A DNA stretch of 42,968 bases from contig CP070689.1 of NCBI GenBank assembly GCA_020353155.1, positions 1,994,339-2,037,306 on the forward strand, written 5' to 3'. The position numbers and the translations under genes were made by a program. Each line of letters opens with the position of its first letter. Position 1 is the stretch's first letter. A model generated the notes under the pieces. That model made no database searches and was not told the origin of the DNA. It saw nothing but the letters and a program-made list of their open reading frames with translations. This DNA comes from Deltaproteobacteria bacterium. Lineage in GTDB: Bacteria; Desulfobacterota; Syntrophobacteria; BM002. Of this stretch, positions 1 through 42,968 are shown in pieces.

Positions 1-175
1 CTTCTGCGGGTCTCAAAGCACGGCCCGAGGCTTGGACGATGTCTACGGCGCTCCGCTTAGTATCTGCGAATAGGACCGCGTCAATCGCTGGAACATCCAC
101 GCCTTCGGACAGGCACTTGGCATTCGTGATGATCGCCTTCTCGGAGTGCCGGAATCGCTCGATTTCACCGAGTCT
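1..175 (-). pseudogene. Superfamily 2 helicase fragment (motifs V and VI)
   Basis: Read on the minus strand, this stretch encodes TNAKCLSEGVDVPAIDAVLF followed by a DIVQASGRALR block. These are the motif V and motif VI regions of the C-terminal RecA domain of DEAD/DEAH-type superfamily 2 helicases, of the kind found in large restriction-linked or phage-linked helicases. The arginine finger of motif VI is in QASGRALR. The frame runs off the left window edge, so the protein's C-terminus is not visible. Towards its own N-terminus the similarity stops at about 150-175 and a stop codon follows at 188-190, so no ATPase lobe is present here. The neighbouring DNA belongs to an unrelated sugar-binding domain in the opposite orientation. 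This is either a gene remnant at a rearrangement point or a chimeric end of an assembled contig. The family assignment rests on motif recognition only. Confidence 0.6.
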
Positions 176-328
176 CAGGGTAGGCCGCTATGGCACAAGA
201 CTATTTCCCTGGGGCCCGGATCCTATGAGTACAAGTATTTGCTTGATGGCCAATGGATAGCTGATCCTGGCAACGAAAGCACAGTTGAAGATGCTTACGG
301 TGGGGTAAATTCCCTGATCAGCCTGTGA
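176..328 (+). pseudogene. Truncated CBM48/AMPK-beta-like glycogen-binding domain
   Basis: The plus-strand frame ending at the TGA at 326-328 encodes LWHKTISLGPGSYEYKYLLD followed by GQWIADP and YGGVNSLISL. This is the C-terminal half of the E-set carbohydrate-binding module 48 (AMPK-beta / isoamylase N-domain type), in which the YEYK(Y/F)..DG.W..DP pattern is conserved. The first beta strands of the domain, normally some 40 residues with a V.(L/V)xGDFN.W pattern, are absent: upstream DNA is helicase sequence on the other strand. A GTG at 146 keeps the frame open but gives residues with no similarity to the family. It is therefore a 5'-truncated gene. In Desulfobacterota such short modules are often appended to signalling or envelope proteins, and the RodZ-like gene just downstream could have been its neighbour. 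Confidence 0.6.
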
Positions 329-345
329 TCTAGCTTGGATCTTCT

Positions 346-1515
346 ATGAAGGTAAGAAAAAACCAGGAGAGAGGGTTAGAGAGGGTATCTCATTTTTTCC
401 TCTCCGCCCCGGAACCTTCTGTGGAGAAGGAAAGAGTTACTATCCAGGCGGCGGCCAGGGCCCTTGGAGTCTCCAAAGGCACGATAATTACCTATTTGAA
501 CAAGGGACTGCTCACACGGATAAAGGAGGACGGCTGCATTTACATCGACATGGATGAGGTAGGGCGTCTTCGTGAGCGTGAGAGGGGGGCTGCCGGCCTG
601 AAAGAGCGGGACCAGTCCCAGGAGCCTTTAAGCCATTTTGGACAGTTTGAAAAAAAGCGTCAGGGTCTACCTGCAGCAGCACCAGAGGGGAAGCACAAGG
701 AATTGGAGAGGTTGAAGTCTGAGCTTGCTAACTTGAGGCAAGATTTGGAAGCCCAAACTAGTGAGCTGGCGGAGACCAAGAGCAAACTTAGGGAGCTGGA
801 AAAAGAGCAGAATAAACGGCTGTTGAATGTTGACGAGGCAACGGACTTTAGTGATCACAAAAGAGAAGAAACTCGAGCCAGACTGTTGGCAGTGGAAGAA
901 GAGTTAAAGCGTATTCAGCGATCTTCTCGTAAAGATTTAATAGGTCACCAACTTCTGCGGCCTGAGGTTTCTGGGAAAAAAAAGCTGGTGTCATTGGGAA
1001 TCCTCTCTTTATTAGGAGTTCTGATGCTCTCAGTGTGGTGGTCTAATCGTTCCCCGACGCAGTCCCCATCGGTTTTGACCGAGGGACAGGTCTATGGGTC
1101 TGGAACAGTCCAGGCCACCTCTGGGCCTCACTCCCCCAGCCTTGAAGCTTCAGCCTCTGCTGAAAATAGCGTTTCTCCTCGGCTTGAAGAAGGCAAGCAA
1201 GATTTTGAGCCGGTCTCGACACCAACGGTCTACGTTCTCCGAGCCGAGACCCTGGCGAGGACCTGGCTACATCTTATGATAGATGACAGTCAAGAACTCG
1301 AATACCTACTCAACCCTAATGAAAAGCATACTTGGAGGGCAATGTCAGGCTTTAGGCTCCATATCGGCAACGCGGCGGGCCTGAAGCTCTACCTAAACGA
1401 CCAGCCCCTGAAGGCTCTTGGGGCAAGCGGCGAGGTGGTTCTGCTCCAACTGCCGGATTCTTCCCTAATGGAGTCTTCGAACTCCGAATTCACAGAGACA
1501 GGGAGTAGCCCATGA
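346..1515 (+). CDS. RodZ-like membrane protein with MerR-type helix-turn-helix
   Basis: A 389-residue protein of four parts. Residues 31-75 are a MerR/excisionase-type winged helix (ALGVSKGTIITYLNKGLL). Residues 116-195 are a Glu/Lys/Arg-rich coiled coil. About 213-232 is one transmembrane helix after a KKK anchor, and 235-290 is a Ser/Pro-rich linker. Residues 296-375 resemble the DUF4115 domain of RodZ, with W.H.MIDD, a NPNEKHTWRA turn, HIGNAAGLKLYLN and LGASGEVVLLQL. RodZ links MreB to the cell wall; its cytosolic domain is an HTH_25 fold used for protein contact. Here the cytosolic part is instead MerR-like and is separated from the membrane by a long coiled coil. The orientation predicted is cytosolic HTH and periplasmic DUF4115. 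No strong ribosome site precedes the ATG. A role in envelope shape or envelope sensing is inference. Confidence 0.75.
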   Translation: MKVRKNQERGLERVSHFFLSAPEPSVEKERVTIQAAARALGVSKGTIITYLNKGLLTRIKEDGCIYIDMDEVGRLRERERGAAGLKERDQSQEPLSHFGQFEKKRQGLPAAAPEGKHKELERLKSELANLRQDLEAQTSELAETKSKLRELEKEQNKRLLNVDEATDFSDHKREETRARLLAVEEELKRIQRSSRKDLIGHQLLRPEVSGKKKLVSLGILSLLGVLMLSVWWSNRSPTQSPSVLTEGQVYGSGTVQATSGPHSPSLEASASAENSVSPRLEEGKQDFEPVSTPTVYVLRAETLARTWLHLMIDDSQELEYLLNPNEKHTWRAMSGFRLHIGNAAGLKLYLNDQPLKALGASGEVVLLQLPDSSLMESSNSEFTETGSSP

Positions 1516-1589
1516 ACCCAGCCCGGATATGGGGAGGTCGGGCGTAAAAATTGAAATGGTTTAAGAATCGGGGAGAATAGAGCGCAAGG

Positions 1590-1805
1590 TCACCCTAGGA
1601 ACTCTTTGTTGCATAACTGCCAATAACTACAATCGTTTCTTGAACATACTTCAACCGCTCGCTTGTAACAATCGTGAAATCCCTGATTTTTCTGCTTCTC
1701 TCGAATGTAATCCAAAATACAATCTTCACACAATCCACCGGAGTACTCAATAGAACGACCTCCATTATCCCACGTTTTTCTACATTTGATGCAAATGTAA
1801 GTCAT
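1590..1805 (-). CDS. Small Cys-rich zinc-ribbon-like protein
   Basis: A 71-residue protein with eight cysteines: a C5-x2-C8 and C26-x2-C29 quartet that looks like a zinc ribbon, and a second set at 46, 54, 59 and 65 in a helical C-terminal half. A GGGAAA sequence lies seven bases before the ATG at 1803-1805. I recognise no named family. The regular CxxC pairs and the absence of a signal peptide suggest a cytosolic zinc- or metal-binding protein. It is a single gene on the minus strand, convergent with the RodZ-like gene, with no evident operon partner. The coding call rests on the Cys pattern and ribosome site. Confidence 0.6.
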   Translation of the reverse strand: MTYICIKCRKTWDNGGRSIEYSGGLCEDCILDYIREKQKNQGFHDCYKRAVEVCSRNDCSYWQLCNKEFLG

Positions 1806-2104
1806 TTCTATTTCCCGTTAAAAGAATTTACTATTTGGACCACTGGCTTTTAAAGATCTCGTCGGATATTCTTAAGCAATGGCTGTGCCAATTTGAGATG
1901 GGAAAGACTTAACGGGCAGAGATTGCCTCCCTCATGCAGAGTTTTTGAGAGATGAATCCTTCTTCGTGCTTCGGAAAAGTTGACAAATCCGCATAGCGTG
2001 TCTTAGTTTACTGAGCAACCTACTTCTTCACTCTTAACAAGCGTGTTTGAGCAGCAAAAAAATTATATGACATCGATTGTCAGGCAGCTTAACCAGGATA
2101 TTTC
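1806..2104. other. Intergenic region, nothing recognised
   Basis: About 300 bases separate the small Cys-rich gene from the structured leader before the S51-like gene. I see no coding frame with a ribosome site, no tRNA and no clear repeat. It must hold the divergent promoters for the two flanking genes, but I cannot point to convincing -35/-10 boxes. Confidence 0.4.
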
Positions 2105-2106
2105 AT

Positions 2107-2178
2107 GACTCCGCCTAAGGCGGGCCCTGGTTATAGTCGTCCTTCCGGGCGCACTCGGAGTTTTTTTCGCCGAGAAAG
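2107..2178 (+). promoter_or_regulatory. GC-rich folded leader ending in a T run, possible attenuator
   Basis: ACTCCG at 2108-2113 can pair with CGGAGT at 2156-2161, directly followed by a run of seven T. Inside lie a perfect CCGCC-TAA-GGCGG hairpin (2111-2123), which competes with the outer stem for CCG, and GCCC (2124-2127) that can pair with GGGC (2147-2150). CTCGG (2154-2158) can also pair with CCGAG (2170-2174) across the T run. The element ends about ten bases before the start codon of the S51-like gene, after which AAAGG serves as the ribosome site. The mutually exclusive stems and the T run suggest an intrinsic terminator or attenuator. I match it to no known riboswitch class. Confidence 0.4.
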
Positions 2179-2187
2179 GTTACTTAT

Positions 2188-3441
2188 ATGTCATCGAAAA
2201 AGGGCATTATTGCTCTAATGGGTTCTGGTGAGCTTACGGCCACTATGGTTGAAGTTCACAAAGAACTTCTGGGGAATCTTGCCCAACCCCCGCAGGCCAT
2301 ATTTCTTGACACGCCGGCAGGGTTCCAGCTCAATGTGGATCAACTTTCGGAAAGAGCCGCGGAATATTTCCGCAAGCACGTTCAGCAACACATGCTCTTG
2401 GCCTCTTTCAAGTCGAAGGAGAGGTGCACGGAATTTGAAGCAGAGCAGGCCTTTCACAAGTTGCGGCAGGCAAATTTCATTCTTATAGGCCCAGGCAGTC
2501 CTACATACGCTGTTCGCCAGTGGCAAGGTACATCCATTCCGGAAATTATTACCAGGCAGGTGGAGGAAGGGGGTTGTCTGGTGGCTGCCAGTGCTGCGGC
2601 CTTGACAGTGGGGCGCTTCACTCTCCCTGTATATGAGATTTACAAGGTGGGCCAGGATCTGCACTGGGTGGATGGGATAAATATTTTAGAGCACTTCGGC
2701 TTAAATCTTGTGGTAATACCTCATTGGAACAATGCCGAAGGTGGAACTCATGACACGCGGTTCTGTTTTATGGGTGAGTCCCGCTTCAGCAAGCTTGAAT
2801 CTATGCTGCCGGAAGATGTATCGGTCTTTGGTTTGGACGAACACACAGCCTGCCTAATAGACCTGGAAAATGAGGAAGCTGTAATCAAGGGACTCGGTGG
2901 GGTAACCCTGCGACGAAGAGGTGAGGAGTTAGTCTTTGAGAAAGGAGAACGGTTTTCTCTCGAAGTTCTTCGAGGCGGAGCTGTTGATGAGAGAATAAGA
3001 GAGAGAGTTTCACAGCCAGAAGCTGTCAAACTCGCCCCTGGTTCAGAGGGAGAGTCTTTCTGGGATAGAATTCATGGGCTCGAAGAGTCCTTTCGTACAG
3101 GCCTTGAGAAGCATGATCCAAAAGAAACCACAAATGCCTTGCTAGAGCTTGACCGGGCCATATGGAAGGGCAAGGAGGATCTGGAAAACGAGGAATTTAT
3201 CTCTCAGGCACGGGAAGTACTCCGCGATCTGATAGTTCTCTTTGGCATGAAGCTCGAGACTTCTCCGAAAGACAAGGTTGAATGTCTGGCCCCGGTCATA
3301 GGTGAACTTCTGAGCTTGCGCCAGAGATTCAGAGAAAACAAACAGTGGGAAGAGGCCGATGCTGTCAGGGAGAGCCTCGAGCGAGCGGAGGTAATGGTTG
3401 AGGACACCGAAGAGGGTCCCCGCTGGAGACTCAAGTCTTAG
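2188..3441 (+). CDS. S51-peptidase-like amidotransferase fold fused to CysRS C-terminal region
   Basis: A 417-residue fusion. Residues 5-245 resemble the peptidase S51/cyanophycinase branch of the class I glutamine-amidotransferase fold: an N-terminal IIALMGSGEL strand, IFLDTPAGFQ, a GPGSPTYAVRQW loop, AASAAALTVG with Ser135 at the nucleophile-elbow position, and VIPHWNN with His179. The family elbow is usually (G/S)xSAGA, so the Ala replacements may mean altered or lost peptidase activity. Residues 290-417 look like the DALR helical bundle and terminal domain of cysteinyl-tRNA synthetase, including LRQRFRENKQWEEADAVRE and EVMVEDTEEGPRWRL. The synthetase catalytic domain is absent. AAAGG lies about ten bases before the ATG. 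It could be a tRNA-linked hydrolase, but that is inference; the domain pairing is what the sequence shows. Confidence 0.75.
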   Translation: MSSKKGIIALMGSGELTATMVEVHKELLGNLAQPPQAIFLDTPAGFQLNVDQLSERAAEYFRKHVQQHMLLASFKSKERCTEFEAEQAFHKLRQANFILIGPGSPTYAVRQWQGTSIPEIITRQVEEGGCLVAASAAALTVGRFTLPVYEIYKVGQDLHWVDGINILEHFGLNLVVIPHWNNAEGGTHDTRFCFMGESRFSKLESMLPEDVSVFGLDEHTACLIDLENEEAVIKGLGGVTLRRRGEELVFEKGERFSLEVLRGGAVDERIRERVSQPEAVKLAPGSEGESFWDRIHGLEESFRTGLEKHDPKETTNALLELDRAIWKGKEDLENEEFISQAREVLRDLIVLFGMKLETSPKDKVECLAPVIGELLSLRQRFRENKQWEEADAVRESLERAEVMVEDTEEGPRWRLKS

Positions 3442-3450
3442 CGCCTCGCG

Positions 3451-3534
3451 CACTAGGCACTAGGAACTAAGCACTAGGCACTGAGAAGATTGCGGATTTC
3501 GGATTGATTGAACTCTATGCTCCATGCCCTATGC
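3451..3534. repeat. Degenerate heptamer tandem repeats, three words
   Basis: Three consecutive runs share a 7-base period but differ in word: CACTAGG-like units at 3451-3485 (five units), ATTGCGG/ATTTCGG units around 3490-3510, and CTCTATG-CTCCATG-CCCTATG at about 3514-3534. The order ATTTCGG word then CCCTATG word is the same as at 38888-38940, and its reverse complement occurs at 31175-31240. Compared with those copies this one is shorter by one heptamer. Confidence 0.85.
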
Positions 3535-3578
3535 TTTCTCAAATACGAAATCCGCTATCGCCTAGGATCAGAGGATAT

Positions 3579-5231
3579 ATGATAGTCCATTCTCCTATAA
3601 GAATACTTTTCATAGCAGATAAGGAAGATTCGTCTCTCCAGCCGTTGTTGTCGTATTTGGGATCAATCCATCACGTCGAATTGACCTTAGAAGCTCAACT
3701 ACCTCGCGATTTGAGTCCCTATGATGTTGTTGCCACTGCTAACACTGCTGCTTTTGCCAAGGACGATGAGCAACTGACAAAGTTCGTTCGCCGGGGGGGT
3801 GGATGGTTAGGACTGGTGCGCCCCTTGGATGTGGATCTGCCTAAGATATTTGGGGCCCAGCCGAATCCTGTGGGACCTGAGGCCGAGTTGCGGGTTCTAT
3901 TTAAGAACAGCAACCATACCCTGGCAATACGGTTGGCCGATGCCATTTATCTGCAGGGGTTTTACCATGCTCTCAATAAGACATCTGAAGAGACAGAAAC
4001 AGTGCTTTATGCTGACTGGCAATACCAGCATAGCCCCGTGCTTGTCTATCGCCCTGTCGGTGGCGGACAAGTTGCCTGTACAACACTGCAAGCCTATGAC
4101 CATCCCGTTTTCCAACAAATCCTCTACCGCTTGCTGAACCAGTTAGGCGGCCAACCTCTCAGCCATCGCACCTTAGGGGTTGGGCTTTTGGGTTACCCCC
4201 AATCCATAGGCAAGGCTCACGGCCTGGGCATAGAGGCGACGGCTGGTTTTAGTCTGAGCGCTGCCTGTGATTTGGATCAGCAAAGGCTCGAAGAGGCAAA
4301 AGGTGATTTTCCCCGGGCGAAGACCTATGACTCTGCCGAAGCATTGGCGGCGGACCCCGAGATTGATCTGGTTATTGTGGCCACGCCGCCTAATACTCAT
4401 GCCAGTCTTTGTCTGCAGATGATGGCGGCGGGCAAGCACGTGGTCTGCGAAAAACCCTTAGCGATAAATCGTAAAGAAACGGCCGCTATGGTGGAAATGG
4501 CTGACAAAAAGCAGGTGCATCTCAGCTGCCACCAAAACCGTCGTTGGGATGTAGATTACTTGGCGATCAGACAAGCCCTGGCTGAAGGGCTGATTGGAAA
4601 ACTCTTTTATGTGGAGACTTTTGTTGGCGGCTTCAACCATCCCTGTGGTTACTGGCATTCGCACGATGCGATTTCAGGAGGCACAGCATATGATTGGGGC
4701 GCCCATTATCTGGATTGGTTGGTGAGTTTGATTCCTCACGAGGTCTCGGCAGTTGTCTCGACCAGGCAAAATCGAGTTTGGCACGATGTCACCAATGCCG
4801 ACCAGGAACGCATACAAATAAGGTTTGCCGGGGGACAAGAAGCGGAATTTATCCACTCCGACATTGCTGCCGCGGGCAAGCCAAAATGGTATCTCTTGGG
4901 AACTGAGGGCGCGATCGTTGGCCATTGGCGGCATGTGACCACCTACGAGATTGACCCTGTCCTCTATTTCCACCAGCACAACATCCCTGCCACCGAAATG
5001 GTTCCGGATTTAACTTTGCACCGCCGTCATCATTCTGGCCAGATAGTTGCGCAAAAACTGGCACTTCCCAAAAGAGAGCATTATCTTTTTCACCGGAACC
5101 TGGCTGATCACCTGCTGACAGGAGAGCCAATAGTAGCGCCACTTGAAGATTCGGTGCGGGTGGTAGAGATTTTAGAGGCAGCCGCAAGATCAGCGACCAA
5201 GGGGGGTACGGTAGAGGTGATTGATGGCTGA
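3579..5231 (+). CDS. ThuA-like domain fused to Gfo/Idh/MocA oxidoreductase
   Basis: Start chosen at the ATG at 3579, with GAGG about seven bases upstream; an earlier in-frame start at 3504 would translate the heptamer repeats. The product is about 550 residues. The first 190 or so resemble the ThuA/trehalose-utilisation amidotransferase-like fold (IRILFIADKED, a RRGGGWLGLVRP strand-loop). From about 200 on it is a Gfo/Idh/MocA NAD(P)-dependent sugar oxidoreductase: LGVGLLGYPQSIGKAHGLGI nucleotide-binding start, VIVATPPNTHA, the VVCEKPL motif with the catalytic Lys, and GGTAYDWGAHYLDW in the second domain. It opens a tight five-gene operon, overlapping the next gene by eight bases. It probably oxidises, reduces or epimerises a sugar or inositol-type substrate. 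The specific substrate cannot be read from sequence. Confidence 0.88.
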   Translation: MIVHSPIRILFIADKEDSSLQPLLSYLGSIHHVELTLEAQLPRDLSPYDVVATANTAAFAKDDEQLTKFVRRGGGWLGLVRPLDVDLPKIFGAQPNPVGPEAELRVLFKNSNHTLAIRLADAIYLQGFYHALNKTSEETETVLYADWQYQHSPVLVYRPVGGGQVACTTLQAYDHPVFQQILYRLLNQLGGQPLSHRTLGVGLLGYPQSIGKAHGLGIEATAGFSLSAACDLDQQRLEEAKGDFPRAKTYDSAEALAADPEIDLVIVATPPNTHASLCLQMMAAGKHVVCEKPLAINRKETAAMVEMADKKQVHLSCHQNRRWDVDYLAIRQALAEGLIGKLFYVETFVGGFNHPCGYWHSHDAISGGTAYDWGAHYLDWLVSLIPHEVSAVVSTRQNRVWHDVTNADQERIQIRFAGGQEAEFIHSDIAAAGKPKWYLLGTEGAIVGHWRHVTTYEIDPVLYFHQHNIPATEMVPDLTLHRRHHSGQIVAQKLALPKREHYLFHRNLADHLLTGEPIVAPLEDSVRVVEILEAAARSATKGGTVEVIDG

Positions 5232-6234
5232 GCGAATCAAATGGGGTGTTTTGGGCAATGCCGAGATTGCCCGAGTGTGTGTTATCCCTGCCATACAGAA
5301 ATCTAAAAACGGCAGGGTTTATGGGCTTGCCACGCGCTCTCCGGAGAATGCCAAGCAGTTGGTGGCTGACAACAAGATCACTAATGTTTACTACAGTTAT
5401 GATGATCTCTTGGCTGATCCGGTTATCGATGCGGTATATATTCCCCTGCCCAATCACCTGCACCATGCCTGGACTTTGAAGGCATTGGCGGCGGGCAAAC
5501 ATGTTTTGTGTGAGAAACCGCTGGCGTGCAACGCCCGGGAGGCTGAAGAAATGGCAGCTGCAGCTGCAGCTGCGGATTTGTTATTAATGGAAGGAATAAT
5601 GTATCGCTTCCATCCGCGCAACCAGCTCATTAGAAATATGGTGACTCTTGGCAAAATCGGCACCGTATCCTTGGTTAGATCTTCATTTTGTTATCGAATG
5701 GACGAGGAAATTTTGGCAAAGGGTAACAACCCGCGGTTAAAAGCAGAAATGGGTGGCGGCGCTCTGCTAGATGTGGGTTGTTATAGCGTAAGCGTGGCCC
5801 GCTGGTTCATGGGCGTGGAGCCGACTGCCGTGCAGGCACAGGCTGTATATCATTCAAGTGGCGTCGATATGCATATGGTGGGACTGCTGAAGTTTGCTGA
5901 AAATGGTCTTGCTACTATTGAAGCTAGTTTCATCACCTCACTGCAACAGACATATTCCGTCTTAGGCAGTGAAGGTGCCATCGAATTGCCTCACGATGCT
6001 TTTATCCCCTGGGAAAGGGAGGCGGCCTTTACTGTGCGGGGAAAAGATCAGGAGGTAGGGCAGAAACACCTAACGGAGGGTGCGGACGAGTATCAACTTA
6101 TGGTTGAACATTTTGCTGATGCCCTATTGGGTGCGGAAGCATTGGCACTAACGCCGGAAGAGAGTGTTCGCAATATGCGAGTTCTGGACGGCCTGGCAGA
6201 AGCAGCCCGGACCGGGACGACGGTGAGATTGTAG
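5224..6234 (+). CDS. Gfo/Idh/MocA family oxidoreductase
   Basis: A 336-residue NAD(P)-dependent sugar dehydrogenase. It begins with the Rossmann strand IKWGVLGNAEIARV, has IPLPNHLHH and the HVLCEKPLAC motif with its catalytic Lys, and a C-terminal domain with GGGALLDVGCYSVSVARWFM, the block found in the glucose-fructose oxidoreductase / 1,2-dihydrodiol dehydrogenase branch. The ATG at 5224 overlaps the end of the preceding gene and is preceded by GAGGTG, so translation is probably coupled. An alanine run after the EKP motif is encoded by repeated GCAGCT units around 5552-5575 and may vary in length. Together with the upstream fusion it gives the operon two related sugar oxidoreductases. No signal peptide; cytosolic. 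Confidence 0.9.
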   Translation: MAERIKWGVLGNAEIARVCVIPAIQKSKNGRVYGLATRSPENAKQLVADNKITNVYYSYDDLLADPVIDAVYIPLPNHLHHAWTLKALAAGKHVLCEKPLACNAREAEEMAAAAAAADLLLMEGIMYRFHPRNQLIRNMVTLGKIGTVSLVRSSFCYRMDEEILAKGNNPRLKAEMGGGALLDVGCYSVSVARWFMGVEPTAVQAQAVYHSSGVDMHMVGLLKFAENGLATIEASFITSLQQTYSVLGSEGAIELPHDAFIPWEREAAFTVRGKDQEVGQKHLTEGADEYQLMVEHFADALLGAEALALTPEESVRNMRVLDGLAEAARTGTTVRL

Positions 6235-6248
6235 ATTGAGGATTTGGC

Positions 6249-7229
6249 ATGGCACACACGGTTACTCAAGAAACCTTTGAAACTTTGCACTCCCTCTGGG
6301 TGGATGTTGAACATTCTTTGGAATGGAACTGCCTTTTTGTTCTACCCGGCTGGCTGAAAGTGTGGTGGAGTGTATTCAGTAATGAATCTTCCCCCTACAT
6401 ATCTGCCGTCAGAGACAAGGAAAAGCTCATCGGTATTGCGCCCCTCCTGGTTAAGGGAGAAGAGGCACGTTTTATAGGTGACCCGGATGTTTGCGATTAT
6501 CAAGATTTCATCGTTGCCCCCGGGATGGGACGGGAGTTTTTCGAAGCTCTTATTAATCACTTGCGGCAGCAAGGAATCCGCAGCCTCGATTTGAATACCG
6601 TTCGGGCTGACTCCAAGGTGCTCACTGAACTTGTTGCTGTGGCGAAGAGTCTTGAATGCGAGATTTTTTGCACTCCGGAGGACGTTACTTTGGAATTGGA
6701 CCTGCCTTCTAGTTGGGATGAATTCTTGAGCAAGTTGACCGGGAAACAGAGGCATGAGGTAAGGCGAAAACTCAGGAGGTTAAACGAGGCGGGGGAGGTC
6801 AACTATCGGGTGTTGGAAGGTTTCAATGAGGTGATGGATGAAATGGAGACCTTTTTAGCTCTCTTCGGATTAAGCCGATCAGACAAAGCGGCCTTTATGA
6901 CCAGTCAGATGAGTACTTATTTTTGCTCACTGGCAGAGTCAATGGCAAAGGCAAAGCTTTTGAAACTTTATTTTCTCGACCTTGATGGGGAACATGCGGC
7001 CGCGGTGATGTGCTTTGATTATAATTCTACAATATATCTTTACAATAATGGTTATGATGGCAGATTCAGTTCGCTGAGCGTAGGGCTGCTAAGTAAAGTG
7101 TTAACCATAAAAGACAGTATTGTCAGAGGGAGAAAGAAGTACGATTTTCTAAAAGGCACTGAAGAATATAAACATCGCTTGGGTGGCAAACCTGTTCCCT
7201 TGTACAGATGTCAGGTTAAACTTGGGTGA
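6249..7229 (+). CDS. BioF2/CelD-like GNAT acyltransferase
   Basis: A 326-residue protein of the Acetyltransf_6 (BioF2-like, CelD/FemAB-related) GNAT group: an N-terminal LPGWLKVWWSVF segment, a first GNAT lobe ending near residue 130, the positively charged KLTGKQRHEVRRKLRRL helix, and a second lobe with LYFLDLDGEHAAAVMCFDYN and the YNNGYDGRFSSLSVGLLSKV acyl-CoA or acyl-tRNA binding segment, ending in YDFLKGTEEYKHRLG. These proteins transfer acyl or aminoacyl groups in exopolysaccharide, lipid or peptidoglycan-related pathways. The gene follows the Gfo/Idh gene by 14 bases and precedes the glycosyltransferase by about 77, so it likely modifies the same sugar product. Substrate unknown. Confidence 0.85.
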   Translation: MAHTVTQETFETLHSLWVDVEHSLEWNCLFVLPGWLKVWWSVFSNESSPYISAVRDKEKLIGIAPLLVKGEEARFIGDPDVCDYQDFIVAPGMGREFFEALINHLRQQGIRSLDLNTVRADSKVLTELVAVAKSLECEIFCTPEDVTLELDLPSSWDEFLSKLTGKQRHEVRRKLRRLNEAGEVNYRVLEGFNEVMDEMETFLALFGLSRSDKAAFMTSQMSTYFCSLAESMAKAKLLKLYFLDLDGEHAAAVMCFDYNSTIYLYNNGYDGRFSSLSVGLLSKVLTIKDSIVRGRKKYDFLKGTEEYKHRLGGKPVPLYRCQVKLG

Positions 7230-7306
7230 CGAATCGCATAGCGCCAAGCGCATAGCGAAAAAAGAATTCCTTATTTACACTGGTTGGAATTGGAGAGGTA
7301 GTTCAC

Positions 7307-8563
7307 GTGGAATCAGAAAAGTTGAGAATCGCAATGCTAAGCGTCCATTCAAGCCCCATAGGCGAACTGGGGACGAAAGACACGGGAGGTATGAGTGTTT
7401 ACGTCCGGGAGCTTGCTCGGGAACTTGGAAACCGCGGTCATATGGTGGACATTTATACCCGTCTGAACGGCTCCAGACAAAAGCAAATAACTCGACTGTA
7501 CGAGAAAGTTCGCCTTATACATCTGAGGGCCGGAAACAACGGCCACATAAACAAATTGGCCCTTTATGGCCATCTTGATGACTTCTTTAAGGAGCTGGAA
7601 AGATTTAGAACCCGTCAGTCTCTCCACTATGATCTCGTACACAGTCACTACTGGTTGTCCGGGAGAGTAGGGAAGTGGGCCCAGGAAAGCTGGGCAGTTC
7701 CGCACGTTTTCATGTTCCATACTGTTAGTGCGGTGAAGAACATTACAGTGGGGTCTGAGAAAGAACCGGAACTGCGCACGGCTACGGAGAAGAATTTGGC
7801 AAGAAACTGCGACCGCATACTGGTGGCCACAGATAAGGAAAGAGGCCATCTGATCAACCACTACGAGGCATCCCCTCAGAAGATCGGTGTAGTTCCCTGT
7901 GGGGTAAATCTGGATCTTTTCAGCCCATGGGACAGGGCGAAGGCTCGGCAGAAACTGGGGTTTGCTCAAGATGAATCGATTGTCTTGTTTGTCGGTAGGT
8001 TTGCCCCTTTAAAGGGAATAGACAGGTTGATGGAGGCCATGTACCATTTGCAGCACCATAAGCGGTTAAGATTAGTAATTGTCGGTGGCGACGGCACTAA
8101 CACCCCGGAGTTTCAAGGACTCCAAAAACTGGCTCGGAATTTTGGCATTCAGGAGAGCGTTACTTTTGCTGGTAGGATAGAGCAAGATAACCTGCCAGCC
8201 TACTACAGTGCCGCAGACGTTCTAGTCGTACCTTCTTACTATGAAAGCTTCGGGCTCGTAGCGCTGGAGGCCCTGGCTTCCGGAACTCCGGTGGTAGCAA
8301 CTAAAGTTGGGGCCATGGAGAGTATTCTAAAGGAGGGTAAAACCGGACACGTGGTGAGCAATGGTTCGCCCCGTTTGCTGGCAAAGAGTATAGAAAAGTT
8401 TATCTCAGGTTCGAATGGCTTGTCGGCCCATGAGGTTAGAGCATCAGTTCTTAGTTATAGCTGGGCAAATGTGGCAGCCGCCATGCTTGACCAATACGCG
8501 GCAGTGCTTAGAGCATGGGATTTTCACAGTTTCTGCTGCTGCGGAAAAGTCTCGATGCTTTAG
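7307..8563 (+). CDS. GT4 glycosyltransferase, MshA/sucrose-phosphate-synthase-like
   Basis: A 418-residue GT-B fold glycosyltransferase of family GT4. The start is GTG at 7307, with GGAGAGG about ten bases upstream. The N-terminal domain has DTGGMSVYVRELARELGNRG, the glycine-rich donor/acceptor loop typical of MshA and sucrose-phosphate synthase relatives, then VHSHYWLSG. The C-terminal domain has VPCGVNLDLF, ILFVGRFAPLKGIDRL-type spacing (IVLFVGRFAPLKGIDRLMEA) and the retaining EX7E nucleotide-sugar site in VPSYYESFGLVALEALASGT. Only ten bases separate it from the PIG-L deacetylase gene. In mycothiol and bacillithiol synthesis a GT4 enzyme adds GlcNAc and a PIG-L enzyme deacetylates it, so a GlcNAc-transferring role is a reasonable inference, though no Cys ligase is seen nearby. 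Confidence 0.9.
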   Translation: MESEKLRIAMLSVHSSPIGELGTKDTGGMSVYVRELARELGNRGHMVDIYTRLNGSRQKQITRLYEKVRLIHLRAGNNGHINKLALYGHLDDFFKELERFRTRQSLHYDLVHSHYWLSGRVGKWAQESWAVPHVFMFHTVSAVKNITVGSEKEPELRTATEKNLARNCDRILVATDKERGHLINHYEASPQKIGVVPCGVNLDLFSPWDRAKARQKLGFAQDESIVLFVGRFAPLKGIDRLMEAMYHLQHHKRLRLVIVGGDGTNTPEFQGLQKLARNFGIQESVTFAGRIEQDNLPAYYSAADVLVVPSYYESFGLVALEALASGTPVVATKVGAMESILKEGKTGHVVSNGSPRLLAKSIEKFISGSNGLSAHEVRASVLSYSWANVAAAMLDQYAAVLRAWDFHSFCCCGKVSML

Positions 8564-8573
8564 GAGTTTTACC

Positions 8574-9272
8574 GTGACCACAGCAGTTGATGTATTGGTG
8601 ATAACAGCTCATCCGGATGATGCAGAATTTGGTGTTGCCGGCACAGTGGCCCGCTGGACCAGAGAAGGAAAACAGGTTGTTTACATAGTCTGCACCAACG
8701 GGAACAAGGGTACGAGCGACCGCAGCCTGAAACCGGAGGATTTGGCCAAGATCCGCCAGAGAGAGCAAGAGACGGCAGCCAAGACCTTGGGGGTCCGGGA
8801 GGTAGTTTTCTTGGGATATCCCGACCAGGAGCTAGAAGATACCCCAGAGTTCCGGAAACAAATAGTGCGAGTGATAAGGATGTATCGACCCAGGATTGTG
8901 GTAACTTCAGATCCCTACCGTCGCTATCTCTGGCACCGCGACCATCGCATTGCCGGTCAGGTTACCCTAGATGCGGTTTTCCCCTATGCCAGGGATCACC
9001 TGGCATATCCTGATTTGCTGGAGGAGGGGTTGGAGCCGCACAACGTGGAAGAAATATGGTTCTGGGCGGCTGAGGACATAAATCATCGATCAGATATTAC
9101 CGAGACCTTTGATCTCAAACTAAGAGCGCTAAGGTGTCATGAAAGCCAGGTAACGGGTTTTCCTAATCCTGCTAACTTGGAAGAGTGGCTTAAAAAAAGG
9201 TGCAAAGACATGGCAGAAGGAGAGGATTTCGAACTGGCCGAAGGCTTTCATCGGGTAGAGATTGGTTGGTAA
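8574..9272 (+). CDS. PIG-L family deacetylase (LmbE/MshB/BshB-like)
   Basis: The start is taken at GTG 8574, with GGAG at 8563-8566. A longer frame from 8415 would overlap the glycosyltransferase by 150 bases and adds no family sequence. The product has about 232 residues. It shows VLVITAHPDDAEFG at the N-terminus, the zinc motif His-Pro-Asp-Asp, and WHRDHRIAG later with the third zinc His, as in MshB, Mca and BshB. IVCTNGNKGTSD and the C-terminal RCHESQV segment are also typical of the family. It removes an N-acetyl group from a GlcNAc-type conjugate, using zinc. It is the last gene of the five-gene sugar operon and is followed at once by a palindromic heptamer repeat. Confidence 0.9.
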   Translation: MTTAVDVLVITAHPDDAEFGVAGTVARWTREGKQVVYIVCTNGNKGTSDRSLKPEDLAKIRQREQETAAKTLGVREVVFLGYPDQELEDTPEFRKQIVRVIRMYRPRIVVTSDPYRRYLWHRDHRIAGQVTLDAVFPYARDHLAYPDLLEEGLEPHNVEEIWFWAAEDINHRSDITETFDLKLRALRCHESQVTGFPNPANLEEWLKKRCKDMAEGEDFELAEGFHRVEIGW

Positions 9273-9274
9273 GA

Positions 9275-9345
9275 GGCATGGAGCATGGAGTATAGAGTAA
9301 TTCAATTTGTTTTTTACTCTATGCTCTCTGCCCTATGCCCCATGC
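9275..9345. repeat. Palindromic heptamer repeat between convergent genes
   Basis: The left arm at 9275-9300 (GGCATGGAGCATGGAGTATA then GAGTAA) and the right arm at 9314-9345 are imperfect reverse complements, both built of heptamers of the CTCTATG/CCCTATG/CCCCATG word. The right arm touches the TAG stop of the MBL hydrolase gene and the left arm begins three bases after the TAA of the deacetylase gene. The predicted long hairpin with a T-rich loop (ATTCAATTTGTTTTTT) lies between two convergent genes and could end transcription from both sides. Confidence 0.75.
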
Positions 9346-9983
9346 TAGCCTGCCCACACAACATCTCCGTGGAGTTCCGGATCTGTTGGCCGTTTGGAAA
9401 ATACCTCATATAACTTCTTTTCCCTGCCTATTGTCGTGGCTTCGCCATGGCCAGGATACACCTCAGTGTCGTCCGGCAGGCCGAATAGCTTTTCAGTGAT
9501 TGATTTAACAATTTGGCGGAAGTCATTGGCTGTCTGGGTTTTGCCTGGTCCTCCGGGAAACAAGGTATCGCCTGCAATCAGATAATTCCCTGCGAGAAAA
9601 CATATGCTCCCCCCTGTGTGTCCCGGGGTATGTAATGCTTTAAGCTTTAAGCGGCCGAGGGATATTTCATCTCCGTGATTTAGCAACAGATCAACAGTCG
9701 CCGGTAAATCGCCTGCTTCTGCAAGGTGAGCGGCAACCGGGATATTGAGGGCCGATTTTAGCTCGGCCAGTCCACCAATATGATCAAAATGGCCGTGGGT
9801 CATCAGGATATACTGAGGGCGAGTCTTGTTCAGTTGGGCCAAGACCAGGTCCACATCCCCAGGGGCATCTACAACCACACTCTCATTTGTTTTTGGGCAA
9901 ATGAGGATATATGAATTAGTTCCGAAAGGGCCTATTTCAAGCCTGTATATTTGAATGTGCTCATTTTTAACGACTGTTATCAT
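9345..9983 (-). CDS. MBL-fold metallo-hydrolase, glyoxalase II-like
   Basis: A 212-residue metallo-beta-lactamase-fold hydrolase. It has the metal motif THGHFDH (62-68), TPGHTGGS with His122, a GDTLFPGG block with Asp139, and YPGHGE near residue 188: the full dinuclear zinc ligand set of the GloB-like hydroxyacylglutathione hydrolase / persulfide dioxygenase-related group. The N-terminal GTNSYILIC strand fits the same group. The ATG at 9983 is preceded by GGAGAG. Cytosolic thioester hydrolysis is likely; I cannot tell the substrate. It is followed downstream by the palindromic repeat and lies in the same orientation as the HAD gene, with a REP pair between them. Confidence 0.9.
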   Translation of the reverse strand: MITVVKNEHIQIYRLEIGPFGTNSYILICPKTNESVVVDAPGDVDLVLAQLNKTRPQYILMTHGHFDHIGGLAELKSALNIPVAAHLAEAGDLPATVDLLLNHGDEISLGRLKLKALHTPGHTGGSICFLAGNYLIAGDTLFPGGPGKTQTANDFRQIVKSITEKLFGLPDDTEVYPGHGEATTIGREKKLYEVFSKRPTDPELHGDVVWAG

Positions 9984-10001
9984 TTTCTCTCCACGATGAC
10001 T

Positions 10002-10076
10002 ATCGCAAGCGAAGCTTGCTCCTACAGAAATAATGTTAGTTGATATGTGACCTGTAGGAGCAACCTTTGGTCGCGA
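10002..10076. repeat. Pair of inverted REP-like elements
   Basis: TCGCAAGCGAAGCTTGCTCC then TACAG (10002-10026) and CTGTAGGAGCAACCTTTGGT then CGCGA (10052-10076) form an inverted pair of the widespread TCGC..GC..GC(T)TGCTCCTACAG REP family. The first copy has an internal GCAAGC/GCTTGC hairpin, the second a shorter one. The pair lies between two same-strand genes, and the second copy directly abuts the TAA of the HAD gene. A third, single copy is at 15667-15690. No RAYT transposase is in the window. Confidence 0.8.
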
Positions 10077-10688
10077 TTAGAAATTTTTTCCCAACAAACC
10101 AGCTAGCTCTTCCTCGAGCGCTTCGACTGCGGTGAAGAGAATACCGTGGAGTCCCATCTTGCGGGATGCCTCCACGTGTTCCATAGTATCGTCGATGAAC
10201 ACCGCCTCCTCAGGCCCAACTCCCAATCGCTGCAGGGTGATTTCAAATGCAGCATGATCGGGCTTGACCACGCCCTCATCTCCAGAGCAGAAAACCGTGT
10301 CGAAGAGGTGGAGCAAGTTCCAATCAGCAAGCCACTTGGAAAGGCCTGGCGGTGAATTGGATAGAACAGCCAGTTTGTGGTGGCCGTGCAAACTTTTCAT
10401 CAGATCCACTACCGAGTGATTAATTGTCTCATCTGAGTGATAACGGCGGTGGAAGGCATCGATCTCATTTGGGCTGTTCAGATTAAGTTCAGGTCCGATT
10501 TCGTGCCAGAATTCTTCCATTGTTTTGCTGCCAACAAGGGCGTTTTCCCAGGCTTTGCTATCGAACATTATTGAGTTGATCGTGCCCGGTTCAAGCCCGA
10601 GTTCAACCTCGTAGCTTCTAAACAAAGAGGGGGGCTTTTGCGCTGAAATGACCCTACCGAAGTCAAAGATTATGGCTTTTATCATCAC
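10077..10688 (-). CDS. HAD-superfamily hydrolase, YihX-like
   Basis: A 203-residue HAD phosphatase (or 202 if the second Met is used). Motif I is IIFDFGRV, with the nucleophile Asp at position 9 and the usual second Asp replaced by Gly, as in the YihX/epoxide-hydrolase N-domain subgroup. Motif II is AVLSNSPPG, motif III the Lys in EGVVKPDHAAF, and motif IV VFIDDTMEHV. A helical cap lies between motifs I and II. It probably dephosphorylates a small sugar phosphate or nucleotide in the cytosol. It stands alone, between a REP pair and the PAS gene. Confidence 0.85.
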   Translation of the reverse strand: MMIKAIIFDFGRVISAQKPPSLFRSYEVELGLEPGTINSIMFDSKAWENALVGSKTMEEFWHEIGPELNLNSPNEIDAFHRRYHSDETINHSVVDLMKSLHGHHKLAVLSNSPPGLSKWLADWNLLHLFDTVFCSGDEGVVKPDHAAFEITLQRLGVGPEEAVFIDDTMEHVEASRKMGLHGILFTAVEALEEELAGLLGKNF

Positions 10689-10728
10689 TCCTTCTCAATC
10701 AAAGCAAGGTCCCTCGGGCCTGGCTTCT

Positions 10729-11145
10729 TTACTTAGTAACATCTCGTTGGAGGGCAAGATAATGAGAAGTTATCTCTTTCTCGTTTTTTATGGGGACGAT
10801 TTTCCATTCCATGACAAACTCGGACCCATCTTTACGGTAGTTAATGGCTTCACCGTGGAAAAGTCTACCCTCGGATAGTGCTTGACTAAGCCTGTCTAAC
10901 ACAGCTTGATCTGTCCTGGGCCCCTGCAAGATAGCCGGGCTCTTACCAATGATCTCCTCTGAGCTGTAACCTGTCATTTGTGAGAAAGAATCATTGACGT
11001 AAACAATGGGATAACCAGGTTCAGCCTTGGTAATCATAATCCCATGGAAGGAATGTTCCATGGCATTTTCGAGCATGCGTTTCATCAGATTGTGAAAACT
11101 TGGATCATAGTCAAATATGCTCATAGTGTCTGATTTTTTAGCCAT
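10729..11145 (-). CDS. Single PAS-domain protein, LOV-like but without the flavin Cys
   Basis: The start is at ATG 11145, with a strong AAGGAGG about eight bases upstream, giving about 138 residues. Almost the whole length is one PAS domain: IVYVNDSFSQMTGYSSEEII, then GKSPAILQGPRTD, then a YRKDGSEFVMEWKI sheet and the terminal QRDVTK. The spacing and the ILQGP segment resemble LOV photosensors (GRNCRFLQG), but the adduct-forming Cys position is not Cys here, so blue-light adduct chemistry is not expected. There is no kinase, GGDEF or HTH output domain, so it would have to act by protein contact. It is divergent from the photolyase gene, with about 180 bases between the two starts. Confidence 0.85.
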   Translation of the reverse strand: MAKKSDTMSIFDYDPSFHNLMKRMLENAMEHSFHGIMITKAEPGYPIVYVNDSFSQMTGYSSEEIIGKSPAILQGPRTDQAVLDRLSQALSEGRLFHGEAINYRKDGSEFVMEWKIVPIKNEKEITSHYLALQRDVTK

Positions 11146-11324
11146 ATATCGTCCTCCTTTATCGCCCACTGGCCAAGTTAACTAGTAGGATGTAAAAATG
11201 GTAACCATGAACTTAATTATAGTCAAACAGTGCAAAAACAGGGGTTCTGCTTGCTGCAAGGAGTTTCAATTGCTATGCTCTGGTGGGAGCGGGGAAAAAT
11301 AGCTGTCAAAGGAGAAATTTTTTG

Positions 11325-12995
11325 ATGAGTGTTTTCAGAAGTTTACTCGATAAAAAACAGTCTGATTTTTCAGATCGACGGTGGCTCTTCGTTCCTTATG
11401 ATCAGCTTTCCGACGGCATCGGGCCCCTGGCGAGGGAGGATCCTAAGAGTTTAGGGATCATTCTGATAGAAAATACCTGGAAGGCAGCCAGACGTCCCTA
11501 CCATAAACAGAAACTTGCTCTCATTCTGACCAATCTTCGTAACTTCGCCCTGGAGCAAGCTGACCGCGGTGTGGCAGTAAAATATGTGGTGGCCCACGAA
11601 GCCTACGGCAATGCCCTAGAGAGAATCATAGCCGAAACGGGCCCCATTCGGATGATGACGCCAGCTGAGAGGGAGTTGTGGGTGGACCTCCAGGGGTTGG
11701 TAAAAAAAGGTGACCTCGAATTTGTCCCCCACGAAGGATGGCTCACCACCAAAGAGCACTTTCATGAAAGTAGAAAGAAGGGACCACCGTGGCGGATGGA
11801 TGTGTTCTATCGGTACATTCGTCAGCAGACGAGAATCCTCATGGAGAAAGGAAAACCCCTGGGGGGCAAACTGAGTTTCGATGTGGAAAACAGATTGGCC
11901 TGGAAGGGTGACCCACCAGCGCCTGAAGTGCCCACCTTCCAGGTCGACCCCATAAAGAGAGAGGTGGCAGACCTCATTGAATCTAAATTAAGCCACCACC
12001 CCGGGCAACTGGATCTTCACAGACTCCCTGGGACAAAGTCCGAGGCGCAAAATCTCTGGACCTGGGCCAAAAGCGAATGTTTACCTTCCTTTGGTCCATA
12101 CCAGGACGCCATGTCCAAACGGTCCAGCTCCCTATTTCATACCCGTATATCGACTCTGCTAAACATCCACAGACTGCTGCCAGCGGATATAGTGGATGAC
12201 GTCCTCGGGATGGACCTCCCACTCCCGAGCAAGGAGGGATTTATTCGCCAAGTACTGGGTTGGCGAGAGTTTGTTCACCATGTACACCAAACCACAGACG
12301 GATTCCGCACCCTGCCCACAGGCAAGCCCGCCGTGGAGGAGAAACCGGGCGATGGCGGTTACAGCCGTTGGGCAGGAAAAACTTGGCCTGACAAATGGAG
12401 CCGCAAAGATCCCGACGGCGGCGCTAAACCTTCTTTCCTCGGTGCCAATAACCCTTTGCCTCAGGCCTATTGGGGCGAGGAGTCGGGACTCAACTGTCTC
12501 GATCAGGTAGTCGCTCAGGTTTGGCGAGAGGGTTATGGGCATCACATTACCAGACTGATGGTTCTTGCTAATCTGGCCACCCTCCTCGAGCTCTCACCGA
12601 GAGAAATTACTGACTGGTTCTGGATTGCCTATGGTGATGCCTATGATTGGGTGGTGGAGCCTAATGTATTGGGCATGGGCACCTATGCGGTTGGTGACCT
12701 GATGACCACTAAGCCATACACCTCCGGGGCAGCGTATATAAATAAAATGGGAGACTTCTGTGAGAACTGCCTTTTCGATGCCAAAAACAATTGCCCCATC
12801 ACCAACCTTTACTGGGGTTTTCTAGACCGACACCAAGAGTCTCTAAAAAACAACCCCCGCCTAAGGATGATCATGGCCACCCTGCGCAAAAGGAATAAGT
12901 CACTTCGTCAGTACGACCAGAAAGTTTTCCAGCGGTTAACTGAGACGTTAAAAGATGGTGCCCGGCTAACTCCTGAGAGCCTTCCTAAGAAGTAA
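11325..12995 (+). CDS. FeS-type bacterial cryptochrome/(6-4) photolyase
   Basis: The start is at ATG 11325, with AAGGAG at 11309-11314. The 556-residue product belongs to the FeS-BCP / PhrB-like branch of the photolyase-cryptochrome family, flavin enzymes that repair (6-4) photoproducts with light. It shows the N-terminal Rossmann-type domain from RRWLFVPYDQLSDG, FIRQVLGWREFV, and the FAD-domain GYGHHITRLMVLANLATLL and WVVEPNVLGMGTYA. Four cysteines fit the [4Fe-4S] site: Cys391 in LNCLD, Cys479 and Cys482 in DFCENC and Cys490 in NNCPITNLYW. As I recall, the last spacing is longer in characterised members; here only seven residues lie between the third and fourth Cys. It has no operon partner; the PAS gene is divergent. 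Confidence 0.9.
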   Translation: MSVFRSLLDKKQSDFSDRRWLFVPYDQLSDGIGPLAREDPKSLGIILIENTWKAARRPYHKQKLALILTNLRNFALEQADRGVAVKYVVAHEAYGNALERIIAETGPIRMMTPAERELWVDLQGLVKKGDLEFVPHEGWLTTKEHFHESRKKGPPWRMDVFYRYIRQQTRILMEKGKPLGGKLSFDVENRLAWKGDPPAPEVPTFQVDPIKREVADLIESKLSHHPGQLDLHRLPGTKSEAQNLWTWAKSECLPSFGPYQDAMSKRSSSLFHTRISTLLNIHRLLPADIVDDVLGMDLPLPSKEGFIRQVLGWREFVHHVHQTTDGFRTLPTGKPAVEEKPGDGGYSRWAGKTWPDKWSRKDPDGGAKPSFLGANNPLPQAYWGEESGLNCLDQVVAQVWREGYGHHITRLMVLANLATLLELSPREITDWFWIAYGDAYDWVVEPNVLGMGTYAVGDLMTTKPYTSGAAYINKMGDFCENCLFDAKNNCPITNLYWGFLDRHQESLKNNPRLRMIMATLRKRNKSLRQYDQKVFQRLTETLKDGARLTPESLPKK

Positions 12996-13041
12996 GAATA
13001 AATCGCAAAACTAGGCGGGGCCGGCGTGTGGGTGGTGAAGA

Positions 13042-13842
13042 CTAAATAATGAGCCGCCTTCTCATGAGTAGAATTGCCAGAATAAAGGTGATACCTGAGA
13101 AGATAACTAGGTAGAACAAACTCAGCAAGAGCTGAGCCTGCAGTTTGCCCATGGCCAGCGCCCGTACCAGGGCGACAAGGTGTGTGAGGGGAAGAAATTG
13201 GGCCAGAACTTGAGCCCAGCGAGGTAAGGTCTCCAAGGGGAAGAAAGTGCCACTAAATAGGAACATGGGCGTGATGAAAAGAAAGATGGGAAAGTTGAAT
13301 ACCTCAATTTGGGGCACCAAGGCGGTAAAGCACATGGCTACAGAGCCAAAAGCCAACCCTCCAAGAAAAGCAAGGGGTACGATAAAAAGCGCTTGGGGGT
13401 AGACGAGGAGATTAAAAAGACTTATTACCGCCAGCATGAGGATCGTTGCAATGAGAGATTTTACCGCGCCCCAGACGATTTCACCGGTGATAATCTCATC
13501 CAAGTTGAGTGGAGTGGCCATGATGGCATCGTAAGTCTTTTGGTAGTACATTCGCACGTATGAAGCATAGGTGTTTTCAAAAAAGGCGTTATACATGATG
13601 TTTACTGCAATAAGTGCCGGTGCGATGTAGGCAACGTAGCTCACAGGTTCCCCTCGGTAAGAGATCTCCCCAACCAGTAGCCCCAATCCGGCTCCAAAGG
13701 CGAGCAAATACAGAACAGGCTCGAGAATTGGCGGCAAAAAATTTACCTTCCAAGTGCGTCGTAGCACCTGGGAGTTTCGCTGCAGTATGCGGAAAAATCT
13801 TGGTGATATGTGTGGTAGCCAGATCATTTCCCTAACAGTCAT
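13042..13842 (-). CDS. ABC-2 type transporter permease, NodJ/DrrB-like
   Basis: The ATG at 13842 overlaps the TAA of the upstream ATPase gene by one base (TAATG), a typical coupled start; a frame 81 bases longer exists but lies inside the ATPase. The 266-residue product has about six membrane helices, starting near FLPPILEPVLYLLAFGAGLG and ending VIFSGITFILAILLMRRR. It carries the conserved ABC-2 segment with YDAIMATPLNLDEIITGEIV and the FLFSGTFFPLETLPRWAQ motif with LPLTHLVALVRAL. It forms the membrane channel of an exporter with the neighbouring ATPase. Relatives export lipochitooligosaccharides, polyketides or drugs; the substrate here is unknown. Confidence 0.92.
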   Translation of the reverse strand: MTVREMIWLPHISPRFFRILQRNSQVLRRTWKVNFLPPILEPVLYLLAFGAGLGLLVGEISYRGEPVSYVAYIAPALIAVNIMYNAFFENTYASYVRMYYQKTYDAIMATPLNLDEIITGEIVWGAVKSLIATILMLAVISLFNLLVYPQALFIVPLAFLGGLAFGSVAMCFTALVPQIEVFNFPIFLFITPMFLFSGTFFPLETLPRWAQVLAQFLPLTHLVALVRALAMGKLQAQLLLSLFYLVIFSGITFILAILLMRRRLII

Positions 13843-14756
13843 TAATCTCTCAGTTCCCTTCCCGTGAGCTTGAGAAAGACGTCCTCGAGAGTGGCCATTC
13901 TGAGGCTGCAACCCCGATCGCAAAATCCTTCTGAGATCTTGCGAAAAAGTGCTTCACCATCTCTGGTGTAGATGAGCAATCGATGGGAAAGCTCCTCGTG
14001 GTCCAGATCACTATCTTTGACAAAATTAACGAGTGATTCACTAGGTGACTCAACCTCGATTACATTGGCTCCGACATTTTGATGGATCAGATCCAATGGT
14101 CCTCCCTCCACCAAGATACGTCCGTGATCCATGATCACTAATCGGTCGCAAAGGTGTGCCGCCTCTTCCATATAGTGAGTTGTGAGGAGAATACCCAGTC
14201 CCTGAGCCTTTAGTTCTGCTAGTCGACCCCACACTTGATGTCGGGATTGAGGATCTAAACCAGTAGTAGGCTCATCAAGAATAAGTAGTTCAGGTTTGTT
14301 GATAAGGGCGCGGGCGATAACCAATCGTCGCTGCATACCACCGGAAAGCTCCAATATTTTACCCCGCTCCTTGTGCTCCAAGCGCATGAAGCGCAGCAAT
14401 TCGGAGGCTCGCTGCCTGGCTGTAGCTCGCGGTATGTCGAAATAGCTGGCATAAGTGACCAAATTTTGAAAGACAGTGAGGTCTGGATCCAAATTGTTTT
14501 CTTGCTGGCACACACCGCTTTTTGCCTTAATAAGCCGGGCGTGCTTCTGAATGTCCATGCCAAAGACCTTGAGAGTTCCGGAACTGACCGGGCTGAACCC
14601 GTAAATCATGCGAACGGTGGTTGTTTTTCCAGCCCCGTTGGGACCGAGGATGCCGAAGCACTCTCCCCTGGACATGCGCAAAGAAATACCATCCACAGCC
14701 TTCAAGCCGTTGAAGGTTTTGCAGAGATCTTTGGCAAATATTAGATCCTCGGACAT
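13842..14756 (-). CDS. ABC transporter ATP-binding protein, NodI/DrrA-like
   Basis: A 304-residue ATPase subunit. Walker A is GPNGAGKTTT (residues 38-47), the signature LSGGMQRRL (137-145), Walker B LLILDEPTTGLDPQ (157-170), and the switch His lies in LLTTHYMEEAAHLCDRL. The C-terminal 70 residues after the nucleotide domain have the VEVESPSES-type sheet seen in the DrrA/NodI group, ending ATLEDVFLKLTGRELRD. It is the first gene of a two-gene operon with the permease, coupled through TAATG. It powers export by the ABC-2 permease at the inner membrane. Confidence 0.93.
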   Translation of the reverse strand: MSEDLIFAKDLCKTFNGLKAVDGISLRMSRGECFGILGPNGAGKTTTVRMIYGFSPVSSGTLKVFGMDIQKHARLIKAKSGVCQQENNLDPDLTVFQNLVTYASYFDIPRATARQRASELLRFMRLEHKERGKILELSGGMQRRLVIARALINKPELLILDEPTTGLDPQSRHQVWGRLAELKAQGLGILLTTHYMEEAAHLCDRLVIMDHGRILVEGGPLDLIHQNVGANVIEVESPSESLVNFVKDSDLDHEELSHRLLIYTRDGEALFRKISEGFCDRGCSLRMATLEDVFLKLTGRELRD

Positions 14757-14785
14757 TTTATTTTCACCTTAAACGTAATGGTTAG

Positions 14786-14947
14786 CTACACCGATGGATC
14801 CATAGTAATCACTTTACGCCAGGAACGCCAGAGTAACAGTCTTTCGCCAGTCACTCCCTCAATATAAACTTTGCTGAGATCTGCCGTGGCACAATATATG
14901 GAACTTTGTCGAACCGAAGAAAAGTGCTTGTGCAGCCAGTTTAGCAT
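14786..14947 (-). CDS. Candidate small hypothetical protein
   Basis: A minus-strand frame starting at ATG 14947 gives 53 residues, MLNWLHKHFSSVR through to LLLWRSWRKVITMDPSV. The frame stays open some 20 codons further upstream (to a TGA), and a GGAGAA lies 18 bases before the ATG, too far for an ideal site. Amino acid use looks protein-like, with no low complexity. It ends 30 bases before the ABC ATPase start and has the same orientation, so it could be a leader cistron of that operon. I recognise no family, and this may be chance. Confidence 0.3.
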   Translation of the reverse strand: MLNWLHKHFSSVRQSSIYCATADLSKVYIEGVTGERLLLWRSWRKVITMDPSV

Positions 14948-15136
14948 AAGGCCGATGATGGCTTCTCCTCTATAGAGTGGACCTTTGGGCTGGGGAAAAA
15001 GTGGTCAAGAAGGGAAGCATTGTTAAAGCTGTTAATTAATCAGCAAGCATTCTCAAGAGTCTGTGGTACTATGTAGCATAGAGAAGAATACTATCTGACA
15101 CTCCTTTCTAGCACAATCAGCACGGAGGTTAGGGCG
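14948..15136. other. Intergenic region before khpA, nothing else recognised
   Basis: Together with the small candidate gene this makes a 380-base gap between the divergent ABC operon and khpA. GGAGG around 15123 is the ribosome site of khpA. I see no tRNA, hairpin terminator or repeat in the rest. Confidence 0.4.
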
Positions 15137-15370
15137 ATGAAAGAATTAGTTGAAATCATGGCGAAGGCGCTGGTGGATTACCCTGATCAGTTGGAAATCA
15201 ATGAGATCGGTGGAGGAGACACCCTAGTGATTGAACTGAAAGCAGCCAAGGAGGACATCGGTAAGATAATCGGCAAAAAAGGCCGCAATGTCCAGGCAAT
15301 GCGGACCATTTTGAATGGTGCCTCCAGAAGACTCAGGAAGCATGTGGTTCTAGAGATTATTGACCGGTGA
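15137..15370 (+). CDS. khpA: KH-domain RNA-binding protein KhpA
   Basis: A 77-residue single KH domain. The RNA-binding GxxG loop is in IGKIIGKKGR (residues 41-50), preceded by the LVIELKAAKEDIG strand-helix and followed by NVQAMRTILNGASRRLRKHV. Length and sequence match KhpA (YlqC), a small RNA chaperone that pairs with KhpB/Jag in many bacteria and affects cell division and envelope regulation. In many genomes khpA sits between rpsP and rimM; here it stands apart from ribosomal genes, with two small genes downstream on the same strand. GGAGG precedes the ATG. Confidence 0.92.
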   Translation: MKELVEIMAKALVDYPDQLEINEIGGGDTLVIELKAAKEDIGKIIGKKGRNVQAMRTILNGASRRLRKHVVLEIIDR

Positions 15371-15392
15371 TGGGTGGGTGCAGGGAAAATTC

Positions 15393-15608
15393 ATGATGGG
15401 AGAACAAAACAAAACCAGGAATGCGCAAGAAATCCCTTTGAAACGAGTTCCACTTATTTGCACAGATTGTGGTTGCGATTTGGGACGCTCGTCCGCCGAC
15501 CAAATATTTCTTTTGAAAGACAAGGTTTATTGTCGCGGATGCAAGGCGAATTACCTGCATGCTAAGAGTTTAGAGGATCTCACGGTAAATTCATTAAAAT
15601 CCAGATAA
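15393..15608 (+). CDS. Small zinc-ribbon protein
   Basis: The start is chosen at ATG 15393 (the next codon is also ATG), with AGGGA about six bases upstream. A start at 15360 would overlap the end of khpA. The 71-residue product has a CTDCGCDLG and YCRGCKANY pair of CxxC knuckles separated by about 23 residues, a single treble-clef or zinc-ribbon fold, then a short helical tail. I cannot name a family. Co-orientation and the close spacing behind khpA suggest co-transcription and perhaps an RNA-related role; this is inference. Confidence 0.65.
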   Translation: MMGEQNKTRNAQEIPLKRVPLICTDCGCDLGRSSADQIFLLKDKVYCRGCKANYLHAKSLEDLTVNSLKSR

Positions 15609-15705
15609 GAACAACTGATGTTAATGGCAAGCCTCTCGACCGGGAGGAAATCGAGGAGACAGCTAATCGCAACCTGAGGTTGCTCCTACATGACAAGATA
15701 TAGTA
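15575..15705 (+). pseudogene. Possible truncated reading frame fused to a REP element
   Basis: In the frame overlapping the end of the zinc-ribbon gene, codons encode KIQIRTTDVNGKPLDREEIE, then a tail up to TAG at 15703-15705. The first part reads like real protein, but there is no ATG, GTG or TTG start and a TAA lies upstream at about 15560. The last 12 or so residues are translated from the REP element at 15667-15690. It may be the stump of a gene whose 3' end was overwritten by the REP. Low confidence. Confidence 0.25.
15667..15690 (+). repeat. Single REP-like element
   Basis: TCGCAACCTGAGGTTGCTCC then TACA matches the same family as the inverted pair at 10002-10076, with a perfect GCAACC-TGA-GGTTGC hairpin. 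Confidence 0.75.
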
Positions 15706-15780
15706 AACTGAGTCGGAACAAGATTGGGTTGCGACAAAGTCGGGCTAGGCAACCATTCCAGCACAAGGACCAGTGATGAA

Positions 15781-16071
15781 ATGAGTGAAAATGATACTAC
15801 CTCTCCTCCAGATATAAGAGATCCTGACTGGCTGCTAAGACGCATTCACAAGTTTCGCAAGGAAGTCCAGCACGTAGAGCGGGAGTATCTCGAGCTTAGG
15901 ACACTTCTGCGTGATGCTGAGGCCGCCCTCAGAGCTGATCCCGAGAATGGCGACATGCGTGTAAGGGTACATCACTATAAAAGACGCATGGAAGATCTCG
16001 AAAACCGGTTTCCCTGGCTTGTATCAGGCAAGGCGCCAGAAATAGCTTTCTGGGCGCCACCGGCCGGATAG
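15781..16071 (+). CDS. Small charged coiled-coil hypothetical protein
   Basis: The start is placed at ATG 15781; a longer frame from 15724 reads into REP-adjacent DNA. The 96-residue product is highly charged, with a predicted antiparallel coiled coil (RRIHKFRKEVQHVEREYLEL to RVHHYKRRMEDLENRF) and a proline-capped end. It has no signal peptide, Cys or membrane helix. I know of no named family. Ribosome site evidence is weak. It is probably a real cytosolic helical-hairpin protein, given the heptad pattern of hydrophobic residues. Confidence 0.5.
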   Translation: MSENDTTSPPDIRDPDWLLRRIHKFRKEVQHVEREYLELRTLLRDAEAALRADPENGDMRVRVHHYKRRMEDLENRFPWLVSGKAPEIAFWAPPAG

Positions 16072-16120
16072 GCAAAAGGCGGATCCAGCTGCACCTAGCA
16101 GAGAAGATTCTTTTGGCCAT

Positions 16121-16561
16121 TTACTGAGCCATAAACCTTGTTCTGATTTCCTCGACCCTTCTGCGATTAACGCCAAAATCATAATATCCTGTCCTCGATG
16201 CCGACCGCACATTTATAGACTTTCTTTCATCATCAAAAGAAAATTCCACATCATCTAGGAAACCGAAGAGGGCGGATTTAAAGGTCGCGTGGATGTAGTT
16301 GGTTTTAGCGGTGACAATCTCGGAACGCTTCATTGAGTCAATAACAGAGATGAGCTTTTCTCTCGCCTCCTCTTGCGAAACCTTGTAACTCAGTGGCTCC
16401 ACGTAGTGAGAATTGTCTTCACTGAGAGACGAAACACAGTTGGGAGACTTGGGGCAAGGTGATAGACTTTCGTTATTTGCTCCCGTTTTTACGGTTTGAT
16501 CCGTCGAGCACGCCAGCAAAATAGCAGTCAAGACAAGCATGAACGAGTATCTCCTTTTCAT
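16121..16561 (-). CDS. DUF1499 family lipoprotein
   Basis: The start is at ATG 16561, with AAGGA about nine bases upstream; 12 extra upstream codons would put charged residues before the signal peptide. The 146-residue product begins MKRRYSFMLVLTAILLACST, a lipoprotein signal with lipobox LLAC. The mature part is DUF1499: CPKSPNCVSS near the start, the YIHATFKSALFGFLDDVEFS block and SASRTGYYDFGVNRRRVEEI at the end. It is presumably anchored in the inner or outer membrane facing the periplasm. DUF1499 has no settled function. The SRPBCC gene upstream is on the same strand. Confidence 0.85.
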   Translation of the reverse strand: MKRRYSFMLVLTAILLACSTDQTVKTGANNESLSPCPKSPNCVSSLSEDNSHYVEPLSYKVSQEEAREKLISVIDSMKRSEIVTAKTNYIHATFKSALFGFLDDVEFSFDDERKSINVRSASRTGYYDFGVNRRRVEEIRTRFMAQ

Positions 16562-16663
16562 TGGTTCCTTAACCTCTCCGCTCAGAAAAACTTTCACCCT
16601 TGAGAAGATGACTTGGTGCAGAAGAAAAGTTCAGTTCATCCCCTGGATACTGTTTGTTTTTTT

Positions 16664-17125
16664 CTAGCATTCCCCACAGAGTGCGTCCCATATGGCTTGT
16701 TTTCTGAAACGGAAAATACGTTGCAACTGACCAGAAACAAGCGGATAAACAACCTCCCCAAGGGGCCATAGGGGTAATTGGTACCAGACCTCGTCGATAA
16801 TCGTTGTATTTCCATTCTGCTCATGGAAGCGATGGATGTGGACCCAGAGCCTGTAGGGACCCTGAATCTGCTCGTCAACAAAGCGGTGTGGGGGAGACCA
16901 GTTAGTTATCCTGGAGCGCCAGTTAAGCGGCACACCGTATAGGCGCAGCCGGTAATCGATCTCTGTACCTTCAGCTATCTCAACGGGCTGTGGTGTCAGA
17001 ATGTGAAAACACAATTCAGGTGGTGTGATCCTCTCGAGATTGGAGGCATCAGCAAAGAAATCAAAAGTCTCCTTTATACCCAAAGGTAGAGTCATAGAAG
17101 TTTTAAAACGATGCTTATTCGCCAT
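16664..17125 (-). CDS. SRPBCC (START/Bet v1-like) ligand-binding protein
   Basis: A 153-residue helix-grip protein: a basic first strand (RFKTSMTLPLG), the short helix FDFFADASNLERITPPEL, strands with YRLRLYGVPLNWRSRI and PHRFVDEQIQGPYRLWVHIH, IIDEVWYQLPLWPLGEVV, and a long C-terminal helix with LQRIFRFRKQAIW. This is the pattern of the CoxG/cyclase-like SRPBCC proteins often annotated as ligand-binding SRPBCC domain proteins; many bind hydrophobic ligands. It lies about 100 bases upstream of the DUF1499 lipoprotein gene on the same strand. Ligand unknown. Confidence 0.85.
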   Translation of the reverse strand: MANKHRFKTSMTLPLGIKETFDFFADASNLERITPPELCFHILTPQPVEIAEGTEIDYRLRLYGVPLNWRSRITNWSPPHRFVDEQIQGPYRLWVHIHRFHEQNGNTTIIDEVWYQLPLWPLGEVVYPLVSGQLQRIFRFRKQAIWDALCGEC

Positions 17126-17355
17126 AGAATATCCAGGCCAATTTAACTTTAATTAAATAGTTGCCGAAAAGACGGTCTCCGCTTCTAAAAATAAACCAAT
17201 CTCTTTTGTAGTCAACCCATATTGAAGATAAGCGACAGTTCCTCTCATGAATAATGACGTGATAGTTAACAGTTGGACCTCACATCCTTGACAATGCTCT
17301 GAGCAGAGCTTATCACAGGCCAAATGAAATAAAGGAAGGGCAGGTTTTTTCACCC

Positions 17356-18183
17356 ATGAATAAGATGCGATTTTCAGGAAAAATTTTCAAGAAGAGAGGC
17401 GGCATATTTTATCTCATATTGAGTTATCTGATTGTGGCTGTCGGCTGCAGCACTGCCGACCTGTCTTCGGATAAATTAAAGAATCCAGACATACAACCAG
17501 ACTTGCGAGAAAAGGCTCTAACAATTTTCGAGAAATCTTTGAAGGCAAGAGGTGGATACAACACATACAAATCTTTCAACTCTGTCCGCTTAAAGGGCAC
17601 TGATTTATGGCACTCGAGTCTGGTGAGATTTTTTACTCCCGTAACTGAGCAGGAACAGAAATTCGAAGTTTTCTTTTCAACAACAGGGAACGAAATTAAA
17701 TATCTTTATTTAAACGGTAAGCGAAAGGGACAGTATATTGGTGTTGAAAATGGAAAGACTTACAGAGTTATGAACGAAGAAAGAGAATTTGCTGAGAGCT
17801 CAAAAATCAAGCTTTATCTGAAACCTTTACAGGACTATTTCCAATGGCCCTACAAATTGTATGAAAGTCAGGTATTACTTTATGCAGGCGAGACTAATAT
17901 CGAGAATGAACCTTACCATCTCCTTTTCGCCAGTTCAGGAGGGGTTGAAGCTTCGCCTGAACACGATCAGTATCTGATTTACATAAATAAGAAAACTTAC
18001 TATGTAGATTACATTGACTTTACCCTCCGATCACTATTTGAGTCATACAAGGGAACCTTGCATTACCGTGACCTCAGGGCTGTTCAGGGGCTCACGGTTC
18101 CATTTTTTATAGGTGTGTCAGATGAGGTGGCGAACAAAGATTTCGTCCATGAATTTCTTTTCAGCGAGATTCAGTTCATCTAA
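17356..18183 (+). CDS. Hypothetical lipoprotein
   Basis: A 275-residue protein. It begins with a basic segment and a hydrophobic helix IFYLILSYLIVAVGCST that ends in a lipobox-like VAVGC, so a lipoprotein is likely. The mature part has a helical start (ALTIFEKSLKARGG) and then mostly beta strands rich in Tyr and Phe, such as YLYLNGKRKGQYIGVENGK and DYIDFTLRSLFESYKG, recalling the incomplete beta-barrel of LolA-type outer-membrane lipoprotein sorting proteins, though I cannot confirm that family. No good ribosome site lies directly before the ATG at 17356; a second ATG at 17365 is possible. A perfect 7-base-pair hairpin follows the stop. Confidence 0.7.
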   Translation: MNKMRFSGKIFKKRGGIFYLILSYLIVAVGCSTADLSSDKLKNPDIQPDLREKALTIFEKSLKARGGYNTYKSFNSVRLKGTDLWHSSLVRFFTPVTEQEQKFEVFFSTTGNEIKYLYLNGKRKGQYIGVENGKTYRVMNEEREFAESSKIKLYLKPLQDYFQWPYKLYESQVLLYAGETNIENEPYHLLFASSGGVEASPEHDQYLIYINKKTYYVDYIDFTLRSLFESYKGTLHYRDLRAVQGLTVPFFIGVSDEVANKDFVHEFLFSEIQFI

Positions 18184-18194
18184 TTTACCATGAA

Positions 18195-18213
18195 TCAGCC
18201 GCCCACCGGCTGA
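18195..18213 (+). terminator. Short perfect hairpin after the lipoprotein gene
   Basis: TCAGCCG-CCCAC-CGGCTGA forms a seven-base-pair stem with a five-base loop, 12 bases after the stop codon. No T run follows, so termination efficiency is doubtful; it may only protect the mRNA end. Confidence 0.4.
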
Positions 18214-18267
18214 ATAAACAATTGCATTTCGATAGCAGGGTTTTCACCCAAAACCTCACAAACTCAA

Positions 18268-18678
18268 CTACAAAACCAACTGTCTTTTCTCGATTTCTTC
18301 CAGGGCGTTGCTGAGTGGTAAGAAAATAGGCTGGGGAATATTGTCCAGGGAGACCCACCGCCACTCCTCGCAGTGCCGGGGCTCTGCAACAATTGCCTCT
18401 CCAGACTCGTGCTCTCCCTTGAAAAAGAGGGTAATATAATGGAGGCCCTCGTGGTGAAAAACATCATTGGTAAAAACCACCGGGCTTATGTTATTGATAA
18501 TGAGTCCCGTCTCTTCCAGGACCTCTCTCTTGCAGCATGTTTCGAATGACTCCCCGGGTTCCAGATGACCGCCGGGCAAAGCCCAGGTGCCTGCGCCGTG
18601 AGATCCTTTTCTTTTTCCCACCAGGATCTTTCCGTTCCGGTTGACGAATACACCAACTCCCACTTTAGGATTTTTCAT
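18268..18678 (-). CDS. Nudix hydrolase
   Basis: The start is at ATG 18678, with GGAG ten bases upstream; an earlier ATG at 18693 would place that site inside the gene. The 136-residue product has a complete Nudix box, GGHLEPGESFETCC then KREVLEETGL (G-x5-E-x7-R-E-x2-E-E-x-G), preceded by GKILVGKRKGSHGAGTWALP. The C-terminal SLDNIPQPIFLPLSNAL resembles MutT/NUDT15-like dNTP-cleaning enzymes. It hydrolyses nucleoside diphosphate-linked compounds with Mg2+. It stands alone; downstream are heptamer repeats on the other side of its start. Confidence 0.92.
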   Translation of the reverse strand: MKNPKVGVGVFVNRNGKILVGKRKGSHGAGTWALPGGHLEPGESFETCCKREVLEETGLIINNISPVVFTNDVFHHEGLHYITLFFKGEHESGEAIVAEPRHCEEWRWVSLDNIPQPIFLPLSNALEEIEKRQLVL

Positions 18679-18699
18679 TGGTAAACTCCACATTTGAGA

Positions 18700-18780
18700 A
18701 GATAGGAGATAGGAACCAGTAGCTAGTAGATCTAGATTGTTGTTTTTGTTCTTCTCTCCTGGATTCTGACTCCTGACTCC
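18700..18780. repeat. Heptamer repeat region
   Basis: GATAGGA-GATAGGA-ACCAGTA-GCTAGTA units (from about 18703) are followed by TCCTGGA-TTCTGAC-TCCTGAC-TCC units (about 18758-18780). The second word is shared with 31246-31290. It fills the gap between the Nudix and SpoIIE genes and ends at the phosphatase stop codon. Confidence 0.7.
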
Positions 18781-18782
18781 CT

Positions 18783-20243
18783 TTATAAAAGTTTCACCAC
18801 AACCAGGGTGACGTCATCTTCTTGAGGCGCCTCACCCTGAAAGATTTCGAGCTCTTCTATAATGCGGTTCTGGATCTCTTCGGCAGACTCGGTGGCATGC
18901 CTACGTATGGTCTCTCGGATTCGATCTGGGCCGAACATTTCTCCGTCCTCATTTTGGGCTTCTCGGATGCCGTCGGTGCCCACCACAATTATGCTACCCG
19001 GAGTCCAGCCTAGGTGGGTGTACTTCTCGAATTTCATATGCTCGACCACCCCTAGAGCCATGCCTTCTCCGGTAAGCTCGATGAAACTATCCTCTCCAGC
19101 GTCATAAAGGATTGCCGGTTCATGACCGGCGCGAACCCAATTCAAGGTGTTACTTTCGGGTTGGATTTCCAGGAAAAACAAGGTCATGAACCGGCCGCTA
19201 CCCTCAACATCTCTGGCAAGCTCTAGGTTAACGTCCGAGACAATTCGTGCGATGTCGCCCCCCATGGTCACTCTCTGCCTCAGAAAGGCTCTAACCGTGG
19301 TCATTAGCATGGCTGCGCCCACACCGTGCTCGGAGGCGTCGGCCACCACAATCCTCAAGTGGCCGTTGGCGAACTCGAAGTAATCGTAATAGTCTCCGCC
19401 GGTTTCGTCGCAATACTTGCTAGTACCGGCAATGTCAATTCCAGGGAGTGAGGGGGGCTCACTGGGCAAGAGGTTCTGCTGCACCTCTTCAGCCAACTTG
19501 AGTGCGGTGATTAATTGAGTGCGGTGCCTCAGCCCTTGAATCATAGTATTAGTGTGTCCGGCAATAAAACCAAATTCGTCATTAGTAGCCACCGGGACCA
19601 ATTTGGAAAGATCTCCCTGGCTAACCCTCTCCAGGACGCTGGTTTCGTTTTGAAATAGGAGCTTAAGATTTTTGGAATAGGAAATTATCAAATTTACAAT
19701 TGCCACCAGTAGCACGGCCATAACGAAGAGGACCTCACGCATTACAGACAATTGGGCCTGGGTGACCGACATACCGCTCTGTTCGATTTCGGCAAGCCAG
19801 ACCACATCTCTAGCAATAACCAGTCCGAGGATGAGAGAGACGAACAAAATGGCGGTAAGGGCAACCAAGGAGAATTTGCGAGTCATGGAATAAAGTCTTT
19901 TTGGAGGAGGTAGTGCCCTCTCTTCGGTTAGGGCGTCATATATCACTTTTCGCTCTCTGGCTAAGGCCATGTCCATACCAAGGAAGAAGCCGACAACAGC
20001 GCAACCCAACATTAAGCTGATCCCGCTTGCGGCGGGGAAACCGTGAACCAAGGTGTTGTAGACCACCACGGCAAATCCGGCCGTCAAACACAGATTAAAG
20101 TCAAGTAGGAACTGCTTTTTAGGCTGGGCAACGGGAGGGGCGGAGAGTACGAATAAACGGGTCAAAGGCGTGCGCACTGCTAGAGCGGCCGCAAACGGAA
20201 TGAGAAGGCTTACCCCCAGGAGCACGGGGGGTAGGGTTTCCAT
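18783..20243 (-). CDS. Membrane SpoIIE/RsbU-type PP2C phosphatase with HAMP
   Basis: A 486-residue protein. Membrane helices lie at about 4-24, 48-65, 74-92, 124-146 and 168-188. A HAMP linker (LERVSQGDLSKLVPVATNDE) is at about 195-245, a coiled segment at 240-260, and a SpoIIE-type PP2C domain at 262-486. Metal-binding Asp residues lie in TGGDYYDYF (281-289), VADASEHGVGAAMLM (301-314), GTDGIREAQ and the final EDDVTLVVVKLL. Such proteins dephosphorylate anti-sigma-factor antagonists in partner-switching pathways. No kinase or STAS partner is nearby. No good ribosome site lies directly before the ATG at 20243. A 22-codon frame with a good site and its own ATG at 20318 lies upstream in the same frame, separated by one TGA. 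Confidence 0.88.
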   Translation of the reverse strand: METLPPVLLGVSLLIPFAAALAVRTPLTRLFVLSAPPVAQPKKQFLLDFNLCLTAGFAVVVYNTLVHGFPAASGISLMLGCAVVGFFLGMDMALARERKVIYDALTEERALPPPKRLYSMTRKFSLVALTAILFVSLILGLVIARDVVWLAEIEQSGMSVTQAQLSVMREVLFVMAVLLVAIVNLIISYSKNLKLLFQNETSVLERVSQGDLSKLVPVATNDEFGFIAGHTNTMIQGLRHRTQLITALKLAEEVQQNLLPSEPPSLPGIDIAGTSKYCDETGGDYYDYFEFANGHLRIVVADASEHGVGAAMLMTTVRAFLRQRVTMGGDIARIVSDVNLELARDVEGSGRFMTLFFLEIQPESNTLNWVRAGHEPAILYDAGEDSFIELTGEGMALGVVEHMKFEKYTHLGWTPGSIIVVGTDGIREAQNEDGEMFGPDRIRETIRRHATESAEEIQNRIIEELEIFQGEAPQEDDVTLVVVKLL

Positions 20244-20249
20244 GAAGGG

Positions 20250-20318
20250 TCAGACCTGCCCACCATAGAGAGTCAAGACTGCGACGGCAAAAAGGTAGTG
20301 AATGATTATTTTTGACAT
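20250..20318 (-). CDS. 22-residue upstream frame, in frame with the phosphatase
   Basis: ATG at 20318 is preceded by GAAAGGA at a good distance. It encodes MSKIIIHYLFAVAVLTLYGG then Gln-Val and TGA (20252-20250). The next codons are CCC TTC ATG, where the ATG is the annotated start of the phosphatase in the same frame. The peptide is one hydrophobic helix, which would make a plausible extra N-terminal membrane segment. It is either a leader peptide whose translation is coupled to the phosphatase, or the true N-terminus cut by a nonsense change or base error. Confidence 0.5.
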   Translation of the reverse strand: MSKIIIHYLFAVAVLTLYGGQV

Positions 20319-20344
20319 AATAATCCTTTCAGTGATCAGAACCT

Positions 20345-20371
20345 AACCTAAGATATTCTAAGAATTGTCAA
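20345..20371 (-). promoter_or_regulatory. Weak promoter-like site before the phosphatase
   Basis: On the minus strand TTGACA (20371-20366) is followed after 15 bases by TAGGTT (20350-20345); the spacer contains the palindrome ATTCTTAGAAT. The -35 box is good, but the -10 box and spacer length are poor. Confidence 0.25.
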
Positions 20372-20662
20372 AGGAGCTTGCAACGCAGTTGTTGAATTTG
20401 GATGAGGTTACTTGAGTGAATCATCGGATGCGTTCTGCCAGTTCAGGCTATGCAGAGGAAGATAAAGTCGGCTGAGCTGATGGCTTGTATTGACAGCAGA
20501 GCTTGCGCGACTTAGCATAAACCAAATCTAAAGAAAAAGTTTTGCGATCCGAATCTAAGAATCGAGGCAGGATTCTTCCTTATGCAATTTTAATCAAGAT
20601 AGCCGGCAAAAAACTTTTTGCAAATTAGTAGTTAGCTTATGAGTTAGAGAAAGGAGAATAAA
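20372..20662. other. Intergenic region between divergent genes, nothing recognised
   Basis: About 290 bases between the phosphatase promoter region and the 60-residue gene. I see an AAAGGAG ribosome site at the right end and no coding frame or repeat. Confidence 0.4.
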
Positions 20663-20845
20663 ATGTCAGACGAATCAGTTAGGGGAAAACCTTTCGTACG
20701 AGTAAAGGATGCAGCTGGAAACGATTGGCTATGTCCATTAGATGCTTTGCTGGACCCCAAGGATGCCAGCGAAGATGAGCTGAACAGTTGTGTCGATGAT
20801 GCCACAGTGGGAAGATACGCTGGGGACATCAAAGTTGTAGACTAA
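20663..20845 (+). CDS. Small hypothetical protein, acidic
   Basis: A 60-residue protein with a strong AAGGAG ribosome site seven bases before the ATG. It has FVRVKDAAGNDWLCPLDALL near the middle, an acidic helix (DASEDELNSCVDD) and a terminal VGRYAGDIKVVD strand. Two cysteines (24 and 43) are not arranged as a metal site. I recall similar small proteins in sulfate-reducing bacteria without a known function, but cannot name a family. It is monocistronic; the next 400 bases are non-coding. Confidence 0.7.
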   Translation: MSDESVRGKPFVRVKDAAGNDWLCPLDALLDPKDASEDELNSCVDDATVGRYAGDIKVVD

Positions 20846-21244
20846 GATATATAGCGACAATACTGTAAAGCCAATGAGCTTTTTTGAGGTACTGGAGAAT
20901 GTTTAATTAATGATTTCAGATAGTTGATTGCAGATTGAGGTTAAATGCATTTCTTGCCACATGGTCCTGAACCCTTAAATCAGAAATCTACATTCTCAAA
21001 TCTATTATAGTGGGGCTCCAATAATCCAGCATACTTCCACCTCAAGGAAAGACCAGCTTTGGGCTCAGGCCAAAGTTAGGTGCGCCCTCGCAGTGCAGAA
21101 GCGTCCATAGAACTGGATTCTCTACTTTTTCCTCCTTAGGCATTGCCTTCCTTAACAGCGGGAATCCTCACAAATATAACTTGATTTACATCCTACATTG
21201 TGGTACCCTTTTAGACCGCAAAGCATCTAATTAATTAAAAATTC
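20846..21244. other. Intergenic region with heptamer repeats
   Basis: The 400-base gap holds the repeat at 20912-21004. The remainder (21005-21244) shows no coding frame, hairpin or promoter that I can defend. Confidence 0.4.
20912..21004. repeat. GATT-type heptamers in inverted arms
   Basis: GATTTCA-GATAGTT-GATTGCA-GATTGAG (20912-20939) is followed after about 35 bases by the reverse complement word, read on the minus strand as GATTTGA-GAATGTA-GATTTCT-GATTT. The word is shared with 3490, 34172 and 38888. Confidence 0.7.
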
Positions 21245-21274
21245 TTGTTTCTTGAACGCACTTTGAGCGGGTTT

Positions 21275-22666
21275 ATGTTATCACATGGCGGTCGTTCAAA
21301 ATCTGATTTTGCAGCCTATGTGTCCAAGCAAGCTCTAGCCGACAGTAGCCCCTATGCCCTTGAGGACGGCTCGAAGATTGCTGTTGTGGGAGGCGGGCCG
21401 ACGGGATCTTTCTTTAGTATCTTTGCCCTGAAGCTGGCGAAGATGATCGACAAAGAACTCAATATCACCATCTATGATCCCAAGAACTTCAGCAAGGATG
21501 GCCCGGCGGGCTGCAATAAATGCGCGGGCATAATATCTGAACTGCTCGTGCAGACGCTTGCAGTTGAGGGGATCAACTTGCCGGATTCGGTCGTGTGGAA
21601 GGGGATTAATTCCTATCAACTTCATACCACAAAGGGAAGCGTTTCTATTGCTACTCCATCTTTTGAAAACACCATAGCCGCTGTTTACAGGGGGGGCGGA
21701 CCAAAGGGCATTATCGGGGAACATAAGGAAAGCTTCGATGACTTTCTTCTGGGTCAGGCGGTAAAGGAGGGAGCGGCACACATATCTGTCAAGATTGAAG
21801 GAATTGAATACAAAAATGGCAAACCCGTTTTGTTTTCCCAAGGCGGGGAGATAGAGCAAGCGGATCTTGTTGTCGGGGCCGTGGGGGTAAACAGTGCGAA
21901 AACGGGGATCTTTCCGGATATGGGATTCGGCTATGAAGAGCCTCGGACCGTAAAGGCCGCGATTGCTGAATTGAGCTTCGACGAGGAAATAATCACTGAG
22001 CATTTTGGCAATTCAGTCCACCTTTTTCTCCTACCGATTAAGAGTCTTAAATTCGCGGCCATGATTCCTAAAGAAACATATGTCACGCTATGCATTCTGG
22101 GCCATGATTTGAATGCCAATAGCGTGAAAGACTTTCTTGACTACCCGGTGGTGAGAGAAGTTCTACCGAAGTCATTGAGCTACAAGTTCCGTTGTCGCTG
22201 TCTACCTAAGATGAATGTCAAAGCCCCCAAGATCCCCTATGCGGACAGGGTGGTCATGTGTGGTGATGCCGGCTCGACGCGCCTTTTCAAAGACGGTCTC
22301 GGAGCCGCCTATATTATGGGAAAGGCTGCAGCTAATACCGCGGTTCTTCATGGGGTGAGCAAGCAGGACTTTCAGGAACATTACTATCCAGTCTACAAAA
22401 ACATTATTGTAGACAACCAATTCGGCAGCTACCTATATTTCCTTGCCGATCTTTACAAGAATTACGGACTGCTTACCAGATGGATGCTACAAATTGTTCA
22501 GGAAGAACAGAGCGACCCAGAGGATCCCAAAAGATTGAGTTCAGTCTTGTGGAACATGTTTACGGGAAACGAACGTTTCAAGAATATTTTCGCAACAGCT
22601 GTGAGCTTACCGATGCGATTTGATCTATGGAAAGCCTTTGCAAAAACACTGGTAAGAAGGAGGTGA
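21275..22666 (+). CDS. Geranylgeranyl-reductase-like FAD-dependent oxidoreductase
   Basis: The start is uncertain: ATG 21275 is preferred over TTG 21245. Counting from 21275, the product has 463 residues. The N-terminal dinucleotide fold is KIAVVGGGPTGSFFSIFALK, then YDPKNFSKDGPAGCNKCAGI with a CxxC pair where GGR-family proteins have their conserved Cys region, and the second FAD motif VVMCGDAGSTRLFKDGLGAA with the typical GDA. The C-terminus is helical (YFLADLYKNYGLLTRWMLQI) and may touch membranes. GGR-family flavoproteins reduce isoprenoid chains of lipids or quinones. Five bases later comes a cNMP-GAF sensor gene, so the pair is an operon and the sensor may respond to redox or lipid state; that link is inference. 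Confidence 0.8.
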   Translation: MLSHGGRSKSDFAAYVSKQALADSSPYALEDGSKIAVVGGGPTGSFFSIFALKLAKMIDKELNITIYDPKNFSKDGPAGCNKCAGIISELLVQTLAVEGINLPDSVVWKGINSYQLHTTKGSVSIATPSFENTIAAVYRGGGPKGIIGEHKESFDDFLLGQAVKEGAAHISVKIEGIEYKNGKPVLFSQGGEIEQADLVVGAVGVNSAKTGIFPDMGFGYEEPRTVKAAIAELSFDEEIITEHFGNSVHLFLLPIKSLKFAAMIPKETYVTLCILGHDLNANSVKDFLDYPVVREVLPKSLSYKFRCRCLPKMNVKAPKIPYADRVVMCGDAGSTRLFKDGLGAAYIMGKAAANTAVLHGVSKQDFQEHYYPVYKNIIVDNQFGSYLYFLADLYKNYGLLTRWMLQIVQEEQSDPEDPKRLSSVLWNMFTGNERFKNIFATAVSLPMRFDLWKAFAKTLVRRR

Positions 22667-22671
22667 GTTGA

Positions 22672-23544
22672 ATGAAAGAGGGTGAACTTGGCAGGCTTTA
22701 TTCCCATGGTGAGATTATTTTTAAAGAGGGTGAAAAGGGCGATGTCATGTATGTCATCCAGTCGGGAAAGGTAAAAATATCGAAAAACTCCTCTTCCGGA
22801 GATATAACGATGGTAACGCTTCAAAGGGGAGATATATTTGGAGAAATGGCCCTATTTGACAAGTTGCCGCGATCCGCATCCGCCGTGGCCGAGGGTGATA
22901 CGAGGATTTTGAGTATCGACAAAAAGAAACTGTTTTCGACAATCTGGAAGGACCCGACAGTAGTTCTAAAAGTAATTGAAACCATGAGTAGCACAATCAG
23001 ACGGCTTAGTAAGGATTTTGCCGAACTGAAGAAGAAAAAACAAAACATGCTTTGCGGCACTATGGATCTAGAAGAGACTTGCAGTTTTATCTTGGAAGAA
23101 GCTAGAGAAAACATTGTTGCTGCAGAAAACGGTTCGATCATGCTTCTTGAAAATGGGCAAGATCGACTGCACATTAAGGCTGCCTTCGGCGAGCAAGCAC
23201 AGGAGAAATTAAAGCTTGCAGTTGGAGAAGGAGTTGCCGGCGACGTCGTAGGGACCGGTAAAGCAGAACTCGTCAATGAAGTCCTAACAGATTCGCGCTA
23301 CAAAATCGGTTCGCTGGAGATAGGGTCTCTGATGTGCGTCCCCTTCAAATATCAGGGAAAGTGTTTTGGCGTGTTGAATTTGAGCAGTCGGCGAGGGAAC
23401 CGGTTTACCCTGGATAATTTAAAGCTGTTGAACTCCTTCTCTAGATACGCTGCAATTGCCCTCAAGAACGTGTTGTGCATGTCTGATCTGAAGCACGCAA
23501 CCGAAGAGGTGCTGAAACATGCTTCCATACTGGATGTTTATTAG
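22672..23544 (+). CDS. Cyclic-nucleotide-binding plus GAF domain protein
   Basis: A 290-residue cytosolic sensor. Residues 5-118 are a cNMP-binding/CRP-type beta roll with YVIQSGKVKIS and the phosphate-binding cassette GDIFGEMALFDKLPRSASAV (53-72). Residues 119-135 are a basic linker, and 136-280 a GAF domain (ENGSIMLLENGQDRLHIKAA, GEGVAGDVVGTGKAELV, SLMCVPFKYQGKCFGVLNLS). There is no helix-turn-helix, kinase or cyclase output, so it likely signals through partners. The ribosome site GGAGGTGA lies inside the end of the upstream flavoprotein gene, showing tight coupling. The cassette retains the Arg and Glu expected for cyclic nucleotide binding. Confidence 0.88.
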   Translation: MKEGELGRLYSHGEIIFKEGEKGDVMYVIQSGKVKISKNSSSGDITMVTLQRGDIFGEMALFDKLPRSASAVAEGDTRILSIDKKKLFSTIWKDPTVVLKVIETMSSTIRRLSKDFAELKKKKQNMLCGTMDLEETCSFILEEARENIVAAENGSIMLLENGQDRLHIKAAFGEQAQEKLKLAVGEGVAGDVVGTGKAELVNEVLTDSRYKIGSLEIGSLMCVPFKYQGKCFGVLNLSSRRGNRFTLDNLKLLNSFSRYAAIALKNVLCMSDLKHATEEVLKHASILDVY

Positions 23545-23568
23545 CTACTCAGGTGAAAAGGATAGCTT

Positions 23569-23610
23569 CCCAAAAGATCTGCTTAGAATTTCTTCATGAG
23601 ACCTTTTGGG
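23569..23610. terminator. Hairpin between convergent genes
   Basis: CCCAAAAGATC (23569-23579) pairs with GACCTTTTGGG (23600-23610), 10 of 11 bases, between the cNMP-GAF gene and the convergent SRPBCC gene; the right arm lies in the last codons of the latter. No strong T run follows on either strand, so this is a weak candidate. Confidence 0.35.
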
Positions 23611-24046
23611 CTTTGTAACGAGCTTCAGCCTCTTGCTTTATGGAAACAAGAAGCTCTCTTGTAAGATGGTGAAGACGTCTGGGGACCAAGATCAATCTCG
23701 CCAGCCATAGTAGGGGACCGCTATACTCTTCATGGCTGTCAAGAAGAACCGTACCATTTAGCTCTTTAAACGTCCATGTATGTACAGCGTGAATCCCTAG
23801 ACGTTCTCCCTTCCAGATGACCTCCTGTCCAGGTTCGCACTTAATTATTTGCGAGTTCACTTTAATTGGCAGAGTAAATGGCCTAACCACAAAGGAAAAG
23901 CACGCTCCCGCCGCCATCTCCTCCCCTGAAACTAGATGGCAACTTTGACAGGCGGTATTCCAATCGTCCCATTCTTCCACTTTGGAAAAGACGGCCCAGA
24001 CAATGGAAATTGGTGCTGAGATCTCAATCGCTTCTCTGATAAACAT
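23594..24046 (-). CDS. SRPBCC family protein (polyketide cyclase-like)
   Basis: The start is at ATG 24046, with GGAG about nine bases upstream; an ATG 39 bases earlier has no site. The 150-residue product has the helix-grip pattern: first strand IREAIEISAPISIVWAVFSK, then VEEWDDWNTACQSC, strands with CFSFVVRPFTLPIKVNSQII, EVIWKGERLGIHAVHTWTFK, LLDSHEEYSGPLLWLARLIL, and a C-terminal helix. This is the Polyketide_cyc2-type SRPBCC fold, which binds hydrophobic ligands in a cavity. The ligand is unknown. It is the second SRPBCC protein in the window and only distantly like the first. Confidence 0.85.
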   Translation of the reverse strand: MFIREAIEISAPISIVWAVFSKVEEWDDWNTACQSCHLVSGEEMAAGACFSFVVRPFTLPIKVNSQIIKCEPGQEVIWKGERLGIHAVHTWTFKELNGTVLLDSHEEYSGPLLWLARLILVPRRLHHLTRELLVSIKQEAEARYKAQKVS

Positions 24047-24105
24047 AATTTTAACTCCACCCTTGCACACCGGTTTCACCGGCACTATAAGTAAGATTGA
24101 GTTGT

Positions 24106-24157
24106 GTACGAGGCATCAATTTGTGTGAGCAAAATCAATATAGGTACGATGCATCAC
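24106..24157 (+). promoter_or_regulatory. Direct repeat, possible operator before the first epimerase gene
   Basis: GTACGAGGCATCAA (24106-24119) and GTACGATGCATCAC (24144-24157) match at 12 of 14 bases, with a 38-base period, 60 to 110 bases before the start codon. The core ATGCATCACT recurs on the minus strand at 26263-26272, about 95 bases before the paralogous gene. This could be a shared regulator site. Confidence 0.4.
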
Positions 24158-24217
24158 TCTGGCAAGACGGAAATGAAACCATGACGAAGGTAGATTTACT
24201 TTTAAAAGGGATAAAGA

Positions 24218-25186
24218 GTGCCCAAAAACAAAGCTAAAATTCTGGTCACAGGGGCCTCAGGTTTCATTGGAGAAGAGGTGTCTCGCCATTTATCAGAGTC
24301 GGGCTACCATCCCAGACTAATGATACGAAGGCCTCTGCAGGATCTCCGAATCCGTCATTTCGACGCCGAGTTTGTCCAGGCAGACCTCACAGATCCAAAA
24401 AGCCTGGTCCAGGCAGTCAAGGGAGTAGACTGCGTACTTCATCTTGGCGCGAGAGCCACCTTTGAATCCTATGAGACCCTCAGTCCTGTCATATTAGATG
24501 GCTCTCTGGCGCTTATGGAAGCCGCTGCGGAGACGGGCGCAAAAACCTTCATTTACAGTTCAAGTCTCCTGGTTTACGGTGACCTTCCAGGTGAGGTTGA
24601 CACCGCAACTCCAGCCAAGCCGGTCCTGGACTATGGTCGGGTCAAACTAGAGACTGAGAAAAGGCTGGCTCGAGCGGCGTCCTCAGCTGGAATCACCTTT
24701 GGTGCCCTTCGTTTGCCCCATGTCTATGGAGCCATGGATCTCTATTTTCAGCAACTCCGTGATGGATTACTTATCCTGCCTGGCCTGGGCAGAAACACAT
24801 TCACTCATTTGCACGTAGCTGATACGGCCAGAATACTAATTGCCTGCGCAGAGCAGGAATATGAGGGGATTTCCCCAATTGGCGATAATTTGCCCGCGAC
24901 CTGGGCTGAGTTTCTTCGGGTGGTCAAGGTGCACCTCCCCAAGGCCCGTGTCCTTGCCTTACCTCAATGGCTGGCCCTTACCACTACCGCAGCGGTCACG
25001 CCCTTTCGTCGCTTCCGCCCTCATCCAGGGCTGGAAACGCCCGGAGCAGTGCGCAGTTACAACTGCAACATTGCAGTGAAGCCCGGATTGGTCTGGAAGG
25101 ATTTAGGATTGAATCTTTTGTTCCCCACCATCCACGAGGGTGTGCCTGCTGTGCTGAAGGATTGGCAGGAGAAAGCCAATTCCTAA
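24218..25186 (+). CDS. NAD-dependent epimerase/dehydratase family protein
   Basis: A 322-residue extended short-chain dehydrogenase, started at GTG 24218 with AAAAGGG upstream. It has TGASGFIG (11-18) for NAD binding, DCVLHLGARA, YSSSLLVYG with the catalytic Ser, and Tyr139-x3-Lys143 in DYGRVK, then LRLPHVYG. The closest well-known relatives are UDP-sugar epimerases and 3-beta-hydroxysteroid-type dehydrogenases. It aligns without gaps over the first 150 residues with the convergent neighbour (shared GARA, LVYG, DYGR.KLE), so the two are paralogs in tail-to-tail arrangement, and their stop codons overlap. The substrate is probably a nucleotide sugar or a lipid alcohol. Confidence 0.88.
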   Translation: MPKNKAKILVTGASGFIGEEVSRHLSESGYHPRLMIRRPLQDLRIRHFDAEFVQADLTDPKSLVQAVKGVDCVLHLGARATFESYETLSPVILDGSLALMEAAAETGAKTFIYSSSLLVYGDLPGEVDTATPAKPVLDYGRVKLETEKRLARAASSAGITFGALRLPHVYGAMDLYFQQLRDGLLILPGLGRNTFTHLHVADTARILIACAEQEYEGISPIGDNLPATWAEFLRVVKVHLPKARVLALPQWLALTTTAAVTPFRRFRPHPGLETPGAVRSYNCNIAVKPGLVWKDLGLNLLFPTIHEGVPAVLKDWQEKANS

Positions 25187-26172
25187 TGCTTATCAACCAA
25201 TGAGTGGCGCCAATGGAAGGAAATTAAATCGTCAAGGGCGGCTGGTATTCCCTCTTCTACGGTTGGATACATCAGTTTTAGTCCAAGGACATCCTGAAAG
25301 GTATTGGGTTCCACCGGAAGGTTTGAGGTCCAGCTCTTTACTGCTGTCAGAGAGAATTTGTTCCAGGAGGAGGTGAAGCGGTAGAGCACGTCCAACGCGC
25401 CGGTCACAGCGAGGGCGGACCATGTAGGGACGCGGATAACACGAAGTCTCGGATAATATTGTTTGGTAATGGCAAAGAAGTCGTTCCAGGTGCAGGATTG
25501 ATTGTCGGCCAATATCGAAATACTAGGTTTGGCCATTTCGGCAGCCTTGATCAAGGCTCGAGCGGCATCAGCGACGTGAAGGTGAGAAAACAAATTGTCC
25601 CCTTTCCCTGGAAACACTATTAGTCCCTTCCTTATTTGGTCAAAGAGCAGACTATTGACCCCGTAAGTGTGAGACAAGCGAACTGAGATGAAGCAGATAT
25701 TTGCCTGCTCCGCCATTCTCGCCAAGATAGTTTCTGCCTCGAGTTTTGCCCTGCCATAGTCAGTTAGGGGCGCCGGTTTTGTCTGCTGATTGATCGGCCC
25801 TGGCTGCTCACCGTAGACCAGAATAGTTCCTGGATATACGAAAGTCTTTACTCCAGATTCTATAGCTGCGCCCATCAGGTTAATGGATCCCTCAACAATT
25901 GAAGAGCGGATGCTTCTGGCAGGCTCAAGAGCGGCTCGGGCCCCCAGGTGAATAACAGTATCGATGGAATCGAGCATTCGCTCTAAACTTCTGGGTTGAC
26001 TCAGATTACCCTGCATTAGCTCAGCATCCAGGGATTTCAACAGGAAACCGCGGAGCGGTCTTCTCACCATAAGCCTGGGCTTGTAGCCTTGCTGAGACAA
26101 TTGTTTTGCAACTTCATAGCCGATAAAACCAGTGGCCCCTGTTACTAATATTTTACCTTTGTTGCCAGCCAT
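25183..26172 (-). CDS. NAD-dependent epimerase/dehydratase family protein, paralog
   Basis: A 329-residue paralog of the preceding gene on the opposite strand: TGATGFIG (11-18), TVIHLGARA, YPGTILVYG (Thr115 where the neighbour has Ser), and Tyr139-x3-Lys143 in DYGRAK, then VRLSHTYG. Both paralogs share the unusual RLM(I/V)RRPL segment after the first helix, which places basic residues in the cofactor region and hints at NADP use. The TAG stop (25185-25183) overlaps the TAA stop of the convergent gene, so their transcripts must overlap at the 3' ends. The pair probably arose by an inverted duplication, since the proteins have diverged a good deal. Confidence 0.88.
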   Translation of the reverse strand: MAGNKGKILVTGATGFIGYEVAKQLSQQGYKPRLMVRRPLRGFLLKSLDAELMQGNLSQPRSLERMLDSIDTVIHLGARAALEPARSIRSSIVEGSINLMGAAIESGVKTFVYPGTILVYGEQPGPINQQTKPAPLTDYGRAKLEAETILARMAEQANICFISVRLSHTYGVNSLLFDQIRKGLIVFPGKGDNLFSHLHVADAARALIKAAEMAKPSISILADNQSCTWNDFFAITKQYYPRLRVIRVPTWSALAVTGALDVLYRFTSSWNKFSLTAVKSWTSNLPVEPNTFQDVLGLKLMYPTVEEGIPAALDDLISFHWRHSLVDKH

Positions 26173-26262
26173 TGCTGAACTTCTCTCAAATATGACTTAT
26201 CGTCAGAACCGATCGCCATCAACAGGCAGACCTCAACTGATTAATTGTGTCTCATAGTATAT

Positions 26263-26272
26263 AGTGATGCAT
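26263..26272 (-). promoter_or_regulatory. ATGCATCACT motif before the second epimerase gene
   Basis: Read on the minus strand this is identical over ten bases to the second half of the direct repeat at 24144-24157, and lies about 95 bases before the start codon. Its meaning depends on that match. Confidence 0.3.
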
Positions 26273-26441
26273 AACCCGTTTAGCAAGTGAGGTTTCACTG
26301 CACCCTTTCTCATTGACATGAAATATATGGTTGTATTAACCTCAAAGGCTTCTACTCAATATTTTGAGCTGTGGTTAGAGAGGAAGAAAGTTTAAATTAT
26401 AAGGATGTAATACAATTTTTGCCATGATCGAGGAGATTGCT

Positions 26442-26870
26442 ATGAAAAAACTCACTATTTTTTTGATATTGCTCTCTACTTTGGTTGGCTGTGCGATCAA
26501 GGGAGGAAAACCATTTTCAGATTTGGGGGAACCAGATGTTTTTTGCGAGGTAATCCAGAAGCCAGACCCCCTCTTGATAGGAACATGGGAGGGTCGTCTC
26601 TCCAGAACTCCCTCTGATTGGACAAAGATCGACAAAGAATATATTAAGTATAAATTGATAAAATACGATGATAAATATGCCCTCTATTTCTATCGAATGT
26701 GGAACAGCGGACAAAAAAAAATAAAAGAATGGAAAAACTGGACCATTAACGGCCAGGAAATATTGGGACCAGGCAAATATGGGGTAAGGATATTCGTTCA
26801 GGGTGGCGGTGTTTATTTTACCATTCGAGGAGCCGATAAATCGGCGAGAATGTCGCGAGTCGAAGGCTAA
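26442..26870 (+). CDS. Small hypothetical lipoprotein
   Basis: The start is at ATG 26442, with GAGGAG about nine bases upstream; an ATG 18 bases earlier overlaps that site. The 142-residue product begins MKKLTIFLILLSTLVGC, a classic lipoprotein signal with lipobox LVGC. The mature protein has a LIGTWEGRLSRTPSDWTKID segment and strands such as YIKYKLIKYDDKYALYFYRM and GVRIFVQGGGVYFTIRG, a lipocalin-like beta pattern. Unknown function; periplasmic. A weak TTGACA at 26313-26318 with TATTAA 15 bases on lies about 100 bases upstream. Lower GC content than its neighbours. Confidence 0.75.
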   Translation: MKKLTIFLILLSTLVGCAIKGGKPFSDLGEPDVFCEVIQKPDPLLIGTWEGRLSRTPSDWTKIDKEYIKYKLIKYDDKYALYFYRMWNSGQKKIKEWKNWTINGQEILGPGKYGVRIFVQGGGVYFTIRGADKSARMSRVEG

Positions 26871-27658
26871 TGCGTCATAGCTAATTGGATCCCTGGGACG
26901 GGCGCCAGCTTCGCGTGCTTGCTCAACACGAACGCTGAGAAAAGACAGGCGATTCTGAAATTCATATCTTATACTTTAATCTACATTTTTACTTTTTAGA
27001 TCATTACACAAGATCTTATTCGCTATATTTTGAGGCCGATGTTCAGATATAGGCATTTGATCTACACTGCCGCAGTGAAGAAGTTGAAATTGCATTTCTG
27101 GTGATTATCTAAACTTGAGCCGTTATCTCGGCTGTCTCAACTAAAACATATATAGATATTTTTTATTTGACCAAATCAATGGCCTGATTGTATTCTGATC
27201 TCAGGTTGTTTCCTTTTTCATCTCTCAACTTCTATTATCTTTCAGGTCAAACAAATGAACCTAAAATTGTGCTAGTTTGACTCCCACCAGAACTTTGTTT
27301 CTTCTGCTGGGAGTCTAAGATCTTAGCCGGGTTTCTCCTCGACTTCTTTCGGCATTGATACTGCGATTATTCTTACATTCCACTCCGACGGGCCTGCGCA
27401 AAAACTCCGCCTTTCGTCAAAAGCTCATCCTCCAGTAGCAGATTTTTCATTTGCACCTTTCACCCACTAGTTCTTGCTGAAGCTAAATTTCTTAAAAATT
27501 AAGGAAATTCTATAATTTAAAAGGATCCCTGTCCTTTCTAATTCAAAGTTTGCCGTAGTTAACGGCAGAGTAGGCAAGTCTAGTTTGGAACATGCGTTAG
27601 AGGCCGCAAGTAAATCCTTAGTCCTTAGCTGTACAACAAAGACCGGGAGGTGGTTCTC
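26871..27658. other. Long AT-rich intergenic region with hairpins
   Basis: Almost 790 bases without a credible coding frame. It holds a 14-base-pair imperfect hairpin at 27279-27315 (one mismatch, arms GACTCCCACCAGAA and TTCTGCTGGGAGTC) that runs into the 12-base palindrome CTAAGATCTTAG (27315-27326), a TGCCG/CGGCA hairpin at about 27550-27567, and the GGGAGG ribosome site of the ankyrin gene at its end. I recognise no riboswitch, tRNA or insertion sequence. Confidence 0.5.
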
Positions 27659-28354
27659 ATGTTAAGTCAAAATAGATTAACAAATAAGAAAGTATTACTT
27701 CAGATCCAGCTGATGTTGATCCTGCTAGTTGCAATGCTCATCCCGCTATATGGCTATGCAGGGGATATAAATACCGAACTTACCAAAGCGGTATTGAAAG
27801 GCGACACTGCTGCCATGAAAGGCCTGCTGGCTAAGGGTGCTGATATCAATACCAAGGACCGGATCTACGGCAGGACATTGCTTCATCTCGCAGTGGAAAG
27901 GGGTCACAGGGACATGGTGGAACTGCTAATCGCCAACGGTGGCGATATTAACGCCAAGGACGAGGTTAACGGCTGGACACCGTTGCATCAAGCAGCGCAA
28001 AGAGACGACAAAATCATGGCGCAAGTGCTTATCGCCAAGGGGGCCAACGTAAACATAAAAGACGAAGTTAACAACCGAACACCGCTGTTCTTCGCTGTTT
28101 TATGGGGTAACAAGGACATGGTGGAACTGCTGATCGCCAACGGCGCCGACATTAATGCTAAAGCATATTTCGACAGCACAGTGCTGCACATGGCCTCGGA
28201 AAGAGGCGATAAAGACATGGTGAAGCTACTTGTCAGTAAAGGCGCTGATGTGAACGCCAAAGATGAAGTTGGGGAAACTGCCATGGCTTGCGCGGCGAGA
28301 TGTGGCCACTTTGAAATCGCTCAACTACTCAAGAATGCCGGAGCTAGTAAATAA
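27659..28354 (+). CDS. Exported ankyrin-repeat protein
   Basis: The start is at ATG 27659, nine bases after GGGAGG; GTG 27650 is too close to that site. The 231-residue product has a signal peptide (VLLQIQLMLILLVAMLIPLY then GYAG), so it is likely periplasmic. After it come about six ankyrin repeats of 33 to 35 residues: GRTLLHLAVERGHRDMVELL, GWTPLHQAAQRDDKIMAQVL, RTPLFFAVLWGNKDMVELLI, STVLHMASERGDKDMVKLLV and a degenerate last GETAMACAARCGHFEIAQLL. Ankyrin stacks bind partner proteins. Several repeats are very alike (NGADINAK, DEVN), pointing to recent internal duplication. It is convergent with lpd, with a short CATGCCC repeat between. Confidence 0.9.
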   Translation: MLSQNRLTNKKVLLQIQLMLILLVAMLIPLYGYAGDINTELTKAVLKGDTAAMKGLLAKGADINTKDRIYGRTLLHLAVERGHRDMVELLIANGGDINAKDEVNGWTPLHQAAQRDDKIMAQVLIAKGANVNIKDEVNNRTPLFFAVLWGNKDMVELLIANGADINAKAYFDSTVLHMASERGDKDMVKLLVSKGADVNAKDEVGETAMACAARCGHFEIAQLLKNAGASK

Positions 28355-28358
28355 GCAG

Positions 28359-28374
28359 CCATGCCCCATGCCCA
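28359..28374. repeat. Minimal CATGCCC heptamer repeat
   Basis: CATGCCC-CATGCCC, two exact heptamers of the CCCTATG/CCCCATG word, between the convergent ankyrin and lpd genes. Confidence 0.5.
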
Positions 28375-28379
28375 CGTAG

Positions 28380-29807
28380 TTATGACGCATAGATAGAGCA
28401 CTTCCTCACCGCCATGGCCGCTTCCTGCAAGGCCTCGGCAAAGGTTGGATGACCGTGGACTGTTCGGGCAATGTCTTCGGAACTGGCACCGAACTCTACC
28501 GCCAGAACACACTCTGCGATCATGTCTGAGGCACGGGGACCGAGGATGTGCACGCCCAAGATGCGGTCGGTCTTGGAGTGGGCGATTATCTTGACAAAGC
28601 CATCCTTTTCGCCCATGCAGCGCGCCCGACCGGCGCCGGCAAAGGGATAAGTTCCGACACAGTACTCGATGTTGCGCTCTTTGGCTTGTTCTTCCGTGAG
28701 ACCCACACTCGCCACCTCGGGCCAGGTGTAAATTATGGAAGGAATGGCATCGTAATTGACCTCTCCAGGGAGCCCGGCAATACATTCAACCGCAGCGATC
28801 CCCTCGGCAGAGGCGGTGTGGGCCAGAGCTGGACCAGGTATCAAATCACCAATTGCATAAATGGATTTAACATTGGTATGAAACTTTTCGTCCACTAAAA
28901 CGTGGCCGGTTCTGGCATCCAATTCCACCCCTATTTCCTCAAGACCAAGATCTCGAGTCAGGGGTCTCCGCCCGACGGCGACCAGCAAGCGGTCGCAATT
29001 CATGGTTTCTTTTTTCCCATCCTTTTCAAGGGTCACCTGGACCTTTTCACCCGAGACCTTTGCCCCTGAAACCTTTGTTTGCAGGCGAAAAGTCAAACCC
29101 TGTTTGGTAAGAATCCTTTCAAGACCGCGGGCAACCTGCCCGTCCAGCAGAGTGGCTATCTGCGGGAGCATCTCGATCGTGGTCACTTTTGATCCCAGTC
29201 GCAGCCAGACAGATCCCAACTCGAGCCCGATATAGCCGCCGCCCACAATGCCGAGGTGTTTGGGGACAGAGTCGAAGGTCAAGGCCTCGGTGGAGCTGAC
29301 GATTCGATGGCCGTCAAATTCGAGACCGGGCACGGCCAGTGGCTCACTGCCAGTGGCTAACAAAATGGCCTTTGCTTTAATAGTTTTACGATCACTCTTG
29401 CGGCGGGAGCCCGGTTTTTTCAGCACTTCGACCTGATTTTCGGCCACAAGGCGACCGGTGCCGTGGATAATGTCAACCTTATTGCCCTCTAAGAGTTTGC
29501 GCACGTTGTCAGTCAGTTCCTCTACCACCTGATCTTTCCTCGCCATCATGGCAGGCAGGTCCAGGCTCACCTTGCCTGTCTTGATCCCGTGCTCGGCGAA
29601 ATGAGCCTTGGCAAGATGATAGTATTCACTAGAATCGAGCAGTGCCTTACTAGGAATACAGCCAACATTCAAACAAACACCACCCAACCGTGGCTCTTTT
29701 TCAATGCAGGCCACCTTCATTTCTAACTGCGCCGCCCGCACTGCTGCCACGTATCCACCAGGCCCCGAGCCGATGATGATCAAGTCGTAAGTTTTATTTT
29801 TTGCCAT
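28380..29807 (-). CDS. lpdA: Dihydrolipoyl dehydrogenase (E3)
   Basis: A 475-residue flavoprotein disulfide reductase. The FAD-binding start is DLIIIGSGPGGYVAAVRAAQ, the redox disulfide is Cys45-Cys50 in GGVCLNVGCIPSK, and the NAD-binding motif is HLGIVGGGYIGLELGSVW. The active-site His-Glu pair is in the C-terminal HGHPTFAEALQEA. It reoxidises the dihydrolipoyl group of the E2 subunit and makes NADH. It is the third gene of the minus-strand sucA-sucB-lpd operon, 33 bases behind sucB. The other dehydrogenase complexes of the cell could share it. Confidence 0.96.
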   Translation of the reverse strand: MAKNKTYDLIIIGSGPGGYVAAVRAAQLEMKVACIEKEPRLGGVCLNVGCIPSKALLDSSEYYHLAKAHFAEHGIKTGKVSLDLPAMMARKDQVVEELTDNVRKLLEGNKVDIIHGTGRLVAENQVEVLKKPGSRRKSDRKTIKAKAILLATGSEPLAVPGLEFDGHRIVSSTEALTFDSVPKHLGIVGGGYIGLELGSVWLRLGSKVTTIEMLPQIATLLDGQVARGLERILTKQGLTFRLQTKVSGAKVSGEKVQVTLEKDGKKETMNCDRLLVAVGRRPLTRDLGLEEIGVELDARTGHVLVDEKFHTNVKSIYAIGDLIPGPALAHTASAEGIAAVECIAGLPGEVNYDAIPSIIYTWPEVASVGLTEEQAKERNIEYCVGTYPFAGAGRARCMGEKDGFVKIIAHSKTDRILGVHILGPRASDMIAECVLAVEFGASSEDIARTVHGHPTFAEALQEAAMAVRKCSIYAS

Positions 29808-29840
29808 GTTCTGATCCTATGTTAGAGATTAGAAAATCCG

Positions 29841-31097
29841 CTAAATCTCAATCATAATCCGGTCTGGTTCCTCGATGAACTCCTTTATGCGAACCAAAAA
29901 TGTGACTGCCTGTCTTCCATCAACAATGCGGTGATCGTAAGTCAGGGCCACATACATCATTGGCCGCACTACTACCTGACCGTCTAATACCACCGGGCGA
30001 TTTTCGATCTTGTGCATGCCCAGAATACCGCTCTGAGGAATATTTAGAATCGGAGTGCTCAGCAGCGAGCCAAACACGCCGCCGTTTGTGATGGTAAAGG
30101 TGCCGCCCTCCAGGTCGGCAAGTTCTAGCCTGTTTTCCTGGATCTTCTTTACATAGTCTATAATGGCCTGCTCCAACTGGGCGAAGCTGAGTTTGTCCGC
30201 ATCCCGAATCACCGGCACCACCAGGCCTCGTTCAGCACCAATGGCAACGCCCAGGTGATAGTAGTTGTGATAGATGATGTCCTTGTTTTCTATGTAAGCG
30301 TTTAACTCAGGAAATTCCATCAAGGCCTCCACACAGGCCTTAATAAAGAAAGACATGATACCAAGCCTAACTCCATACTTTTTCAGAAAAGGTTCCTTGT
30401 AATGGGCGCGAATCTCCTGGACCCTGGTCATATCTATTTCATTGAAGGTTGTGAGCATAGCAGTACTTTGCTTTGCTTCAACCAGACGGGCTGCAATCCT
30501 CTGCCTTATTTGGCTCATAGGCTTTCGAGTGATGGACTCATCAATTGCAGGAGCAACCTCATGGGGCAGAGCTCGCGGCGGCGCAGGAACTTCACTGGGT
30601 ACTGCCACCGCTGCCTGCTCGAGGTATAAAATTACATCGCCCTTGGTGATTCGCCCTCCTGGGCCGGTGCCCCTTATCTTCGAAGCATCGAGATTCTTTT
30701 CGGCTACTAGTCGCCGTACTGAAGGGGGCAGGACTGGCTCGGCTGCTAGAGGGATTTCAGCGGCCGGTTCTACTGGTGGTGGCTCGGCAGTTGGTGGGGG
30801 AGCTGCCGGGGGCGGCTCTACCGCTTCAGCGGCTGCAGGTTCTTCCACTGCAACCGGAGCGGCCGACCTATCAATTGTGCCGACAACTCCACCGATAGGT
30901 ATGGTCTCACCCTCTGATTTTGATATTTTCAAAACCCCATCTGCTTCAGCTTCTATCTCAAGGGTGACCTTGTCGGTCTCGAGTACGAAAAGCAATTCAC
31001 CCTTGCGAACCTGATCGCCCTCTTTCTTGTACCACTGGGCCAAGGTCGCTTCTGTTACTGATTCTCCCACGCTAGGGACTTTGATTTCTAGCAACAT
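29841..31097 (-). CDS. sucB: 2-oxoglutarate dehydrogenase E2, dihydrolipoyl succinyltransferase
   Basis: A 418-residue E2. The lipoyl domain at 1-75 has Lys43 in VLETDKVTLEI. An Ala/Pro/Glu linker lies at about 78-122, a peripheral-subunit-binding domain at about 123-160 (VRRLVAEKNLDASKIRGTGP), and the catalytic domain from 185 on with MRKPMSQIRQRIA-like TRKPMSQIRQRIAARLVEAK, TFTITNGGVFGSLLSTPILN and the catalytic His in LTYDHRIVDGRQAV. It has a single lipoyl domain, as in succinyltransferases. It transfers succinyl to CoA. About 250 bases of heptamer repeats separate it from sucA, an unusual gap inside this operon. Good match in all motifs; no damage seen. Confidence 0.95.
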   Translation of the reverse strand: MLLEIKVPSVGESVTEATLAQWYKKEGDQVRKGELLFVLETDKVTLEIEAEADGVLKISKSEGETIPIGGVVGTIDRSAAPVAVEEPAAAEAVEPPPAAPPPTAEPPPVEPAAEIPLAAEPVLPPSVRRLVAEKNLDASKIRGTGPGGRITKGDVILYLEQAAVAVPSEVPAPPRALPHEVAPAIDESITRKPMSQIRQRIAARLVEAKQSTAMLTTFNEIDMTRVQEIRAHYKEPFLKKYGVRLGIMSFFIKACVEALMEFPELNAYIENKDIIYHNYYHLGVAIGAERGLVVPVIRDADKLSFAQLEQAIIDYVKKIQENRLELADLEGGTFTITNGGVFGSLLSTPILNIPQSGILGMHKIENRPVVLDGQVVVRPMMYVALTYDHRIVDGRQAVTFLVRIKEFIEEPDRIMIEI

Positions 31098-31170
31098 GGT
31101 TTCTCCATTGTGGGGTGTTTAAAGTTGTTATTCCCATGGTGCATAGCAAAGAGCGCACAGGGTCGATGGC

Positions 31171-31345
31171 TTGAGGCATAGGGCATGGAGCATAGGGCAT
31201 AGGGTCAAAACAATCCGCAATCCGCAATCCCAAATCCGCAATCTGTCCTCTGATCTCTGACTTCCGACCTCTGACCTCTAATCCAGTCTCGCCCGACCTC
31301 CCGTCTCGCCGTTTCTCCGACTCCCCGGATCGTCCCGCTGTGCCA
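31171..31345. repeat. Composite heptamer repeat between sucA and sucB
   Basis: Consecutive heptamer runs: GGCATAG-GGCATGG-AGCATAG-GGCATAG (31175-31202), AATCCGC-AATCCGC-AATCCCA-AATCCGC (31212-31239), CCTCTGA-TCTCTGA-CTTCCGA-CCTCTGA-CCTCTAA (about 31247-31281), then CG-starting octamers up to about 31340. The reverse complement of 31175-31216 equals 38899-38940 at 40 of 42 bases. Located inside the sucA-sucB-lpd operon. Confidence 0.85.
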
Positions 31346-31350
31346 AGTGC

Positions 31351-32742
31351 CTACTTCTTAGGCGGTGGTCCTACTGCTTCCTCAATAATCGCCGCTTGTT
31401 GTTTCTTGTAGATATTGTGAAAACCAGTAGCTGGGCTTGCTGCTTCATCTCTGCCAACATACTTAAGGTGCTTGTGCACCAGAGAGGCAAGGCGGGAGCG
31501 GACAAAGTTCCATCCGCCCATGTTTTCAGGTTCTTCCTGAACCCAATACCACTCTTCAGTTCGACTATACTTGGCAATAACTTCTTCCAATTGCTTATAG
31601 GGGAAAGGATAGAACTGTTCCAGTCTTATTATGCTTATGTCAGGGCTTTTTAGATCCTGACGCCTTTGAAAGAGTTCGTAAAAGATCTTGCCACTGCAAA
31701 AGATTATGCGGTGGCAAGTCTTCTTGTTAGTACCATGATCAAGGACTTCTTGGAAGGACCCTTTGGTGAAGTCTGATAGATTGGAAACTGCAAGGGGATT
31801 TCGTAGAAGGCTTTTGGGGGTCATAACTACAAGAGGCTTGCGAAAATCCCGCTTGACCTGACGTCTGAGGAGGTGAAAGTACTGAGCTGGAGTTGTGGGA
31901 TAGCAAACCTGAATGTTTCCCTCGGCACACAACTGTAGGAAGCGCTCGAGGCGGGCACTTGAATGTTCTGGTCCCATGCCCTCGAAACCGTGAGGTAGGA
32001 GCAATACAAGTCCATTGAGCCTCTGCCACTTGGATTGGCCGCTGCTTATGTAAAGATCAATTACCGCCTGGGCGTTGTTGACGAAATCACCAAATTGAGC
32101 CTCCCACATGATCAGGCAATTAGGTTGGGCAAGAGAATAGCCATACTCGAAGCCCAGCACTCCTACCTCAGAAAGGAGACTATCATAGGCATAGAATCTT
32201 GCCTGTCCCTCATCCAGGGATTCAAGAGGTACGAATGTTTCCCCAGTCTGGGTGTCTACTAGGGAGCTGTGTCTTTGGCTGAAGGTGCCTCGCCGGCTGT
32301 CCTGGCCACTCAACCTGACAGGATGGCCTTCCGTCAGTAGAGAAGCAAAGGCCAGAACTTCTCCATTGGCCCAGTCAATTCCTGCGCCATTTTCTATGGT
32401 TTCCAGCCTTTTTTTAAGCAGTGATGCCAGCTTCGAATGAAGGGAGAAGTCCTTGGGGACTTGGTTCAGCATCCGGGCTAGTGCAAGTAGTTGCTTCTTG
32501 GCGACACCTGTTCGGGCAGGTTTGTGAGAGTAATCTCCCTGAAGTCCTTCCCACTCTTCGTAGAATTGCACCCGAGGAAGGACGCACTGTTTTTCTTTCA
32601 TAGTTTTGAACGATTCTTCCAAAACCTGATTAATCCCAGCCTCGATCCTCTTGATCTCATCTTCATTTACAACCTTTTCAGCTAGCAGTTGTTCACCATA
32701 TATCTTATAAGGCGACGGTCTTTCTCTGATGCGCTCATACAT
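31351..32742 (-). CDS. sucA: 2-oxoglutarate dehydrogenase E1, C-terminal part after in-frame stops
   Basis: A 463-residue open frame from ATG 32742 to TAA, in the same frame as the N-terminal part. It holds the pyrimidine-binding and C-terminal domains of E1: GQDSRRGTFSQRHSSLVDTQ, the LSEVGVLGFEYGYSLAQPNC block, WEAQFGDFVNNAQAVIDLYI, LLLPHGFEGMGPEHSSARLE, MTPKSLLRNP and the QEEPENMGGW segment, all intact. The codons between the stops and this ATG encode RRYGHNEGDEPYFTQPQ, again perfect family sequence. No ribosome site lies before the ATG, so separate translation would be weak. Sequence quality is that of a working gene. Confidence 0.9.
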   Translation of the reverse strand: MYERIRERPSPYKIYGEQLLAEKVVNEDEIKRIEAGINQVLEESFKTMKEKQCVLPRVQFYEEWEGLQGDYSHKPARTGVAKKQLLALARMLNQVPKDFSLHSKLASLLKKRLETIENGAGIDWANGEVLAFASLLTEGHPVRLSGQDSRRGTFSQRHSSLVDTQTGETFVPLESLDEGQARFYAYDSLLSEVGVLGFEYGYSLAQPNCLIMWEAQFGDFVNNAQAVIDLYISSGQSKWQRLNGLVLLLPHGFEGMGPEHSSARLERFLQLCAEGNIQVCYPTTPAQYFHLLRRQVKRDFRKPLVVMTPKSLLRNPLAVSNLSDFTKGSFQEVLDHGTNKKTCHRIIFCSGKIFYELFQRRQDLKSPDISIIRLEQFYPFPYKQLEEVIAKYSRTEEWYWVQEEPENMGGWNFVRSRLASLVHKHLKYVGRDEAASPATGFHNIYKKQQAAIIEEAVGPPPKK

Positions 32743-32793
32743 TTGTGGTTGGGTGAAATAGGGCTCATCCCCTTCGTTGTGCCCATAGCGCCG

Positions 32794-32799
32794 CTATCA
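32794..32799 (-). other. Tandem in-frame stops TGA TAG inside sucA
   Basis: On the minus strand the codons read GTA TGA TAG CGG CGC TAT GGG, translating Val-stop-stop-Arg-Arg-Tyr-Gly. The E1 family has Leu-Val-(Cys/Ser)-Tyr-Arg-Arg at this place. A change of one base in each codon (TGC or TGT to TGA; TAT or TAC to TAG) explains both stops without any frameshift. On the plus strand ATAGCG-C-CGCTAT at 32785-32797 is a perfect palindrome that includes both altered bases. Confidence 0.95.
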
Positions 32800-34077
32800 T
32801 ACCAATTCAATAACCACATCTTTTCTGAATTCCAGGCGGTAATCACAGGCAAGTTTGGTAACGTGAATGAGGGCCTCCGGATTCTCCCCATGGACATGAA
32901 AAATGGGCACCATGAGCATTTTGGCCATATCGGTGGAATAGCGAGTGGAGCGGGCGTCCTCGGGGAGGGTGGTGTAGCCAATCTGGTTATTTATCACAAT
33001 GTGAACAGTGCCGCCGGTGGAGTAGCCTTCCAACTGAGACATATTTAGAGTTTCGGCAACTACTCCCTGCCCGGCAAAGGCAGCATCACCGTGGATGAGC
33101 AATGGCAGTACTTGTTTCTCCCCGTTGCTCCCTGCCAATATATCCTGACGGGCCCGGGCAAAGCCCTCGACTACAGGATTAACCGACTCCAGGTGGCTGG
33201 GGTTGTTGAGAAGCAAAACCCTTATCTCCCGATCGTTAGCTGTCCTGAGGTCGGCCATAAAGCCATTATGGTATTTGACATCTCCAGCACCAAATATAGT
33301 GTCGGGATCGTAATTGCTTTCAAACTCGCAGAACACCTCCCCATAAGATTTCCCAAGGACATTGACCTGAACATTCAGCCGGCCACGATGGGCCATCCCC
33401 AAAATAATTTCTTGGCAGCCCTGTTCAGCTACCTGGGTAAGCAGCCTATCTAGCATGGGGATAAGAGCCTCAGCACCCTCCAGGGAAAATCTTGTCTGAC
33501 CAAGGTACTTTTTATGCAAGAATTGCTCGAAGAGGGAAGCCTGATAAAGCTTTTGCAGAATCCTTGTTTTTTCATCCTTTGACAGTTGAGGACGATTTCT
33601 GCTCGGTTCCATGCGCTCCTGCAACCACTGCCGTTCTGCAGGGTCCTGTAGATGCATGTATTCCACCCCAACCGAGCGGCAGTAAGTTTCCCGAAGAACT
33701 GCTATGATTTCTCGGAGAGAAGCCAGATTCTTATCGGGGAGAAGCTGGGTATAGAACTCCCGCTCCAAGTCGTCGTCCGTCAATTTAAAAGCTGCAGGAT
33801 TTAACAGTGGATGATCGGTTGGGCAGGCCGCCAGTGGATCTAGACAAGCCAAGAGGTGACCAAGATCGCGATACCGATGGGTCAATCCCTCCACCCGAGA
33901 TTGTCGCGAGACCTGGTCTTCGTCGCAGACCAGAACAACTTCCGAATCTCTAGCAGAGGCCAACTCGAAGCCTTGAAAGAAAAACTGCCAATCACGGGAT
34001 ACCTTTGCTGGATCAGACTGCCACAGCCTGTATTGCTCCTCGATAAATTCGGTATTCCAAGCACCGGTTATAGCCAT
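32797..34077 (-). CDS. sucA: 2-oxoglutarate dehydrogenase E1, N-terminal part up to in-frame stop
   Basis: Residues 1-426 of E1, first gene of the operon. The N-terminal AITGAWNTEFIEEQYRLWQS segment is the usual docking helix. Then come YMHLQDPAERQWLQERME, LEGAEALIPMLDRLL, ILGMAHRGRLNVQVNVLGKS, and the thiamine-diphosphate and Mg region with IHGDAAFAGQGVVAETLNMS, VINNQIGYTTLPEDARST and VHGENPEALIHVTKLA. It ends FRKDVVIELV and TGA. With the part at 31351-32793 it makes a full-length E1 of about 908 codons, the normal size. On its own it lacks part of the cofactor site and all of the pyrimidine-binding domain, so it would be inactive. Either a fresh pseudogene, a base-calling problem or a recoded gene. 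Confidence 0.9.
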   Translation of the reverse strand: MAITGAWNTEFIEEQYRLWQSDPAKVSRDWQFFFQGFELASARDSEVVLVCDEDQVSRQSRVEGLTHRYRDLGHLLACLDPLAACPTDHPLLNPAAFKLTDDDLEREFYTQLLPDKNLASLREIIAVLRETYCRSVGVEYMHLQDPAERQWLQERMEPSRNRPQLSKDEKTRILQKLYQASLFEQFLHKKYLGQTRFSLEGAEALIPMLDRLLTQVAEQGCQEIILGMAHRGRLNVQVNVLGKSYGEVFCEFESNYDPDTIFGAGDVKYHNGFMADLRTANDREIRVLLLNNPSHLESVNPVVEGFARARQDILAGSNGEKQVLPLLIHGDAAFAGQGVVAETLNMSQLEGYSTGGTVHIVINNQIGYTTLPEDARSTRYSTDMAKMLMVPIFHVHGENPEALIHVTKLACDYRLEFRKDVVIELV

Positions 34078-34087
34078 AGTCCTTCCA

Positions 34088-34197
34088 CCCTTGTAAAATG
34101 TCTAAAGCGATCTAAAATGTCTAAAATGTTCTAAAATGCCTAAAGTGCATAAAATGAAAAATACTTACAAATCAATCCCAAATCGTCAATCCGAAAT
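34088..34197. repeat. Nonamer and heptamer repeats upstream of sucA
   Basis: TCTAAAATG-type units (TGTCTAAAA, TGTTCTAAAA, TGCCTAAAG, TGCATAAAA) at 34092-34155, then, read on the minus strand, GATTTCG-GATTGAC-GATTTGG-GATTGAT heptamers at 34170-34197. The first word recurs at 38202, 38992 and 40291; the second at 3490, 20912 and 38888. Confidence 0.8.
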
Positions 34198-34974
34198 CTA
34201 AGATCCTTCTTTCGAGGCCAAGCCTTTAAACCACTGTGACACTCTTTGGGCAACTTCTTGGCGATGCTCATCCTGGCTGAACATATGGTCAGCTCCGGAA
34301 ATGATGGCCAGTTCAGTATTCACTCTTTTGTACTGGTGCAGCCTGTAGGCGTTCTCCACCGGAATGATTTCGTCCATATCCCCGTGGACCACCATTAAAG
34401 GCTGCGGTAAAGACGGCATAATGGAGGAGAGGTCATATTTAGCTGCGTCTGCAAAAAATGCCTCTGTAAGTTCTAAATTGCGGCCCCTGCTGATGAAGTT
34501 CACCCGTCCGGTGCTTTGCAGTTCCTGAATCTGGTCCTGGCTGAGAAAATGAAAGCTCTGCAAAGGAGATGCTTTTGCTGCCAGGGTGCAAATCGCTTTT
34601 ATATTTTTCATCTGGGATGCCGCCAGGAGAGCGACCATGGCACCCATGCTGTGACCGGCCATCCCAATCCACGAGACATCCTGAGCTGAAATGAATGAGG
34701 CGGCAGCCTTTATATCGTCAACCTGCTTAGAATAAAAGGATTCAGAAAAATTGCCTTCACTCTGACCATTTCCGGAAAAGTCAAAACGTAGTACTTTGAA
34801 ACCCACGTCCAGCAAAGCCAAACTTAGATCGCGAAGAACCCTAGTATGTCTCGAGCAGGTGAAGCAGTGTCCGAGAATGATGCCATGGCGAGAATTCTCT
34901 GCAGGTACATGGAAGGTTCCCGCCAATTTCTCACCAGAGAGATTTGAAAATTGAATCTGCTGCTGCAAGTCCAT
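34198..34974 (-). CDS. Alpha/beta hydrolase (serine aminopeptidase S33 type)
   Basis: A 258-residue alpha/beta hydrolase. The oxyanion region is GIILGHCFTCSRHTRV, followed by LRFDFSGNGQSEGNFSES, the nucleophile elbow GHSMG with Ser109, the acid Asp in VVHGDMDEIIPV and the catalytic His in ISGADHMFS. It has no long cap and no signal peptide. The closest general class is the S33/hydrolase_4 group, often found alone or fused to OsmC, acting on esters or thioesters in the cytosol. Upstream on the minus strand of sucA, but separated from it by repeats, so it may be a separate unit. Substrate unknown. Confidence 0.9.
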   Translation of the reverse strand: MDLQQQIQFSNLSGEKLAGTFHVPAENSRHGIILGHCFTCSRHTRVLRDLSLALLDVGFKVLRFDFSGNGQSEGNFSESFYSKQVDDIKAAASFISAQDVSWIGMAGHSMGAMVALLAASQMKNIKAICTLAAKASPLQSFHFLSQDQIQELQSTGRVNFISRGRNLELTEAFFADAAKYDLSSIMPSLPQPLMVVHGDMDEIIPVENAYRLHQYKRVNTELAIISGADHMFSQDEHRQEVAQRVSQWFKGLASKEGS

Positions 34975-35412
34975 CCTTCGTCAAATAAATATGGTCTAAA
35001 TTGCTGTAGGCGGCAACGGATGTCAAGGAAGAGTCCGAGACTAAATTCTAAACATAAACGGCAGCTAATTCAATTGCATCCTGCCAGCTGTCTTTTCCCC
35101 ATGTTCCAGGCCCCATTCCCCATGCAAAGAAACCTTGACCCAAAGCTGACAACCGGTTCTTATTAAGGTGCAGGGACAAGGTCGTTACAACCTCGCATCT
35201 GTCTAATTGTGCTGAGGAAAAGGGCTTGCACTCCCTAGCACTCTTAATTATCATAAGTTTTATTCTGGGTTCCCCTAAGAGGATTTTCCATGATCCACTT
35301 TATCCTGGGGCAACATATGCGGCCATACAGCAAGCATCAGCAATATTCCTAACCTGTAGTTTCCTCACCCTAAAGAAGACGAGTACTTTGGGGGTGATAC
35401 TCCGGAGGACGT
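34975..35412. other. Intergenic region before the nuo operon
   Basis: About 440 bases between divergent genes. It contains the heptamers at 35097-35125 and ends with GGAGG (35404-35408), the ribosome site of nuoA. A weak frame at 35226-35429 has no ribosome site and is not accepted as a gene. Promoters of the nuo operon must lie here, but I see no convincing boxes. Confidence 0.45.
35097..35125. repeat. CCCCATG heptamer repeat
   Basis: CCCCATG-TTCCAGG-CCCCATT-CCCCATG, four units in exact 7-base register. Confidence 0.6.
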
Positions 35413-35823
35413 GTGCAGCCAATCCTTGATGGAGCCAGATTATCTCCTTGGGAGCCGGGTCTTTTCAGCTTGGCCGTCTATGCACTTATGGTACTAGGCT
35501 TAGTTGCAGTACTGCTCTTCTTTGCTTCCTGGCTGGGGGAAAAGAAAGATAATCCGGAGAAACTGCGCCCGTATGAAAGCGGAATCATCCCAACCGGCTC
35601 AGCCAGGCTCCGCTACCCCGTTCCATTTTTTCTAGTCGCCATTTTCTTTTTAATTTTCGATGTGGAAGCAGCCTACATCTTTTCTTGGGCCATCTCCTAC
35701 TACAGGCTAGGTTGGGCTGGCTGGCTGCAAATATCCTTCTTTATCTTCGTCCTACTTCTTGGCCTAGTTTATATCTGGAGGAAGGGAGGGCTCGAGTGGG
35801 GGCCAACGTCGAGAGAGGATTGA
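35413..35823 (+). CDS. nuoA: NADH-quinone oxidoreductase subunit A
   Basis: The start is GTG 35413, five bases after GGAGG. The 136-residue product has three membrane helices (about 16-38, 68-90 and 100-118) and the conserved loop [20 protein letters not shown], followed by [20 protein letters not shown] with the invariant FD.E in the second helix. NuoA sits at the base of the quinone channel, next to NuoH and NuoJ. First gene of the complex I operon; its 3' end overlaps the start of the NuoBCD gene by 28 bases. The opening residues are longer than usual. Confidence 0.95.
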
Positions 35824-38186
35824 GCAACCCCCTCGTGAGGGGAGCTGATATCCTGATTAACTGGGCTCGCCAGTACAGTCTCTGGCCTATGTTCTTCGGC
35901 CTATCGTGCTGTTTTGTGGAGGAGGCAACAGCCTTCACCGCCAGGTATGACATGGCCCGATTCGGAGCAGAGGTGCTTCGGCCTTCACCGAGGCAGGCGG
36001 ACCTTTTAATAGTCTCTGGCACGGTTTTCAAGAAGATTGCGCCGGTTGTCTTAAGGCTTTACGAGCAGATGGCGGAACCCAAATGGGTCATCTCCATGGG
36101 TTCTTGCTCCAACAGCGGGGGAATGTACGATGCCTACAGTGTGGTTCAGGGAGTGGATCAAATACTGCCGGTGGATGTCTATATCCCAGGCTGTCCGCCA
36201 AGGCCTGAGGCCGTCCTGCAGGGGCTTGTGATGTTGCAGGAAAAAATAGTTTCCGAGGAACGCCCAACTCGCACCATCCTTCATCTTCGGGGTGGAACCC
36301 AGGGGACTCAAAGGCCCATTCTGGTTGACGGCCAAACAAAGTCCAGAGATCCTCGAGGGCCCGGAATGCAAGGAACTGCCATACGGGGAACTTCCGCAGT
36401 GCCGCCAGGATTCCGGGAAAGCCGCTCGGACTTAATGTGGACGCCACCGCCAAGATGGATCGAGTTAGGTGAGGGTGACAAGAGTCTGGCCCATACTCTC
36501 CAAGAACGTTTTGGAAACAATGTACAGCAGACCGAGCAAACCTCGGACATGCTTACCTTTCAGGTGGAGCAAGGGCGGATCAAAGAGGTGGTTAAATTTC
36601 TCAAACAAGATGCGACCCCAAGGTATCTCCGCTTGGAGGATCTCACCGCGATTGATGAATCCGCCCGAAGGAATCGTCTAGACTATCCGGATTACACTCT
36701 GGTTTACCACCTGCTGTCCTTCGAGCCCGCCACCAGGTTGCGGCTTAAAGTGGGATTAAAAGGGGAAGATCCCATAACTCAGAGCGTGACCGATATCTGG
36801 CCCTCTGCAAACTGGTATGAGCGGGAAGTATTCGACATGTTTGGCATAAGGTTCGAAGGCCATCCGAACCTGCGCAGACTTATCATGCCCCACGACTGGG
36901 AGGGCCATCCCCTCAGAAAGAGTCATCCAGGTCGAGCCACGGAAATGGCCCCTTATACTCTTGCCGATGCCCAGAAGCTCCAGCCCTTGGACGGGGGTAT
37001 CTATATCAAAAAAGATGGTAGAGAACACGAGCTCATTCTAAACATCGGCCCCCACCACGTAAGTACACACGGTTTGATGCGCTATATAGTTTCCCTCAAC
37101 GGTGAAGAGATAACCGACATCGACATGGACATCGGTTACCATCATCGGGCGGCGGAAAAGATTGGCGAAAGACAAACCTGGAACCAGTTCATTCCATATA
37201 CGGATCGCGTGGATTATCTGGCAGGTGCAGCAAACAATCTTCCCTATGTCATGGCCGTTGAAACTCTGGCTGGCATAGAAGTTCCGCAGCGGGCCCAGGT
37301 GATCAGGGTTATGCTCAGCGAATTTTTTCGCTTAAGTAATCATCTCGTCTTTTTTGCCACCCTCGCCCATGACGTGGGGGCCATGACTCCTAATTTCTAC
37401 ACCTTTAGAGAACGGGAAATCCTTCTAGACATAGTGGAGCTAATAACCGGAGGTCGACTGCATCCCTCGTGGTTCCGGCTGGGAGGCGTTGCCGCGGATT
37501 TGCCGGAGGGTTGGAAAGAAGCTGTTGATCATTTCGTCAATATATTTCCTGATCGTCTCAGAGAATACGAATCTCTGATAACCAAGAACCCCATCTTTAA
37601 AGCCAGAACTCAAGGCATCGGTCGCATTTCATTGGAGGACTCAATTGATTGGGGTGTGAGCGGTCCCAACTTGCGGGCTTGCGGCCTGGAGTGGGATTTG
37701 CGGAAAAAGTTTCCCTACTCGGGCTATGAAAACTTTGATTTTGAGATCCCCACTGCCACCGAGGGAGATTGTTACGCTCGCTATCTTGTGAGGGTCGAGG
37801 AGATGCGCCAAAGCTGGAAAATTATCAAACAGGCCGCAGAGCAGATGCCATCAGGGCGCTACGTTACAGATGATTATCGTTATGTGATCCCCCAAAGATC
37901 GGACATGTTGAAAGATATAGAGAGCCTGATACATCACTTCATTAATGTGACCCGGGGAGCCAAGATCCCCAGGGGGGAGGCTTATGCGTCCTGTGAGATC
38001 CCAAGGGGAGAGCAGGGCTATTATGTTGTGAGTGATGGACTCGGCTATTCGTATCGTACCCGGATACGATCACCGGGTTATGCAAATGTACAGGTGATGC
38101 CCCGTATGGCTATGGGTGAGAGTATAGCCGACTTAATCGCCATTATCGGGTCCATAGACTACATCATGCCGGATATTGATAGATAG
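35796..38186 (+). CDS. nuoBCD: NADH-quinone oxidoreductase NuoB-NuoC-NuoD fusion
   Basis: The start is GTG 35796, five bases after AGGGAGGG. The 796-residue product holds three complex I subunits. Residues about 1-165 are NuoB, with N2-cluster cysteines in [30 protein letters not shown] and [11 protein letters not shown]. About 165-215 is a linker rich in Gly/Arg/Pro. About 215-380 is NuoC ([40 protein letters not shown]). About 390-796 is NuoD, with [20 protein letters not shown], the quinone-site region [20 protein letters not shown] and [11 protein letters not shown] at the end. NuoCD fusion is known from E. coli; the added NuoB gives the whole quinone-reducing hinge in one chain. No signs of frameshift. 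Overlaps the end of nuoA. Confidence 0.95.
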
Positions 38187-38198
38187 AGTCACGAGTGC

Positions 38199-38371
38199 CG
38201 AAAATGCCTAAAGTATACGAACGGTAATGAGTTTCAGCAGGCAGTGGGAAGGAAGAACTTGGAGTAGTGGAGTAATGGAGTACTGGAGTAATGGAAAAGC
38301 CAAAAACATAAAAATACTTCGATTCGAGGCTTTCTTCAACACTCCAACACTCCAATACTCCAACACTCCAT
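38199..38371. repeat. Octamer palindrome between nuoBCD and nuoE
   Basis: AAAATGCCTAAAGT at 38202-38215 is the nonamer word. Then GGAGTAGT-GGAGTAAT-GGAGTACT-GGAGTAAT-GG (38261-38294) is followed by about 45 bases and by CACTCCAA-CACTCCAA-TACTCCAA-CACTCCAT (38340-38371). The two arms are imperfect reverse complements of each other. The last repeat unit ends in AT and together with the next G makes the ATG of nuoE at 38370. Confidence 0.88.
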
Positions 38372-38873
38372 GAAGTGTAATGTGGATCTGACATATGCCA
38401 TGATTCCCAAAGAACTCAAAGAATTGCTTGCACGGCAAATCGCCGGCATCGAGCACCCCCGCGAGCTGGTGGTGGATGTCATGTTTGCCGTTCAGGATCA
38501 CTACGGCTATTTGAGCGATGAAGCAGTGGAGGAGGTGGCTGAACTCCTGGACATGTCTCCCCTGGAAGTGGAACAGCTGGCCACCTTTTACACCTTCATC
38601 TACCGGGAACCCGTGGGCAAATACGTCATACACGTGTGCGATAGCGTCATCTGCTGGATGGAAGGGCACGAATCCCTGCTGGATCATCTCTCTGGGAAAC
38701 TGGGGATAAACCTAGGCGAGACCACTTCAGATGGGATGTTCAGCTTGCTGCCGGTCTGCTGCATTGGCTACTGCGATAGAGCACCGGCTATTTTGATTAA
38801 TAAGAAGGTATATGGACCACTCACCATTGAAAAATTGAACGACATTCTGGAAAGGCTGAGGGCAGAAGCCTAA
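38370..38873 (+). CDS. nuoE: NADH-quinone oxidoreductase subunit E
   Basis: A 167-residue thioredoxin-fold [2Fe-2S] protein (cluster N1a). The N-terminal helical bundle has VVDVMFAVQDHYGYLSDEAV and LEVEQLATFYTFIYREPVGK. The cluster ligands are Cys90 and Cys95 (HVCDSVICW) and Cys131 and Cys135 (CCIGYC). Two starts are possible. ATG 38370 is formed by the end of the octamer repeat and has no ribosome site. ATG 38400 (MIPKELKELL) fits the usual length of the family better, but its site is weak too. NuoE forms the NADH-dehydrogenase tip with NuoF. Lying after a 180-base repeat gap, its translation is not coupled to nuoBCD. Confidence 0.93.
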   Translation: MKCNVDLTYAMIPKELKELLARQIAGIEHPRELVVDVMFAVQDHYGYLSDEAVEEVAELLDMSPLEVEQLATFYTFIYREPVGKYVIHVCDSVICWMEGHESLLDHLSGKLGINLGETTSDGMFSLLPVCCIGYCDRAPAILINKKVYGPLTIEKLNDILERLRAEA

Positions 38874-38881
38874 AAGTCCAT

Positions 38882-39009
38882 TTGAGATTTTGGATTTCGG
38901 ATTGTTTTGACCCTATGCCCCGTGCTCCATGCCCTATGCCTGGAGCCATCCACGCTATGGGCTCTGCGCTATGCGCCATGCGGTGACAACTTCAGACACT
39001 TTAGGCATT
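38882..39009. repeat. Composite heptamer repeat between nuoE and nuoF
   Basis: TTTTGGA-TTTCGGA units, TTGTTTTGA, then CCCTATG-CCCCGTG-CTCCATG-CCCTATG (38911-38938), then CTATGGG-CTCTGCG-CTATGCG-CCATGCG (about 38954-38981) and finally the inverted nonamer word (CACTTTAGGCATTT, about 38997-39010) just before the nuoF start. 38899-38940 matches the reverse complement of 31175-31216 at 40 of 42 bases. Confidence 0.88.
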
Positions 39010-39010
39010 T

Positions 39011-40282
39011 ATGATGAATTATCCACAAGTGCTGTTTAAAAATCGCAAGCCCGATAGGATTGCCACGCTGGAGGAATATCGCCAGAGTGGCGGATACGAG
39101 GGGCTAGGAGATGCTTTGAGCAAAGCTTCTCATAAGGATGTGCAACAGGTCCTGTTGGATGCGGTGCTTTTGGGTAGGGGGGGCGCGGCCTTTCCGGCCG
39201 GCAGAAAGCTGATGACCGTGGCGGATGATGCGCCCCATCCAAGATACATTGTGTGCAACGCCGATGAGATGGAACCCGGGACTTTTAAGGATCGAGTTTT
39301 GATCCACGCTGATCCTCATATGCTCATTGAAGGAATGATCATTGCGGGGTACGGAGCCCAGGCAGAGAAGGGCATAATTTTTATCCGGCCTGAGTACGAG
39401 AGTGCAGCAAGAATTTTGGAAAGGGAAATAAAAATAGCAAAGGAAGCCGGCTATCTGGGTAAGAACATACTGGGGAACGGCTATTCCCTGGACATCGTAG
39501 TCCACCGCAGTGCCGGCAGGTATATCTGCGGTGAGGTGACGGCACAACTAAATGCCCTCATGGGGAAGAGAGCCAACCCTCAACAGCCCCCCCCTTATCC
39601 CACGGAAAAAGGGCTCTGGGAAAGACCCACAGTGCTACAAAATGTAGAAACCCTCGCCTGTATGCCCCACATACTTAGAAATGGACCTGAATGGTTCAAG
39701 AACCTGGCACTCACGGAAACCGGTGCCGGCACTAAGATTTTCTGCGCAAGCGGCAAGATAAATAGTCCAGGTTGCTATGAACTTCCCATGGGTATCCGGT
39801 TGAGCGAAATCATTGAAGTGCATGCCGGCGGGATGGTCGAGGGATCAGAATACAAGGCCTGTCTGCCCGGTGGTGCCTCCACCCGATTCTTGCCCAGGGA
39901 ATTTTATGATATCGAGATGGATTTCGACACCTTACGCAATGTTGGACACAGGCTGGGCACAGGCGCAATAATGGTTTTCGATCAAAAAACCTGCCTTGTC
40001 GCCGCCACCTTGAACCTGGTTGAATTTTTTGCCCGAGAATCATGTGGTTGGTGTACACCTTGCCGGGAGGGATTGCCATACATCAGGGATTTGCTCAGAC
40101 GATTGGAGGAAGGCGAGGGTGAGGAAGAATACATTCCCATGCTTCAGCAGATGAGCAAACACCTCTGGAGTTCATACTGTGCCTTTGCTCCCGGAGCAGT
40201 ATCACCAGTTGAGAGCCTGATTACTTATTTTGAGGATGAGGTGAGGGAGCACATCTCTCAGAAGAAATGTCCCTTTAAGTGA
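39011..40282 (+). CDS. nuoF: NADH-quinone oxidoreductase subunit F, NADH-binding
   Basis: A 423-residue FMN and [4Fe-4S] subunit that oxidises NADH. It has the FMN/NADH glycine loop GRGGAAFPAGRK (55-66), YIVCNADEMEPGTFKDR, RYICGEVTAQLNALMGKRAN (170-189), PTVLQNVETL, and cluster N3 cysteines 345, 348 and 351 in SCGWCTPCREG plus Cys390 in SSYCAFAPGA. In the family the 174-178 segment is nearly always GEETA; here Val176 replaces the second Glu. As I recall, an acidic residue at this site in E. coli NuoF helps NADH binding and selection against NADPH. All other motifs are intact. No ribosome site lies directly before ATG 39011, which adjoins the repeat region. Confidence 0.94.
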   Translation: MMNYPQVLFKNRKPDRIATLEEYRQSGGYEGLGDALSKASHKDVQQVLLDAVLLGRGGAAFPAGRKLMTVADDAPHPRYIVCNADEMEPGTFKDRVLIHADPHMLIEGMIIAGYGAQAEKGIIFIRPEYESAARILEREIKIAKEAGYLGKNILGNGYSLDIVVHRSAGRYICGEVTAQLNALMGKRANPQQPPPYPTEKGLWERPTVLQNVETLACMPHILRNGPEWFKNLALTETGAGTKIFCASGKINSPGCYELPMGIRLSEIIEVHAGGMVEGSEYKACLPGGASTRFLPREFYDIEMDFDTLRNVGHRLGTGAIMVFDQKTCLVAATLNLVEFFARESCGWCTPCREGLPYIRDLLRRLEEGEGEEEYIPMLQQMSKHLWSSYCAFAPGAVSPVESLITYFEDEVREHISQKKCPFK

Positions 40283-40290
40283 GCCCTGAG

Positions 40291-40330
40291 TGTCTAAAAT
40301 GCCTAAAGTGTCTAAAATGTCTAAAAATAG
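40291..40330. repeat. Exact nonamer repeats between nuoF and nuoG
   Basis: TGTCTAAAA-TGCCTAAAG-TGTCTAAAA-TGTCTAAAA, four units in 9-base register (40291-40326). The same word occurs at 34092-34155, 38202-38215 and, inverted, at about 38997-39010. Confidence 0.88.
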
Positions 40331-40359
40331 TAAAGATAATTCTTTATCCTGAGTGACGC

Positions 40360-42870
40360 ATGCCGAAGATAATAATCGATAACCATGAAATAGAAGTTCC
40401 GGAAGGGACAAAGGTAATCGAAGCGGCGGAGCAACTTGGAATAATGATTCCGCGCTTCTGTTACCATCCTGCCTTGGGTTCTGTGGGTGCGTGCCGTGTT
40501 TGTGCGGTGAAGTTCCTGGAGGGGCCTTTCAAAGGCGTGCAAATGAGCTGCATGATCGATGTGAAAGACGGCATGATAGTTTCCACTACCGATGAAGAGG
40601 CGGTTGAGTTCCGTCAATACGTAATCGAATGGTTGATGCTGAACCACCCCCATGATTGCCCGGTCTGTGATGAAGGTGGCCACTGCTTGCTCCAGGACAT
40701 GACTATTTCGGGTGGACATGGAATGCGAAGATACTTGGGGTTGAAAAGAACCTACCGAGACCAGTACTTAGGGCCTTTGGTCCAACATGAGATGAACCGC
40801 TGTATTCATTGTTACAGGTGTTCAAGATTCTACCAGGAGTTTGCTGGCTACTTTGACTTGGGAGTCATGCAAAGCGCCAATCGCACCTATTTCGGTCGCT
40901 TTAAAGACGGCATTCTGGAAAGCCCTTTCACCGGTAACTTAAGCGATATCTGTCCCACCGGAGTTTACACTGACAGGCCCTCTCGATTTTTCGGCAGGCG
41001 CTGGGACTACCAGCGAAGTCCTTCTCTCTGCATAAACTGTTCACTGGGATGTCACACTACAGCAAGTGCCCGCTATCGCGAAGTAGTTAGACAGGAAGCA
41101 AGATATAGTGAGGCTGTAAACGGCTATTTCATCTGCGACCGGGGGCGCCACGGCTTTCACTACGCCAGAAATGAGACGAGACCGCGGCGGGCTCTAATTG
41201 AAGGTAGGGAAGTTTCCACTGAGGAGGCTATACGAGCTGCCAGGGAAAAGCTGGCAGAACTAGTCAAAAGTGCAGGCCCCGACAGTATTGCCTGTTTGGG
41301 CTCGGGGCGAAGCGGTTTGGAAACTCAGGCCATGCTCAAGCAGCTCTGCCAGGAAAAGGGATGGCAAGGGCCCTCGTATTTTATGGATAAATCCCTGGCG
41401 GGCAAGGTGAAAACAGCAGTATCTCGACTGGATCCAGAATTGGCGGTTTCACTCCACCAGCTGGAGGGCTCGGATGCAATTATTGTAGTTGGAGCTGATC
41501 CCATCAATGAAGCTCCCATGCTGGCTTTGGCGATGAGACAGGCGCAGCGACATGGTGGAAAGATAGCCGTAGTCGACCCACGACCAATCTTTTTGCCTTT
41601 CGATTTCACCCACCTGCCGGTGAGACCGGATGAGATAAATCTTTACCTTAGTGCCTTAATTAAAGGCGCAGTAGATCCGCAACTTATTGCAGAGGCTGGG
41701 AAGGGTGCTGCCGAATTCTACCAAGTGTCACCGAGCCTGGAGATCGTTGCGGACTCACTTCAGGAAAAGGCTTCTATTTTGGCACAAGAACTTCGAGCCG
41801 GACAAAAGGTTGTAATAGTCTGCGGGACTCAGATTGTGCGAGAGACCACCCCCGCCTTGGCGGCCGACCATGCCCAACTCTTGCGGGCCGCGAAAAAGCA
41901 AGTAGGTCTTTTTTATTTGCTGCCTCAAGCTAATTCTTTCGGAGCCTCACTGCTCACAGGCGATGAGGTCTCTTTTTCAGAGATACTCGAAGGTATTGAA
42001 GATGGCAGAGTAAAAAGCTTAATCCTGGCTGAAAACGACCCCTTTTACAACTTTCATGACAGACAAAGGTTGGATCTGGCCATAGAAAAGCTGGATTTAC
42101 TCGTTGTCCTTGACTACTTTGAATCCGCTGCAGTTAAGAAAGCTCAAGTGTTTCTGCCCACCTCGACATTATACGAAGGAGGTGGAATTTTCATCAACCA
42201 GGAGGGAAGGCTGCAGGCTGCTCCAAAGGCCTATCTGGGAGGAATTTCTATTGCGCAGATTGGTGGTGGCAACCATCCGCCGCGAGTCTATGGAAGGGAT
42301 ATCCCCGGTGGAGAAGTGCGAGCCGCCCATCAGTTTCTGACTCAAATCTCAAATGGTGACCAGATTGAAGATGATGATCACACCCAGAGGAGCCTCCTTA
42401 GGTGGATAGCTGACAATATAACTCCATTACCGGAGATACCGCCTTTCGATGAACTTGCTGAAAATGGGATGCGGATCAGCTCATCTGATAACACCCCACC
42501 TTATTTCGCAGTTAAGTGGCAGGAAGAAAAAGATAAGGGCAATGGCCTTGAAGATTCATTAGAAATCATCCTGACTGACTGGACATTTGGGACTGAAGAA
42601 CTCTCCTCCTTTTCACCTCCCCTCAGGAAGTTGGAAAGGAGTCCCTGCGCTTCCATGCATACCAAAGATGCCGCTAGATTGGGGCTAGACCACGGGGATA
42701 AAGTAAAAATAAAGTTAGACGAAGGCGATGTTGAGGTGGATGTCTGTGCCGAAGAAAATATGGCTTCTGGAGCAATAGTTTTGCCGCGACATCGGTTGCT
42801 CGAGTGGCAGAAGATAAAAAGTTTTCCTAAGTTTGTGTCGTATGAAGATGTGAAAAAGGTTAGCACCTGA
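40360..42870 (+). CDS. nuoG: NADH-quinone oxidoreductase subunit G
   Basis: An 836-residue iron-sulfur subunit. The [2Fe-2S] cluster N1b is bound by Cys34, 45, 48 and 64. N5 is His96-x3-Cys100-x2-Cys103-x5-Cys109. N4 is Cys148, 151, 154 and 198 (NRCIHCYRCSRF and DICPTGV). A fourth set, Cys224, 227, 231 and 259 (SLCINCSLGCHT and FICDRG), matches the extra N7 cluster site found in some bacteria such as E. coli. From 265 on comes a molybdopterin-oxidoreductase-like domain with a terminal MopB-type barrel (DAARLGLDHGDKVKIKLDEG). It passes electrons from NuoF/NuoE to NuoB. The next genes (nuoH onwards) are beyond the window. Confidence 0.95.
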   Translation: MPKIIIDNHEIEVPEGTKVIEAAEQLGIMIPRFCYHPALGSVGACRVCAVKFLEGPFKGVQMSCMIDVKDGMIVSTTDEEAVEFRQYVIEWLMLNHPHDCPVCDEGGHCLLQDMTISGGHGMRRYLGLKRTYRDQYLGPLVQHEMNRCIHCYRCSRFYQEFAGYFDLGVMQSANRTYFGRFKDGILESPFTGNLSDICPTGVYTDRPSRFFGRRWDYQRSPSLCINCSLGCHTTASARYREVVRQEARYSEAVNGYFICDRGRHGFHYARNETRPRRALIEGREVSTEEAIRAAREKLAELVKSAGPDSIACLGSGRSGLETQAMLKQLCQEKGWQGPSYFMDKSLAGKVKTAVSRLDPELAVSLHQLEGSDAIIVVGADPINEAPMLALAMRQAQRHGGKIAVVDPRPIFLPFDFTHLPVRPDEINLYLSALIKGAVDPQLIAEAGKGAAEFYQVSPSLEIVADSLQEKASILAQELRAGQKVVIVCGTQIVRETTPALAADHAQLLRAAKKQVGLFYLLPQANSFGASLLTGDEVSFSEILEGIEDGRVKSLILAENDPFYNFHDRQRLDLAIEKLDLLVVLDYFESAAVKKAQVFLPTSTLYEGGGIFINQEGRLQAAPKAYLGGISIAQIGGGNHPPRVYGRDIPGGEVRAAHQFLTQISNGDQIEDDDHTQRSLLRWIADNITPLPEIPPFDELAENGMRISSSDNTPPYFAVKWQEEKDKGNGLEDSLEIILTDWTFGTEELSSFSPPLRKLERSPCASMHTKDAARLGLDHGDKVKIKLDEGDVEVDVCAEENMASGAIVLPRHRLLEWQKIKSFPKFVSYEDVKKVST

Positions 42871-42902
42871 TCATGTAGGGTTGGCAACAAACGTAAAAAC
42901 CC

Positions 42903-42968
42903 TGGAGCAATGGAGTACTGGAGTAAAGGAAAAACCGAAGAAATACAATGTCTTTGAGGTATTCCTCA
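42903..42968 (+). repeat. Second copy of the octamer palindrome, cut by the window edge
   Basis: GGAGCAAT-GGAGTACT-GGAGTAAA-GGAAAA is followed by ACCGAAGAAA and a TTCCTCA end. The first 30 bases match 38277-38306 closely (GGAGTACTGGAGTAA, then GGAAAA and CC.AA.AA). The right arm should lie just beyond position 42968. Confidence 0.75.

Follow-up and report, generated by a model that had tools for sequence, protein, structure and literature searches.

The cyanobacterial repeats known as STRR are arrays of heptamers. Short arrays of heptamers or octamers in convergent arrangement have been published for Xanthomonas and for Geobacter metallireducens. In Xanthomonas, the available part of PMC4692102 describes GGGAATC heptamers that are mostly intergenic, clearly prefer four units, form 70 and 75 close convergent array pairs, and lie in their majority between the same genes in two species. 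In G. metallireducens, the excerpted text of PMC2700814 presents paired tandem sites as 'predicted global regulator binding sites' (classes 1 and 3), built of four tandem 8-mers (48 sequences) or five tandem 7-mers (15/16). These sites are on opposite strands, at a variable distance in class 1, and are dispersed in one genome, while they were, in the same excerpt, not identified in G. sulfurreducens. For Beggiatoaceae, the accessible passages of PMC4679880 describe many intergenic sets of TAACTGA direct repeats, also heptamers, with a patchy distribution across phyla. REPINs are another intergenic element, with two conserved inverted ends around a less conserved spacer, which form hairpins and occur singly and in clusters (PMC3116915, in part); their ends are tagged palindromes with GTAG/CGTC (PMC3733652, in part). 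According to the section available of PMC4692102, no detailed literature existed as of 2015 on the over-representation of heptamers among bacterial repeats, for which a polymerase-footprint idea is cited there. The pattern described here is dense enough for testing the reason for this excess.

Here, we examine intergenic arrays of 7-, 8- and 9-base units in a window of 42,968 nucleotides (contig CP070689.1) and in the genome to which it belongs. We read these arrays as a richer variant of the little-studied convergent short-array kind known from Xanthomonas and Geobacter. A first-pass annotation of the window had known of no description of such repeats for this type of host, which the publications on these two groups (PMC4692102 and PMC2700814, each in part) contradict. 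As in those systems, we find about four contiguous 7- or 8-mers, and convergent pairs on opposite strands at variable distance. With the Xanthomonas heptamers, as far as the source describes them, the arrays share the unit length, the number of about four units, the intergenic position and the convergent pairs; however, a single G-rich word is involved there, with a proposed G-quadruplex, whereas here there are many words and the orthologous gaps compared have turned over. With the G. metallireducens sites, as excerpted, they share tandem 7- and 8-mers paired on opposite strands, and by our own comparison the CTGAATT/CTGACTC words found here and the class 3 word MTYCTGA are rotations of one another. 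The few classes given there stand against about a dozen word families here, at ca 500 arms per Mb (reversed-word decoys give ca 65 per Mb), in a comparison that rests on the published class descriptions. The 9-mers, the phase-locked changes of word and the polarity shared across families go beyond that description as excerpted. The Beggiatoaceae repeats differ, in the passages available, in consisting of one word.

The autocorrelation scan was applied to 823 kb of the genome, drawn from 40 sources (39 stretches of 20 kb and the window) with N removed. Coding calls, made with a hexamer finder of our own that was checked on the window only, and by eye, split the sample into 647 kb coding and 169 kb intergenic DNA. 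With a segment cut-off score of at least 14, lag 7 yields 114 segments between genes and 3 in coding calls, lag 8 yields 15 and 0, and lag 9 yields 7 and 0. Dinucleotide shuffles (mean of five) give 0.0 segments at each of these lags, and intergenic lags other than multiples of 7, 8 or 9 only 0-1. The empty shuffles and near-empty coding calls exclude chance as the source, and confirm that the intergenic periodicity is real. Depending on the test, gaps holding N or shorter than 30, 40 or 60 nt were dropped.

It is important to point out that the pattern is not limited to this contig. GATTTCGx2 (at most 1 mismatch) is found at 87 + 77 places over the chromosome, against 0 + 2 for the reversed control. 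Neither of the conditions named in the first-pass annotation as refuting the pattern holds, periodicity no commoner between genes than in shuffled sequence or confinement to this contig, and its observation that shared degenerate words recur intergenically on both strands is borne out at genome scale. Its statement that none occurs inside genes is nearly correct, with 28 of 594 word-array copies in coding calls (one place being countable in two families). The family consensuses and thresholds were chosen after viewing the first sample, where each family's polarity was taken from its left arms; for the pairing, polarity, length and register tests, 20 later stretches were pooled with the first 40 sources, so that these numbers come from one combined set. 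When families were built de novo from blast depth, the seeds beyond the main words were mostly junk. Carriage by viruses was rejected, one 22-mer having 0 exact matches in viral contigs.

The first-pass annotation had listed twelve gap coordinates in the window. Eight of them have Tandem Repeats Finder (TRF) rows with at least three copies and a score of at least 30 (3450, 9319, 31175, 34094, 38260, 38881, 40289 and 42902), while the rest are weaker or empty: gaps 18700/18766 and 28359 have rows of two copies only, at minimum score, and gaps 20912 and 35097 have no TRF row. In the first gap, an ACTAGGC array of period 7 and + polarity at 3450-3482 (TRF score 52; 27/28 to the family consensus at 3452-3479) is joined by a + GATTTCG/GATTGCG block at 3488-3506 (TRF score 31, and seen in the sequence) and a GGCATAG-family array of - polarity, CTATGCTCCATGCCCTATGC, at 3515-3542 (22/28 to consensus). 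A short hairpin has as its left arm the + array GGCATGG/AGCATGG/AGTATAG at 9276-9300 (TRF 9276-9290), paired with the - right arm CTATGCTCTCTGCCCTATGCCCCATG at 9319-9346 (TRF score 33; 24/28); the fold of gap 9273-9344 has -35.6 kcal/mol, with z -12.6 on the + strand and -5.8 on the - strand. At 31175-31204 there is a + GGCATAG array (TRF score 46; 24/28), which faces a GATTTCG-family array (CAATCCG) of - polarity at 31211-31243 (TRF score 52; 23/28). Contiguous with the latter is a CAGAGGT-family array (CTCTGAC), also of - polarity, at 31242-31279 (TRF score 48; 25/28).

The nine-base array AAATGTCTAAA of + polarity at 34094-34156 (TRF scores 66 and 76; 20/27 and 21/27) stands opposite a GATTTCG-family array of - polarity at 34171-34198 (22/28; TRF period 14, score 47). 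Further on, a + nine-base word block, AAATGCCTAAAGT, at 38196-38222 (19/27, at threshold) is outermost in its gap, followed by the eight-base array TGGAGTAN at 38260-38295 (+; TRF scores 58 and 65), which is the left arm of a pair with CAACACTC at 38337-38370 (-; TRF score 61). The next group consists of a + GATTTTG/GATTTCG/GATTG block at 38881-38903 (TRF score 30, and seen in the sequence), two GGCATAG-family arrays of - polarity at 38913-38940 (22/28) and 38953-38982 (TRF score 39; 21/28), and, outermost on the right, the - nine-base word block GACACTTTAGGCATTTA at 38990-39010 (21/27 over 38990-39016). Two + arrays complete the set, the nine-base TGTCTAAAA at 40289-40326 (TRF score 67) and the eight-base CTGGAGTA at 42902-42925 (TRF score 34; 25/28).

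Genome-wide, the arrays are short and of narrow length. The medians are 32, 34 and 36 nt at periods 7, 8 and 9 (n=265, 34 and 18), above a floor of ca 19-21 nt set by the detection threshold, and correspond to 4.6 and 4.2 units at periods 7 and 8, respectively. At period 7 the 90th percentile is 49 nt and 2% of the arrays are perfect, whereas cyanobacterial period-7 loci reach, at the same threshold, a median of 44 nt, a 90th percentile of 101 nt and 24% perfect arrays. The words also keep register. The first-pass claim of a strict register between successive unrelated words is confirmed by 141 of 278 comparisons at distances up to 45 nt with the same residue mod 7 (expected 39.7); beyond 45 nt the count is 1/18 (expected 2.6). 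Nesting of elements is frequent, as is continuation in phase from one word into another, and spacings of 24, 31 and 38 between words mark whole units gained or lost. Unit order is informative in each of two families, ACTAGGC and GATTTCG (P<0.001), where decay at the array edges could feed the signal, and unit-index information is not significant in the other three of the five families. The earlier picture of tandem repeats was thus right about degeneracy and register, and incomplete in that it missed the narrow 30-36 nt length and the inward-facing pairing.

These properties bear on the reading of the arrays as ordinary heptamer microsatellites of the STRR type, born by slippage and renewed in place in DNA without coding constraint. 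The almost wholly intergenic position speaks for it, as do the gain and loss of whole units between words, the difference of one unit between congeners at nuoF-nuoG, and the slippage linked to a polymerase footprint that has been proposed for heptamers (reported in the accessible part of PMC4692102). So do the period and one word common to cyanobacterial arrays, and the kinship in period with cyanobacterial heptamers that had been noted earlier stands. The accompanying claim that the words differ does not: GGCATAG x3 was searched in genome contigs, and 67 of the 80 loci listed, from at least 118, are cyanobacterial by title. The CCCTATG word of the window is common in cyanobacterial arrays. 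Shared with STRR are thus period 7, contiguous direct repeats between genes and the GGCATAG word. However, the cyanobacterial arrays retrieved are longer and more perfect, and their near-perfect, open-ended unit number is not seen here. They are also not convergent, with same-family neighbours '++' in 40, '--' in 35 and '+-' in 3 cases in 67 loci recruited by one word, counts that include neighbours within one long array. Neither convergent pairs nor an inward polarity shared by different words would be expected from slippage, and unrelated loci carry closely similar arms. We consider this reading unlikely, and on length, pairing and polarity have set it aside as the main one.

The arrays come in convergent pairs. 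Same-family neighbours less than 200 nt apart are '+-' in 102 cases, '--' in 5, '++' in 3 and '-+' in 2, and for different-family neighbours less than 150 nt apart the divergent '-+' arrangement occurs in just 3 of 150. With all word families taken together, 163 of the 177 gaps that hold several arrays have both sides reading inward, compared to a mean of 106 in shuffles. Among gaps below 1500 nt of the first sample, 33 of 94 same-period pairs were inverted-similar and 0 direct, while random pairs gave 6.4 and 6.8%. The middle between paired arms measures 10-60 nt in 35 of 42 pairs. Arms mostly lie closer to the gene behind them (404/570) and mostly point away from the adjacent gene (373/504). 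For the left arms of the 42 inverted pairs, orientation agrees in 103 comparisons and disagrees in 20; in all of the 10 disagreements examined, either a word like ACTAGGC is opposed to GTGCCTA, GCATAGA or GGCATAG, or GTGCCTA takes part. GATTTCG and GGCATAG, which are among the commonest arrays, seldom pair with themselves (4 and 6 '+-' for 65 and 73 copies). When polarity was labelled by G-skew, the bias was only weak.

Facing arms could also be selected RNA hairpins, acting as terminators or stabilisers of transcript ends, with stems that are periodic by happenstance. Array-bearing gaps indeed fold better than others, with a mean z of -2.23 (108 gaps) compared to -0.92 (280 gaps without arrays) for gaps up to 400 nt. 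The stop side of the adjacent gene is favoured (296 arms, 208 at the start), and of the gaps with arrays 16 are divergent, 25 convergent and 96 co-directional, the slightly different background set of gaps of at least 60 nt being 88, 69 and 342. On the other hand, partner arms show no greater complementarity than arms taken from separate loci, and a lower one in 6 of 7 families tested (one-sided P<0.02 in 3 of the 7); an origin as perfect hairpins or by fold-back was rejected on the same ground. The polarity persists in different-family pairs that are unable to pair well, no Rfam family reaches its gathering cut-off in the window, and the orthologous gaps compared among congeners, which did not include the p34198-nuoBCD gap, have not retained the seven- and eight-base arrays. 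We regard such selected RNA hairpins as distinctly improbable.

In the ACTAGGC family, an arm and its closest counterpart elsewhere in the genome differ on average at 3.6 of 31 sites, while partners within a pair differ at 8.3, much as arms in general do (8.1). In the 8-base family, the other loci to which one arm is similar are also those to which its partner is similar (Mantel r 0.66, P<0.001). The middles are mostly unrelated: mean local scores are 13.1 for ACTAGGC and 15.6 for CATTTCT (12.0 and 14.0 shuffled), and the few related ones (maxima 72 and 46) are in nested ACTAGGC+CATTTCT copies. In alignments of the copies of 11 families, the sequence next to the arm is little conserved on either its outer or its inner side, and most so in CAGGTTT. 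A division into left-end and right-end arm types, convincing by eye in ACTAGGC, was not supported: clustering gave 8/21 discordant pairs (9.6 expected), and a mixture model with offsets gave, in four families, 9/23 (10.3 expected), 10/16 (7.1; P 0.13), 12/21 (9.5; P 0.24) and 7/12 (5.9; P 0.48).

Another option is that units are written in steps of 7-9 nt onto the two 3' ends at a break or gap, which are then joined, giving inward polarity for any word, much as in head-to-head telomere repeats. It would account for a polarity that follows the side of the gap and not the word or gene strand, for the in-phase word changes along an arm, and for arms of a pair that are not copies of one another. 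It leaves the 10-60 nt middles unexplained, and in two families the unit order is common to copies at other loci. Moreover, no RVT_1 reverse transcriptase (E<=0.001) was found in 9 of 12 genomes searched, including G000, and writing by such an enzyme was discarded. We judge this scheme very improbable.

To us, the arrays look like dispersed paired protein-binding or hairpin elements and not like ordinary stuttering microsatellites. Closely similar arms are found at places that are unrelated to each other, as are their flanks and most of their middles, which suggests that the arms were not made in place by slippage. The narrow length, convergent polarity, phase-locked word changes and presence in one genus with near-absence from the sampled sister genus together point to a protein footprint or a mobile pair, and away from polymerase slippage. 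Our preferred reading, held tentatively and at a little less than an even chance, is that the arrays are arms of genus-wide short dispersed intergenic elements, protein-bound facing pairs that are spread in trans. Each arm is a run of ca 30-36 nt of contiguous degenerate 7-, 8- or 9-base units, and two arms face each other around a variable middle. Each unit may be the footprint of one subunit of a small putative DNA-binding protein, and cooperative binding would need about four contiguous units, as for the ribbon-helix-helix ParB of pSM19035 on its 7-bp repeats, where four contiguous repeats are the minimum for full action (PMC9499535, in part). Judged from the DNA letters, the layout of about four contiguous 7-bp units would fit an operator array of ParB type. 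The facing pair might be bridged by the putative protein or folded as a hairpin, and imperfect complementarity of the arms would prevent its loss as a perfect palindrome.

Spreading through the gaps could be due to a trans-acting enzyme or copying process, in a REPIN-like manner. As in REPINs, on the partial text of PMC3116915, two inverted hairpin-forming ends lie between genes; here, however, the ends are periodic unit arrays with no tie to Y1 transposases, and the arms are without sign of the compensatory changes that the same text calls common in REPIN hairpins. The 11 family consensuses have no tag common to all, GTAG being found in CAGTAGC only. Y1 transposase domains do not track the arrays: there are 0 in the array-rich G007 and 1 in G000, the seven remaining congeners have 1-7, and G009 and G010, both without the GGCATAG pattern, have 8 and 10. 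REPINs driven by RAYT were rejected on this ground, and no repeated transposase-like family was found among 1008 proteins of the sample. A MITE would have the same sequence through ends and core in all copies, whereas the middles here are mostly unrelated.

In all 9 genomes of the genus searched the GGCATAG word was found, and in the sampled sister genus arrays are nearly absent, the G008 count in this comparison being partly double since its sample held two overlapping loci. This phyletic contrast offers a way of finding the candidate protein. On a wider scale, convergent unit arrays might form a distinct cross-phylum class of intergenic elements, in which a process writes degenerate 7-, 8- or 9-base words in phase, inward from both gap ends, with a vocabulary that unrelated phyla partly share (GGCATAG, CTGAATT) and sides kept imperfectly complementary. 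We find this doubtful; were it true, the scattered reports on heptamers in cyanobacteria, Xanthomonas, Geobacter and Beggiatoaceae would describe its local outcrops. In the search for target-site duplications and empty sites the congener gaps proved too diverged, and no clean empty or filled site was found in them. Blocks like that at 38990-39010 terminate the orthologous gap in G003, G004, G005 and G008. The 40289-40326 array is absent in G006, G007 and G009 and lies at the same place with 3-4 units in G003, G004, G005 and G008; such variation in unit number, like the spacings of 24, 31 and 38, is expected from slippage or unequal exchange too.

The genome that carries the window (G000) is a single contig of 3,210,263 bases, and was sampled in evenly spaced 20-kb stretches, 39 at first and 20 later, together with the window. 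Over the 40 sources of the first round (823 kb including the window), lag-7 segments with a score of at least 14 number 114 in 169 kb of intergenic DNA, compared to 3 in 647 kb of genes and a mean of 0.0 in five dinucleotide shuffles. At lags 8 and 9 there are 15 and 7 intergenic segments, respectively, and no genic ones. As expected of multiples, lags 14, 16 and 21 yield 30, 6 and 6 segments; every other lag between 2 and 36 gives 0 or 1. The arrays are real, with periods of 7, 8 and 9 bases, and lie between genes, and the autocorrelation proposed as a check in the first-pass annotation bears out the periodicity claimed there. Of the twelve window gaps listed in that annotation, eight contain arrays of these periods with at least three copies according to Tandem Repeats Finder and two more contain two-copy rows, while the program finds no rows in those at 20912 and 35097.

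The arrays are narrowly distributed in length. The median hardly changes with the period, being 32 nt for period 7 (n=265), 34 nt for period 8 (n=34) and 36 nt for period 9 (n=18), or 4.6, 4.2 and 3.9 units, and 2% of the 265 period-7 arrays are perfect. Cyanobacterial period-7 loci (n=160) differ, with a median of 44 nt, a 90th percentile of 101 and 24% perfect, the detection threshold imposing a floor of ca 19–21 nt on both sets alike. In alignments of 18–107 copies per family, a family being named by its unit word, most families have abrupt edges on both sides, sharpened by the query, which is itself 27–28 nt long. The words also keep a common register, which confirms the strict register noted in the first-pass annotation: for changes between heptamer words within 45 nt, the same ordered pair recurs at the same distance modulo 7 in 141 of 278 comparisons against 39.7 expected, copies that share an ancestor not being independent here. 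Beyond 45 nt, this holds for 1 of 18, with 2.6 expected. The distances from GATTTCG to GGCATAG, for example, are 24, 31 (seven times), 32 and 38. Word distances differ by multiples of 7, and whole units have therefore been gained or lost.

We now turn to the arrangement of the arrays, or arms, within a gap. When the gaps are printed one by one, the right arrays mirror the left ones. Among 94 same-period pairs sharing a gap in the first sample, 33 are alike after reverse-complementing one member and none directly, random pairs being alike in 6.4% (inverted) and 6.8% (direct) of cases. In the congeners, the corresponding numbers are 7 and 1 of 37. In cyanobacterial loci, 13 of 57 pairs are alike inverted and 11 directly, compared to 17% and 18% of random pairs, which amounts to no clear excess of inversion. 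Family consensuses applied to 60 sources (1.21 Mb) show that same-family neighbours less than 200 nt apart are convergent in 102 cases, '--' in 5, '++' in 3 and divergent in 2. This polarity extends across words: with families pooled, plus arms precede minus arms in 163 of the 177 gaps with at least two arms, compared to a mean of 106 and a maximum of 127 in 2000 sign shuffles, and different-family neighbours at short range in G000 are divergent in only 3 of 150 cases. Of 570 arms, 404 lie closer to the gene behind than to the one ahead, the gene behind pointing sometimes toward the arm and sometimes away. GATTTCG and GGCATAG, two of the commonest words, rarely pair with themselves, which is among the weakest points of the proposed reading of the arrays as dispersed, protein-bound units.

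Gaps with arrays fold better than their own shuffles, with a mean z of −2.23 (108 gaps), and also better than the 280 gaps without arrays (−0.92). The complementarity of the arms, G-U pairs included, is nevertheless imperfect, and is lower within than between loci in six of the seven families tested: 23.1 vs 23.6 of 28 for ACTAGGC (one-sided P for lower ca 0.014), 21.9 vs 22.8 for GATGTGA (ca 0.001) and 21.9 vs 22.6 for CATTTCT (<0.001). The differences in the remaining four families are non-significant, one being marginally higher within loci. It seems that perfect palindromes are avoided. An ACTAGGC arm differs at 3.6 positions from its nearest arm elsewhere, at 8.3 from its partner, and any two arms differ at 8.1. 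Since partner arms are unmatched and their nearest kin lie at other loci, the arms are passed on as arms, their pairing being a matter of position. In Mantel tests, relatedness to other loci is correlated between the two arms in the 8-base family (r 0.66); for GATGTGA the correlation is less clear (r 0.33, P 0.03; flipped r 0.40, P 0.002), and ACTAGGC, CATTTCT and AATTGAGG show none. Support was also lacking for a model in which each element has two types of arm. The middles between arms are mostly unrelated, a few related ones occurring in nested ACTAGGC+CATTTCT copies.

Words in a given gap of the nuo and suc operons differ from congener to congener. Between nuoE and nuoF, the window has GATTTCG and CTATGCC, G008 GATTTTA/GATTGCA, G004 AGACGAC, G005 AATTGCG, G003 GAGGTCA and G007 GATGTGA, and the sampled sister genus (G009) has no array, despite NuoF being 85–96% identical. 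The exception is the nine-base array after nuoF, which is kept with 3 or 4 units in G003, G004, G005 and G008 and missing from G006, G007 and G009. Even a comparison of stretches ca 94% alike in genes yielded no clean empty site. In the nuoF–nuoG gap of G005 and G003, other dispersed inverted repeats adjoin the arrays, e.g. GGGAGCGACCTCCAGGTCGCGATC and GTAGGGTGGGCATCACCCAC, which we take to resemble REP pairs. In the window itself, a single 833-aa ORF (35685–38186) has consecutive NuoB, NuoC and NuoD domains, a fused NuoBCD, and 2-oxoglutarate dehydrogenase E1 (SucA, 31351–34077) is split into two adjacent ORFs, the N part at 32797–34077 and the C part at 31351–32742. The matches of the two parts are likewise apart in G007, G008 and G009, so the split looks old rather than a sequencing error.

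Within the genomes searched, the range of the arrays is the genus. The 14-mer GGCATAGGGCATAG is found in 9 of 9 genus genomes, 1 of 3 others of the family and 1 of 47 more distant ones, and a 20-base ACTAGGC pattern with one mismatch occurs in 2 of 395 phylum genomes, both within the genus. Lag-7 segments in congener samples number 20 in 24.7 kb of intergenic DNA (G006), 10 in 14.7 kb (G005) and 9 in 5.2 kb (G008, one overlapping locus counted twice). The sister-genus sample has none in 50.8 kb, and one nine-base array. With 13 word-array queries, there are 612 arms in the 1.21 Mb sampled from G000 (504 per Mb; 79 for reversed-word decoys) and 12 in the 157 kb from G009 (76 per Mb; 2 for decoys). 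An SSU rRNA match is absent from G000 despite its one 3.2-Mb contig.

According to the first-pass annotation, the cyanobacterial heptamers use different words. This fails for GGCATAG: a scan of genome_contigs for three copies (21 bases) matched at least 118 stretches, and 67 of the 80 listed have cyanobacterial titles. The remaining 13 belong to ten genomes by label, namely a planctomycete, Treponema, Bacillota, Bacteroidia, Bacteroidales, Spirosoma, Alphaproteobacteria, Comamonas, Deltaproteobacteria and an unclassified bacterium. Facing arrays are also seen by eye in three non-cyanobacterial loci (L152, L171 and L180).

As to the maker, Y1 transposases (REPIN type) do not track the arrays, with 0 in G007, 1–7 in each of the eight remaining genus genomes, 8 in G009 and 10 in G010. 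RVT_1 reverse transcriptases are absent from G000 at E≤0.001, a threshold at which 3 of 12 genomes (G001, G007 and G011) have them. Three families reach at least three copies among 1008 sampled proteins (response regulators, a GAF-like sensor and a KH-domain protein), none transposase-like by eye. The arrays would have spread as units and not by slippage, and a protein may bind four units cooperatively. A working example of such binding is ParB of pSM19035, which requires at least four contiguous 7-bp repeats (PMC9499535).

The arrays of Xanthomonas and Geobacter metallireducens we take to be of the same kind as those here. The GGGAATC arrays of Xanthomonas prefer four units and form convergent pairs on opposite strands in 70 and 75 cases (PMC4692102), and the Geobacter site classes, proposed as global regulator sites, consist of four tandem octanucleotides or five tandem heptanucleotides on opposite strands, class 1 being paired at variable distance (PMC2700814). 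The TAACTGA repeats (PMC4679880) and REPINs (PMC3116915) are more distant. Among the open-access matches listed, there is nothing closer, nor a description of a polarity shared by different word families or of word changes that keep phase.

Two further elements were encountered. A separate dispersed repeat of ca 130–190 nt with ends TAGCCCGGAT...ATCCGGGCTA (L003:1925-2114; L062:2152-2282) is matched in 7 of 7 congeners searched, and the L003 copy has relatives in L001, L005, L010, L014, L019, L026 and L027. In congeners, GATTTCG words also occur within a longer element with ends CGAAATCCGAAACAAATTC...GGATTTGTTTCG (L101, ca 7815-8340; L266:7707-8041).

Follow-up and report, generated by a model that had tools for sequence, protein, structure and literature searches.

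The 42-base composite found in both the sucA-sucB gap and the nuoE-nuoF gap is probably the arm and joiner of a short inverted heptad repeat, one of a genus-wide intergenic class that is copied whole between gaps. The best reading of this class is REP/MITE-like, a variant of known heptamer repeats such as the GGGAATC repeats of Xanthomonas. Its units have a recurrent geometry, are dispersed, are present or absent as whole units, take part in the turnover of gene gaps, and are homogenised within a genome.

The window is the whole stretch of 42,968 nucleotides that was analysed. The genome it comes from (G000) comprises 3.21 Mb and is 89% complete; the relatives used are draft genomes. Base-by-base reading covered a 443 kb sample of this genome, taken as stretches and with home-made gene calls. 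The nearest named records to the window are two Deltaproteobacteria MAGs, L063 (JAJDNB010000122.1) and L064 (CP070735.1), which match the relatives G004 and G006 at the suc locus.

The shared composite and its cassette

The features discussed below are as follows.

31175 to 31216, minus strand: 42-base composite of the last GATT unit, a T-rich joiner and four CTATGC units (C-type arm); 40/42 to 38899-38940
31115 to 31235, minus strand: entire 121-bp cassette between sucA and sucB, stopping short of the sucB start; 82.6% to 38880-39000
31198 to 31216, minus strand: first copy of the joiner GGATTGTTTTGACCCTATG, exact, one of two in the genome
38880 to 39000, plus strand: full 121-bp cassette in the nuoE-nuoF gap, containing the 42-base match at 38899-38940 (from alignment)
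38899 to 38917, plus strand: second copy of the joiner GGATTGTTTTGACCCTATG, exact, the other of the two
38953 to 38982, plus strand: second cassette array, GCTATGC type, a direct pair with the first array (tandem repeats)
38988 to 39010, plus strand: 9-base leader array of TTTAGGCAT type, immediately before the nuoF start; a genus-wide leader (read from the letters)
31211 to 31243, minus strand: GGATTGC array, CAATCCG on the plus strand (tandem repeats)
31242 to 31279, minus strand: GTCAGAG array, TCTGACC on the plus strand, then a GAGACGG array (tandem repeats, self-comparison)
3488 to 3534, plus strand: third, looser copy, with a GATT array, a joiner with 4 differences and three CTATGC units (alignment and sequence)
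9273 to 9346, no strand assigned: complete element of GGCATGG arm, spacer GAGTAATTCAATTTGTTTTTTACTC and CTATGCC arm (sequence and inverted-unit analysis)
18691 to 18779, no strand assigned: 89-bp arm-spacer-arm element, preceded by a stop codon and followed by the ribosome-binding site of the next gene; the relative G009 has 1 bp there

The first-pass annotation reported 40 matching bases out of 42 between 38899-38940 and the reverse complement of 31175-31216. Recomputation returns the same figure, and the match extends beyond the 42 bases both ways, so that 31115-31235 (minus) and 38880-39000 (plus) align over 121 bp at 82.6% identity. A whole-genome search recovers the same pair over 101 bp at 85% (E 1.3e-26). 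Among the matches from the 443 kb that were listed and inspected, this pair is the top-scoring heptamer composite; the pairs that score higher are all at least 172 bp and lie outside the individually inspected set. Pfam identifies the flanking genes as sucA-sucB and nuoE-nuoF, as had been proposed. The downstream genes sucB and nuoF lie on the minus and plus strands respectively, and each composite reads in the sense of the gene behind it. The difference in strand follows gene direction and is uninformative.

The joiner GGATTGTTTTGACCCTATG is a real, shared, non-repetitive part of the composite, as the annotation held. It has exactly two sites in the 3.21 Mb genome and no other site with up to 3 mismatches, while its reversed control has 3 sites at that tolerance. 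Because the joiner occurs twice and nowhere else, common words alone are insufficient to explain the 31175/38899 match; they account for much of it, though not all. The third copy, at 3501-3534, keeps the order with one unit fewer, as claimed, but the 19 bases of its joiner, GGATTGATTGAACTCTATG, include 4 differences, which makes this copy looser than was implied.

The T-rich joiner is a variant form of the sequence that edges the CTATG arm on its inner side. The motif TT-N(0-3)-ACY precedes 19/50 CTATG arrays, and stands before 0.6% of single CYATG words. A GATT array lies just upstream of only 5/50 CTATG arrays. The GATT-joiner-CTATG order is thus found in the copies but does not hold as a general rule; it is one of several partnerships, and the 42-base composite is the inner edge and C-arm of an inverted unit in which a GATT array replaces the usual partner.

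The 9-base TTTAGRYAY-type arrays (38988-39010 and 34094-34156 in the window) are possibly part of a leader. They lie within 50 nt before the start of a same-strand gene in 14/22 intergenic cases, and in 3/20 in the opposite orientation.

Abundance and placement of heptamer arrays

The CTATGC-array pattern CYMTGCNCYMTGCNCYMTG has 202 matches in the genome and 0 in the reversed control. Nine other members of the genus have 77-622 matches each, again with 0 in every reversed control. Sister genera seldom have the pattern, and its distribution in distant families (G066, G071, G074) is patchy; G138 and G291 are also array-positive. A stricter 26-base pattern has matches in 14/395 genomes of the phylum. 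CTATGC is one of about 60 heptamer classes in the 443 kb. Period-7 runs number 154 in this sample versus 0 in a Markov shuffle, with 18 runs of period 8 and 13 of period 9; period 7 is dominant both here and in the distant families G066, G071 and G074. A search of the open literature found no paper that describes arrays of this kind from Deltaproteobacteria.

By the home-made gene calls, 208 of 226 arrays (92%) are intergenic, in a sample of which 17.7% is intergenic. Arrays occur in 22/55 convergent gaps, 72/272 codirectional gaps and 10/59 divergent gaps, and their positions within gaps are skewed toward the upstream stop, that is, toward gene 3' ends. The arrays thus have a REP-like placement: intergenic, 3' of genes and scarce in divergent gaps.

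Geometry of arms and units

Among CTATG chains, those with 3/4/5 units number 15/30/5 in the genome, 16/46/8 in other genus members and 4/22/3 in distant genomes, the last sampled where CTATG arrays were already known. The copy number therefore peaks at four in all three sets and does not decay broadly, within counts that begin at three units because two-unit arrays are uncountable with the method used. Measured independently of the word, the median array length of common words is mostly 28-34 bp. Neighbouring arrays are convergent, a G-rich arm followed by a C-rich arm, in 82 cases versus 13 opposite, the pairs being partly non-independent. Both facing arms often share one word; the median length of such same-word units is 88 bp, and most of their spacers measure 10-30 bp.

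Arm complementarity is 0.818 within hairpins versus 0.830 between different hairpins of the same word. Pairing no better within than between hairpins means that it is either unselected or constantly overwritten by copying. Maintenance of the stem by compensatory change is rejected on the same ground. A G-quadruplex as the common principle is also rejected, since the positions that vary among units fall within the G runs and several words have none; frequent words such as GAGCATA, AAATTCG and AAATGAG have no conserved G run, judged from sequence only. Two facing period-8 arrays in the window, at 38260-38295 and 38337-38370 (TGGAGTAC and CAACACTC, 4.5 and 4.2 copies), have the same geometry with an 8-base unit.

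These measurements bear on independent slippage, in which common heptamer words would grow where they stand by replication slippage, with 7 nt as a favoured slippage length, and the two copies would come to match through the small number of words. In many bacteria, long simple repeats are most often heptamers, and the proposed cause is a polymerase contact of 7 nt (reported in PMC4679880 and PMC4692102). Copies do differ by whole heptamers, as the first-pass annotation stated: the nuoF and sucA copies of G006 differ in length by exactly one. Longer arrays, of up to 17 units, exist, so slippage does occur. Free slippage as the main source of the arrays is not supported, because the unit number peaks sharply at four with no fall-off and the arrays are ~30 bp whatever the common word. 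Nor does it account for the convergent polarity, for non-repetitive joiners and loops common to several loci, or for units of 68-89 bp that are present or absent as blocks. Independent slippage is by now largely refuted, through the shared joiners, and we consider it very improbable.

Dispersal and turnover

Self-comparison reveals dozens of 50-120 bp composites common to distant gaps, with non-repetitive joiners and loops. There are 51 non-coding gap-to-gap pairs of at least 60 bits, many spanning several words. Of these, 15/51 lie less than 30 kb apart versus an expected 12.8%; proximity is a modest bias, and purely local copying is rejected since large distances separate most copies.

The suc and nuo gaps of comparable genus members hold differing arrays, even in G009, where the neighbouring genes are 88-92% identical. 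Two clean empty sites are available, with gain versus loss unpolarised by an outgroup. In the first, the 89-bp arm-spacer-arm unit at 18691-18779 is absent from G009; in the second, a 68-bp unit in G004 is absent from both G000 and G009. Neither has a clear target-site duplication, the mark of MITEs of DDE transposons, in empty-site sequences that are ~15% diverged. Separately, G009 (contig C305, locus L227, 14956-15150) has a 195-bp palindromic MITE-like element with CCCG/CGGG ends and a 3-bp TAG duplication, located at a stop codon; its empty site in the window's genome is at 8560-8563.

The 121-bp cassette precedes nuoF and sucB in G000 and sucA in G009. In G006 it precedes nuoF and sucA, and two more copies adjoin nuoF within the nuo region. 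Within G006, the nuoF and sucA copies, which lie 530 kb apart, are 92% identical and the nuo2 and nuo3 copies 89%, whereas the orthologous nuoF cassettes of G006 and G000 are 77% identical. Paralogs closer than orthologs imply recent copying or conversion between gaps. With the many composites that carry joiners, this upholds the proposal that ordered multi-word units are copied from gap to gap, and the dispersal of array units and cassettes is supported. Gene gaps in this genus turn over more quickly than the genes on either side.

The positions of the cassettes could also suit an RNA regulatory leader: as a conserved part of the mRNA ahead of nuoF, sucB and sucA, the cassette would coordinate genes of energy metabolism, with gene conversion homogenising its copies. 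All cassettes with an identified downstream gene (in G000, G006, G009 and G003) are in the sense orientation before nuo or suc genes, and they end in the 9-base array adjoining the start codon. Relative to shuffles, folding is also more stable in array gaps, with a mean z of -1.95 against -0.80 in the remaining gaps. However, a folding asymmetry between sense and antisense that is specific to array gaps is absent, and RNA-level selection via G-U pairs is rejected for this reason. Moreover, the cassette is missing from the orthologous gaps of close relatives, most arrays are elsewhere in the genome, and Rfam has no family match in the window at gathering thresholds. A regulatory leader is accordingly an improbable account of the cassette.

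Mobilising enzymes and proposed mechanism

The first-pass annotation suggested a RAYT or IS200-like transposase as a possible mover. A REP/REPIN-type element moved by such a Y1 transposase would insert as a hairpin without target duplication, which fits the hairpin form of the units, their intergenic sites 3' of genes and the lack of a clear target duplication; at least one Y1_Tnp is present in 9/10 genus genomes. However, G007, which is richest in arrays (622 matches, 95% complete), yielded no Y1_Tnp. The single Y1_Tnp found in the window's genome (L249, 1456-2430, 324 aa) has no heptamer arrays at its flanks, where an inverted repeat of its own, GGGGTCAGGCATAACTAATTAACTATTGAC, lies instead, and the arrays comprise about 60 words without a fixed REP-like consensus. 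Transposition of this kind is quite unlikely. RVT_1 is absent from the window's genome and from six others, and a reverse transcriptase (retron or DGR) was rejected as the mover on this basis. Mobilisation by RAYT or by reverse transcriptase is not supported, and no mobilising enzyme was found for the arrays.

The account that we favour is of inverted heptad repeats copied whole between gaps. Each arm has ~30 bp in four units, all variants of a single 7-base word. Arms usually face each other in twos, alike or different in word, as a unit of ~65-110 bp in total: a G-rich arm, a spacer of ~10-30 bp and a C-rich arm. Units lie between genes, for the most part behind stop codons, and both whole units and multi-array cassettes would be copied from gap to gap, replacing or joining the older contents. 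Copying with replacement would cause gaps to turn over faster than genes and the copies within a genome to grow alike. The copies at 31175 and 38899 would then be two products of leader-cassette copying among suc and nuo genes.

The copying may proceed via single-stranded or hairpin intermediates, by ectopic template switching, gene conversion or some mobilising enzyme, with heptamer gain and loss superimposed on the copying of foldback DNA. The absence of a reverse transcriptase, a poorly fitting Y1, pairing that is not maintained and folding that is not strand-specific together favour foldback template switching or conversion, or some other enzyme. The elements appear to be mostly tolerated rather than selected.

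Comparison with known repeat systems

REP/BIME and REPIN elements are small intergenic inverted repeats that lie behind genes, avoid promoter gaps and are copied as units with no clear target duplication. The arrays described here share their placement and unit copying, but have no single conserved palindrome per genome and no linked RAYT was found. The STRR heptanucleotides of filamentous cyanobacteria occur as several short arrays dispersed in one genome. They resemble the present arrays in being dispersed, short and heptanucleotide; we know of no fixed four-unit arms or cassette copying among STRRs.

The GGGAATC and GGGGA(C/T)T repeats of Xanthomonas and Nostoc are intergenic, mostly have four 7-base units and lie nearer the 3' end of the upstream gene (PMC4692102). 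They often form convergent pairs (70-75 cases), and the genes that carry prominent repeats differ from one related species to the next; the same work also mentions three tandem heptanucleotides from Calothrix (PMC4692102). Like the Xanthomonas and Nostoc repeats, the arrays here are tandem, 7-base, mainly intergenic, typically of four units and paired convergently. Unlike those repeats, which use a single G-rich word per lineage, they use about 60 words, many without G runs, and form ordered multi-word cassettes with shared joiners and loops. The TAACTGA repeats of Beggiatoaceae are intergenic heptamer direct repeats in 169 sets, with a patchy distribution across phyla (PMC4679880). Both they and the arrays here are patchily distributed intergenic heptamer repeats, but TAACTGA is one exact word, repeated directly, right upstream of start codons, whereas the arrays here have degenerate words, inverted pairs and a position mostly behind stops.

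A broader possibility is a non-autonomous element defined by its geometry and not by its sequence, with two facing four-heptamer arms of word-independent size. Besides this genus, it would occur in distant families of the same phylum and, going by the literature, in Xanthomonas. A novel enzyme or mode of replication, one that repeats a 7-base word some four times before doubling back, would both make and spread it. We hold this to be doubtful. Heptamer repeats were formerly ascribed to polymerase slippage, word by word; a four-unit convergent geometry, whatever the word, in unrelated lineages, together with gaps that have or lack whole units and copies made alike within a genome, calls for a specific generating or moving process, which is testable by comparison of close strains.

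Additional observations

Period-7 arrays with other words are present in other phyla too (L077, L088, L134 and L065, from Planctomycetota, Pyrinomonadaceae, Acidobacteria and Olavius Delta 3). In L077, GGTAAAAAGTAAAAAG and CTTTTTACCTTTTACC arrays face each other.

The sucA gene of the window has two adjacent in-frame stops (TGATAG) at 32794-32799 on the minus strand, where seven genus relatives encode Cys-Tyr. This double stop is either a recent lesion in the gene or an error in the assembly's consensus.
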